Source: a bacterium
GTDB lineage: Bacteria > Bacillota > Clostridia > Lachnospirales > Lachnospiraceae
Reading direction: 5' to 3'
NCBI GenBank assembly: GCA_028724545.1
Contig: JAQYCU010000060.1
Location: forward strand, 1 to 44,004
DNA length: 44,004 nt
In this document: in pieces, positions 1 through 44,004 of the stretch
Position numbering within the stretch: position 1 is the stretch's first letter
Layout: every line of letters starts with the position of its first letter
The notes under the pieces: generated by a model
The model's input: only the letters and a program-made list of their open reading frames with translations
What the model was told of the DNA's origin: nothing
The model's database searches: none
Program-made: the position numbers and the translations under genes

Positions 1-926
1 GCAATCTCGAATGTCTTCCGGTCTGCTTGGTAGACATAAACCGAATCCGACAGAAAATCTTCCTCCGAAACGCAAGTCCCGTTTACTTCTGTCACCATTT
101 CCTTCAATTCTCTCACGGAATATGAAGAATGGATGTCTGAAAAAAGCAGGCTTTCATGCAGGGAACTTGGGATGATATACAATCGGTCTGCCCCCATTCT
201 TCTTGCAATCATGTCCAATACCCCATCATAGAACACACTGCCGAATCCATTGATTCCCTGACTGTTGGTTAATACCACCGGCTCCCCGTTATTTCTGACA
301 TTTTCCCAGTCGATTTCATTAAAACAGCTGTCATTTTTCATCAAATGCTCTACCAACCCAAAAAGTGACTTGCAGGACACCGGCATTTTCTTAGCCATGT
401 TGATTTTTGCATCCTCAAACAGTGTCTCCTCCGAAACTCCCCATCGCTGCATCATCTGGTTATCAACCCGGACAGTTCCAATCTCCCCGTCACCCTCTAT
501 CATTAGGATGCAGTAAAAAATGGATAAATCCACCACATTCCGGTGCGGTATCTGCGATAAAAACTCTTCATTTCTTTCCGTATTTATTACGCGGAACAGG
601 ATACGCTTTCTGACATTCTCGTATAATCCAAGTCCATCGCAGGAAACATTTTCCGGGTGTCTGCTCTTAACCAGATACAGTTTTTTAACTTCTTCCACCA
701 AATCCCCCAGTCTTTTGCCATCTGTGTATTCCGCGTATAACGATTGCAGATAAAAGTTCAGCTTCTGTGTCTCGTTTTCCGATGTTTTGCAAATATGCAC
801 AGTATCCAGCTTGCCCACATTTACTTTCGTTACCTGACATAAAGCCAGTGAAAACTCTTCTCCCATGGCTGCCTGTAACAAAATCATAAAATCATTCTTG
901 AACGTCTCATAATCTTTTTTCTTCAT
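1..926 (-). CDS. DUF5688-like protein, C-terminus beyond window edge
   Basis: The frame is open from the ATG at 926 to the first base of the window, giving at least 308 residues with no stop, so the 3' end is missing. The start is well supported by AGAGGTAG seven bases upstream. The protein begins MKKKDYETFKNDFM. It is soluble, acidic and free of signal peptide or membrane segments, and has long stretches about reading or comparing values (for example VVLTNSQGINGFGSVFYDGV and LYIIPSSLHES). This layout resembles the DUF5688 proteins that are common and often multicopy in Lachnospiraceae, whose function is unknown. The family call is from memory of its look, not a search. It lies downstream of the DUF932 gene and its terminator, inside the block I read as a skin-like element. 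Confidence 0.7.
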   Translation of the reverse strand, partial: MKKKDYETFKNDFMILLQAAMGEEFSLALCQVTKVNVGKLDTVHICKTSENETQKLNFYLQSLYAEYTDGKRLGDLVEEVKKLYLVKSRHPENVSCDGLGLYENVRKRILFRVINTERNEEFLSQIPHRNVVDLSIFYCILMIEGDGEIGTVRVDNQMMQRWGVSEETLFEDAKINMAKKMPVSCKSLFGLVEHLMKNDSCFNEIDWENVRNNGEPVVLTNSQGINGFGSVFYDGVLDMIARRMGADRLYIIPSSLHESLLFSDIHSSYSVRELKEMVTEVNGTCVSEEDFLSDSVYVYQADRKTFEI

Positions 927-960
927 AAGCTACCTCTTTTCTATTCTGTAATTTTGTAAT

Positions 961-991
961 AAAAAAAGCACCCGAACAAAAGCCCGGATGC
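961..991 (-). terminator. intrinsic terminator of the DUF932 gene
   Basis: On the minus strand a 10-bp stem (GCATCCGGGC with GTTCGGGTGC, three G-T pairs) closes a TTTT loop and is followed by seven T. It lies 46 bp past the DUF932 stop codon and ends that transcription unit before the DUF5688-like gene. Confidence 0.85.
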
Positions 992-1036
992 CGTGTGTAA
1001 TACGTTTTTTTAGTACAGTTTACTTGTTTACAGTTT

Positions 1037-1972
1037 CTACGAAGCCATTACCAAACGGTAGGCTTTGTCTGTAATTGGATTTCCTTCCATCGTCTTGTTA
1101 AAAAGATTCTCCTGATAATTTTTAGTTCTGCGAATCGGTGCAGCATGTGTTGCGAAGTCCGATACCGCATTGATGAAACGATAGCCGTTCTTGCGGACAC
1201 CCTGCAGGTCCGGCGCATAAAAATAGCGCTTACGGATATCATTTCGCAGGCGCATTACGTTTTTCTCCATCGTAGAGGTCGCATCGTCGGCAATTGGGAA
1301 AATCTCTTTAATATACTCCTCAACGGCAGCATCGGACACTTTCTTTCGTGACAATTCTTCAAAGCCTTTTCCCAGTTCACTCATATAATCCTCTGCCATA
1401 AACAGCGTTTCTCTGGCATCCTCCAGCTTTGCCGAAATATCACCGGTATGGTTGATACTCCAACACCTCTTCGCCGTATCCAAAGCCAGATTCAACGTAT
1501 TGTTACACACTACCCGGATAGGTGTCATTGCGATCTTAATAGCTCCGGAACCATCGTGGGTATTGCTAAACACCAGATAAGGCAAAATCTGCTCTCCCTG
1601 AATGATGTATCTGGTTGGCAGTTTTGCAAGAATCCATGTCTTTCTCCCTCCCATCAGACTGCCGGCTGTTTCGTACCGTACGCCCTCACCAAGCAGTTCA
1701 TCTGTAAATGCAAACGCATCTCTATTCTGAACCACCTTGTAACGATTCGTCACAACTCCTAAGACGTTTCCATCGTGTAACCGGACGTTGGCAAAATATC
1801 CCGGAATCTCTGCGCCATCTTGCGTATAAACCGGTTTCTGAACCACATCCCAGTCAAGTCCCGCAGCGATTAACGCCTCTCTGGAATCCGGTGCCTCCTC
1901 CACCATCGTGCCGAGACCATGCCAAGGCCTATCTCTGCCTACAAACATCATTGATTCAACTTCTGCTGACAT
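1037..1972 (-). CDS. DUF932 domain protein (phage/plasmid-related, TIGR03299 type)
   Basis: 311 residues. The start is the ATG at 1972, preceded by GGAGAGTGACACA. A longer frame to 2005 has no ribosome site. The N-terminus SAEVESMMFVGRDRPWHGLG and the later segments YKVVQNRDAFAF, SGAIKIAMTPIRVVCNNTLN and RTKNYQENLFNK are typical of DUF932 proteins, which are carried by phages, plasmids and integrated elements. Their biochemical role is not established. The gene has its own leader with stem-loops and ends in a strong terminator, so it is probably a single-gene unit. Its presence next to RloAB supports a mobile origin of the 1-4.7 kb block. Confidence 0.88.
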   Translation of the reverse strand: MSAEVESMMFVGRDRPWHGLGTMVEEAPDSREALIAAGLDWDVVQKPVYTQDGAEIPGYFANVRLHDGNVLGVVTNRYKVVQNRDAFAFTDELLGEGVRYETAGSLMGGRKTWILAKLPTRYIIQGEQILPYLVFSNTHDGSGAIKIAMTPIRVVCNNTLNLALDTAKRCWSINHTGDISAKLEDARETLFMAEDYMSELGKGFEELSRKKVSDAAVEEYIKEIFPIADDATSTMEKNVMRLRNDIRKRYFYAPDLQGVRKNGYRFINAVSDFATHAAPIRRTKNYQENLFNKTMEGNPITDKAYRLVMAS

Positions 1973-1990
1973 TGTGTCACTCTCCTTTCT

Positions 1991-2081
1991 GCTCTTTTCG
2001 AGCATTAAAATAGAGGATAGTTCGCAATGAAATATCCTCGAAATTTTGTGTGTTACGGGCGCAAGCCGTTGCTGGGCGCCC
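1991..2081 (-). other. structured leader of the DUF932 gene
   Basis: Three inverted repeats lie between the RloB stop and the DUF932 start: GGGCGC 2057-2062 with GCGCCC 2076-2081, GAGGATA 2013-2019 with TATCCTC 2033-2039, and GCTC/GAGC 1991-2003. I see no T-run that would make the first a terminator of rloB. An AT-rich tract just upstream (2088-2105) could hold the promoter. A role in control is inference. Confidence 0.35.
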
Positions 2082-2141
2082 CCTCACCGATATAATATAT
2101 ATTTACAATTTTTTACTTTTACACTTTGCTCTGTTTATTTC

Positions 2142-2771
2142 CTACCAATCCCCAGAATCTACTAAAACCATTTTCAAAAACTCATGGATAGAAAAATCTG
2201 GATTTCCATAATATACGCTATTTCCAGCCTTCTTTCCATCCCCCTCTAATTTATTTGCTCTTATTTTCTCTGCACGACAAATAGCCTGTTTCACGTTCTC
2301 CAAAGTGATCTGTTCTAATATCGTTTTTATCACGCCAGCATCCTTAATATCTGCATCTTTCTTTAACCCATACGCTATTCTAACGTCCCTTATATAGGAA
2401 TCATTATGTATTACTGTTTTCGCATAATCTTGCTTATGCAAAAGCAACCACAAGTCAAAATTTAAGTTACTGTATGCATGATAAAATTTTATTGCTTCCT
2501 TCTTCTTTCCCTTCTTTGAATTGCTCTTCATCAAACGATCACAGGTAAGGATACTTTCAATAAATCTCTGATCACGCCCGTCATGATCAAATAATGCCGC
2601 ATGATCATATTCAATATAGTCCAGCTTCTTTTCCAGAACATCCCCTTCTTCACACTTGAAAGAAACAACCTTACGTGGGAAGTCCTTTATCAATTTTGCA
2701 ACATGATCTAAATACATCGTTTCCTGTTGTCCATCACAGATACAAAAGTAACTCTTTCTATAATTTGCCAT
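2142..2771 (-). CDS. rloB: RloB/AbiLii-type TOPRIM-like defence protein
   Basis: 209 residues. The start at 2771 has GGGGGAG inside the end of rloA. The two genes are three bases apart and must be co-translated. Motifs fit the RloB family, a TOPRIM-like nuclease fold paired with an SMC/AAA-type ATPase: an N-terminal strand ending in CDGQQE (residues 12-17), an acidic FDHDG (61-65), and the hallmark SNLNFDLWLLLH (101-112) that corresponds to the usual NPCFELWLLLH. The first acidic position is Asp, where most RloB proteins have Glu in CEGxxTE, so this is a divergent subgroup. Known relatives (lactococcal AbiL, Rlo genes of restriction loci) act in phage abortive infection. The exact target here is unknown. 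Confidence 0.85.
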   Translation of the reverse strand: MANYRKSYFCICDGQQETMYLDHVAKLIKDFPRKVVSFKCEEGDVLEKKLDYIEYDHAALFDHDGRDQRFIESILTCDRLMKSNSKKGKKKEAIKFYHAYSNLNFDLWLLLHKQDYAKTVIHNDSYIRDVRIAYGLKKDADIKDAGVIKTILEQITLENVKQAICRAEKIRANKLEGDGKKAGNSVYYGNPDFSIHEFLKMVLVDSGDW

Positions 2772-2774
2772 GTA

Positions 2775-4073
2775 TTACTCCCCCTCCTCAAATATCTTTG
2801 CAAAATCAATATACGGAAGGGTGCTATATTTTCCTTTGAAATAATTGATTAAATAATTCTCATCATTTCTTACACCCTTTGTACCGCTGGAACCAAAGGA
2901 TGCAAGCGAATACAGGGCACTTTCATAAACATCGGAATCTTTTTCAACAAATAAAATCTGGTCTCTCCGGAATATCTTGTTATTCAGATAAATTGGGTTA
3001 TGCGTTGAAAAAATCAACTGTGCCCCTTTTTTATTCACGTTAGAATCATGGAATAATGCGATAATTCCTTTAATCAACTCCGGATGAATCGCAGCATCAA
3101 ATTCATCCAACACCAGCACTCCCCCCTCAGAGAAGAGTTTTTGGAACGGTATTACAAAATCAATCAATTTCAAAGTTCCTCTGGATTCCATAAGTTCTGC
3201 CGGTACCAAAGTCTTCCTTCCATCACATTCGTATATGGATACCATTTTCATATCACCAGACTGTTCATCCTCCCCCTTTTGAGAATGAAATAAAATATTC
3301 TGTGGTCCAAAGTCTGCTCGTTTAACAAATTCATCCAGCAACTTATTCCACAAAAAGAAATCTTTCTCCGGTAAATCGTCTCTAGAATAGGTAATATTTG
3401 CTTTTTTTAACATAAAGTCACTTACCACAAGCATTTTATTTCTAAAAAAGTCAATAACCTGATCTGCTATATTCGCTGATATCACATTTTTGAATCCATT
3501 ACCCAAAAATAAATCCTGCTCATCCAGGCTCTGATTCAGCTTTTCTTCCATTGTCTCCAAAAATGTTGCATCAAATCCGATTAATTTTAAAACCTCTTTC
3601 GACTTGTCAATACATACCTTATCTTGCTTCCGCTCAAAAATTCCCACATAATCAGAACCTATTTTTCGTTTTAATGTTTCTTCTATAATTTTACGTTTCC
3701 CCTTTTGAAATCTGCCAACCAAAACAGAAAATCCATATTGATAATATGCACCATCATTTTCAAATTTCATTTCAAATTTCATGGGTTTATTATGCTCACT
3801 GTGCACAAAAGGATATGTTTCCAATCTATCAACATCTTCCGGCAATTTTGATAAAGAACCATAGGAAACAATCTTACTCATAACTGACATAGACATGATA
3901 ACATTGGACTTTCCACTGGCATTGGCGCCATAAATTACCACGGATGGCAATACCCTGAGGTCACCCTTACGAATCAGATTGCTATTGAACGTAGTTTGCC
4001 TACTAGCTTGCAGTCGTACATTTGTCTCACTCAAAAAAGATCTGAAATTTTCAAATTTATAATCAATAATCAT
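2775..4073 (-). CDS. rloA: RloA/AbiLi-type AAA ATPase of a defence pair
   Basis: 432 residues. The start is the ATG at 4073 behind GGAGGAACTACC. An upstream in-frame ATG at 4106 lacks a ribosome site. The protein is an SMC/OLD-like ATPase: Walker A GANASGKS (residues 49-56), an ESRGT signature-like stretch (296-300), Walker B VLVLDEFD (319-326) and H-loop STHNP (356-360). The middle part is helical and carries no membrane segment. It is the sensor/motor partner of RloB just downstream. Together they resemble AbiL and related ATPase plus TOPRIM anti-phage systems. A clear promoter and palindrome precede the gene. It carries GATC tetranucleotides that the host core lacks, which suggests acquisition. 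Confidence 0.9.
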   Translation of the reverse strand: MIIDYKFENFRSFLSETNVRLQASRQTTFNSNLIRKGDLRVLPSVVIYGANASGKSNVIMSMSVMSKIVSYGSLSKLPEDVDRLETYPFVHSEHNKPMKFEMKFENDGAYYQYGFSVLVGRFQKGKRKIIEETLKRKIGSDYVGIFERKQDKVCIDKSKEVLKLIGFDATFLETMEEKLNQSLDEQDLFLGNGFKNVISANIADQVIDFFRNKMLVVSDFMLKKANITYSRDDLPEKDFFLWNKLLDEFVKRADFGPQNILFHSQKGEDEQSGDMKMVSIYECDGRKTLVPAELMESRGTLKLIDFVIPFQKLFSEGGVLVLDEFDAAIHPELIKGIIALFHDSNVNKKGAQLIFSTHNPIYLNNKIFRRDQILFVEKDSDVYESALYSLASFGSSGTKGVRNDENYLINYFKGKYSTLPYIDFAKIFEEGE

Positions 4074-4110
4074 GGTAGTTCCTCCAATAGCCATCAGTTT
4101 TCTCAAGATT

Positions 4111-4139
4111 AGTATATGTTAATCTTCGATTTTTTACAA
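4111..4139 (-). promoter_or_regulatory. promoter of rloAB
   Basis: The minus strand shows TTGTAA (4139-4134), a 17-base spacer, and TATACT (4116-4111). This is a near-consensus vegetative promoter about 38 bp before the rloA start. It implies that rloAB is transcribed separately from the upstream HTH gene. Confidence 0.7.
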
Positions 4140-4144
4140 GTAAT

Positions 4145-4161
4145 TTGAGATTTTTTCTCAA
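4145..4161. promoter_or_regulatory. palindrome next to the rloAB -35 box
   Basis: A perfect inverted repeat, TTGAGA with TCTCAA and a 5-base centre, lies 5 bases upstream of the rloAB -35 hexamer. The position suits an operator or activator site, possibly for the adjacent XRE-type protein. This is inference. A short AT-rich hairpin is the alternative. Confidence 0.4.
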
Positions 4162-4202
4162 TTTTCCATTCTCCAATCATTCTATTTTGTATAAAACTAA
4201 TC

Positions 4203-4222
4203 CCCCGGCAAGCCAGCCGGGG
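4203..4222 (-). terminator. hairpin after the XRE-type gene
   Basis: A 7-bp G+C-rich stem, CCCCGGC with GCCGGGG and a 6-base loop, sits 7 bp past the HTH stop codon. The T-run that follows on the minus strand is broken (GATTAGTTTTA), so termination may be partial. Confidence 0.5.
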
Positions 4223-4228
4223 AATTTT

Positions 4229-4618
4229 TCATTGATATTTCTCAAATACCTCTTGTATTCTTTCCACGGACCTTCTGGATGGTACCACCTTTCCTTCAAT
4301 CCACTTTTTATATTGTCCTCTCGTGTTCCCAAACAACCCGTCCATCTGAGAATTTGTTTTCTCCAAATTTCCTTGCAACACAAGCAAGTCCGTTTTATAA
4401 TCAGTAGCAAGAAACTTCATATATTCATCAAATATGACTTCTTCCGATACTTGTAACACGTTGCAAATCATTCGAACCTTTTGAAAGTCGGACGTTTCCT
4501 CCCGTCGGGATTCAAAGGCTTTCCCGTATGCTTTGGGATCTTTATACCCCAGTCTGCGCCCCAGTTCCATCTGGCTGTACCCCCGGAGAATCCGGTAGTA
4601 TTTTATCCTGCCGGACAT
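4229..4618 (-). CDS. XRE-type helix-turn-helix regulator, start uncertain
   Basis: From the ATG at 4618 the protein has 129 residues. It opens with a Cro/CI-type HTH (SGRIKYYRILRGYSQMELGR), and its C-terminus (GQYKKWIEGKVVPSRRSVER) resembles a second HTH. No good ribosome site precedes this ATG. In-frame sequence that still looks coding (VETDYRKLVLYDEQYIREQ) runs upstream to about 4705, where it meets the end of the sigma-factor fragment, so the true start may be an alternative codon or the gene may be a 5'-truncated remnant. It lies on the element side of the presumed sigK junction and could control rloAB. It carries the GATC copy (4537-4540) closest to that junction. Confidence 0.6.
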   Translation of the reverse strand: MSGRIKYYRILRGYSQMELGRRLGYKDPKAYGKAFESRREETSDFQKVRMICNVLQVSEEVIFDEYMKFLATDYKTDLLVLQGNLEKTNSQMDGLFGNTRGQYKKWIEGKVVPSRRSVERIQEVFEKYQ

Positions 4619-4706
4619 TTTCGTCAGGTCGATTCTCTGGGTTTGCTCTCGAATGTACTGCTCGTCATACAAAACCAGCTTACGGTAATCCGTCTCAACC
4701 CTTATT

Positions 4707-5012
4707 TTATGCGGCTTGAATAATGTCGCCAAAGAGTTGTAGTGATTTGTCAATGCAACGTGCTGCATAAGTGGCAAGGCGTATATTCTTCGTATCATCA
4801 AAGGTATCGATTCCCTTAATCAGACCAATAGTACCAATCGAAATCAGGTCATCCATGTCTTTATCTCCTATATTGTACTTTTTCGCAATATAGGCTACTA
4901 ACCGTAGATTTTTCTCTATCAGACAATCCCTGGCTTCCTTATCTCCTGCACGGCATTTTGCTATGCATTCTTTCTCTTCTTTTGCAGTCAAAGGTTTTGG
5001 AAAAGATTGCAC
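4707..5012 (-). CDS. sigK: SigK-type sigma factor, N-terminal half only
   Basis: 101 residues from the GTG at 5012, which has AGAGG at a good distance. A GTG at 5021 is too close to that site. The start SFPKPLTAKEE and the region-2 core NLRLVAYIAKKY, DDLISIGTIGLIKGIDTF and LATYAARCI match sporulation sigma factors. SFPKPL and AAR favour SigK over SigE. No membrane-binding pro-sequence is present, as in clostridial SigK without a pro-peptide. After AARCID the homology stops and 13 unrelated codons lead to a stop. Sigma regions 3 and 4 are absent, so this half could melt DNA only if rejoined to a 3' part. That is the situation of sigK split by a skin element. A small stand-alone sigma paralogue is the alternative. 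Confidence 0.72.
   Translation of the reverse strand: MQSFPKPLTAKEEKECIAKCRAGDKEARDCLIEKNLRLVAYIAKKYNIGDKDMDDLISIGTIGLIKGIDTFDDTKNIRLATYAARCIDKSLQLFGDIIQAA
4750..4754 (-). other. presumed attachment-site core in sigK
   Basis: Minus-strand sigK homology persists through ATTGA (codon for Ile plus two bases of the next codon) and ends there. B. subtilis skin interrupts sigK at nearly the same codon (ENE after AARCI). The five bases are the likely crossover region for a large serine recombinase. No recombinase gene is visible between 1 and 4750, so it would lie beyond the left edge. Confidence 0.4.
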
Positions 5013-5039
5013 TCGTGACACCTCTAAATGATATCTTTA

Positions 5040-5067
5040 TATCCTATGCAATCCCAAGTATGTCCGT
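5040..5067 (-). promoter_or_regulatory. possible SigK-dependent promoter of sigK
   Basis: On the minus strand AC (5067-5066), 17 bases, then CATAGGATA (5048-5040) fits the SigK consensus AC-N17-CATAnnnTA, about 20 bp before the presumed start. SigK genes are autoregulated. The consensus is short, so chance agreement is possible. Confidence 0.35.
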
Positions 5068-5081
5068 GCTTTTCCAATCAT

Positions 5082-6212
5082 TTATACATCCATTTCGCGC
5101 AATCTGTATTCCTTGTCTTCATCAATCATCTCTAACATTTTTTCCACAATAACAGGGTCAAACTGCGTTCCACTTCCCTTCGCAATTTCTTCCCTTACTA
5201 CTTTCTGGGGAAGTACATCACGATAACTGCGCTTTGACGCCATTGCATCATAGGCATCTGCCACACCTATTACCCTGGCAGCCAGAGGAATTTCCTCACC
5301 TTTCAGACCGTCCGGATAACCGGTTCCATCATATTTTTCATGATGCCATCTGGCTCCCGTTTCAATTCCCGGAATTTCCGAAATATTCTTCAGAATATCC
5401 CCACCAATAACCGGATGCGACTTGATGATTTTATATTCTTCATCTGATAACTGTGCCTTTTTGCTGATGATTTCATCCGGAATACCAATCTTTCCAATAT
5501 CATGCAGCAGTCCCATATAATAAAAGTCTTTCTGCTTTTTCGGCGACATATCCAGTCTGCGTGCAATCTCACGGGAATACTCAGCCACACGGATAGAATG
5601 TCCATTTGTATATTCATCTTTCGCATCAATCGTGTCAGCAAGCGCTTCCATAATCTGCATTGACAAACGCTCCACCTGCATCTGACGCTCTTTCGCCTTG
5701 CGTGTCTGTTCTTTTAAATCGGCCTGCAGTTTCTGCTGTACCTGATGAATTTTTATATTCCGGCGCACCCGCTGTACCAGTGTATTCTTATCAAGCGGCT
5801 TAATAATAAAATCCAAAGCACCTGCCTCAAATCCCTTGCTCTCCATTTCACTGTCATTTTCAGCCGTAATAAAAAGCACTGGAATATCACGCCATTTTCT
5901 GTGTGCCATAATCTCCTGAAGAACTTCCAGACCACTCTTATCCGGCATATTCAAATCCAGTAATATCAGGCTCGGAATTTCTTTTTGCAAAAAAGAAATC
6001 ACTTCTGTACCAGACTTGACAAAACTAACACGAAATTGTGGTTCCAGCATATTTCGTATAATTTCCCAGAATACCATATCATCATCAGCAACTAAAATAT
6101 GGTCCCTTGTATCTGTATTCCCCGTTTTTTTCTTTTTTACTGCATCTTTTTTGCTTTTTCCGGTCTTTCTGTTTTTTTCCACTTTAACCTTGTAACGATA
6201 TGTATTTTCCAT
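5082..6212 (-). CDS. response regulator with HD-GYP c-di-GMP phosphodiesterase output
   Basis: 376 residues. A Lys-rich N-terminal tail (1-36) precedes a receiver domain with phospho-acceptor D86 in LLDLNMP and the conserved Lys in IIKPL. A coiled linker follows (about 150-190), then an HD-GYP domain with H237-D238 in LLHDIGKIG, HH at 290-291 and GTGYP at 296-300. All metal-binding residues appear intact, so hydrolysis of cyclic di-GMP is expected when the receiver is phosphorylated. No kinase gene adjoins it. The four-gene signalling operon at 17-21 kb could supply one. The basic tail may bind nucleic acid or membrane. The gene starts behind a large leader hairpin. Confidence 0.93.
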   Translation of the reverse strand: MENTYRYKVKVEKNRKTGKSKKDAVKKKKTGNTDTRDHILVADDDMVFWEIIRNMLEPQFRVSFVKSGTEVISFLQKEIPSLILLDLNMPDKSGLEVLQEIMAHRKWRDIPVLFITAENDSEMESKGFEAGALDFIIKPLDKNTLVQRVRRNIKIHQVQQKLQADLKEQTRKAKERQMQVERLSMQIMEALADTIDAKDEYTNGHSIRVAEYSREIARRLDMSPKKQKDFYYMGLLHDIGKIGIPDEIISKKAQLSDEEYKIIKSHPVIGGDILKNISEIPGIETGARWHHEKYDGTGYPDGLKGEEIPLAARVIGVADAYDAMASKRSYRDVLPQKVVREEIAKGSGTQFDPVIVEKMLEMIDEDKEYRLREMDV

Positions 6213-6229
6213 AAACTCCTATATCCCTC

Positions 6230-6269
6230 AACGGCACCACATACTACAACCGTAGTACATAGTGCCGTT
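6230..6269 (-). other. two-helix stem-loop before the HD-GYP gene
   Basis: AACGGCAC (6230-6237) pairs with GTGCCGTT (6262-6269), and TACTAC (6242-6247) pairs with GTAGTA (6252-6257) inside it. It fills the gap between the MYG1-family stop and the HD-GYP start. No T-run follows on the minus strand, so it is more likely a leader structure or processing site than a terminator. It lacks c-di-GMP riboswitch motifs that I would recognise. Confidence 0.5.
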
Positions 6270-6272
6270 ATC

Positions 6273-7115
6273 TTACTCTTTATTTGCTATTGCATATTCT
6301 GCTACCTTGATAGCATCTTCTAAAGTTTCTGCTGCACACAGGAAACCATTCGGATGACAAAAACGGTGCGTCGGTATTCCACTCATTTTCTGCAAATCCT
6401 CTGTCGCAGCCCCCCACCACTCTTTTGGAAATTCACAAACCAAAGACTGGTCTTCTCTGCTGACAGCCACACCCTGTATGCTGTAACCCCCTCTGTTAGA
6501 AGGGTACACCACAAACTGATAGGTGCTGCCGATAACTTCCTGCTTCCACGGTGCAAATCTGTCAAGCACCAGAATCCTGCCATCAGACTCTTCCATTGCC
6601 TTCTGGACTAATTTTCTGCCACGCTCTATACCTGCCACAGATGTGAAATGATTCTTTAAAATAATTTCTGCCATATCCACTGCACGCCAGAATCCGTAAT
6701 CATATGGTTCATAGGAATCCCATCCCGGATTAAATTCATCCACAATCTGAGCCAGTGTATTTGCACATCCTGTATTATCAGACAAATCCAATGGCTGAAT
6801 AAACTTCTCATCAAAATAAGCAGCCTCTTCTGCGCTGACAACACATTCGCCATATGCAGCCCAAAGCAATCCAAATGCAGCATAAGGACATCCGTTTTCA
6901 CGATATTTCTTATCACTCTGATGATGGTCAAATTCGCCCCGGCCAATGTCATAAACGATTCCATCAAAATCCTCCGGAACTTCAAATCCTCTCTGAATCT
7001 TGATATCCGGATTTAATATTCTCAGAAAAGCTGTGGCAAATACATCATCTGAATGAAATTTACCACCATGCGTAAAGCCTTTTGACGGAATCACCATTTT
7101 ATCGTCTTCTTTCAT
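6273..7115 (-). CDS. MYG1 family (UPF0160) DHH-like protein
   Basis: 280 residues from the ATG at 7115 (GGAG six bases upstream). The ATG at 7127 lacks such a site. The N-terminus GFTHGGKFHSDDVFATAFL and the later FDHHQSDKKYRENGCPYAAF are the metal-binding motifs of the MYG1 family, DHH-type phosphoesterase relatives. Human MYG1 is a 3'-5' RNA exonuclease. The bacterial substrate is not known. The gene begins 21 bp after the isocitrate dehydrogenase stop codon and is probably co-transcribed with it. Confidence 0.88.
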   Translation of the reverse strand: MKEDDKMVIPSKGFTHGGKFHSDDVFATAFLRILNPDIKIQRGFEVPEDFDGIVYDIGRGEFDHHQSDKKYRENGCPYAAFGLLWAAYGECVVSAEEAAYFDEKFIQPLDLSDNTGCANTLAQIVDEFNPGWDSYEPYDYGFWRAVDMAEIILKNHFTSVAGIERGRKLVQKAMEESDGRILVLDRFAPWKQEVIGSTYQFVVYPSNRGGYSIQGVAVSREDQSLVCEFPKEWWGAATEDLQKMSGIPTHRFCHPNGFLCAAETLEDAIKVAEYAIANKE

Positions 7116-7136
7116 TTTGCACTCCATTTTATATTC

Positions 7137-8345
7137 TTACATCAAACCTTCTAATGTTTCACGAATTGCAGAGATGAAATCCTGACTGTTTAATACAGTC
7201 ACATCTTCCATACTGGTAATCAATGCCAAATCCTTTGTCATCTTGCCAGCCTCAATCGTTCCCAGTGTAGCCTTTTCCAACTTGTCTGCAAATTCACATA
7301 ATTCCGGAATGTTATCTAATTCACCACGTTTGCGAAGAGCACCTGTCCATGCAAAAATAGTTGCAACAGAGTTTGTAGAAGTTTCTTCGCCCTTTAAGTG
7401 TTTGTAATAATGTCTTTGTACTGTTCCATGTGCTGCTTCATATTCATAAACACCGGTTGGAGATACCAGTACGGATGTCATCATCGCAAGAGAACCACAT
7501 GCTGAAGATACCATATCACTCATAACATCTCCGTCATAGTTCTTACATGCCCAGATGAAGCCACCCTTTGCTTTCATTACACGGGCAACGGCATCATCGA
7601 TTAATGTATAGAAATATTCAATGCCTGCTGCATCAAATTTTTCTTTGTATTCTTTATCAAAGATGTCCTGGAAAATATCTTTGAAATTGTGGTCATAGAT
7701 TTTAGAAATCGTATCTTTTGTTGCAAACCACAAATCCTGCTTTGTATCAAGTGCATAACTAAAGCATGCTCTTGCAAAACTTTCAATCGATTTATCTGTA
7801 TTGTGAATACCCTGAATGATTCCAGGTCCGTCAAATTCCTGAATTGTTTTACGGATTTCCTTGCCATCTTCACCTGTAAAGACAAGTTCTGCCTTACCTG
7901 CTCCCGGCACTTTGATTTCTGTGTTTTTATAAACATCACCATATGCGTGTCTTGCCAGTGTGATTGGCTTTTCCCAGTTTTTCACGCAAGGCTCAATACC
8001 TTTTACCTGAATTGGTGCACGGAATACAGTACCGTCAAGTGCTGCCCTGATTGTGCCATTTGGTGATTTCCACATTTCTTTCAGATTGTACTCTGTCATT
8101 CGTGCTGCATTCGGTGTAATCGTAGCACATTTTACTGCCACTCCATATTTCTTTGTAGCTTCTGCAGAATCAATCGTAACCTGGTCATCTGTTTCATTAC
8201 GATGCTCTAATCCCAAATCATAATATTCTGTCTTTAAATCAACAAACGGTAAAATCAACTCGTCCTTAATCATCTGCCAAAGGATACGGGTCATCTCATC
8301 TCCGTCCATTTCTACCAAAGGTGTCGTCATTTGAATCTTAGCCAT
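7137..8345 (-). CDS. icd: NADP-dependent isocitrate dehydrogenase
   Basis: 402 residues from the ATG at 8345, preceded by GGAGGAATACAGA. Residues such as [13 protein letters not shown] near the start, [15 protein letters not shown], the catalytic [13 protein letters not shown] and [12 protein letters not shown] are those of the homodimeric NADP enzyme type that is also found in eukaryotes. It converts isocitrate to 2-oxoglutarate plus CO2 and NADPH. In fermentative gut clostridia this serves the oxidative half of an incomplete TCA path toward glutamate. No citrate synthase or aconitase gene adjoins it. It leads an operon with the MYG1-family gene and has its own promoter. Confidence 0.96.
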
Positions 8346-8376
8346 TCTGTATTCCTCCATTCATTAAATTAGAACC

Positions 8377-8405
8377 ATTGTATCACAATTCTTTTATTTT
8401 GAAAA
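8377..8405 (-). promoter_or_regulatory. promoter of icd
   Basis: TTTTCA, 17 bases, TACAAT on the minus strand, ending 31 bp before the icd start. The -35 box is weak and the -10 good. Confidence 0.5.
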
Positions 8406-8417
8406 CCTTTTCCGTTT

Positions 8418-8945
8418 TTAGCATTTGCCACAGCCGGCGCATCCTGTCGGCATATCAGAAGCCATATGCTCATACATAGAAGATATGGCACAAATCGCCT
8501 GTGAGGAAATGCCGTCACCTGCTCCGGTAAATCCAAGACCTTCCTCTGTTGTCGCCTTGACATTCACCTGATTTTTGTCAATACCGAGTGCTGTTGCAAT
8601 ATTCTGCTCCATCTGCTCGATATAATCCCTCATTTTAGGTTTCTGTGCAATAATCGTCGCATCAATATTTTCTATCAGATAGCACTCATTTTCCAGCATC
8701 GCTCCTACCTGTCTGAGCAGTTCCATACTGGAAGCCCCTTTATACTTTTCATCCGTATCCGGGAAATGTTTTCCGATATCTCCCAGTGCAGCTGCTCCCA
8801 GCAATGCATCCATAATGGCGTGCAGCAGTACATCAGCATCCGAATGTCCCAGCAAACCTTTCTCATAGGGAATGGTTACCCCGCCCAAAATCAATGCTCT
8901 GTTTTCTACCAGTTTGTGTACATCATATCCCATTCCGACTCGCAT
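8418..8945 (-). CDS. ispF: 2-C-methyl-D-erythritol 2,4-cyclodiphosphate synthase with Cys tail
   Basis: 175 residues. Motifs are complete: the zinc ligands D8 and H10 in GMGYDVHKL, the [14 protein letters not shown] segment, [10 protein letters not shown], and [17 protein letters not shown] near the end of the conserved fold. It forms the cyclic diphosphate in the MEP route to isoprenoids. The usual bacterial enzyme ends near residue 158-160. Here about 15 residues follow and end with CAGCGKC, a CxxCxxC arrangement at 169, 172 and 175 that is not part of the catalytic fold and could bind metal. The gene is alone, with icd downstream on the same strand. Confidence 0.96.
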
Positions 8946-9091
8946 AAAAATCCCCCTTGTCTTTCTTATTACTTTTCACACAAGCAAAACACAAAACAAT
9001 ATGCTAAAGCAACATATTGAAACTATCGTTTAAAACAATATAAGCAAAAAGCCCTGAAACAAACGCAATGTTCGTCCCAAGACTCTCTTAG

Positions 9092-9165
9092 TAGCGGAAA
9101 AGGGATTTGAACCCATGACACCACGGGTATGAACCGTGTGCTCTAGCCAACTGAGCTATTCCGCC
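9092..9165 (-). tRNA. tRNA-Met (CAT)
   Basis: The 74-nt cloverleaf starts GGCGGAATAGCTCAGTTGGC, has anticodon loop TTCATAC, a GGTTCAAATCC T-arm and a 3' discriminator A. CCA is not encoded. The D-arm and acceptor are of elongator type; initiator features are absent. Confidence 0.95.
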
Positions 9166-9197
9166 ATATTATTTAACTGTCACAAAAAATGTTATGA

Positions 9198-9270
9198 TGG
9201 GACCTACAGGGCTCGAACCTGTGACCCTCTGCTTGTAAGGCAGATGCTCTCCCAGCTGAGCTAAGATCCC
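9198..9270 (-). tRNA. tRNA-Val (TAC)
   Basis: The 73-nt cloverleaf starts GGGATCTTAGCTCAGCTGGG, with anticodon loop CTTACAA and T-arm GGTTCGAGCCC. It is the first gene of a Val-Met tRNA unit. Its acceptor stem holds the only GATC that I see between 4.54 and 42.95 kb. Confidence 0.96.
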
Positions 9271-9294
9271 TTGTGCATTTCACGCGACTTGTTT

Positions 9295-9323
9295 AATATA
9301 TCAAAACTCCCTCTGCTTGTCAA
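9295..9323 (-). promoter_or_regulatory. promoter of the tRNA-Val/tRNA-Met unit
   Basis: Minus-strand TTGACA (9323-9318), 17 bases, TATATT (9300-9295). The -35 box is perfect, and the first tRNA begins 25 bp downstream. The remaining gene-free sequence to 9467 is AT-rich and shows nothing else I can name. Confidence 0.85.
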
Positions 9324-9467
9324 GCACTTTTTTTCATTTTTATCGGATTTTCGGATTTTTTGTAAACTCTTTCTTATAATCCCTGCCATAACCACCGGAA
9401 AAAAGTTCCAAATATCTTCTTTTTGCTTCCTTTTATCTTCTTTTTCCCAAAAAGAAAGAAAGTCTGA

Positions 9468-9495
9468 TTGATTTTTTCTGAAAATCTTCTATAAT
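9468..9495 (+). promoter_or_regulatory. promoter of the VanZ-like gene
   Basis: TTGATT, 16 bases, TATAAT, about 80 bp before the start codon. Confidence 0.55.
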
Positions 9496-9573
9496 AATAA
9501 AGCAAGTCTGTGTCAGCGTCGCATACGCAGACTGTCATTTTCAAAATAAAATGCGATGCAGAATGGGGGAAAT

Positions 9574-10473
9574 ATGAATAAGCGAGCAGTTAATATCAGT
9601 AGTTTAGTAATTCTTTTGGCACTTTTGTCTTTTATTTTGGAAATGTGTCTTTACTATTTTATACCACAGCACATTGTTACCGTTGCTGTAGCCGTTGTGA
9701 TTTCTTTGGCTTTAACACATTTCTTTTTGGAAACCTCACTGAATTATGATTATTGTTTCCTGCACGCTTCTTTTATGACCATTGCTTCTATCGGCTTTTG
9801 CATGGTTATTTATTTCCTGCAGCCAAATCAGTGGATTCAATATGATTATTCCCTGATTGCCCTGATTATATTTAACTGGCTGACACCGTTTATTTATTGT
9901 TTCTTACGTGACTTTGCCGACAGAGGACCACGTTTTGATGATTATCTGTTCTTCTTTCACGGAATGAGTATTTTGTTTTTAGTCATTTACGCCATTGGCA
10001 TTATCAAGCAGTTCTTTGTAACACCTTTACTGCCACCATATGATTCATTGCCATTTGGTGCCCACAATTTCATTCCTTTTATGGCAACCGGTAATTATCT
10101 GGAAACTGCCCTGTCACAGAACGAAAGCATCCATCAGATGGTTGTTTATATCTTAGAAATGATAGTACTTGCTATCCCATTTGGTTTTTATGCAAAAGTA
10201 TATACACGCAATTTTCCGTTTCCGGCTCGTCTTGCCATCTATCTTGGCTGCCCTCTTGCCATAGAGTTACTGCAATATGTAACCGGAAATGGATATGGCG
10301 ACATCGACGACTATTCCCTTACAATAATCGGAACCGCCATCGGCATCGCCATTTATCACATTGTTCAGGCTATTTCTTACGGCCTTAACAAAAGAAACTT
10401 CTTAGAAGACCGTACTGTAACCAAAAACTTGATTTTTCATTTTGAGGGGACTAATACTTTCGATATTCGTTAA
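9574..10473 (+). CDS. VanZ family membrane protein with extra N-terminal helices
   Basis: 299 residues from the ATG at 9574, directly behind GGGGGAAAT. The ATG at 9556 has no ribosome site. At least eight hydrophobic segments are visible. The C-terminal half carries the VanZ-like signature: HNFIPFMATGNYLE, a long helix, then IELLQYVTGNGYGDIDDYSL and a final Gly-rich helix. VanZ of enterococci gives low-level teicoplanin resistance. Most chromosomal homologues have no known role, so resistance should not be assumed. The first 140 residues form a second membrane unit not found in small VanZ proteins. The 3' end overlaps the convergent transporter gene by 23 bp. Confidence 0.85.
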   Translation: MNKRAVNISSLVILLALLSFILEMCLYYFIPQHIVTVAVAVVISLALTHFFLETSLNYDYCFLHASFMTIASIGFCMVIYFLQPNQWIQYDYSLIALIIFNWLTPFIYCFLRDFADRGPRFDDYLFFFHGMSILFLVIYAIGIIKQFFVTPLLPPYDSLPFGAHNFIPFMATGNYLETALSQNESIHQMVVYILEMIVLAIPFGFYAKVYTRNFPFPARLAIYLGCPLAIELLQYVTGNGYGDIDDYSLTIIGTAIGIAIYHIVQAISYGLNKRNFLEDRTVTKNLIFHFEGTNTFDIR

Positions 10474-11584
10474 AATCCTGTACAAGGATTTTAACACCCC
10501 TTACAATCGGTTCAAATACCCCCTGCTCTTTGAATGCTTTCAGAATCATACCCACCGGTATTCCTATAATCAGTCCTAACATACCTATCAGCCGGTAACC
10601 AATAAACATAGAAAGCAATGTTGCAAAGGAACTCATGCCAACACTGTCACCTACCAGTTTCGGCTCTAACAGACGGTGTACAACCAGACAAATCACATAG
10701 GCTATTACCAGAATAATAACCTTTAAATACTCTCCCGTGAGGAAACAATAGATTGCCCACGGCGTAATAATAATGCCTGTTCCCAAAAACGGGAAAAAGT
10801 CCAGAACAGCTGTAATCAGTGCGACCAGCCACGCATATTTTGCCCTCATAAATACGCCAAATATAATCAGCAGGATAAAGAATATCACAACCATAATTTT
10901 AAAGCAGGCATTCAGATAACCTCCAACAGCACGAAGGCAGGTATTCACTGCTACATTCCAGAATTTCTTTATTCCTTCCGGAATATATCTTTTGAAAGTA
11001 TCTTTTACCTTATCCCGTTCTGCTACAAAGAAATACGACAGCATTAACGTCAGAATCGTCAGTACTACCATATTGATAACAGAATTTGCAAAAGAACCTA
11101 CTTTTGAAAGAGAACTTGTTTTCAGCGAATCAAAAAATGTCAGTACCAGGTTATTTATCTCCTGGTCTTTTTCTTTAAACAAACCATCCAGATTCTCCGG
11201 AATAATCGGAATTTTCCTGTGTAATTCTGCCATTGCATTCAACAAATCTCCCCGGATGTCTTCGTAAAGATAAGGCAGGTCTTTTATCAGCACATAAACT
11301 TCACGCGCCGTTGCATAAACGGCAAGATAGAGCAGACCTCCTACCAGCACCAGCACGGCTACAATAACGATTGCACCTCCGTGCTTTCGCATAATTTTAA
11401 TTTTGTCTTCCAGAAACATAACAACCGGATTTGCAATCGATGCAATAATCCATGCAATAATCATTGGCATAAAAAAGATAAGAAGCTGAGGTGCCAGAAA
11501 AATTACCAGCAGCGTTCCCACCAGATACAGCAACAAATTTGCAAGGATTTTCTTGTGTAATTCTTTTTTTCCTTCGTTTCCCAT
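10451..11584 (-). CDS. AI-2E family transporter (YtvI/PerM type)
   Basis: 377 residues with about eight membrane helices and a soluble stretch near 90-160. The family marks are FFPFLGTGIIITPWA and HRLLEPKLVGDSVGMSSFAT near the end. Members export small molecules or act as Na+/H+ antiporters. Substrates are mostly unproven, and the name AI-2 exporter should not be taken literally. The start at 11584 lies 24 bp after the DUF368 stop codon, so both are likely one operon. No terminator separates its end from the convergent VanZ gene, and the two coding regions overlap by 23 bp. Confidence 0.92.
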   Translation of the reverse strand: MGNEGKKELHKKILANLLLYLVGTLLVIFLAPQLLIFFMPMIIAWIIASIANPVVMFLEDKIKIMRKHGGAIVIVAVLVLVGGLLYLAVYATAREVYVLIKDLPYLYEDIRGDLLNAMAELHRKIPIIPENLDGLFKEKDQEINNLVLTFFDSLKTSSLSKVGSFANSVINMVVLTILTLMLSYFFVAERDKVKDTFKRYIPEGIKKFWNVAVNTCLRAVGGYLNACFKIMVVIFFILLIIFGVFMRAKYAWLVALITAVLDFFPFLGTGIIITPWAIYCFLTGEYLKVIILVIAYVICLVVHRLLEPKLVGDSVGMSSFATLLSMFIGYRLIGMLGLIIGIPVGMILKAFKEQGVFEPIVRGVKILVQDFNEYRKY

Positions 11585-11608
11585 AAAACCTCCTCCGTTT
11601 TCAATAAC

Positions 11609-12457
11609 TTAATCTCCTAGTTTCAAAGCAACCACACCACCAATAACAAGTGCAATAACACCTGTTAAAACAGTAACCACGCCAAGTCCTGCAAGAGGCG
11701 TTCCCATCAGAACCACAACAGGAGAAGACACTACCAGACCAAGAATGGCTGAATATGTAAGACCTTCCCATTTCTGCAAAAGAATTTCGATAATTTTCGC
11801 AATAACAAAAATGCCTAAAACAACGCCTATACCAAAAGGCACAAGTGATGCGCCTACTTCTAACACTTTTCCCCAGCTGCCTTTTACCAGCCCTGAAACC
11901 AGTTCCGTAATGGCTGTCATAATCGGATTGTAATATCCCATAATCATCAGCATCATAGAACCACTGACACCCGGAATAACCATTGTTGCCGACGCAACAA
12001 TACCAACAAAAAACATCTTGACTAATGGAATAAATCCAATCGTCAGTGTTACATCAGTACTATTCTTTCCTAAGCACTGCATTAAAATAATCGCAGCGAA
12101 GAAAATCAGAAAGACAACTCCGTTTCCTGCGCCCATTTTCTGCTTTTTCACTCTTTTCAAAAGCATTGGCACGCCACCCAGAATCAGACCGATAAATACC
12201 ATACTGGTCTGAAACGGAAAGTTTCCATAAAGCGATTTGATGGCAAATGCCAGACCAACGATGCCAACTGCCATACCGATGAAATATGGCATTAATGTCA
12301 TAATGCTTTTCTTTAACTGTTTAAACAGATGGGTAATGCAATAAATAATATTGTCATAAATTCCCATCGAAACCATCATGGTTCCACCACTGACACCCGG
12401 AATTGCATTTGCAATACCGATAATAATTCCTTTGATAATATCTTTTAAAAATCCCAT
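11609..12457 (-). CDS. DUF368 protein, probable polyprenyl-phosphate translocase (PopT type)
   Basis: 282 residues, nearly all membrane. It shows the two internal repeats of DUF368, each with a PGVSG motif: NAIPGVSGGTMMVSMGIYD near residues 17-35 and MVIPGVSGSMMLMIMGYY near 160-177. DUF368 proteins such as PopT were shown to recycle undecaprenyl phosphate across the cytoplasmic membrane for cell wall synthesis. That role is inferred here by family. It precedes the AI-2E-type transporter gene on the same strand. Confidence 0.92.
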   Translation of the reverse strand: MGFLKDIIKGIIIGIANAIPGVSGGTMMVSMGIYDNIIYCITHLFKQLKKSIMTLMPYFIGMAVGIVGLAFAIKSLYGNFPFQTSMVFIGLILGGVPMLLKRVKKQKMGAGNGVVFLIFFAAIILMQCLGKNSTDVTLTIGFIPLVKMFFVGIVASATMVIPGVSGSMMLMIMGYYNPIMTAITELVSGLVKGSWGKVLEVGASLVPFGIGVVLGIFVIAKIIEILLQKWEGLTYSAILGLVVSSPVVVLMGTPLAGLGVVTVLTGVIALVIGGVVALKLGD

Positions 12458-12644
12458 TTTCTACTCCATTCTGCATATCGTATGCATATTGGACACCGGT
12501 AACACACGACATCAGTAATGCATAACATCTGCAATAATAATTTCAAACTAAACTATATCACACTTTCCCTTTTCATACAACAAGGATTCCTCTCTTCACG
12601 TTTTCTTCACACTGATTTTTACCTTTTTGCCTTTCTCCTTTTTT

Positions 12645-12674
12645 TTGCCACAGTTTTTTTGTATATGTTATACT
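12645..12674 (+). promoter_or_regulatory. promoter of the secreted C1 peptidase
   Basis: TTGCCA, 18 bases, TATACT, 35 bp before the ATG at 12710, which has AGAAAGGAC as ribosome site. Confidence 0.65.
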
Positions 12675-12709
12675 ATGTATATGTAAAACCGTAGTAGAAA
12701 GGACAAAAA

Positions 12710-14842
12710 ATGCGAAGCAATTTTTTACACAAAACGACTTGCCTGATGCTTTCTTTCTGTCTGATGACAAGTTTTTTTACCACTCCCCCGGCAATATCTG
12801 CTGCCGGCAGTACAGACAGTTCCGGTGCAGAAGCTTTTGCAAACTGCAATACCATTTCACGGGTTTTTTCGCCTGATGGCGACAATCATTTGCAATATTA
12901 CTATGTTGATGATAACAATAAACGTGTTGATTTAACAGCATCACAGCGTGAAAATATAAGCACCGGTTCTTCTTTCAAACGGGCAGTTTCCGTTCCAGAA
13001 TCTTTTGATTTGCGAAAGGAAAATGCCGTTACTTCCATTAAAAACCAGGGAGTTACCGGCTGTTGCTGGGCATTTTCTGCATTAAAGTCACTGGAGTCCA
13101 ATCTGATTACAAAAGGACTTGCCACCTCAGACAGCATTGATTTATCCGAAAGCCACCTCGCCTGGTATGCGTTGCATACCTCTTCCCAAAAAACGGATTC
13201 CCTGTACGGCGAAGGCATTTCTATGACAGATTCCGACAACAGAAATGCATACCTTCTGGGAGGCAGTGCCTTAATCGGTGCATTTACCCTGGCACGCTGG
13301 TCCGGAGCCGTCAACGAAAGCCTTGCACCATTTCAGGGAAATTCTGCCTCTTCCCTAAACAAAATGGCAAATACAATGACAGCAAAGCCAGCCTCCTTCC
13401 GTTACAAAAAAAATTATCTTCTGACGGATGCCACCTGTTATGACAATGCTTCGCAGGATGAAATCAAATATGCCATTATGACAAATGGCGCAATGGATGC
13501 TTCTTTTTATTATAACCCTTCCTATGCCTGTACTTCTGCAAGCAGGGAAATTTCCTATTACCAGTCCTATTATACGGACAGCAGCGCAACAGACATGGCC
13601 AATCACAGTATTACCATCATCGGCTGGGACGATTCGTATTCCAAAGAAAACTTCTCCGGAACATACCAGCCTGCTTCTGACGGTGCCTGGCTGATTGCCA
13701 ACAGTTATGGTTCTTCCTATGGAAAAGACGGCTATTTCTGGATGTCCTATGAAGAACCTTCCCTGTCAGAATTTTACGAATTTTCCGGCACGACAACCGA
13801 CACTTTTCACAATAATTATCAATATGATGCAATCGGCTGGGGCCGTGGCATTACTTCCAGCGTCTCTTCTTCGGTTACCGGTGCTAATATTTTCACTGCA
13901 AACGAGAACTATACGCAGTCACTAAAAGCTGTTGGCATCTATACGCTGACAGATAATCAATCCTATACCGTCAAAATTTATCGCAATGTCACTGCTTCCA
14001 AACCCACAAGTGGCACTCTGGCAGCGACCATCACCGGGACAGAGCCTTACGCCGGATATCACACTGTCTATCTGCCTTCTGCCGTTTCCTTAAATGCCAA
14101 CGAAAAGTTTTCAGTTGTCATTACTTACAAGAGAACCAATGGCAAAAACGGCTACCTGCCGATTGAAGGTCCCAGCAACACACAAGATTCTATCACTGTA
14201 GACTATACTTCCCACGCAGGGGAAAGTTTTCTGTATCTGGATACCTCATCTGAGAACAGTTCTTCCGGTTCAAAGAAATGGTATGACCTGAATCTGACAG
14301 GAACAGATACCATCAGAAACAATATTTGTGTCAAGGCTTTTACGACAAACGAGGCGTCTTCCGGCACAATATCATTACCGAAAAACAAAGTAACCTTAGG
14401 AAAAAAAGAAACCTATAAACCTGCCATTAAAGTTAAAAATGTTGCAGACAAAACGCTTACCTTTACGAGCAGCAACAAAAAGGTTGCTTCTGTCAGCAGT
14501 TCCGGCAAAATAACGGCAAAAAAGACCGGCAAAGCTGTCATCAAGGCAAAACTTTCCACCGGACGGACAGCAAACCTGCAAGTTACCGTCAAAAAAGCAC
14601 CGTCCAAAATCACAACCAGACCTGCCAGAAGAAAAACGATAGCACGCAGGAAAAAGTTTCAAATTAAGGTAAAACTTCCTGCCGGCAGTGCCAGCAATCA
14701 AATCACATATACTTCGTCCAAGCCAAAAGTTGCCAAAGTGAATGCAAAAGGCAAAGTAACAGCGAAGAAAAAAGGTACGGCAATCATAACCGTAAAAACT
14801 TTTAACAAAAAGAAAGCAAAAATAAAAGTACAGGTAAAATAA
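12710..14842 (+). CDS. secreted papain-like (C1) cysteine peptidase with lectin-like and BIG2 domains
   Basis: 710 residues. A signal peptide (1-31, cut near ISAAG) leads to a propeptide-like region. The C1A catalytic domain begins near 97 (PESFDLR). The oxyanion Gln is Q113 in KNQGVTGCCWAFSA, the catalytic Cys C119, His H299 in NHSITIIGWDD and Asn N331 in LIANSYGSSYG. Cys118 beside the nucleophile replaces the usual Ser. A lectin-like beta domain (about 365-550, YTQSLKAVGIYT onward) is typical of clostridial C1 peptidases. Two Ig-like BIG2 repeats (about 555-630 and 633-710) form a very Lys-rich tail that could hold the protein to anionic wall polymers. The likely role is extracellular protein breakdown or wall-associated processing. 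It is a single-gene unit. Confidence 0.93.
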   Translation: MRSNFLHKTTCLMLSFCLMTSFFTTPPAISAAGSTDSSGAEAFANCNTISRVFSPDGDNHLQYYYVDDNNKRVDLTASQRENISTGSSFKRAVSVPESFDLRKENAVTSIKNQGVTGCCWAFSALKSLESNLITKGLATSDSIDLSESHLAWYALHTSSQKTDSLYGEGISMTDSDNRNAYLLGGSALIGAFTLARWSGAVNESLAPFQGNSASSLNKMANTMTAKPASFRYKKNYLLTDATCYDNASQDEIKYAIMTNGAMDASFYYNPSYACTSASREISYYQSYYTDSSATDMANHSITIIGWDDSYSKENFSGTYQPASDGAWLIANSYGSSYGKDGYFWMSYEEPSLSEFYEFSGTTTDTFHNNYQYDAIGWGRGITSSVSSSVTGANIFTANENYTQSLKAVGIYTLTDNQSYTVKIYRNVTASKPTSGTLAATITGTEPYAGYHTVYLPSAVSLNANEKFSVVITYKRTNGKNGYLPIEGPSNTQDSITVDYTSHAGESFLYLDTSSENSSSGSKKWYDLNLTGTDTIRNNICVKAFTTNEASSGTISLPKNKVTLGKKETYKPAIKVKNVADKTLTFTSSNKKVASVSSSGKITAKKTGKAVIKAKLSTGRTANLQVTVKKAPSKITTRPARRKTIARRKKFQIKVKLPAGSASNQITYTSSKPKVAKVNAKGKVTAKKKGTAIITVKTFNKKKAKIKVQVK

Positions 14843-14859
14843 GACCAACACCACGAAAC

Positions 14860-14906
14860 ATAATAGCGTATTAAAACTTGCATTGCGATTTTTAATACGC
14901 TATTAT
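14860..14906 (+). terminator. 17-bp perfect hairpin after the peptidase gene
   Basis: ATAATAGCGTATTAAAA (14860-14876) is fully complementary to 14890-14906 around a 13-base loop. It starts 18 bp after the stop codon. The following bases (ATTTAAG) give only a weak T-run, so it may end transcription or protect the mRNA 3' end. Confidence 0.6.
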
Positions 14907-15015
14907 ATTTAAGAAATAATTACCGGAAAAACAGTAACAAACTCTGCAAAAATAGAATACTGTAAAATACCCAAAACCGGTCCAGAGAAAAACAAAAAAA
15001 GAATCGAGGATTATT

Positions 15016-15873
15016 ATGTCAAAGAAATCAAAAGGAATCGTATGCATTGTTCTTGCAGCGTTATCGTTCGCTTTTATGAGTCTTTTTATTAAATTATCCG
15101 GGGACATCCCTACCCTTCAAAAATCATTTTTCAGAAATTTTGTTGCAGCATTTGTCGCACTGGCTCTGTTACTAAAAGAAAAGACACCACTTTCTTTTGA
15201 AAAAAAAGCGTGGTGCCCTGTTTTGGGACGTGCTGCTTTCGGCACAATCGGTATCTTTTTTAATTTTTATGCCATCGACCATCTGGATATCGCCGACGCT
15301 TCTATGCTCAATAAACTGTCGCCTTTTTTCGCAATTCTGTTTTCCTTCTTTCTTTTAAAAGAAAAAATCGCTCCTTATCAGATGGGATGCGTACTTGCTG
15401 CCCTGGCCGGTGCGATGTTTATCCTAAAACCAAATGGAACTTCGCTCACTTCTTTTCCGGCTCTCATCGGACTATTTGGTGGTATGGCTGCCGGACTGGC
15501 GTACACCCTGCTGCGTAAGGCAACCAGTATGGGCGTTCCGGGGGCATTTATTGTATTTTTCTTTTCCGTCTTTTCATGCCTGTGTTCCCTGCCATACTGC
15601 ATTCTGCACTTTACGCCAATGAACGGCTGGCAGGTATTTACCCTCTTTATGACAGGTGTTGCAGCCTCCTTTGGACAGTTTTTCATTACAGCAGCATATA
15701 CTTATGCTCCTGCCAAGGAACTCTCCGTATACGATTATTCTAACGTGATTTTTTCAGGGATTCTTGGTTTTCTTTTTCTTGGAGAAATCCCCGATATTTT
15801 TAGTTTTATCGGATGCTTCATCATCATTGGTGCTTCCGTCGTTATGTTCCGGCTCCGTCTGCGACACGGATAA
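15016..15873 (+). CDS. EamA/DMT family transporter
   Basis: 285 residues with ten hydrophobic helices arranged as two EamA repeats. The ATG at 15016 follows GAGGATTATT. The repeat ends (LFSFFLLKEKIAPYQMGCV near 105-125 and ILGFLFLGEIPDIFSFIGC near 245-265) are typical of drug/metabolite exporters. The substrate cannot be read from sequence. The last 120 bp are also the end of the convergent exonuclease gene on the other strand. Confidence 0.92.
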   Translation: MSKKSKGIVCIVLAALSFAFMSLFIKLSGDIPTLQKSFFRNFVAAFVALALLLKEKTPLSFEKKAWCPVLGRAAFGTIGIFFNFYAIDHLDIADASMLNKLSPFFAILFSFFLLKEKIAPYQMGCVLAALAGAMFILKPNGTSLTSFPALIGLFGGMAAGLAYTLLRKATSMGVPGAFIVFFFSVFSCLCSLPYCILHFTPMNGWQVFTLFMTGVAASFGQFFITAAYTYAPAKELSVYDYSNVIFSGILGFLFLGEIPDIFSFIGCFIIIGASVVMFRLRLRHG

Positions 15874-16524
15874 TTCAGAAAATGCCGCAAAAAACTCCGG
15901 GCACATATTAAGCAATGTATTATCACTTGTTTCTGTCCGAAACAAATCCAACACCGGCTTCATCACTCTTTCAAATTCTTCTTTATTTTTTGACAGTCGT
16001 AAGATTTCTGCCGTGTTAACGGCATCTGCCAGTGCCGTATGCTGTGCACCCGTAAATTCATAATCAGCTGATGCCACAGCCTGCTTTAATTTAATTTTCT
16101 TTTCAATGCCCAGCAGACGACTGTATTCCTCCTGAAAATCATTCCAGTTTACTTCCATCCGGTGAATGATTTTCCCTTTATATTCTTTAAATTCTGCTTC
16201 ATTCTGAAACTGTCTGATATCACACATACTCCAGGAATAAAATTGCGCCGGTTTCTTCCCTATCCATTTTGCAAAATCATCCATTGCTTCTGAAAATCCA
16301 GGGGCTCCTGCCAATTTGTCATCCGTAATTCCTGTTAACTCTATAATCAATGCGTCCATTTTTCCAAACTCTGGCGATACATAAGTCTGATATGTATCAA
16401 TGACATCAAAATTTTCATTCATTTTTACAGCACCAATCTCAATCAGTTCACTGGACAGTTTGTGTGAATCCCGGTACTGCCTCTCTATTTTATTCATTTC
16501 CAAATCAATCACAATATGATTCAC
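15754..16524 (-). CDS. DEDDh exonuclease (DnaQ/KapD-like) with charged C-terminal tail
   Basis: 256 residues from the GTG at 16524 (GGAAG seven bases upstream). The TTG at 16542 has none. The catalytic set is visible: IVIDLEMN (Asp and Glu), a mid Asp in WSMCDIRQF, and H and D in QHTALADAVNT. This matches KapD-like 3'-5' exonucleases of RNA or DNA. The tail after about residue 215 is acidic and then Lys-rich, looks disordered, and is encoded exactly where the gene overlaps the EamA gene by 120 bp. The tail may therefore be a recent extension by loss of an earlier stop. Confidence 0.85.
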   Translation of the reverse strand: MNHIVIDLEMNKIERQYRDSHKLSSELIEIGAVKMNENFDVIDTYQTYVSPEFGKMDALIIELTGITDDKLAGAPGFSEAMDDFAKWIGKKPAQFYSWSMCDIRQFQNEAEFKEYKGKIIHRMEVNWNDFQEEYSRLLGIEKKIKLKQAVASADYEFTGAQHTALADAVNTAEILRLSKNKEEFERVMKPVLDLFRTETSDNTLLNMCPEFFAAFSELSVSQTEPEHNDGSTNDDEASDKTKNIGDFSKKKKTKNP

Positions 16525-16840
16525 TACTGCACTTCCTTCCAAATTCCTTTGTTCCTATTCTACCATAAAACCTTCACCTTTGCATTATCTTCCTGTTTCC
16601 CAAAATATGGACATCTGTTTCTTTTTTGTCCACTATATATTGTATCTTTTTCAAGAATATCAATATTTTATTAAAAATGCACGAAATCTCATTTTCTCTC
16701 TTGGTATTATTTCGCATCAAAATCTTGGAAACAAAATAAATCTCCTTTTACTTTTGTACATATTGTATATTTATTTATATAATTTCATTCTGTTTTTGTT
16801 TATTTTTCATATCAACTTTCCTCGAAAATCGCTCGTCAAA
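16525..16840. other. gene-free AT-rich stretch between exonuclease gene and veg
   Basis: It holds a possible minus-strand extended -10 (TGGTAGAAT; hexamer at 16557-16562) for the exonuclease gene. The rest is T-rich with no stem-loop, repeat or RNA motif that I recognise. Confidence 0.5.
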
Positions 16841-16869
16841 TTGACGAAATCAGCAAAAAGTGGTAGAAT
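16841..16869 (+). promoter_or_regulatory. promoter of veg
   Basis: TTGACG, 17 bases, TAGAAT with an extended TGG before the -10. It is strong, as expected for veg, a classic highly expressed vegetative gene. Confidence 0.85.
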
Positions 16870-16940
16870 AAGTTCATAGTTATTTAATTATTTGGCAAAC
16901 CAAACAATTAAGCCACAGCGTAGAAAGGTATAGGTGAAGT

Positions 16941-17180
16941 ATGAGTCAGGCAGATATCAGAAAAGTAAGAGTATCCGTGGATAAAAACATTGGAAACAGG
17001 GTTAAAATCCGTGCAAACCGCGGCAGACATAAGATTGATGTTACAGAAGGAGTTATCAGCGAGACTTATCCAAGTATCTTTCTTGTGGAAGTAGAAAATA
17101 AAGCAGATGACACAACACAGACGATATCTTTTAGTTATACAGATGTATTAACAAAAGATGTACAGATGCAGTTAATCTAA
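16941..17180 (+). CDS. veg: Veg family protein
   Basis: 79 residues. VDKNIGNRVKIRANRGRHK, VISETYPSIFLVEVE and SFSYTDVLTKDVQM line up with B. subtilis Veg, a small cytosolic protein that stimulates biofilm gene expression. Its molecular partner is not settled. It is a single gene with a near-consensus promoter and a strong terminator. Confidence 0.95.
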   Translation: MSQADIRKVRVSVDKNIGNRVKIRANRGRHKIDVTEGVISETYPSIFLVEVENKADDTTQTISFSYTDVLTKDVQMQLI

Positions 17181-17196
17181 AATATAGTCGCAAATC

Positions 17197-17226
17197 AAAA
17201 GACCATCACAAGATGGTCTTTTTTAT
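17197..17226 (+). terminator. bidirectional terminator between veg and the CheA-like gene
   Basis: AAAAGACCATC pairs with GATGGTCTTTT around a 4-base loop and is followed by a T-run on the plus strand. The minus strand also ends in TTTT after the stem, so it can serve the convergent kinase operon. Confidence 0.88.
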
Positions 17227-17244
17227 TATTCCCTCTTATTCCAT

Positions 17245-18543
17245 TTAATTAAATTTCATCGTTATTTTTGTTCCTATCCCGGCGTCACTGGAAATCTTTA
17301 ATTTGCCACCCATACTTTTTACGTTACTGCTGACGACATCCATTCCCACTCCACGTCCGGAGTATTCGCCTGCTTCTTCGGAAGTTGTAAAGCCACTTGT
17401 CAGAACCAGGTCAAAAATCTCATTTTTCGTATATTCTTCCGGTGCTTTCGTCAATAAACCTCTCTGTTTCGCCTTTTCCAATATCCTGCTCTGGTCCATT
17501 CCGGCACCATCATCTGTCACACTGACCTTCAGCCTGCCATTATCAGTTGAAAATTTAAGTTTTATCAGTCCCATAGGCGATTTTCCCAGACGTTCACGCT
17601 CGTCCATCGTTTCAATGCCGTGGTCCATTGCATTTCGGATTACGTGAATCAGCGCACTGGAAATCTTCTCTCTCTTTTCTAAATCAACCGGCGTTTTTTC
17701 GCCCTTTACCAAAAGTTTTGCCGGTTTATTTAACTTGACTGACATTTCATCCACAACCACTTCCATTTTCTTGGCAACCGGTACAAAATCAGTATTTATC
17801 AGACTTTCTTTTACACTGTTTAAATTCTGCTGCACATCTCGCAGTTTCTGATACTGCTCTCTGGAAAAAGTAGCACTCTCCTGTTCTCCCAGTGCATATT
17901 CCATACTGTCTGCAAGCCGAAGCAGGCTTCTGACGCTCTGGCATATTTTATCTCTGTCTTCCTGCGAAATCACATAATGCTTTTTATTTTTGTTTCCGGA
18001 AGTGGCAGAATCTTCTTTTGCCCCATCCGTTCCGGTACTTTTGCTGCTTTTTGTCTGCTGCTCCTCCGTTCCGGCACTGGCAATATAAAATCGCTGTTTA
18101 TTCGGTTTTGACACCTCCAGATGATACTTCTGCCGTTCTTCCTCTTCCATCTGTGAAGTCAGTTCCTGTGTATAATTCTGTATTCTTTCGCTCAGGTCGT
18201 CAGCCGTATTGACCGGCACCCGTTCCTCTATAATTTTATCAATGCCCTCTTCAAAGAAATCAATATAATCGATTACTATTTTCGTGAAACGCTCCGTATC
18301 ACTGATTTCTTTTCCATTTCCCTGAAAACAATACAAAAGTCCCTCTAACTCTTTACTGACCTTCGCCATATTTTCATAAAGCATCATTGTTGCATCTGCC
18401 TTCAGTGTATGTACGCTGCGAAAAATTTCCTGTACCGTTTCCTGTCCGTAAGAACTCTGCCCACGCCTGCTAACTATTGTTTTCCGTAATCCACTCAGAA
18501 TCAGATTGCTTTCATCACAAAACATCTCCGTCATTGGGTCCAC
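17245..18543 (-). CDS. CheA-like histidine kinase: HPt plus ATPase, no CheW-type domain
   Basis: 432 residues from a GTG at 18543 with a perfect AAGGAGG. An N-terminal HPt domain has the phospho-His H45 in FRSVHTLKAD. A low-complexity Ser/Lys linker (about 145-190) and a helical segment follow. The CheA-type ATPase has N304/H308 in VIRNAMDHGIE, DDGAGMD (344-350) and SGRGVGMD (395-402). It ends right after the ATPase fold, so the CheW/P5 coupling domain of chemotaxis CheA is missing. It therefore probably signals outside chemoreceptor arrays, passing phosphate through its own HPt. It is last in the operon with REC-HD-GYP and PAS kinase genes, and the neighbouring receiver D60 is the obvious target. 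Confidence 0.9.
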   Translation of the reverse strand: MDPMTEMFCDESNLILSGLRKTIVSRRGQSSYGQETVQEIFRSVHTLKADATMMLYENMAKVSKELEGLLYCFQGNGKEISDTERFTKIVIDYIDFFEEGIDKIIEERVPVNTADDLSERIQNYTQELTSQMEEEERQKYHLEVSKPNKQRFYIASAGTEEQQTKSSKSTGTDGAKEDSATSGNKNKKHYVISQEDRDKICQSVRSLLRLADSMEYALGEQESATFSREQYQKLRDVQQNLNSVKESLINTDFVPVAKKMEVVVDEMSVKLNKPAKLLVKGEKTPVDLEKREKISSALIHVIRNAMDHGIETMDERERLGKSPMGLIKLKFSTDNGRLKVSVTDDGAGMDQSRILEKAKQRGLLTKAPEEYTKNEIFDLVLTSGFTTSEEAGEYSGRGVGMDVVSSNVKSMGGKLKISSDAGIGTKITMKFN

Positions 18544-18555
18544 AGCAGTACCTCC

Positions 18556-19638
18556 TTAGTTGTTTTCGCACTTCATCTGCTTTTGCACTTTACTAAAAAT
18601 TTCCATAATTTCCGGGTCGAACTGTCTTCCCGTTTCTCTTTTCATAATTTCCAGAGATTCTTCCAGACTAAAAGCATTCCGGTAACAACGGTCACGATTC
18701 AGCACATCATAGCAATCCAGTATCTTTACTATCCTTGCTGCCAACGGAATATCCGTGCCGGAAAGCCCCCGTGGATAGCCACTGCCGTCCCAGTTTTCGT
18801 GATGATATCGGGCAATATCTATCGCCATTTTCATAAAATCATTTTTAGAGCCCTGCTCATAAATTTCTTCTAATTGTTTCGCACCAATCTCAGCATGTGT
18901 CTTTAAAACTTCCCACTCTGCTGCCGTCAACTCTTCCCGCTTAAATAAAATTGTGTCATTGATTGCAATAAATCCTAAATCATGCAGTTGCGACGCCAGT
19001 TCAATTTCTTCTATAAAAGAAGTCGTAATTTCTTTTTCATATTTCGGAGAAAGCTGCAGACTCATTGCAAGAAGGCGGCTGTTGGCACCTATCATAGAAA
19101 TATGTGTACCACTCTCGTCGCCCTTTGCTTCTATCAGGCTTGCCAATGCGCGCAGAATATTCTTCTGCTCCCTGGTTACCATCTGAATCTGGTCATTCAC
19201 CATCTTATGCAGACGGTGGTTATATGACTCCAGTTCCTGCTGCATCTGGTACAATTTTAAATGCGTTGCCAAACGCACTGTCAGTTCCTCTTTTTCAAAA
19301 GGTTTGGAAATGTAGTCAACGGCACCCAGTTTAAATCCCCTTACCTTATCATCCACGCTATCCAGTGCTGAAATAAAGATAATGGGAATATCTCTCGTCT
19401 TGACATCGGCCTTTAACATCGTACAATATTCAAATCCTGTGATGTCAGGCATCGAAATGTCCAGCAAAATCAGATTGGGCATTTTCTTTTCAATCGCCAG
19501 CTGCGCCTGCTTGACACTGACAACCGGCCGTGGAATATAGCCCAGTTCTTTTATCATTTCCGAAAGCAGCACAAGGTTTGCCGGTACATCATCTACAATC
19601 AATATATTTGCTCTGCCATTCATTGAAACTTCACTCAC
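18556..19638 (-). CDS. response regulator with HD-GYP-like output, altered HD motif
   Basis: 360 residues from the GTG at 19638 behind GGGAGG. The ATG at 19659 lacks a site. Receiver: D60 in LILLDISMP, Lys in ISKPF. The HD-GYP domain (about 160-350) has H219-D220 but reads HDLGF where active enzymes have HDIGK, and HH (279-280) with GSGYP (285-289) are kept. The Lys of HDxGK contacts c-di-GMP phosphate in known structures, so activity may be changed. It sits between the PAS kinase and CheA-like genes, with a 12-bp gap to the latter. Confidence 0.92.
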   Translation of the reverse strand: MSEVSMNGRANILIVDDVPANLVLLSEMIKELGYIPRPVVSVKQAQLAIEKKMPNLILLDISMPDITGFEYCTMLKADVKTRDIPIIFISALDSVDDKVRGFKLGAVDYISKPFEKEELTVRLATHLKLYQMQQELESYNHRLHKMVNDQIQMVTREQKNILRALASLIEAKGDESGTHISMIGANSRLLAMSLQLSPKYEKEITTSFIEEIELASQLHDLGFIAINDTILFKREELTAAEWEVLKTHAEIGAKQLEEIYEQGSKNDFMKMAIDIARYHHENWDGSGYPRGLSGTDIPLAARIVKILDCYDVLNRDRCYRNAFSLEESLEIMKRETGRQFDPEIMEIFSKVQKQMKCENN

Positions 19639-19710
19639 AGATTTTCCTCCCTCTGGCATCAGATTCCATTCATTTTTTTCTGCTTCTTCTTTCTTCTACT
19701 GCTCTTGCAT

Positions 19711-21195
19711 TCAGCTATTACACGTTTTTTCCATTTCTGCTATCGCTTCTTTTAATTCTTCATACTGTTGCATTGCTGTATCATAATCGCCTTTCCGGAC
19801 TGTCATCTGCAGTCGGAACGCTTTTCGTTTCAAATTCATAGCGTCTTCCGACACAAGTTGTTTGACATTATCGGCAAACGCATTCGCTCTTTCCCAATTT
19901 TCCATTTCGATACAAAGCACTAATTTTTCCATATTGTTCTGGATTTCTTTCAGATTTTCCGGAGAACCCAGCCGAAATACGGCACTGGTATCGGAATCTT
20001 CCTCCGTAATATTACCCAGATGAAATGAAAATTCTTTTCGCTCTGTTTCGTCTTCTTTTTGCAGGGAATCCACTTTTTTCACCCTGATGGAGAAAGAGAA
20101 TGTACTTCCTTTTCCTTCTTCACTTTCCACATTGATTTCTCCACCCATCATATGGACCAAATCTTTTACGATACTCAGACCAAGACCTGTCCCACCATAC
20201 TTTCTGGTAATCGAAGCATCTACCTGTGAAAAACTCTTAAATAATTTATCTTTTTCAGATTCTGCAATTCCAATTCCTGAATCAATTACCATAAAAAACA
20301 GTTCCATTTCATCAGGCAAATCCATACTTTTAATAACATTTACCACTATCTGGCCAATGGAAGTAAACTTAACTGCATTCGACAACAGATTGTTTAATAC
20401 CTGTGTCAGACGCAGTTCATCTCCTATCACACGCTCCGGAATGTCGGAAGATACGTTGCAGACCAGATGCAGACCCTTTTCCTCTATGACCGGCTGGTTG
20501 GTTTTGACCAGCGCGTTCATCATTTCAAGGAAATTAAACTCCCTGCTTTCAATGGTAAACTTACCCGCCTGCAGTTTAGAAAAATCCAGAATATTGTTGA
20601 TAATTTTAATCATATTTTTGCAACAGTGGTCAATCAGCTCCACTGTTTCACGCTGTTCCCCCGTCAGCTGCGTATCCATAAGCGTCTGTGCCAGTCCCAT
20701 AATGCCATTCACCGGTGTCCGGAGTTCATGCGTGACATTAGCGACAAATTCATTACGCTCCTTATGCGCCTCTTTGATTCCCTCTTTTGCAAAAACCAGT
20801 TCTCTCTCTGCCTGATTTTGCTGCAATATGCTGCACGCACGGCATACGCCAAAAACACCTTCCCCGTTTACCTTTTCCTCTCCATACAAAAGGGAAATGC
20901 GTGCCTGTACCGGAAAACAGGTCTGGTTTTTACGATAAATGCTTGTTTCAAAATACTGGTCTATTTTTTCATTTTGGATAACAATATATCCATCATCTAT
21001 TTTAGAACAGGTGCGCAGGATGTGCTGCATCCAGATAGTTTCTCCCGGCTCAAATCCCAGCTGCTCATACGCACTGGAATTACACTCGATTACTTTTCCG
21101 TCACTGGAAAAGTAAAAAATCATATCTTTTGTTCCTTCAAAAAGGAACTCGTAACGTTTCCATTTTTGAATATCGTCACTTGTACCCTGCAGCAT
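19711..21195 (-). CDS. PAS domain hybrid-type histidine kinase with HPt-like tail
   Basis: 494 residues, no membrane segment, so it is cytosolic. A PAS domain (about 15-125) precedes HisKA with H156 in FVANVTHELRTPVNG and HATPase with NLLSNAVKFT, DSGIGI and GGTGLGLSIV. After about 405 comes a helical tail (ENLKEIQNNMEKLV to QQYEELKEAIAEM) with the rhythm of an HPt bundle but no His at the phosphorylation position. It is either a degenerate HPt or a docking module. A weak ribosome site (GGGGTG) precedes the ATG. It is the second gene of the operon that starts with the SEC-C gene. Confidence 0.92.
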   Translation of the reverse strand: MLQGTSDDIQKWKRYEFLFEGTKDMIFYFSSDGKVIECNSSAYEQLGFEPGETIWMQHILRTCSKIDDGYIVIQNEKIDQYFETSIYRKNQTCFPVQARISLLYGEEKVNGEGVFGVCRACSILQQNQAERELVFAKEGIKEAHKERNEFVANVTHELRTPVNGIMGLAQTLMDTQLTGEQRETVELIDHCCKNMIKIINNILDFSKLQAGKFTIESREFNFLEMMNALVKTNQPVIEEKGLHLVCNVSSDIPERVIGDELRLTQVLNNLLSNAVKFTSIGQIVVNVIKSMDLPDEMELFFMVIDSGIGIAESEKDKLFKSFSQVDASITRKYGGTGLGLSIVKDLVHMMGGEINVESEEGKGSTFSFSIRVKKVDSLQKEDETERKEFSFHLGNITEEDSDTSAVFRLGSPENLKEIQNNMEKLVLCIEMENWERANAFADNVKQLVSEDAMNLKRKAFRLQMTVRKGDYDTAMQQYEELKEAIAEMEKTCNS

Positions 21196-21227
21196 TTTAA
21201 CACCCCGATTCTAACGCACTTAGAAAA

Positions 21228-21734
21228 CTATTTATTTGCCCCACAACATTTTTTATATTTCTTTCCACTGCCACAAGGACAAGGGTCATTTCGGCCAATC
21301 TTCTTGTCTTTGACAATGGTACCGGACTTTTTCTGCTCACGGTATAATTCTTTTCTTCTCTCTTCTGTCAGAAGATTGTCCCATGCCGGCAGGTTATATA
21401 ACCACTCTGCCTTTGCTTCCACCATGTTGTAGTATAATTTTTCAATATCAATGTCTAATGTAACGGTTGTATTCTCGTCCATCTCCTCAATCGGATTAGG
21501 AGTCTTCAAGCTCTCGTTAATACCATCTAAAAATCCTACCATATAGTTTAATTCCATCTGGTATTTTTCTGCCAGTTCCTTAACCGTACCCATTACTACA
21601 TTAGAAGGGTCTGCCAGCAGTTCTTCATAAATGCCTTTTTCCAAATCAAAATATTTACTCCAGATTGCTTTTCCTGCACGCGAATTAATATCTACTCCGT
21701 ATGCATATTCTCTCCATTCCTGTAAAAGTCCCAT
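21228..21734 (-). CDS. SEC-C motif protein
   Basis: 168 residues from the ATG at 21734 (GTGAGGATAAGAAT). The C-terminal [19 protein letters not shown] is a complete SEC-C zinc motif, as at the end of SecA. The first 140 residues are helical and of a type seen in uncharacterised clostridial proteins. The function is unknown. The zinc knuckle suggests binding of a protein or ribosome partner. It is the first gene of the signalling operon, 32 bp before the PAS kinase, which may be chance co-transcription. Confidence 0.9.
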
Positions 21735-21818
21735 ATTCTTATCCTCACTTTTCTTCATTATTCACTACGACAAATTATACCATTCTGTTACCTTTCGGTC
21801 AACAAAAGAACCTTTTTT

Positions 21819-23186
21819 CTATTTATACTTAGGATAGTCATAAATAAATGTTGTATTTCCAGCATAGCACGTGCTCATCCAATACATACGAAGACCGATT
21901 TTCTGTGCATAATACGGGTCTGTCGCATACTGGTGCCACATTGTTTTTCTGTTTGGTGAAAAACGCATTTTAAAAATTGTATTCTGCTTATATCTGCTAT
22001 GCACATAGTTCTTTGACAAATAGGATGCTGCACCATAAATTGCCTTATTTACTGTCGTCCATTTTTTATAGTATGCATACGACGTTGCCCCGACAAACGG
22101 GTCAGAATCATATGCCTTTATTCCATACAAATTATATACTTTTCGCTTTGATTTCAGTTTTTTCGTTTTAAACTTGCCATTCTTTTTGCGCGCAAAACTC
22201 CGGTATGCTATTTTCTTAATCGTATTTCCACTTGCCAGTCTGCTTGTTCCATAAGCCGATTCCAAAAACGTCTGGCATACCAGATAAACAGGGTCTAATT
22301 TGTATTTTTTGGCTGCTTTCAGGAAAACATCTGCCTTATTATAAAGGCTGCTCTTTTTCGTACTGATACCGGCTTCCCTGCAATAGTCTTCGATTAAATA
22401 CTGATAATACTGCTTAAACTTTTTCTTGTCCACACTCCGGTAACGGTCCACTCTCAGGTACTGAAAAGACTGGGTAATGTCCTGTTTTGTGTCCACCAGT
22501 TTTCTATACGTTTTGTAGGACACTTTTGGAGAACGTCTGTATTCTGCCTTCGCATATTTTTTCAAAGAATACGGATATGCCGTTTTCTTAGTCTGTCCCG
22601 AAAATCGTACAGCATTCTTTGTCAAAGACATAACAGTTCCTTCGCTGTTCCACTGGCAGCTAAATGCAAGCGCATTGCAAAGCTGCTCTGCCGGCACAAG
22701 AATCCCACTCTTTCCGGAAGCCGTATACACTACCTTTTCCGGTGCCGTCTGCCATACATATTTTTGTCCGTTTACATACAGGGTGGTATCTCCAACATAA
22801 AAAGTAATGACTTTGTTCTGCCAGACCAGACGCACATGTTTTGTTTTCTTATTATATTCATAAGAAACTTTCGGCCCATTACTGCAGATTGTCTGTCTGA
22901 GTGCCATCATCGTAACTCCATTGTAAGTAACCAGTGGCGTTTCCGAAACATCAATGACAGCATCATTATATGTAATACTCTTTTCCGATAATATTGCCCC
23001 ACTATCTGTCCCATTTATGGTACAGATGCTGTCCGGAACAGTATTTTCTGCTGCTTCATCAGCTTTCACAAACGCTGTCTGACACCCGTCCAGAGTGCCT
23101 ATCAATATCGCCACACAAAGCATACTAAAAAGCAGTGTCTTTGCCACATTATTTTTCTTTTGCATTTTTGGTATCCATCGCATCAT
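21819..23186 (-). CDS. secreted peptidoglycan glucosaminidase with copper-amine-oxidase-like N domain
   Basis: 455 residues with ribosome site GGAGAGG. A signal segment (about 14-43) is followed by a stalk-like domain of the copper-amine-oxidase N type (about 50-195: VTMMALRQTIC, LVPAEQLCNALAFSC). The glucosaminidase domain (about 285-440) has catalytic Glu in QTFLESAYGTS, then YNLYGIKAYDSDPF and GAASYLSKNYV. It should cleave N-acetylglucosaminyl bonds of peptidoglycan for wall turnover or cell separation. The region between is Lys/Tyr-rich. It neighbours lrgB, another wall-lysis-related gene, on the same strand. Confidence 0.9.
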   Translation of the reverse strand: MMRWIPKMQKKNNVAKTLLFSMLCVAILIGTLDGCQTAFVKADEAAENTVPDSICTINGTDSGAILSEKSITYNDAVIDVSETPLVTYNGVTMMALRQTICSNGPKVSYEYNKKTKHVRLVWQNKVITFYVGDTTLYVNGQKYVWQTAPEKVVYTASGKSGILVPAEQLCNALAFSCQWNSEGTVMSLTKNAVRFSGQTKKTAYPYSLKKYAKAEYRRSPKVSYKTYRKLVDTKQDITQSFQYLRVDRYRSVDKKKFKQYYQYLIEDYCREAGISTKKSSLYNKADVFLKAAKKYKLDPVYLVCQTFLESAYGTSRLASGNTIKKIAYRSFARKKNGKFKTKKLKSKRKVYNLYGIKAYDSDPFVGATSYAYYKKWTTVNKAIYGAASYLSKNYVHSRYKQNTIFKMRFSPNRKTMWHQYATDPYYAQKIGLRMYWMSTCYAGNTTFIYDYPKYK

Positions 23187-23353
23187 TTTCTCTTCCTCTC
23201 CTTATAACACTTGTATTGATTATATTTTCCAAATATGAATATAATGTGTCACTTTTTGAGCAAACAGAACATATGATACTTACCACAAATCAAGGATTCC
23301 CCTTTGATTTTTCCTGACTGCTGCCTTTTTCTTTTGCTTCAGCACCCGTCATT

Positions 23354-24046
23354 TTACAAAAAATTGGCAAAAACCGGAGCAATGATTACGGTAATCACGC
23401 CTGACACTGCTATCGACAGGCTACTCATAGCACCTTCTATTTCTCCCATTTCCATCGCTTTTGCCGTTCCCATTGCATGCGACGAAGAACCTATCGCAAT
23501 CCCCTTCGCAATAGGTTCTTCAATATGAAATAACCTGCACACGCCTTCTGCTATCATATTTCCAAAAACGCCCGTAATGACAATGACTGCTATCGTAATG
23601 GTAACAATGCCACCAAGCTCTTCTGATATGCCCATTCCTATCGCTGTTGTGATGGACTTCGGAAGCATTGTCACATATTCCTGATGTCCCAGATGAAACA
23701 GGATAGACATTACCAGCACGCACGCAGCACTGGTAAGTGCGCCTGCCAGAATCCCTGCCAGAATCGCCGTCAGATGTTTTCGCAGCAATTCCGTCTGTTC
23801 GTAAAGTGGGACAGCAAGACAGACCGTAGCCGGTGTCAGAAAATAACTAAGATATTTTGCACCATTCTCATATGTCTGATAGTCAATGTCAAATACCACT
23901 AATAACAAAATAATTGCTGCGATTGCAATTAACAATGGGTTAAAAATTGCCCATTTAAATTTTTTCTTTAATAAGGTACCTAATTCATACATTAAAAAAC
24001 TAATCATCACTCCAAAAAAGAGTGACTCCCGAAGTAATGTTTCCAT
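23354..24046 (-). CDS. lrgB: LrgB family protein
   Basis: 230 residues with about seven hydrophobic segments. GGAGG is seven bases before the ATG. LPKSITTAIGMGISEELGG and GSSSHAMGTAKAMEMGE are the LrgB/CidB signature. It works with LrgA in control of murein hydrolase activity or in export. In B. subtilis the PftAB homologues transport pyruvate. lrgA lies 105 bp upstream, with a duplicated 27-bp segment in the gap. Confidence 0.94.
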   Translation of the reverse strand: METLLRESLFFGVMISFLMYELGTLLKKKFKWAIFNPLLIAIAAIILLLVVFDIDYQTYENGAKYLSYFLTPATVCLAVPLYEQTELLRKHLTAILAGILAGALTSAACVLVMSILFHLGHQEYVTMLPKSITTAIGMGISEELGGIVTITIAVIVITGVFGNMIAEGVCRLFHIEEPIAKGIAIGSSSHAMGTAKAMEMGEIEGAMSSLSIAVSGVITVIIAPVFANFL

Positions 24047-24074
24047 TCTGCAGCCTCCATCTCTGCTTTTTTCT

Positions 24075-24140
24075 CTAATCTGCCTATTTGCAGGTGTCTG
24101 TCGTGTTTTCCTGCTAATCTGCCTGTTTGCAGGTGTCTGT
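24075..24140. repeat. 39-bp-period direct repeat between lrgA and lrgB
   Basis: Two 27-bp copies (24075-24101 and 24114-24140) differ at one base and start 39 bp apart, a multiple of three. The gap between the genes was probably enlarged by a tandem duplication. Confidence 0.85.
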
Positions 24141-24151
24141 GCGCATTTCTG

Positions 24152-24523
24152 TTACTCTTCCTGCTTTTTCTGCCCGGATTTTTTGCACCGGATAACACCC
24201 TGTGTCACCCAGCCGGACACAGCCATTACTACAACAGTAGAAACCAGCATAATTACCACAACCGGCACAAGAACCGGTTTTAGAACGCCCCACGACTCTA
24301 AGAGTCCGACACCTGCCGGAATAAACATAACCGGCATAATTTCCACCAGACACTTTGCTGTTTCCTGAATGGATTCCAATTTAATTATCTTCGTTTCCAG
24401 ACACACAAACAAAATGACCAGTCCGTAAATACTTGCCGGAATCGGAAACGGAAGAAAATATTTGCATACCTCCCCCAAAAAAGATATTCCCAAAATAATT
24501 GAAAGTTGAATGATATATTTCAC
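24152..24523 (-). CDS. lrgA: LrgA/CidA family holin-like protein
   Basis: 123 residues, GTG start at 24523 with AGAGG nine bases upstream. Four membrane helices are visible, with FLPFPIPASIYGLVILF and PVMFIPAGVGLLE typical of CidA/LrgA. The Lys/Gln-rich tail is cytosolic. It pairs with lrgB. It begins 19 bp after the UDP-galactopyranose mutase stop codon, so the three genes probably share a transcript. Confidence 0.94.
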   Translation of the reverse strand: MKYIIQLSIILGISFLGEVCKYFLPFPIPASIYGLVILFVCLETKIIKLESIQETAKCLVEIMPVMFIPAGVGLLESWGVLKPVLVPVVVIMLVSTVVVMAVSGWVTQGVIRCKKSGQKKQEE

Positions 24524-24542
24524 GAATTGTCGCCTCTTGTCC

Positions 24543-25643
24543 TTATACTATTTCCCGGTTAACAGCCTCCAGTGCTGCCTCTACCACCTTATCCATATCA
24601 TAATAACGGTATTCGCCTAAACGTCCTCCAAAAATCACATTTTTTTCTTTTTGGGCAAGCTGACGATATTTTTCCACCAATGCTTCATTTTTTGCATCAT
24701 TTACCGGATAATATGGCTCATCTCCCTGTTTCCACTCACTCGGATACTCTTTTGAAATAACCGTTTTCGGCTGCGTGCCAAACTCAAAATGCTTATGCTC
24801 AATAATACGGGTATATGGCACTTCCCTTTCCGTATAATTTACTACAGCATTCCCCTGAAAATTATCGGTGTCTAACGTTTCCTCCTCGAAACGCACAGAA
24901 CGGTATTCCAGTACGCCATACTGATAATCAAAATACTGGTCCAGCATTCCTGTATACACCGTTTTGTCAGCAATGTCCTGATGGTCTTTGCGAAACTCAA
25001 AATAATCCGTTTCCAGCAGCACATCAGAACCTTCTAACAATTTTTCGACAATCTGTGTATATCCTCCCATCGGGATTCCCTGATATCTGTCATTAAAATA
25101 ATTATTATCATATGTGAAACGCAATGGCAGACGTTTAATAATAAACGCCGGCAGTTCCTTACAATCTCTTCCCCACTGCTTCTCAGTATATCCTTTTACC
25201 AGTTTTTCATACACATCTTTTCCCACCAGAGAAAGTGCCTGTTCTTCCAGGTTCTCCGGTTCTTCAATATGTAGCTGTTCTATCTGCTTCGCAATAATAT
25301 CTTTTGCCTCCTGTGGTGTCTTAATCCCCCACATTTTGCTAAAAGTATTCATATTAAATGGCAAATTGTATAACTCATCCTTATAAACAGCTACCGGTGA
25401 GTTGATATACTGATTAAATTCAGCAAACTGATTCATATAATCCCATACTTTTTTGTTAGATGTATGAAAAATATGCGCACCATATTTATGTACGTTAATT
25501 CCCTCTGTCTGCTCACAATAAATATTTCCTGCAATGTGAGGACGCTTATCAATGACCAGACATTTTTTTCCACGTTTTGTCATTTCCTGTGCAAATACAG
25601 CACCAAAAAGTCCGGCACCTACTATTAAATAATCGTAATGCAT
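24543..25643 (-). CDS. glf: UDP-galactopyranose mutase
   Basis: 366 residues from the ATG at 25643 behind GGAGGGAG. A longer frame to 25685 has no site. The FAD-binding start YDYLIVGAGLFGAVFA, NIYCEQTEGINVHKYGAHIFHT, EKQWGRDCKELP and the final FGGRLGEYRYYDMDKV are those of Glf. It interconverts UDP-galactopyranose and UDP-galactofuranose for surface glycans. No glycosyltransferase gene adjoins it, so the galactofuranose polymer must be made elsewhere. It is followed by lrgAB. Confidence 0.97.
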   Translation of the reverse strand: MHYDYLIVGAGLFGAVFAQEMTKRGKKCLVIDKRPHIAGNIYCEQTEGINVHKYGAHIFHTSNKKVWDYMNQFAEFNQYINSPVAVYKDELYNLPFNMNTFSKMWGIKTPQEAKDIIAKQIEQLHIEEPENLEEQALSLVGKDVYEKLVKGYTEKQWGRDCKELPAFIIKRLPLRFTYDNNYFNDRYQGIPMGGYTQIVEKLLEGSDVLLETDYFEFRKDHQDIADKTVYTGMLDQYFDYQYGVLEYRSVRFEEETLDTDNFQGNAVVNYTEREVPYTRIIEHKHFEFGTQPKTVISKEYPSEWKQGDEPYYPVNDAKNEALVEKYRQLAQKEKNVIFGGRLGEYRYYDMDKVVEAALEAVNREIV

Positions 25644-25661
25644 TCTTTTTCTCCCTCCGTC

Positions 25662-25680
25662 AGTAACTTTTGACGTTACT
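25662..25680. promoter_or_regulatory. inverted repeat upstream of glf
   Basis: AGTAAC and GTTACT flank a 7-base centre, 19 bp before the glf start. It could be a repressor site. No clear promoter hexamers are visible here. Confidence 0.3.
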
Positions 25681-25704
25681 ATCATACCCCTTTTGCTGCA
25701 AATT

Positions 25705-25791
25705 CACAACTATTTTTCCTGATGTTTTATTGATAAACGCCCAAAAACTCACAACTATTTTTCCTGATGTTTTATCGACAAACGCTCAAAA
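25705..25791. repeat. 45-bp-period tandem duplication at the 3' end of the GH43 gene
   Basis: Copies at 25705-25746 and 25750-25791 (42 bases, few mismatches). The second includes the last codons of the GH43 gene (RLSIKHQEK and stop) and the first is a downstream duplicate of them, so the gene end was duplicated in phase (15 codons). Confidence 0.88.
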
Positions 25792-27290
25792 CGAGTCCAG
25801 ACTTTCTCATTCTCTGCTGCTGTTTCCTGCGCTGTATTCACGGCATAGAAGCCAATCATAGTACCTGTAAATCCGGTTGCAACTTCTGTAGAAACATAAC
25901 GTGTGTAAGCATCTGCCATATGAATTTCTTCGCTGCCTTCCAGATAAAAACGATACTGCAGCGCGTCTGCCACGACACGAACAGATACACGCTCTCCTTC
26001 ACAGACAATATGCTCGCTCTCCTGACTGACACAGCCAATCGTCTGTCTGACAAACACTTCTGTCGTGTCATTTTCCCCGTCTTTTCCGGCACTTCTGTTT
26101 ACAACGATTTCATAATGATGCATTTCGTCCATATAGAATGAAATTCCACTTTCCTGTCTGCCCGGAATGATATCACAAGTCAAATCAATGTCAAACTCCG
26201 TCTGACGGACACAAGTAAAACTTGGCGTTCCTACATCATTTAAGGTCACCTGCGTTCCTGCAACACTGATACTATCCTCTTCAAAACGGTAATTTTCCAT
26301 TTCCGGTATTCTCAAAAATACCCAGTCGTTTTTCGTTGATAAATTTTCAAATGTCTTATCATAATCAAAGTTCTGTTTTGCAAAAGAAACTGAATCAGGC
26401 ACTTCCACTTCCATACGTGCTGTTCCATTTGTTCCTAATGTAAACCAGCCGTCTTCCTGCCAGGTCAGTGGCACCAGACAGGTTTCACGTCCCAGATGAT
26501 GATATGGAAGCCACTGGTCAACCTGACGGAATGCCAGATGCGCAAACCACCAGTTACCGTGCACATCTTCTACAATATCGCCGTGGCCTGCTGCCTGCAG
26601 CTGATATCCACCCAGATTACGGTTTGTCAGAACAGGATTGCCCGGATAAGACTCGTATGGACCCCAGAGCGACTTGCTGCGCGCATAATTTACCATATGT
26701 CCATATTCTGTGCCACCCTCAGCTTCTACCAGATAATAATATTCACCAAAACGATACAGATGTGGTGACTCGAGATAGCGTCCCCCGGTACCCTGCCATA
26801 AAATTCTGCTTGGCGTTAATTTTTTTCCGGTAGCAACATCAATTTCACACATCTGGATACTGCCGACGCCATTTTCATCACTTCCGTTGCTGATAAAATA
26901 GGTATGCTCTCCTTCAAAATAAAGCGATGGGTCGATTCCATCCTGGTCTACTAAAATCGGCTCTGACCACTCGCCATAAATGTCATCCGTGTAAACATAA
27001 AAATTCTGTGGTGTACTGTCATTTGTCGTTACCATATAAAATCTTCCATTGTTGCAGCGAATCGTCGGTGCATATATTCCACCAGAGCTGCGCACGCCTG
27101 TCAATTCCACCTGCGAAGGTCTTGTCAGACAATGACCAATCTGTTTCCAGTTTACCATATCCTCGCTTTCAAAAAGGGGTACGCCCGGAAAATACTGAAA
27201 GGTACTGCATACCATATAATACTTTCCTTCATAACTGCAAACACTTGGGTCCGGATACATTCCTCTGATAATTGGATTCTGATACTTCAT
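25755..27290 (-). CDS. GH43 family beta-xylosidase/alpha-L-arabinofuranosidase
   Basis: 511 residues without signal peptide, so it is intracellular and acts on imported oligosaccharides. The five-blade propeller has the catalytic base D14 in MYPDPS, the pKa-tuning Asp in DGIDPS and the acid Glu in YLESPHLYR, then QAAGHGDIVEDVHGNWW. A C-terminal concanavalin-like beta domain (about 315-510) is usual in the xylosidase subgroup. Xylo-oligosaccharides are the best guess, and arabinosides are possible. Ribosome site GTGAGGAATTAGAAA. A divergent AraC gene with paired sites in between is probably its regulator. Confidence 0.94.
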   Translation of the reverse strand: MKYQNPIIRGMYPDPSVCSYEGKYYMVCSTFQYFPGVPLFESEDMVNWKQIGHCLTRPSQVELTGVRSSGGIYAPTIRCNNGRFYMVTTNDSTPQNFYVYTDDIYGEWSEPILVDQDGIDPSLYFEGEHTYFISNGSDENGVGSIQMCEIDVATGKKLTPSRILWQGTGGRYLESPHLYRFGEYYYLVEAEGGTEYGHMVNYARSKSLWGPYESYPGNPVLTNRNLGGYQLQAAGHGDIVEDVHGNWWFAHLAFRQVDQWLPYHHLGRETCLVPLTWQEDGWFTLGTNGTARMEVEVPDSVSFAKQNFDYDKTFENLSTKNDWVFLRIPEMENYRFEEDSISVAGTQVTLNDVGTPSFTCVRQTEFDIDLTCDIIPGRQESGISFYMDEMHHYEIVVNRSAGKDGENDTTEVFVRQTIGCVSQESEHIVCEGERVSVRVVADALQYRFYLEGSEEIHMADAYTRYVSTEVATGFTGTMIGFYAVNTAQETAAENEKVWTRFERLSIKHQEK

Positions 27291-27371
27291 TTTCTAATTC
27301 CTCACTTTCTTTTTTTGTGACAGGACGGCTTCTGGTTTCTCTAACCTTACCACTCCTGCATTATTTTTTCC

Positions 27372-27415
27372 GTTGCAACACTGGCTTTTTGTTGCACTTT
27401 TTTTCACTTTTTGTT
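27372..27415. promoter_or_regulatory. candidate AraC-type operator in the GH43/AraC divergent gap
   Basis: CTTTTTGTT occurs at 27385-27393 and 27407-27415, exactly 22 bp apart, with the palindrome GTTGCAAC at 27372-27379 beside them. Direct repeats two helical turns apart are the usual geometry for AraC dimers. The rest of the gap 27291-27581 holds only AT-rich, weak -10-like sequence (for example TATATT on the minus strand near 27420). Confidence 0.45.
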
Positions 27416-27581
27416 ACTCTTAATATAACACGAATTTATCAATATAAAATCAAGAAATGCGACACAAAAAACTATACAAATCGGACATTGCATAAAAATA
27501 GCAATCTGACAGGTGCAGATGTAAAAATAAACCGTTTCTCATCACGCAATTTTACATAGGCATCTGGGAATGGAGGTTATG

Positions 27582-28475
27582 ATGCACGAATATTTTCTTT
27601 ACTACTTTGCAAAAGAAGAAACCTTTCCTTTTTTTATTCAATACGGGGGACACGAAGAAGACCTGGTTATGCACACGCACCACGACTTTTCCGAATTGGT
27701 CATTGTACTGTCCGGCTCGGCTGTCCATCTGGTCAATCAGGAAAAATTCCCTGTAAAGAAGGGGGATGTTTTTGTCATACACCGGGATACGGCACACGCC
27801 TATCAAAACGTAAAAAACTTTCGCATTTGCAATATTATGTACCGGAATGATTTGATTGATTTCAAAAAGACAGATATCGGCCAGACACCGGGCTTTCACG
27901 CCCTCTTTTTTCTAGAGCCTTTTTATACGAAGAACTCCCATTTCAAAAGCAGACTCTATCTCAACGCAAGAGAACTTTCTATTGTTTCTGCGAAATTGGA
28001 GGATATGATACAGGAATATAATGCTTCGCTCCCCGGCAGGCAGACGATTCTGACGGCGCAGTTTACAGAACTGGTTGTTTTCCTTTCCCGTTGTTACGAA
28101 GCAAAAGCAAATGATGTCAAAGAGCAGTCTTCCGTTATGTTACTGGCACAGACTTTTGCCTATTTGCAGCAACATTTTCGTGAAAATATTCTGGTCAGCG
28201 AGCTTGCCGAAGACGCCAACTATTCCCTCCGGCATTTCGACCGTCTTTTTAAAGAACTCTATGGAACGACACCACGCGACTATATCATTTCCCTTCGTTT
28301 GTCACATGCCTGCGAATTAATCGAAAATACCGACAAGAAAATGGAGGATATCGCTTTAGAAAGTGGGTTTGAAAATGTCACTTATTTTTATCGTATTTTC
28401 AAAAAGAAACTGCATATGACACCACGTGACTGGAGAAAACAAAAACCTCACTCTGACGTTTTCCCGTCAGAATGA
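27582..28475 (+). CDS. AraC family regulator with cupin sensor domain
   Basis: 297 residues from the second of two adjacent ATGs (GGAGG five bases upstream). The N-terminal cupin (about 1-140) has HTHHDFSELVIVLSG and KKGDVFVIHRDTAHAYQN, and should bind a sugar. The C-terminal double HTH (about 195-290) has VSELAEDANYSLRHFDRLFK and IALESGFENVTYFYRIFKKK. It is transcribed away from the GH43 gene and probably activates it on sensing a pentose or xylo-oligosaccharide. The last codons form part of a bidirectional terminator. Confidence 0.94.
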   Translation: MHEYFLYYFAKEETFPFFIQYGGHEEDLVMHTHHDFSELVIVLSGSAVHLVNQEKFPVKKGDVFVIHRDTAHAYQNVKNFRICNIMYRNDLIDFKKTDIGQTPGFHALFFLEPFYTKNSHFKSRLYLNARELSIVSAKLEDMIQEYNASLPGRQTILTAQFTELVVFLSRCYEAKANDVKEQSSVMLLAQTFAYLQQHFRENILVSELAEDANYSLRHFDRLFKELYGTTPRDYIISLRLSHACELIENTDKKMEDIALESGFENVTYFYRIFKKKLHMTPRDWRKQKPHSDVFPSE

Positions 28476-28481
28476 GGTTTT
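28442..28481. terminator. bidirectional terminator of the AraC gene and the LRR protein gene
   Basis: AAAACCTCA/TGAGGTTTT (9 bp) and TCTGACG/CGTCAGA (7 bp) are separated by one mismatch and close a 6-base loop. T-runs follow on both strands. The left part overlaps the end of the AraC coding region. Confidence 0.88.
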
Positions 28482-28515
28482 CCTTTTTCTTATTCAGATA
28501 TTATCTGATAATGGA

Positions 28516-29751
28516 TTATTTGAATTTCTTATATCCACTCTTCTTTAATTTCTTAACGTTTGCTGCCTTAGATGTACCAGAAACTTTGATTGTCTTCTTA
28601 CATCCCTTGAATGCTCCCTTAGAAACAGTAGATAATTTTGTTTTTACTGTAAGTTTGCTTAACTTCTTGCAGCCTGTAAATGCGCTCTTACCAATTGTCT
28701 TAGTATATTTACCAAGAGTAACAGATGTAGCCTTTGCGTTCTTGCATGCTTTAGAGCCGATTGCTGTTACTTTGTAAGTTGCACCACTCTTCTTAACAGT
28801 TGCAGGTACTGTTAACTTCTTAGCTTTTTTACCCTTGCTGCTTAATCCAATTACAGATACTTTACCGGCTGTTGCCTTTGTTCCTGTCTTAACAGAAGCT
28901 GTTGTTACTTTGTATTTGAAAGAACCTGATGTAAATGTTTTGTTCTTTGCCAAACCAACTACAGATGTTGTTTCCTTTGCAGGAGTATTGTTAGTAACAT
29001 TGTCTTTTTTGTCCTCTGAACCAGATGATGTAGACGGTGTCTTACCATACTCTGGGTTTTTCTTTAATGTTAACTGAATTTCAACGTTCTTCTCAGGCAT
29101 ATCTGTGTATGCTTCATTTTCTTCCAAATCAGGATTCCAGCTGTTCAGGATATCAATCAGAAGATTTGCTTTATCATCTTCCTGGATGAAATACATATCT
29201 TTGTCATTATGAACATTGATAAGTTTTCCATCAAAGTATAATTTACATCCTGTAACAATTGCTGCATCAACAGGGATTGTTGTGGAAATACCTAACACAT
29301 TGAATGCGTTTGGAGTAACTGCTGTTGAATGAGTTTCTCCTGTATCGCCCCAATCCAGATAGCCGATAGCAGGGTCTGCGTCACACTTGATTGTGTATGT
29401 CTGCTCCTCATCTGTCAGCTCAACGCCGTGTACATCTGTTACGATAGCTGGTACTTTTCCTGCTCCCTTTGAATTTGATGCAAGTACTTTCCATGTCTGT
29501 GTTTCTGCATCATATGCCCACTTAACATCCTCTGTGTCATATAATCCACCTTCAAATGCTTCTGAGCCAAGTCCATATGTACCATCTGCACAACCGTTAC
29601 GGAATACATACGAACCATTTGCCTGACATGCAAAATAGATGCTGTATGTATCAGCTGCACTTGCTGTGTTTGCAGGTACTACAGTGATTCCAGATAATGC
29701 AACAACTGCTGCAAGACTGGTTGCTAAAAGTTTCTTGTACTCTTTTCTCAT
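28516..29751 (-). CDS. secreted protein with unknown beta domain and Lys-rich LRR tail
   Basis: 411 residues from the ATG at 29751 (AAGGAGG). Signal peptide 1-32 (SITVV-type core, ASAAD cut). Residues about 33-225 form a domain I do not recognise, ending with DDKANLLIDILNSWNPDLEE and DMPEKNVEIQLTLKK. This end resembles residues 520-672 of the GH5 enzyme at 32291-34795. A Ser/Thr/Asn linker follows, then BspA-like leucine-rich repeats (TVTLGKYTKTIGKSAFTGC style, about 285-411) that are extremely Lys-rich. With no catalytic motif, it is probably a surface carbohydrate-binding protein working with the adjacent cellulases. Confidence 0.85.
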   Translation of the reverse strand: MRKEYKKLLATSLAAVVALSGITVVPANTASAADTYSIYFACQANGSYVFRNGCADGTYGLGSEAFEGGLYDTEDVKWAYDAETQTWKVLASNSKGAGKVPAIVTDVHGVELTDEEQTYTIKCDADPAIGYLDWGDTGETHSTAVTPNAFNVLGISTTIPVDAAIVTGCKLYFDGKLINVHNDKDMYFIQEDDKANLLIDILNSWNPDLEENEAYTDMPEKNVEIQLTLKKNPEYGKTPSTSSGSEDKKDNVTNNTPAKETTSVVGLAKNKTFTSGSFKYKVTTASVKTGTKATAGKVSVIGLSSKGKKAKKLTVPATVKKSGATYKVTAIGSKACKNAKATSVTLGKYTKTIGKSAFTGCKKLSKLTVKTKLSTVSKGAFKGCKKTIKVSGTSKAANVKKLKKSGYKKFK

Positions 29752-29793
29752 AAAAATATCCTCCTTTTTATTTATGAAACTTTTCATTTATAT

Positions 29794-29822
29794 AGTATAA
29801 CACTATTTCTTGATAATTTTAA
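29794..29822 (-). promoter_or_regulatory. possible promoter of the LRR protein gene
   Basis: TTAAAA, 17 bases, TATACT on the minus strand, overlapping the end of the GH5 gene. The -10 is good and the -35 weak. Confidence 0.4.
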
Positions 29823-32124
29823 CTGTTTTTTTCTGGCCTTTGCCTTTTAACAGTTTTTTGTACTTGGCATACTTTGCTTTTGGCACATAAATCTTACATT
29901 TTTTGTAAACACCTTTGAGTGCTTTTGAACCAACAGACTTGATTCCTGTTGATTTAATCGTAATCTTCTTTAACTTGGTTGCACCAGAAAATGCATTTTT
30001 ACCAATTGTCTTAACATTCTTTCCAATCGTAATGCTCTTAACCTTTTTGTTGTTCTTAAAAGCATTGGCAGCAATAGTTGTAACCTTGTAAGTCTTGCCT
30101 AATACTTTTACTGTGGCAGGAATCGTTACTGAAGCAGCTTTGCTGCTCTTTGGCGCCTGATATGCTACTGTCTTGCTCTTTGTACTGGTTACTTTTAACT
30201 TCTGGCCGGAAACTTTGACAACATCACCTGTTTTGACTGTTTCTTTTGGCTGTGGTGTCGGTGTTGCCGGCTGCTTCTGCTGCGTGTCATCCTTCTGTTC
30301 TACATCCGGATTAGAAGCAGAATAAACTTTGACATTACATACTGCTGTCATACCATTTCCAAGTGTTGCCGTAATCGTACATGTTCCTTTGCTGACTGCT
30401 GTTACCAGACCATATTTGTCAACTTTTGCAATAGTCGCATTAGAAGAAGACCATGTAACGGTGTCTTCTGCATCACTTGGCTGCAATGTTACAGATAACT
30501 GTTTCTTTTCTTTGCTGTCACATTCCAGTTTCAAATCACTTTCGTTCAGAACTGCACTTGTAGCAGATTTTACTACTTTAATTGCACATGTTCCCTGTGT
30601 TCCATTTGTTGAAATCGCTGCAATCTCACATTCGCCAACACCAACCGGTGTTACTACACCTGTGTCAGATACTTCGGCAACTGTTTCATCATCAGACTGC
30701 CAGATAACGGTATCTTCTACCTCAACCGGGTCAAATACTGCCTGCAGTTTCAATGACTCATTTTCTTTGCCTAAATACAATGTTTTGGAAGTTTCTGTCA
30801 GATATACTCTTGTAATATCTGCTTCTGTCTTTGGTGTATCATCACCATCATAAACATCCATAATTGCATCTACCAGTGCCGGTTTTGTAATCTCAAACGT
30901 ATTTCTGTCAAACAGATAGAATGCATAATTACCATTGTAACCCTGGTCCCAGTATACCGGAACACATCCTGTATCTTTACATAACTGGCACAACGTCTTC
31001 ATAAAGTATGCACGGTAAGCATCATTCGTAGGGTCAGCCTTTGTCTTGTCAATAGCGCCATACTCCCCGATATATACCGGAATGCCCTTTGATGTGAAAG
31101 TATCTTCCAACGCTTTAAACTGCGATTCCATATACTCTTCGCCACCATCCTGCCATACTTTTGATTTGTCGATGGCATATTTTCCCCACTGGGTATATTC
31201 ATCTGTTTCCAGACCACAGAACTGCCATGGAGAATAGTAGTGAACTGTTACCATAACTCTTGTTTCATCCTCTGGAATCTCTGCATCACGGTAAGTATCT
31301 GTCGGCAGTTTGAAACCAAGTGTATCACTGACTGTTGCGTCAATGTTTGTATTCCATCCACATACCATTAACCATCTCTTTGCATTGTTTCCACCACTCT
31401 TACGCACGGTGTCTACAAAAATCTGGTTGTAATCTACGATATTCTGATATGCTTCGTGAGTACTTTCATTTGGGAAACCATTCTTACCATCAAACTCTTC
31501 GTTCATCGATTCAAAAATAAGATGTTCGTCGCAATCTGCAAAACGCTCTGCAATCTGTTCCCAGACAGCTTTGTATTTTGCTTTGATTTCTACCTGCTTA
31601 GAAGCATCTTCGCCACAGAGCAGCCAGCTGTCCTGCACTGTATAGTAACCGTCACCATGCACATTAATATTAACATACAGTCCGGTGTCAAGAGCCATAC
31701 GAACCACTTCTTCTACTCTGTTCATCCAGGCTTCATCAATTTTATATCCACTTTCAGCATCTCCTACATAAGCAAGATAACTGGTTGGAATACGGACAGA
31801 TTTAAATCCGGCATCTCTTACGGCCTCGAAAATTTCCTTTGTTACTTTTGGATTACTCCAAGCTGTTTCATTTGGGAAGTTATACCAGACACCGTTAATT
31901 TTCTTTTTGTCATTTGCTTCCATTGTGTTTCCAAGATTCCACGCCGGGGATAATGCTTCAGCAATGTCAGCGGCAGAAACATCATCAAAGCTTGCTAAAT
32001 CAGCTTCAATTTCTTCTGCTGTAGCAGCAGTAGTTTTTGTTTCCGGTACGGCTACTGCAGCCAGGGATACTGACATAGATAATGCTAAAGCAATCGCAAC
32101 TGCTTTTTTTATCTGCTTTCTCAT
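29803..32124 (-). CDS. secreted GH5 endoglucanase with two BIG2 domains and LRR tail
   Basis: 773 residues from the ATG at 32124 (AAGGAGATAGAAGAT). The long upstream frame has no site. Signal peptide 1-35. The GH5 domain (about 40-425) has acid/base E209 in FESMNEEFDG, nucleophile E354 in YIGEYGAID, plus WNLGNTME, HGDGYY and VHYYSPW. BIG2 repeats lie at about 436-520 and 521-602, then a Pro/Thr/Gln linker and BspA-like LRRs (about 637-773) ending in KGQKKTVKIIKK. It should hydrolyse beta-1,4-glucan (cellulose or mixed-link glucan) outside the cell. The basic LRR tail likely keeps it at the surface, since no sortase motif is present. It is a paralogue of the next enzyme. Confidence 0.94.
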   Translation of the reverse strand: MRKQIKKAVAIALALSMSVSLAAVAVPETKTTAATAEEIEADLASFDDVSAADIAEALSPAWNLGNTMEANDKKKINGVWYNFPNETAWSNPKVTKEIFEAVRDAGFKSVRIPTSYLAYVGDAESGYKIDEAWMNRVEEVVRMALDTGLYVNINVHGDGYYTVQDSWLLCGEDASKQVEIKAKYKAVWEQIAERFADCDEHLIFESMNEEFDGKNGFPNESTHEAYQNIVDYNQIFVDTVRKSGGNNAKRWLMVCGWNTNIDATVSDTLGFKLPTDTYRDAEIPEDETRVMVTVHYYSPWQFCGLETDEYTQWGKYAIDKSKVWQDGGEEYMESQFKALEDTFTSKGIPVYIGEYGAIDKTKADPTNDAYRAYFMKTLCQLCKDTGCVPVYWDQGYNGNYAFYLFDRNTFEITKPALVDAIMDVYDGDDTPKTEADITRVYLTETSKTLYLGKENESLKLQAVFDPVEVEDTVIWQSDDETVAEVSDTGVVTPVGVGECEIAAISTNGTQGTCAIKVVKSATSAVLNESDLKLECDSKEKKQLSVTLQPSDAEDTVTWSSSNATIAKVDKYGLVTAVSKGTCTITATLGNGMTAVCNVKVYSASNPDVEQKDDTQQKQPATPTPQPKETVKTGDVVKVSGQKLKVTSTKSKTVAYQAPKSSKAASVTIPATVKVLGKTYKVTTIAANAFKNNKKVKSITIGKNVKTIGKNAFSGATKLKKITIKSTGIKSVGSKALKGVYKKCKIYVPKAKYAKYKKLLKGKGQKKTVKIIKK

Positions 32125-32160
32125 ATCTTCTATCTCCTTGTTCACTAAATTAGAAATCTC

Positions 32161-32188
32161 ATACAACCGGAATACACCGGCTGTATGA
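32161..32188 (-). other. 11-bp stem-loop in the gap between the two GH5 genes
   Basis: CATACAACCGG (32161-32171) pairs with CCGGCTGTATG (32178-32188) apart from one wobble, 37 bp before the downstream GH5 start. The T-run after it is poor. It could be a leaky terminator or a processing or stabilising hairpin that sets the ratio of the two enzymes. Confidence 0.5.
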
Positions 32189-32290
32189 GTTTCCTTAACA
32201 TTCTGATTCTATTTTCAGATTATTGTCCGTAGCAGTTTTCGGTACTTCATAAAGCAATTGGACATTTGCTTTTACTACCTTGCCTGCTGC

Positions 32291-34795
32291 TTATTTTTTA
32301 ATAATCTTAACAGATTTTTTCTGTCCTTTACTTTTAAGAAGTTTTTTGTACTTTTTGTATTTTGCCTTTGGCACATAAATCTTACATTTCTTGTTGATTC
32401 CCTTGAATGCACCAGACTTCACGCTCTTTAACTTCTTAGACTTAATTGTAATCTTCTTTAAGTTCTTGCAGCCATAGAATGCATTCTTGCCGATTGATGT
32501 AACATTTGCACCGATTGTAACAGATTTTAACTTCTTGCAGTTCTTGTATGCATTTGTGTTAATCTTTGTTACTTTATATGTCTTACCATTAATCTTAACA
32601 GTAGAAGGAATGGTTACTTTTGTAAGTTTCTTGCTTGTTACTTTTGTTACAGTAACCGTCTTAGCAGTTGCACTTGGTGCTGTATAAGTAACTTTCTTAA
32701 TTGTCTTTTTCGCCGGCTTAGCAACTGGTTTTGTGTTACTGTTGTTATTATTGTTGCTTGCAGGAGGTGTTGGAACAGTTTTCTTTGCCAATGTTTCAAA
32801 CTCGATTTCAACTGTGTTCTCATCATCTAATGTAACACCCGGGTAACCCTCGAATGTACGGGAATCTGTTACATCACCAATAGTAGGCATATCTGCAACC
32901 ATTTCCTTCTCAGGAGCCCACGTGTTAATAACAATCATATCCAGTACATAGTCATCATTAATAGCATCAACATCTAAGTTGTTTGTCAGTGGAATGTTTA
33001 CACCATTTACTTTGAGTGATTTTACGTTAACGTGGCAGTAGAAATCTTCTCCTGTCATTTTGTTAATTCCTGCTTCACACTTAACATCTTTCAGATACAA
33101 AGCACCAATGTTGCACAATGACTCTTTTGAAAAATTCATTGTTGCCTTGTAAGATTTTGCTACACCACTCTGGATGTAAAGTTCTTCACTTGATGTTACA
33201 GACCAGCTCTTTGTATTAGATGCGAAGAACTTACAAGCTAAGCCTTCCTCTACTACCGATACGGTACAGCTTGCACTCTTACCGTTTGCAAGAGATGCTG
33301 TAATCTTTGCCTTACCTGTACCAAGACCTTTTACAAGACCTGTCTGGTTTACTACAGCTACACTTTCATCGTCTGATGACCACTTCACTGTGTCAGTTGC
33401 ATCTGCAGGTGTTAATGTTGCCTTTAACTGAACAGTTTCACTCTTCTTTAAATCTGCTGTTTCTGTATCTAATGCAATGGTTGTTTCAGAATCACTTGTT
33501 TCTGTCTTATAAACATCCATCATAGCATCGATGATGCTCTGCTGTGTAACTTTTGCAGGTGTTTCCTCTGTTGCAACAGTTCTGTCAAAAAGACCGAAAC
33601 CATACTTACCATTGTAACCGTTGTCCCAATACATAGGAACAGCACCGATTCTCTTGGCATTCTCACATACCTTCTGCGCGAAGTATGCACGATACGTATT
33701 ACTCTCAGGGTCATCTTCTGTTTTGTCAATAGAACCAAACTCACCGATGAAAACAGGAACACCCTTTGAAGTAAACGAATCCTTTAACTGGTTAAATGCT
33801 GCTGCCTGTCCAGACTCGTCTGTAGATGCCGTCAGTTTGCTGTTGGTTGTGTAAGAACCCCACTGGGTTGTATTTCCATCTTCACCACCACAGAAGCCCC
33901 ATGGTGCATAGTAATGTACAGAAAGCATCAATCTGCCATCTTCAATGGATTCATTCTTGTATGTATCTGTTGGCATTTTAAATCCGTAGTCACCACAGGT
34001 AAATTCAATATCGGTATTCCATCCGGTAATAACTAACCATCTGGAATCATTATTTCCACCTGACTGGCGTACAGCGTCAATGAAAATCTGGTTGTAATCA
34101 TTGATGTTGTCATAATACTCTTTCTTGATGTTTGCTCCATCATAGGTAACACCATCAAACTCTTCGTTCATGCCTTCAAAAATCAGATGCTCATCATAGT
34201 CTTTAAATGTAGTGGCAATATTTGTCCATACGCCTTTGTATTTTTCTTTGATTGCGTCCTGCTTTGAAGCATCTGCATTACATAATAACCATGCATTTTT
34301 GATTGAGTTGTAACCATCACCATGCATATTGATGACAACGTATAAGCCTTCTTCAATGGCCATATCTACAACTTCCTGTACTCTTGCCATCCATTCTGCA
34401 TTAATTTCGTAACCACTTTCTGCATCTCCGATGTAATCGAAATAAGAAACCGGAATACGAACGGATTTGAATCCTGCTGCCTTAACTGCAGCAAAGACAC
34501 CTTTTGTGATAACAGGGTTTCCATATTCTGTTTCTGTAGGATAGTTATACCATACTCCGCCTTTCTTTTCTGTGTGTGCTGACTCCAGCTGGTTACCAAG
34601 ATTCCATCCCGGTGACATTACATCAGCAATTTCGCTTGCTGAAATTTCATCAAAGGTTGCTAAATCTTCAGCTAAATCTCCAGCTGCGCTGGCTTCCTGG
34701 AAGTTCACTCTGGAAAATGATGTCGCTACCAGTGCTGCGGAAAGAGCAACTGCTACACCCTTTGAGAATAAGTGCTTAATACTTTTCTTAAACAT
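32291..34795 (-). CDS. secreted GH5 endoglucanase with BIG2, unknown beta domain and LRR tail
   Basis: 834 residues with AAGGAG before the ATG at 34795. Signal peptide 1-37. The GH5 domain (about 40-430) has acid/base E211 in FEGMNEEFDG and nucleophile E352 in FIGEFGSID. One BIG2 domain (about 438-515) is followed by an unrecognised beta-rich domain (about 520-672: LACKFFASNTKSW, LKVNGVNIPL, LDMIVINTWAPEKE), an Asn-rich linker and Lys-rich LRRs (696-834) ending KGQKKSVKIIKK. The catalytic half is clearly paralogous to the adjacent enzyme. The unknown domain, placed like a carbohydrate-binding module, recurs in the LRR protein at 28516-29751. It is the first gene of the cluster, with a strong promoter. 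Confidence 0.94.
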   Translation of the reverse strand: MFKKSIKHLFSKGVAVALSAALVATSFSRVNFQEASAAGDLAEDLATFDEISASEIADVMSPGWNLGNQLESAHTEKKGGVWYNYPTETEYGNPVITKGVFAAVKAAGFKSVRIPVSYFDYIGDAESGYEINAEWMARVQEVVDMAIEEGLYVVINMHGDGYNSIKNAWLLCNADASKQDAIKEKYKGVWTNIATTFKDYDEHLIFEGMNEEFDGVTYDGANIKKEYYDNINDYNQIFIDAVRQSGGNNDSRWLVITGWNTDIEFTCGDYGFKMPTDTYKNESIEDGRLMLSVHYYAPWGFCGGEDGNTTQWGSYTTNSKLTASTDESGQAAAFNQLKDSFTSKGVPVFIGEFGSIDKTEDDPESNTYRAYFAQKVCENAKRIGAVPMYWDNGYNGKYGFGLFDRTVATEETPAKVTQQSIIDAMMDVYKTETSDSETTIALDTETADLKKSETVQLKATLTPADATDTVKWSSDDESVAVVNQTGLVKGLGTGKAKITASLANGKSASCTVSVVEEGLACKFFASNTKSWSVTSSEELYIQSGVAKSYKATMNFSKESLCNIGALYLKDVKCEAGINKMTGEDFYCHVNVKSLKVNGVNIPLTNNLDVDAINDDYVLDMIVINTWAPEKEMVADMPTIGDVTDSRTFEGYPGVTLDDENTVEIEFETLAKKTVPTPPASNNNNNSNTKPVAKPAKKTIKKVTYTAPSATAKTVTVTKVTSKKLTKVTIPSTVKINGKTYKVTKINTNAYKNCKKLKSVTIGANVTSIGKNAFYGCKNLKKITIKSKKLKSVKSGAFKGINKKCKIYVPKAKYKKYKKLLKSKGQKKSVKIIKK

Positions 34796-34893
34796 TATTG
34801 TTCTCCTTTCTTTTTACGATATGTTGTCATTGCCTCCGTTTCTACCTTATGATATGCCCTGTCCAAAGCAGATATCACAAAAAAGAACACAAA

Positions 34894-34995
34894 AAAACTC
34901 CACTACATATCAACTATGGGTAAATTATACACGAATTTCTTTCTTTTTTCAATCAATTCTTTGTATAAAATTACCGAGATAAATAGTGGAGTTTT
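34894..34995. repeat. 12-bp inverted repeat flanking the cellulase promoter
   Basis: AAAACTCCACTA (34894-34905) and TAGTGGAGTTTT (34984-34995) are perfect inverse copies 78 bp apart, with the promoter of the GH5 gene between them. On the minus strand the downstream arm is followed by more T (34893-34891). Confidence 0.75.
34924..34952 (-). promoter_or_regulatory. promoter of the GH5 gene cluster
   Basis: Minus-strand TTGAAA (34952-34947), 17 bases, TATAAT (34929-34924). A perfect -10 box. The leader is about 120 nt and includes one arm of the flanking inverted repeat. Confidence 0.85.
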
Positions 34996-35013
34996 ACACG
35001 ATTAATTATATTT

Positions 35014-36699
35014 TTAACAATCTTTCTTCTCTAAAAGCTTACGGATTCCCTGAACTGCCACAATAACACCCAGTATCAGAAGCAGGATAGCGAAGATTAA
35101 CTGCAGGGTATTTCCCAGTGTTAATCCTGTTGTAACAAATGCTTTTGAAAGTTTTACAATGGTCATACCAAGTGCCGTAAATGTTACGCCCATCATAAAT
35201 ACCATTGGAATCCAAAGCATTGCACCCTGTCGTTTTGTTTTCTTTAAGAATACAGCGCAGGCTACCAATGCAAGAACGGATAACAGCTGGTTGGCTGAAC
35301 CGAACAATGGCCAGATTTCTGCATAACCGACTTTTGCTAATAAGTAAGCAAGTACTAATGTAATAATTGTTGCAAAGTATTTGTTGGTAACTACCTTTAA
35401 TACAGGTCCCATATTTTCTTCGTCAGTATCTTCATCCATGAAAAATTCCTGGAAAGAAAGTCTTCCTACTCTGGCAACACTGTCTAATGATGTCAGTGCA
35501 AATGCTGAAACAGCAAGGTTAATCAGTGTAAATACCAGACTATGAGGAAGTCCGATTACGGTAAGGAAGTTTGCAATCGCACCGGCAAAAATCTGCGGCT
35601 GTGTTGTCAGTCCCTGAGCTGCTGCTTCTCCCTTTGAGAATGATGCAACGGCAATCAGTGCGATTACGGCAAGCATACTTTCCATTAACATAGCACCGAA
35701 GGAAACCGGAAGCATATTTTTTTCATTTTTAATCTGTTTTGATGCCGTACCGGAAGATACCAGAGAGTGGAATCCTGAAACAGCACCACAGGCAATTGTT
35801 ACAAACAAAATAGGGAACAGATACTGTCCGTCTACTTCAAATCCGGAAAATGCTTCCAGATTACATTTTGGATTGGCAACAAAGACGCCGATAATGGCTG
35901 CTGCAATCATAAAAATTAACAGATAACTGTTTAAGTAATCTCTTGGCTGAAGCAATGCCCATACCGGAACAACGCAGGCAATCATAATATAGATAAATAC
36001 GATAATGTGCCATGCTTCACGGCTTAAATAAATTGGGCAGCCAAGACCGATTGCAACGCCACCTACCAGCATAACAATGGCGATTGCTGTATTTACCCAT
36101 TTTGAGAATTTACAATATTTCAAAATCATTCCAAGTCCGACTGCTTCTAAAATGAATAACATAGAAGTCATCGCAACGGAGCCGTTTGCTGCGATTTTGC
36201 CGGTAACTGTGCCTGCTTCATCGACAGCGAAGCCATTAAAGGTTCCTGCAACGACATCAGCAAATGCTGCAATAACCAGAATACAGAACAGCCAGCAGAA
36301 TGCTAAGAATAACTTCTTACCAAGTTTTCCTATGTATTCTTCAATAATATATCCGATGGTACGTCCTTTGTTTTTGACTGATGCATACATAGATGCGAAG
36401 TCCTGTACAGCACCGAAGAAAAGTCCACCAATCAGTATCCATAATAATACTGGGAGCCATCCGAAAATCGCTGCCTGGATTGGTCCGTTAATCGGGCCTG
36501 CACCTGCAATTGATGCAAATTGATGACCGAACACGACGTTTGTGTCTGCCGGTACATAGTCAACACCATCTTCTAATTCATAGGCAGGAGTTTTTGCGTT
36601 TTCATCAATGCCCCATTTTTTCGCAAGGTATCTTCCGTATGTCAGATAACCTCCTCCTAAGACGACAATGGCAATTACCATCATAAGTATTCCATTCAT
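35014..36699 (-). CDS. cstA: CstA family carbon starvation/pyruvate-type transporter
   Basis: 561 residues with about 16 membrane helices. The family core is complete: VVFGHQFASIAGAGPINGPI, FGAVQDFASMYASVKNKGRT, ACGAVSGFHSLVSSGTASKQ and WPLFGSANQLL. In enterobacteria CstA and BtsT take up pyruvate and were first linked to peptide use in starvation. Substrate here is inferred. Ribosome site AAGAGGATGATTTC. Its leader contains a terminator and competing pairings, so expression is probably controlled after initiation. An XRE-cupin gene lies upstream on the same strand. Confidence 0.95.
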   Translation of the reverse strand: MNGILMMVIAIVVLGGGYLTYGRYLAKKWGIDENAKTPAYELEDGVDYVPADTNVVFGHQFASIAGAGPINGPIQAAIFGWLPVLLWILIGGLFFGAVQDFASMYASVKNKGRTIGYIIEEYIGKLGKKLFLAFCWLFCILVIAAFADVVAGTFNGFAVDEAGTVTGKIAANGSVAMTSMLFILEAVGLGMILKYCKFSKWVNTAIAIVMLVGGVAIGLGCPIYLSREAWHIIVFIYIMIACVVPVWALLQPRDYLNSYLLIFMIAAAIIGVFVANPKCNLEAFSGFEVDGQYLFPILFVTIACGAVSGFHSLVSSGTASKQIKNEKNMLPVSFGAMLMESMLAVIALIAVASFSKGEAAAQGLTTQPQIFAGAIANFLTVIGLPHSLVFTLINLAVSAFALTSLDSVARVGRLSFQEFFMDEDTDEENMGPVLKVVTNKYFATIITLVLAYLLAKVGYAEIWPLFGSANQLLSVLALVACAVFLKKTKRQGAMLWIPMVFMMGVTFTALGMTIVKLSKAFVTTGLTLGNTLQLIFAILLLILGVIVAVQGIRKLLEKKDC

Positions 36700-36778
36700 G
36701 AAATCATCCTCTTTTCTTTTTCTTATATTGTTTTACAAAGTATGCAACCATTCTCTGCATTTATTCTTGCTAACAGGC

Positions 36779-36865
36779 AAAAAAATACAGTTTCATTACT
36801 GAAACTGCTGGGGCGAATATTTTCGTGGCAATATTTTCTTAGCAGTGCACTATTTGTTATGCTAA
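36779..36865 (-). promoter_or_regulatory. attenuator-like leader of cstA
   Basis: In RNA order: TTAGCA (36865-36860) can pair with TGCTAA (36844-36839). ACTGCT (36846-36841) can instead pair with AGCAGT (36809-36804). The latter overlaps the terminator stem CAGTTTCA (36807-36800) with TGAAACTG (36795-36788), which is followed by TATTTTTTT. These are mutually exclusive pairings ending in an intrinsic terminator about 80 nt before the cstA start. No riboswitch class that I know matches. Confidence 0.65.
36788..36807 (-). terminator. leader terminator upstream of cstA
   Basis: Perfect 8-bp stem with a 4-base loop, then TATTTTTTT on the minus strand (36787-36779). Confidence 0.85.
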
Positions 36866-36870
36866 TAACC

Positions 36871-36899
36871 ACTTAACATTATCTGTCTTTGTCTGTCAA
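36871..36899 (-). promoter_or_regulatory. possible promoter of cstA
   Basis: TTGACA, 17 bases, TTAAGT on the minus strand. The -35 box is perfect and the -10 poor, as in promoters that need an activator. Sequence from 36900 to 37099 behind the XRE-cupin stop shows no further element. Confidence 0.45.
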
Positions 36900-37099
36900 C
36901 AATCTCCCCTAAAATGCAAGGGTGTCCCATTCATCACATATCTTTGTATTTATTACTGTTTTACTACTTTTTTCTTAAAAATGCAAGTTGAAAAAGGCTA
37001 AATCCATAAAAAATGAATTTTTTTCATCCTGCAGGCGTAATATATGTAATATTTGTCAACAAGGCGTTGGGGTGGCAGTTTGCTGGTCGGGAAATCTGG

Positions 37100-37651
37100 T
37101 TAGTATACGACGAAGAATGACATAAAGCTGATGGGTTCTGTTCCGGTATTGAAATAGGTATGTGGCTGGTCTGATTCAAAACGGAAAAAGTTGTCTTCTT
37201 TTACTATATGAATACCGTCTTCCAGGCGGATAGAAAGTTCACCACGAATCATAGCAATATATTCTTTTGTGCGCTCGCCATGGGAGCCACTTTCGTATAT
37301 TCCACCCGGCTCTATTTCTATCCGGTATATTTCTACGGTCCGGTTGTCGGCAATTGGGAAGCAGGTCCAGACTTTGTATTGTCCTGCTACATTTTTGGTC
37401 GGCTCTACTTTGTCCAGTTCTACTAAATAGGAATCTCCCTGTGGTGCCTGTGTCAAATCCGGCAGTTCTACGCGCAGACCACTCATGATTTTTCCAAGCA
37501 CGCCAATAGAGGGATTGGCCTCCCCTTTTTCTATCGTCGCCAGCATACTTTTGCTTACGCCTGTCTGCTCTGATACTACGTCTAAGCTCATCCCTTTTGC
37601 TTTTCGTATTCGTTTTAAATTAATTGCTATGTTGTGTGTCAAATAATCCAT
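37100..37651 (-). CDS. XRE family regulator with C-terminal cupin domain
   Basis: 183 residues from the ATG at 37651 (GGGAG). The N-terminal HTH (about 8-62: LKRIRKAKGMSLDVVSEQTG, SKSMLATIEKGEANPS) is followed by a cupin barrel (about 75-183: EIEPGGIYESGSHGERTKEY, FRFESDQPHTYFNTG). The two His and Glu positions of the cupin suggest metal or small-ligand binding. Such regulators often govern amino-acid or sugar uptake genes nearby. cstA downstream and the permease/dehydrogenase run upstream are candidates. Confidence 0.93.
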   Translation of the reverse strand: MDYLTHNIAINLKRIRKAKGMSLDVVSEQTGVSKSMLATIEKGEANPSIGVLGKIMSGLRVELPDLTQAPQGDSYLVELDKVEPTKNVAGQYKVWTCFPIADNRTVEIYRIEIEPGGIYESGSHGERTKEYIAMIRGELSIRLEDGIHIVKEDNFFRFESDQPHTYFNTGTEPISFMSFFVVY

Positions 37652-37678
37652 TTTTTCATCTCCCATCTATCTTTTCTA

Positions 37679-37707
37679 TTTTAACACATATCAGAGTCTT
37701 GTGGCAA
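37679..37707 (-). promoter_or_regulatory. promoter of the XRE-cupin gene
   Basis: TTGCCA, 17 bases, TTAAAA on the minus strand, 27 bp before the start codon. Confidence 0.6.
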
Positions 37708-37742
37708 AACAGATTTCCTACAGCAGCGGGGGTTAAGGGGCA

Positions 37743-37815
37743 TGTGATAAAACAGATTTTCCTATAGCAGCACGCTTTCGCTTTGCTGCATTTTAGGAAA
37801 TTCTGTTTTATCACA
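37743..37815. repeat. 73-nt long hairpin A in the 37.65-38.18 kb gap
   Basis: TGTGATAAAACAGA (37743-37756) is perfectly complementary to 37802-37815. Inside, TTTCCTA pairs with TAGGAAA and GCAGCA with TGCTGC, leaving an 11-base loop. A partial direct copy of its left arm (AAAACAGATTTCCTACAGCAG) begins near 37707. No T-run follows on either strand. Confidence 0.85.
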
Positions 37816-38015
37816 GCCCATCTACAATTTGGCTGCTCTATAGGATTTTTCTCTACAATTTGCTATATCTCTAAAGTCAATAGTTGCAACCTGACTGCTC
37901 TATAAAAGTTTTGCTTTGGCTATGAATCCAGTATTTACCCTGATAGTCGCAAGGCAACTGCTCTGAAATGCTTTTTTGCCATTTCTGACTTGTGCATAAC
38001 GCACAACCTGACTTG
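37816..38015. other. short repeated motifs between the two hairpins
   Basis: CTGCTCT recurs at about 37834, 37896 and 37969, and CTACAATTTG at about 37822 and 37853. GTGCATAACGCAC makes a small hairpin near 37992. No reading frame with a ribosome site is visible. The segment looks like decayed copies of a palindromic element. Confidence 0.5.
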
Positions 38016-38162
38016 CCTGACAGCATAGGCTCTCTTTTCTATAAAAGGGTGCTTGCAAACTCGCCAGTACTTGTATCCTGTTTTACAGGATACTATGTAC
38101 TGCTGCGTAGTTTGCGCAGCGGGAGCGTGCCCTTGATAGAAAAGAGAGCCTATGCTGTCAGG
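38016..38162. repeat. 147-nt giant palindromic element B
   Basis: The outer 27 bp (38016-38042 with 38136-38162) are perfectly complementary. Nested inside are AAGGG/CCCTT (38045 and 38130), GCAAACT/AGTTTGC (38055 and 38109), CAGTAC/GTACTG (38065 and 38097) and GTATCCTG/CAGGATAC (38073 and 38086) around a TTTTA loop. It starts 14 nt after the EamA stop codon. No T-run follows, so it is not an ordinary terminator. It could be a mobile palindromic unit or a structured RNA. Confidence 0.9.
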
Positions 38163-38175
38163 TACAATAATCCCC

Positions 38176-39090
38176 CTATTCGTTTGCGCACACTTCGCTC
38201 TCCTGCTTTACAGAGGTCAGAAATATTGTCGATACTATCAGCACAAATCCTGCGAAGTCTATTTTTTCAAATGTACTACCAAGAAATAAGATGGATAAAA
38301 CCGTTGCTATCGGGATTTCTGCACACGCACACAGGCTTGCTTTCGACGAACCAATATGCTTGATTGCCAGTGCGTATGTCAGATATGCCAGCACGCTTCC
38401 AAACAATATCGCCAGTGCAAGTGACAGCACATCCATTGTCTGCATTGCCGGAATGTTTTTCCAGGGTTGCACGAAAAGTACTGCGACAATGCCACCGGAC
38501 AGAAGCATAACAGAGGTGATGCTTTGCACGGAATAGTCTTTGTATAGTCGTTCCGGTATTACCGTGCCGAGTGTCATAAAAAAAGCACAGCCAACGCCGA
38601 AGAAAAGTGCTTTTGGTGTTAGTACCAGCTGATGAATATCTCCGTGCGTGGATATCAGAAAAATTCCTGTCACGGCAAATAGAATAGAAAGTACTTCTAA
38701 CTTTTTCGGCAGTTTTTTCTTTCTTATACTGGCATAAATTATGACCATTACAGGGCAAAGATACTGCAGAACGATAGCCGTCGGTGCATTTGCCTCTTTT
38801 ACGGCACTGTAACAAAACAGCTGAAACAGCATATTTCCCAGAACGCCGGCCAAAATGCACTGTATAAAGTCTTTTTTGTGATGCAGCATCTTTCTTAAGG
38901 AACCTGCATCCACAATCCATGTATAAATCAGCAGACCAATGCCCGACAAGAGCATACGGATTGCCACAAACCAGCCCGGCTGCATCGTGGTATTAGAAAA
39001 CAGATATTGACTGAAGACTCCTGAAAGTCCCCAGCCAACACCTGTCATAATCCCACAAGTTATCCCGAGCATTCTCTTTTTCTTATCCAT
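38176..39090 (-). CDS. EamA/DMT family transporter
   Basis: 304 residues, ten membrane helices in two EamA repeats. GWGLSGVFSQYLF, ANAPTAIVLQYLCPVMVIIY and IGSSKASLCACAEIPIATVL are typical of the family. It probably exports or imports an amino acid or metabolite. It is the last gene of the run that starts with the cytidylate-kinase-like gene, 40 bp after the alcohol dehydrogenase. It is not a close copy of the EamA protein at 15016-15873. Confidence 0.92.
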   Translation of the reverse strand: MDKKKRMLGITCGIMTGVGWGLSGVFSQYLFSNTTMQPGWFVAIRMLLSGIGLLIYTWIVDAGSLRKMLHHKKDFIQCILAGVLGNMLFQLFCYSAVKEANAPTAIVLQYLCPVMVIIYASIRKKKLPKKLEVLSILFAVTGIFLISTHGDIHQLVLTPKALFFGVGCAFFMTLGTVIPERLYKDYSVQSITSVMLLSGGIVAVLFVQPWKNIPAMQTMDVLSLALAILFGSVLAYLTYALAIKHIGSSKASLCACAEIPIATVLSILFLGSTFEKIDFAGFVLIVSTIFLTSVKQESEVCANE

Positions 39091-39130
39091 AAATTCTGTT
39101 TTCCTTTTTTGTACCTTGTGTTTCTTCCTT

Positions 39131-40315
39131 TTATAATGCTTTGCGATACAGCATTTCTATGTCGCTCTGGCGTGAAGAACGTGGATTGACAGCAATATTT
39201 CCACTCTTCATAGCGTCCTCTGCCATTGGAGTGATTTTTGCTTCGATTTCTTCCCTTGTAATCTCGCCGTTCCGGCTTGCATTGTTGATTGCAACCGTGA
39301 GATTTTCCGGAATAGAAATATCGCTGCACAACTGTTTGATGGCATCTACCAGCATCATCGGCTCAAATGCATCCGGTGCTATTTTTTTCGGACTGATGTA
39401 GTTATAAATTTTATAATACTTTCCGTTATCTGCAATCGCATTGTATTCTGCAATAACAGGAAGTAACACTGCATTTGCTACACCGTGAGGTACATCAAAA
39501 TACGCACTGACCGGATGACTCATTGCATGAACATTGCCCAGTCTTGCAAAGGAAAAAGCGATTCCTGCAAAAAGAGAGCCAACCAACATTGCTTCTGCTG
39601 CTTCTTCATCCTGACGGTTTGCGACAAATTTACGAATATTTCCACCGATTAATTCCATTGCTTTTTCGGACATTGCCTCAGAGAAAGGCGATGCATCCGT
39701 AGAAATATATGCTTCTTCTGCATGGATAAATGCGTCAATACCACACGCAGCTGCCACGGATGCCGGTGCCGTGGTAATTAAGTCGGCATCCAGAATCGCA
39801 TAACTTGGCAACAATTCATAACTGAAAACAGTTAATTTGTAATCTCTGCTGTGGTCCGTAATAACAGAAAATGCTGTTACTTCTGAGCCGGTGCCTGCTG
39901 TCGTTGGAATTGCAATCTGTGGAATAATTTTTCCCGGAACTTTGTGCGCTCCTTCGTATTCTGTAATATTTCCACCGTACTTTGCAACAACGCCGACTGC
40001 TTTTGCCACATCCATCGGCGAACCTCCACCTAATGCTACGATAAAATCTGCCCCGGATTCTTTGAAAGCTACTGTTGCTTTTTCGACGGTTGTTACGGAA
40101 GGGTTTGCTTCTATATCCGTAAAGATATCTGCTGCTATGCCATCTTCCTTCAACAAATCTGCTGCCTTTTTCACGATTCCCATTTTTTCCAGATTTGGTC
40201 CGGATATAATCATGGCATGAGAACCATCCATCTTTTTTGCAACTTCCGGCAATTTTGCCAATGTTCCTTTTCCTACTATAATATTTTGTGGTACCGAAAA
40301 CGAAAATTCCTTCAT
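39131..40315 (-). CDS. iron-containing alcohol dehydrogenase
   Basis: 394 residues from the ATG at 40315. The NAD(P)-binding GGGSPMDVAKA, PTTAGTGSEVTAFSVI, and the metal-binding GNVHAMSHPVSAYFDVPHG (His ligands) are complete. The enzyme reduces an aldehyde or ketone, such as butanal, or oxidises the alcohol. Exact substrate is open. The ribosome site AAAGGA is 11 bases away, so translation may be modest. It sits between an APC permease and an EamA transporter, which suggests metabolism of an imported amino acid or amine down to an alcohol. Confidence 0.95.
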   Translation of the reverse strand: MKEFSFSVPQNIIVGKGTLAKLPEVAKKMDGSHAMIISGPNLEKMGIVKKAADLLKEDGIAADIFTDIEANPSVTTVEKATVAFKESGADFIVALGGGSPMDVAKAVGVVAKYGGNITEYEGAHKVPGKIIPQIAIPTTAGTGSEVTAFSVITDHSRDYKLTVFSYELLPSYAILDADLITTAPASVAAACGIDAFIHAEEAYISTDASPFSEAMSEKAMELIGGNIRKFVANRQDEEAAEAMLVGSLFAGIAFSFARLGNVHAMSHPVSAYFDVPHGVANAVLLPVIAEYNAIADNGKYYKIYNYISPKKIAPDAFEPMMLVDAIKQLCSDISIPENLTVAINNASRNGEITREEIEAKITPMAEDAMKSGNIAVNPRSSRQSDIEMLYRKAL

Positions 40316-40366
40316 TTTATAACCATTCCTTTCCCAATTAATCACTATTTTTTTCTTTCATTGCTA

Positions 40367-41899
40367 TCATTGCAGCTGTGGTATCTGTCTTTTTAATACA
40401 CGCTCAATTGCTGTATCAATAACTTTATCCAGTTCCTCATCAGCTACTTCCGGCATCAGGGTTGCTGCATCCTCATCCGAAATCAGTTCTACTAATGTAC
40501 CGAAGGAATCCTGATATTTTCTCTTACAGATAATATAGAATACGATTCCTAACAGGGCCCAGCCGCCAACCATCAGCCATTCCTGCCATACCAGGTTGCC
40601 ACCGGAACCTGGAACGCAATACATCATTACCATAAATCCAGACATCAGAACTGCCATTCCACCAACAAATTTGTACGCCGGTACGCGATATGGTCTTGGC
40701 ATATCCGGTTCTTTCTTGCGAAGAATCAGGAATGAAATAGAAACCATACAATATGCCAAACAGCATCCAAAGTTGCCGGCATCACAAATCCATACCATCA
40801 TCTTACGTCCTGCGAAAGGTGCAATCATAGTAAGTGCGCCAATCAGAATCAGGGCATTAATTGGTGTTTTATGTTTTTTGTGAAGTTTTGCAAACATCGG
40901 TGGAATCATATAAGATTCCGCCATAGAATACATTGCTCTGGAACCACCAATCATAAAGGAGTTCCACGAAGTGATGATACCACACATACCACCGACGATA
41001 ATAACCTTTGCCATAATCGGCGTTCCAAAGGCTTTTGACATTGCATCTGCTGTTACCAGACCGGTTCCTTCCTGAGAAGTTGCAATCGCTGCCGGGTTCA
41101 GAATATATCCGACTGCCAGAATAACAAATGCATAAAATACAACGGCAAGTACTACAGATAAAATCAACATTTTTCCTATTTTCTTTAACGGCACATTAAT
41201 TTCTTCTGCTGCCTGTGGAATAACGTCAAATCCGATAAAATAGAACGGTGTTACTACTGCTACTGCTAATACATTTTTCAGCATTGAGCCACCCGTATTT
41301 CCGATAAACACCTGTCCGTCCAGATTGTCTACGGAGCCATTGATAACGGATGCTACGATTAACAGAATACCGGCGCCACCGATGATAACCGTTAATACTG
41401 TCTGCAAAACTGCTGCCGTTTTCGCACCCAATATATTAATCATCATAATAATAAATGCTAAAATAATGGCAACTGCCAGCCATGAAGCATAAATATCAAA
41501 TCCTGCTACCGTATACAGATAACCTTTCAGGAATCCCGGCCACAGATAGGTCAGAATCGTCGGGAATGCGCATGCCTCAAAACAGGTAACACCAACATAT
41601 CCTAAAATAATTGCCCAGGTACAGATAAATGAGCCTGTCGGGCCCATTGCCTTGTGGCTGAATACATGCTCACCACCACATTGTGGCATGGCTGCCGTCA
41701 ACTCTGCGTAAGTCAGTCCTACAAAAAAAATCATAATGCCGCCAATCACAAAACCTAAAGCAGCACCTACAACACCACCGGATTCAATCCAGCCACCTGT
41801 TGAAACAACCCAGCCCCAGCCAATCATTGCTCCAAACGCGATTACCAGAATGTCCCATGCACTAAATACTTTATCAAACTCTGATGTTTTCTTAGCCAT
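40367..41899 (-). CDS. APC superfamily amino acid permease
   Basis: 510 residues with 12 membrane helices. The first-helix motif FGAMIGWGWVVSTGGW, EHVFSHKAMGPTGSF and PFYFIGFDVIPQAAEEINVP mark an APC transporter of amino acids or amines. The C-terminal about 50 residues are acidic and cytosolic. The ribosome site is GAGGAG. It begins 17 bp after the kinase-like gene stop and precedes the alcohol dehydrogenase, forming one operon. Confidence 0.94.
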   Translation of the reverse strand: MAKKTSEFDKVFSAWDILVIAFGAMIGWGWVVSTGGWIESGGVVGAALGFVIGGIMIFFVGLTYAELTAAMPQCGGEHVFSHKAMGPTGSFICTWAIILGYVGVTCFEACAFPTILTYLWPGFLKGYLYTVAGFDIYASWLAVAIILAFIIMMINILGAKTAAVLQTVLTVIIGGAGILLIVASVINGSVDNLDGQVFIGNTGGSMLKNVLAVAVVTPFYFIGFDVIPQAAEEINVPLKKIGKMLILSVVLAVVFYAFVILAVGYILNPAAIATSQEGTGLVTADAMSKAFGTPIMAKVIIVGGMCGIITSWNSFMIGGSRAMYSMAESYMIPPMFAKLHKKHKTPINALILIGALTMIAPFAGRKMMVWICDAGNFGCCLAYCMVSISFLILRKKEPDMPRPYRVPAYKFVGGMAVLMSGFMVMMYCVPGSGGNLVWQEWLMVGGWALLGIVFYIICKRKYQDSFGTLVELISDEDAATLMPEVADEELDKVIDTAIERVLKRQIPQLQ

Positions 41900-41916
41900 A
41901 TCGATTCATCTCCTCT

Positions 41917-42522
41917 CTATAAATGAAACATTTTCTTTGCCAGTATTTCTATATAGGCAGCTGTTTCATCATTTCCCAGCAAACTGCTGTCCAGCAATAT
42001 ATCTCTGTTATGACGGTCACCACGATTGCTTCCTGTAAAAGCAAGATGTCTGACATGATATCTCTTTTCTTTTTCTGCAATCAGAAGTTTTGCATCATTT
42101 TCCGAAAGATTGTGGCTTTCCATTACATTTTTGACACGTACTTCTTCCGGTGCGTAAATGAAAACACGCAAAATATTTTTCTCGTCTTTCAATATGTAAT
42201 CTGCTGAACGTCCTATGAATACGCATGACTCTCTTGTTGCCAGTTTCCGTATAATCTGCTTCTGAACATGAATCGCTCTGCCCGTCAAATCGGATAATTT
42301 TGAGAAGGAACCTCTTTCCTGACCGGCAACACCTTTTCCGGCAATGGTCAGGCCCGATTCTACTTTGTCCATAATGTCCTGTGGAATGCCAACTTCACCG
42401 ATAATGGCATCTACCGTTTCTCTGTCATATACAGGGATGCCCATATCTTTTGCAATTTTTTTGCCGATTGCATTTCCTTTGGCACCATACTCACACCCGA
42501 TGGTGATAATAAAATGTCCCAT
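41917..42522 (-). CDS. cytidylate kinase-like family protein
   Basis: 201 residues from the ATG at 42522 (GGAGG). The P-loop-like GCEYGAKGNAIGKKIA (residues about 9-24), VYDRETVDAI, CVFIGRSADYIL and HVRHLAFTGSNRGDR place it in the cytidylate-kinase-like family (PF13189 type), which is separate from true Cmk. Its natural substrate is unknown. It is first in a run with a permease, alcohol dehydrogenase and EamA transporter. Confidence 0.9.
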   Translation of the reverse strand: MGHFIITIGCEYGAKGNAIGKKIAKDMGIPVYDRETVDAIIGEVGIPQDIMDKVESGLTIAGKGVAGQERGSFSKLSDLTGRAIHVQKQIIRKLATRESCVFIGRSADYILKDEKNILRVFIYAPEEVRVKNVMESHNLSENDAKLLIAEKEKRYHVRHLAFTGSNRGDRHNRDILLDSSLLGNDETAAYIEILAKKMFHL

Positions 42523-42548
42523 ATTTTTCCTCCATTTTTTTGATAAAC

Positions 42549-42587
42549 AAGAGTAAAGCAGACACAAGCGTGCTATACTTTGCTCTT
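42549..42587 (-). other. leader stem-loop of the kinase-like gene
   Basis: AAGAGTAAAG (42549-42558) pairs with CTTTGCTCTT (42578-42587) with one wobble and a 19-base loop. No T-run follows. Role unknown. Confidence 0.4.
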
Positions 42588-42612
42588 ATGCAATATTACT
42601 TTTCGCATTTTA

Positions 42613-42649
42613 GAAAAACAGGGTGTCAAAATTTTATTTACGACACCCT
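42613..42649 (-). terminator. terminator of the aminotransferase gene
   Basis: AGGGTGTC pairs with GACACCCT across a 14-base loop, followed by GTTTTTC on the minus strand, 21 bp past the stop codon. Confidence 0.8.
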
Positions 42650-42669
42650 TGCCTTTGTTCTTATTTATT

Positions 42670-43884
42670 TTATGCCAATGCTTCTACAGCCTCTTTGATA
42701 ATAGCGACTGCCTTATCACATTCTTCTTCTGTTACGATAAGTGGTGGCACCATACGGATTACGTGTGCACCGATTGCCGTAATCAACAGTTTTCTGTCTA
42801 AGCAGCCGTGTTTTACGTCTACTCCATTAATACTGTCATCAAATTCAACACCAACCAGAAGTCCCTGATGTCTTACTTCTTTTACATGTGGAAGTTTTTC
42901 CAGTTTGGATGCAAAGTAGTCACCGACTTTTTTCGCATTTCCCGCAAGATCTCTGTCCAGAAGTTCATTAACTTCTGCAAGTGCTGCCGCACAGCTTACC
43001 GGATGTCCGCCGAATGTAGTTCCGTGGGAACCTGCCGAAAATGCTTTTGCAACTTCTGCTGTCGCACAGATTGCACCGATCGGCATGCCGCCGCCAAGTG
43101 CTTTCGCCATGGAAACGATATCTGGTTTGATTCCGTAGTTCATATAAGACATTACTGCACCGGTTCTGCACCATCCGGTCTGTACCTCATCGATCAGAAG
43201 AAGCATATCATTCTCATCACAGAATTTACGAAGTCCCTGCATAAATTCCATTGTTGCAGGATGTACACCGCCTTCTCCCTGTACCGGCTCAACCATGATT
43301 GCAATGGTGTTTTCGGTACATGCATCTTTAAATGCCTGCAGATCATTATACGGTGCATAAGAGAATCCGTATGTCATCGGTCCGAAACCAACCTGGCATC
43401 CGTTTCCCGGCTGACCGGTTGCGGACATGGCACCGAAAGTTCTTCCATGGAAGCCCATCTTTGCAGTTACGAGATGGTAACGGTTCGGTCCGTATTTTTC
43501 TATGCCATATTTACGTGCCATTTTGATCATCTCTTCGTTTGCTTCTGTACCGGAGTTCTGATAAAAGATCTTGTCCATGCCGATCGTCTCGCACACTTTC
43601 TCGGCAAGTAATGCCTGCGGAATCGTGTATGGATAGTTGAATGTATGCATGATGTCTTCTACCTGGTCTTTTACCGCTGCCACTACTTTCGGGTTACAGT
43701 TTCCTGCGCTGTTTACTGCAATACCTGCATAAAAGTCAAGATATGGTGTTCCGTTCTCATCATAGATATACATGCCGTCTGCTGTTTCAGCAAGAAAATC
43801 AAAACGCTCATAAGTCTCGATCATATACTTGTTTACTTTGTCTTTGATGTCCTGAAAAGTTAATCCTGTGTCTTTTAATTTCAT
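42670..43884 (-). CDS. class III (ornithine/acetylornithine/GABA-type) aminotransferase
   Basis: 404 residues with GGGGAGGAATCAGCA before the ATG. PLP-binding motifs: NSGTEANEEMIKMARKYG, GFHGRTFGAMSATG, LLLIDEVQTGWCRTG and the Schiff-base Lys in VSMAKALGGGMPIGA. It transfers the delta- or omega-amino group of ornithine, acetylornithine or a similar amine to 2-oxoglutarate. Without arginine genes nearby I cannot choose between ArgD and a catabolic role. Eight GATC sites occur in this gene against one in the preceding 38 kb, and its codon use is somewhat more G/C-ending, so it was probably acquired recently. Confidence 0.93.
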   Translation of the reverse strand: MKLKDTGLTFQDIKDKVNKYMIETYERFDFLAETADGMYIYDENGTPYLDFYAGIAVNSAGNCNPKVVAAVKDQVEDIMHTFNYPYTIPQALLAEKVCETIGMDKIFYQNSGTEANEEMIKMARKYGIEKYGPNRYHLVTAKMGFHGRTFGAMSATGQPGNGCQVGFGPMTYGFSYAPYNDLQAFKDACTENTIAIMVEPVQGEGGVHPATMEFMQGLRKFCDENDMLLLIDEVQTGWCRTGAVMSYMNYGIKPDIVSMAKALGGGMPIGAICATAEVAKAFSAGSHGTTFGGHPVSCAAALAEVNELLDRDLAGNAKKVGDYFASKLEKLPHVKEVRHQGLLVGVEFDDSINGVDVKHGCLDRKLLITAIGAHVIRMVPPLIVTEEECDKAVAIIKEAVEALA

Positions 43885-43917
43885 TGCTGATTCCTCCCCG
43901 CATCCTTAAGATAATAC

Positions 43918-43944
43918 AGAGAACCTGCCACTGGCGGCTTCTCT
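43918..43944 (-). other. stem-loop in the leader of the aminotransferase gene
   Basis: AGAGAA (43918-43923) pairs with TTCTCT (43939-43944), and GCC pairs with GGC inside. It lies about 35 bp before the start codon. The palindrome TTACCGGTAA near the window end (about 43987-43996) may be a separate protein-binding site. Confidence 0.4.
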
Positions 43945-44004
43945 TGCATACTTTGGCATAAAAAAAAAGCAAAAGCAGATTTCCGTTACCGGTAAGCGCC
44001 TTTG

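Follow-up and report, generated by a model that had tools for sequence, protein, structure and literature searches.

The window analysed here is a stretch of DNA of 44,004 bases, which corresponds to one contig of a 2.27-Mb genome of a gut bacterium, assembled in 75 contigs with a given completeness of 99.64% and placed in Lachnospiraceae by its closest matches. The left end of the window (1..4747) is one terminus of an element that splits sigK, holding genes for DUF5688, DUF932, RloB/AbiLii-like, AAA/AbiLi-like and HTH_3 proteins; its inner limit was set by eye where the sigK reading stops. The 5' half of sigK follows on the minus strand (4740..5018, model positions 21-113 of 227). A tRNA-Val gene with the anticodon TAC lies on the same strand (9198..9270), and the right end is occupied by a gene for an ArgD-like class III aminotransferase (42670..43884, minus strand).

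A recount of all letters found 19 copies of GATC in the window, starting at 1532, 2307, 2537, 2570, 2585, 2603, 2705, 3461, 4039, 4537, 9265, 42948, 43078, 43192, 43341, 43525, 43567, 43582 and 43819. Ten of them are located in 1532-4540 and eight in 42948-43822, while the depleted core (4541..42947, a feature without strand) holds a single copy, at 9265-9268 within the tRNA-Val gene. The counts given by the sequence-only reading, together with the assignment of the core site to this tRNA, are exact. In the core, 133.8 copies would be expected from base composition and 122.1 under a maximum-order Markov model, the Poisson probability of finding at most one being about 1e-51, and GATC is the lowest of the 256 tetramers (observed/expected ratio 0.008).

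Avoidance of GATC is a property of the sampled genome and extends beyond the window. Over the 681,924 bases on which the wider count rests (0.68 Mb, 30% of the genome), the ratio is 0.048 in all the stretches read and about 0.02 outside GATC-dense islands, and every sampled stretch of at least 10 kb shows a ratio of about 0.14 or lower. Two short contigs depart from this pattern: C16 (5.6 kb) is not depleted, with 18 GATC against 21 expected, and C7 (3.1 kb), with 4 against 7.5, shows mild or no depletion. Isolated copies amount to 46 in the bases read, 3 of which fall within the 10 tRNA genes found there, which total 743 bases. Much of the remaining GATC lies in DNA that looks recently acquired or in RNA genes that are hard to change. 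CCGC, GAGAC and CATG are likewise low in this genome.

The loss of GATC is the result of selection on the site, exerted through synonymous and multiple base changes, and the avoidance of this palindrome proposed from the window is borne out by codon usage and by the near absence of regained sites. In the stretches read, Ile codons preceded by G are ATC in 2 of 1974 cases, versus 30% in other contexts; Asp codons followed by C are GAT in 16 of 454 (73% elsewhere), and Ser codons after NGA are TCN in 3 of 138 (65% elsewhere). The same shifts, in a milder form, are seen in the nearest relative compared (G012), whose RecA differs by 3% (the RecA tree comprises 27 genomes). Only 12 of the 301 GATC sites of this relative are kept in the genome under study, and retention of some other palindromes is also poor (GCGC 8%, GGCC 11%, AGCT 12%, TCGA 13%). 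Gains of GATC are limited to 10 of 11,894, versus 1.3-5.8% for five other palindromes. At the lost sites, T-to-C and C-to-T changes are both raised: GATC has become GATT in 13.5% of cases, compared with 7.7-9.4% for other NATC words, and GACC in 13.6%, compared with 4.9-8.6% for other GATx words. A purely mutational origin, in which deamination of methylated cytosine erodes GATC sites in the absence of selection, would fit the increase in GATT, but is highly improbable, since deamination of C accounts neither for the equally raised GACC nor for the more than tenfold suppression of gains, and a spectrum of C-to-T changes alone is not seen at the lost sites.

Both GATC-bearing ends of the window, which had been proposed to be recently introduced, do look recent. 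The left one, with 10 GATC and 9 to 10 CCGC/GCGG, lies inside the element that splits sigK. The 3' half of this gene was found on contig C14 (50204-50566, model positions 107-226), adjoined by a gene for a large serine recombinase. Skin-like elements intervening in sigK are known from Bacillus subtilis and Clostridioides difficile, and the arrangement described here matches them as far as gene content allows, with sigK split inside its coding sequence and a serine recombinase at the break. Unlike those elements, the putative one reported here carries AbiL-like and relaxase-like genes. No clear direct repeat was detected at the sigK halves, the longest shared words being of 10 bases and located away from the break. 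At the right end, the aminotransferase gene contains 8 GATC and 9 CCGC/GCGG and its protein shares 92% identity with counterparts in other genera, in a family search of 299 genomes drawn evenly in which this genus is represented by G000 and G002 only. A second copy, on contig C72, has no GATC. A gene-conversion tract was looked for in the two copies, and their identity is even along their length (76-83% per 120 bases). As the assembly consists of 75 contigs and each GATC-bearing part adjoins the end of a contig, these parts, or the pattern as a whole, might be attributed to an artefact of assembly or binning joining contigs of different organisms. This is very unlikely, given that depletion is observed in every sampled stretch of at least 10 kb, that the left join falls inside sigK, with the other half beside the recombinase gene on another contig, and that the right gene is intact and has a second copy elsewhere in the genome.

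Searches of the whole assembly yielded no match to the Dam/D12 methylase family (PF02086), DpnII (PF04556), MutH/Sau3AI (PF02976) or DpnI (PF06044), so that, for these families, the proposed presence of a GATC-directed system in the host was not upheld. The single match to PF01555, a 537-residue ORF, was set aside, as it reads by eye as an RNA methylase. Downstream of rpsI, where relatives hold such genes (see below), a sugar-transport operon was read by eye, and no cassette remnant was found.

The absence of a recognised cognate system would fit an ordinary GATC restriction-modification (R-M) system that the lineage kept over a long period and lost in the distant past, the depletion being its trace. 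In Rusinov et al. 2015 (PMC4687349), avoidance without a system is described as common, and imported DNA in this genome now keeps its GATC. However, neutral recovery would restore sites, and the counts for Ile codons (2/1974) and for gains (10/11,894) indicate, provided that recovery is neutral, that little time has passed since the pressure stopped. An ancient loss is therefore improbable. The few residual sites suggest a pressure that is still acting or has recently ended. The earlier proposal that the lineage has long carried such a system is plausible, given the GATC systems of congeners, but the residual sites point to a present or recent pressure.

That apparent recency would also be expected if the genome held an unrecognised GATC system, either of a new family or formed by genes of the small contig C7, and parts of the genome do read as N. 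The C5 methylase family is represented by one weak match under the cut-off and by one intact gene (237 bits), located on C7 beside a nuclease-like ORF with a match (2.2e-20) to a model from PADLOC for a type II restriction enzyme. This ORF gave no match in plasmid or phage records or in NCBIfam, and a shorter reading of it gave none in Pfam or among solved structures. On the other hand, similarity between the C7 methylase and the Sau3AI-linked C5 enzyme of the congener G004 is confined to the catalytic motifs (34% over 106 residues), and the 60% relative of the C7 methylase in M. hyorhinis is distinct from the gene beside the MutH/Sau3AI enzyme; a role as a Sau3AI-type GATC methylase is unsupported, since it groups apart from the Sau3AI-linked methylases. 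UpaP162, the family name found beside the M. hyorhinis relative, designates a CATG rather than a GATC enzyme, and its protein did not align with the C7 ORF. CCGC, GAGAC and CATG, also low in the genome, are equally possible targets of the C7 pair. According to these data, a hidden GATC system is considered unlikely.

Among congeners, genes of the DpnII, MutH and DpnI types and for DpnM-like Dam methylases all occur (for G041-G043, the search covered the bait and DpnI only). Just downstream of rpsI, a DpnI-type gene is found in G003 and G008 and a Dam-type gene in G005 and G012, that is, in 4 of the 19 genomes with a readable rpsI, 3 of the 19 being readable for less than 1.2 kb. As judged from the genes, predicted systems of opposite specificity thus occupy one locus in related genomes, across species rather than strains. 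Among the literature matches listed on defence islands, R-M systems and hotspots, none mentions rpsI. The system of G012, which looks intact, pairs a MutH/Sau3AI-type nuclease with Dam, and also has a methylase of the PF01555 family adjacent to the DpnM-like enzyme.

Carriage of a GATC system did not significantly predict avoidance over 28 congeners, when 8 carriers were compared with the remaining 20 (Mann-Whitney p 0.33, Fisher p 0.14); the ratios were taken from 220 kb of G012 and from 4 to 47 kb of each of the others, so that these single ratios are rough. G012 has a ratio of 0.58 despite its intact-looking system, G015 and G022 are nearly GATC-free without a close system, and G009, with more distant Dam-like and PF01555-like genes and counted as a non-carrier, shows 0.88.

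Part of this picture is reminiscent of the alternative DpnI and DpnII systems of Streptococcus pneumoniae (PMC3573125). In both cases opposite GATC systems, with DpnI-type and Dam-type genes, coexist in one group, and the PF01555 gene of G012 recalls the DpnA arrangement. In contrast to S. pneumoniae, the carriers are species of one genus, the site is downstream of rpsI, and G012 combines a predicted MutH/Sau3AI-type nuclease with Dam.

The probable explanation is that the core genome was purged of GATC by restriction systems gained and lost as cassettes. Cassettes of the genus with DpnII-type or MutH/Sau3AI-type nucleases and Dam methylases would cut unmethylated GATC, and those of the DpnI type would cut methylated GATC, so that gain, loss or swap of a cassette, or wrong methylation, would leave GATC open to cutting; since exposed sites can be cut, GATC-free variants would win. 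The purge would be near its limit, the leftovers being tRNA sites held by function, scattered sites and recent DNA, such as the sigK element, the aminotransferase gene and other islands. Restriction would then be the cause of the loss, and the lineage would have carried a cassette until recently, or other strains would still do so. Against this explanation stand the absence of the four enzyme families from this genome, the rpsI site without remnant, the null result of the carrier test, the discordant ratios of G009, G012, G015 and G022, and the poor retention of some other palindromes.

More tentatively, the near-total loss of GATC may represent an adaptation to the exchange of one GATC system for its opposite. 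DpnI-type and Dam-type cassettes share the rpsI site, and a chromosome nearly free of GATC would accept either or none, and may receive DNA from neighbours with either type; according to PMC3573125, a switch between DpnI and DpnII would destroy a normal pneumococcal chromosome.

The kind of phenomenon is already known. Avoidance of recognition sites as 'traces of lost R-M systems' was described by Rusinov et al. 2015 (PMC4687349), who single out GATC (38 of the 42 genomes that have DpnI-type genes), name Eubacterium rectale among their cases and use 0.78 as the threshold of under-representation. As in those cases, a palindrome is strongly under-represented, with no cognate system found in this genome among the four families searched, although congeneric species do encode such systems. 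No remnant of a lost system was found downstream of rpsI, nor any family match elsewhere in the genome. Unlike them, the ratio here (~0.02-0.05, with 0.048 in the genome stretches and 0.008 in the window core) is far below the threshold. The literature search found no paper joining GATC, Lachnospiraceae, restriction and avoidance. What is added here is the strength of the depletion, a bound on its recency, the comparison of a gene in two copies and the rpsI docking site.

This genome is a clear example of how pressure on a site of only four bases can shape codon usage throughout the sequence sampled. The effect is strong enough for GATC content to distinguish imported DNA and to limit how long ago the pressure last acted. 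If switching between opposite systems were its true cause, it would explain why GATC is the site avoided where DpnI-type and DpnII-type systems coexist, an avoidance described as surprising in PMC4687349.

A recount of the window finds 19 GATC sites, in agreement to the base with the tally of the sequence-only reading: 10 in 1532-4540, one in the core (4541-42947) and eight in 42948-43822. The core would be expected to hold 133.8 from base composition, or 122.1 under a maximum-order Markov model, and its sole site lies inside tRNA-Val. The genome-wide count suggested as a check by the same reading extends the depletion over the stretches read from the source assembly (75 contigs totalling 2,265,246 bases, with a stated completeness of 99.64% and contamination of 1.01%), of which the window is contig C60 in full. 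The first 20 stretches, one of them N, contain 56 GATC against about 1,040 expected (0.054), and all stretches pooled contain 116 against 2432 (0.048), a count in which two stretches overlap and 10 island sites are entered twice. Non-overlapping sequence amounts to 681,924 bases (30% of the genome) and holds 106 GATC, 60 in clusters of at least three and only 46 isolated, so that the isolated sites represent about 2% of the expected number. Three of these 46 are found in tRNA genes, 37 in ORFs and six elsewhere; the 10 tRNA genes found span just 743 bases, which makes the tRNA share an enrichment (binomial p 2e-5). The dense clusters are the marks of islands, GATC-rich stretches in an otherwise GATC-poor genome, of which seven distinct ones hold at least four sites.

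Other motifs are also scarce in 514 kb read on both strands: TTCGAA (0.12), CCGC, GAGAC and GAATTC (0.15 each; GATC, 0.04) and, more mildly, CTAG (0.30), GGCC (0.37) and CATG (0.38). CCGC/GCGG and GAGAC/GTCTC are both non-palindromic, and low CCGC is confined to this genome in the pooled congener data.

Selection on the site shows in codon choice, which was compared between 267 ORFs from the core and 17 stretches and 145 ORFs of G012, the nearest relative used for alignment. Ile is encoded by ATC after G in 2 of 1974 cases, versus 30% otherwise (G012, 15%), a log-odds shift of about -6; Asp by GAT before C in 16 of 454, versus 73% otherwise (G012, 62%); and Ser by TCN after NGA in 3 of 138, versus 65% otherwise (G012, 15%). 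When both genomes were aligned (119,753 columns, 76% identity), 12 of 301 G012 GATC sites were retained, versus 143 of 437 for CATG and 81 of 246 for GTAC. GCGC (38/474), GGCC (14/124), AGCT (34/283) and TCGA (21/162) are poorly retained too, GATC being the lowest of the 12 palindromes shown, and CCGC/GCGG retention resembles that of GATC (19/965, versus 132/737 for ACGC). Change from GATC to GACC occurs at 13.6%, versus 4.9-8.6% in other GATx, and to GATT at 13.5%, versus 7.7-9.4% in other NATC, while gains of GATC amount to 10 in 11,894 one-step opportunities, versus 1.3-5.8% for five other palindromes.

As for the GATC-bearing ends, positions 21-113 of the sigK model match window 4740-5018, and positions 107-226 are found on contig C14 of the same assembly, from about 50204. 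Because sigK is split in this way, a sigK-intervening element has one of its ends at window 1 to about 4747; its opposite end also bears GATC. Next to the C14 half lies a serine recombinase of 551 residues, and a relaxase-like ORF follows deeper inside. An AbiL-like gene pair lies at window 2142-4106 (an AAA protein and an RloB-type protein, matching AbiLi and AbiLii). Within the core, 29803-34795 is taken up by two neighbouring GH5 cellulase genes that also encode Big_2 and BspA-type leucine-rich repeat domains.

At the right end, an ArgD-like aminotransferase gene (42670-43884) holds eight GATC and nine CCGC/GCGG; among 299 sampled genomes of the family, genes from two other genera match its protein at 92% identity. 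A second copy (C72:3-1139), 90% identical in protein and 80.8% in DNA, contains no GATC and two CCGC/GCGG over 1134 bases; in the alignment, read by eye, synonymous codons alone separate both copies at seven of the eight GATC sites. The C72 copy may have been GATC-poor already on arrival, since the number of GATC ranges from 0 to 12 across 11 homologs of other genera, one of which has none. A third copy (C69:17479-18645; 42% identity) is probably the standard ArgD.

The sequence-only reading had proposed that the host lineage carries, or long carried, a GATC-directed system, but a search of the whole assembly for Dam/D12 methylase (PF02086), DpnII (PF04556), MutH/Sau3AI (PF02976) and DpnI (PF06044) found none. 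Contig C7 (L009, 3113 bases) encodes a C5 methylase that is intact and carries an HTH domain at its N-terminus, placed after a nuclease-like ORF that by eye looks like two repeats; the methylase shares 60% identity with a methylase of M. hyorhinis.

Among congeners, DpnII is present in G001 and G004 and in pieces in G005. The MutH type occurs in G002, G004 and G012, with the G002 and G012 matches near the cut-off, although the protein of G012 aligns with E. coli MutH along most of its length (6e-7); in G004, a 598-residue ORF (L230:1300-3096) combines MutH and C5 methylase domains. The G012 DpnM-like methylase matches M.DpnII at 4e-62, and methylases at least 82% identical to it occur in G002, G004, G005 and G019. 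DpnI is found in G003, where the protein has PF06044 and DpnI_C domains, and in G008; in both it is the first ORF of at least 80 residues after rpsI. Dam-type genes follow rpsI in G012 and G005, and GATC-enzyme genes stand there in four of the 19 genomes, this one included, that are readable beyond rpsI. This genome has there what reads as a sugar-transport operon. By eye, the Dam-type pair of G019, without nuclease, lies between ileS and prs, and that of G004 after a resolvase-like ORF. The rpsI site may take other defence genes too, because rpsI in G002 (L305) is followed by an AAA-type ORF and by one that by eye looks RloB-like.

GATC ratios range from 0.00 to 1.28 in 28 congeners, this genome included. 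Genomes with strong avoidance occupy two regions of the RecA tree, one being this genome, whose nearest neighbour there, G012 (97.2% in RecA), has a ratio of 0.58, and the other the group G001, G002, G015, G019 and G022. The eight carriers of the enzyme or methylase genes (G001-G005, G008, G012 and G019) span 0.05-0.65 and the other 20 span 0.00-1.28, a difference that is not significant (p 0.33, 0.14). G009 (0.88) and G017 (0.62), whose Dam-like proteins stand at 41-45%, were placed among the non-carriers, and the carrier pattern would break if G009 were included. Current avoidance is not predicted by current carriage.

The literature considered comprises PMC4687349, PMC3573125, PMC4636357, PMC12898733 and PMC6191088. 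We regard GATC-directed restriction, exerted by cassettes gained and lost, as the probable cause of the loss of GATC. A bolder form, in which opposite GATC systems would have been switched at the rpsI site, seems unlikely. Once such pressure ended, neutral change would restore GATC sites. With 2% of sites left, and ATC after G at 0.3% of expectation, the pressure on the species would either be ongoing or have ended very recently as measured in synonymous change. The islands retain GATC, and therefore GATC in this strain would be either methylated or now uncut.
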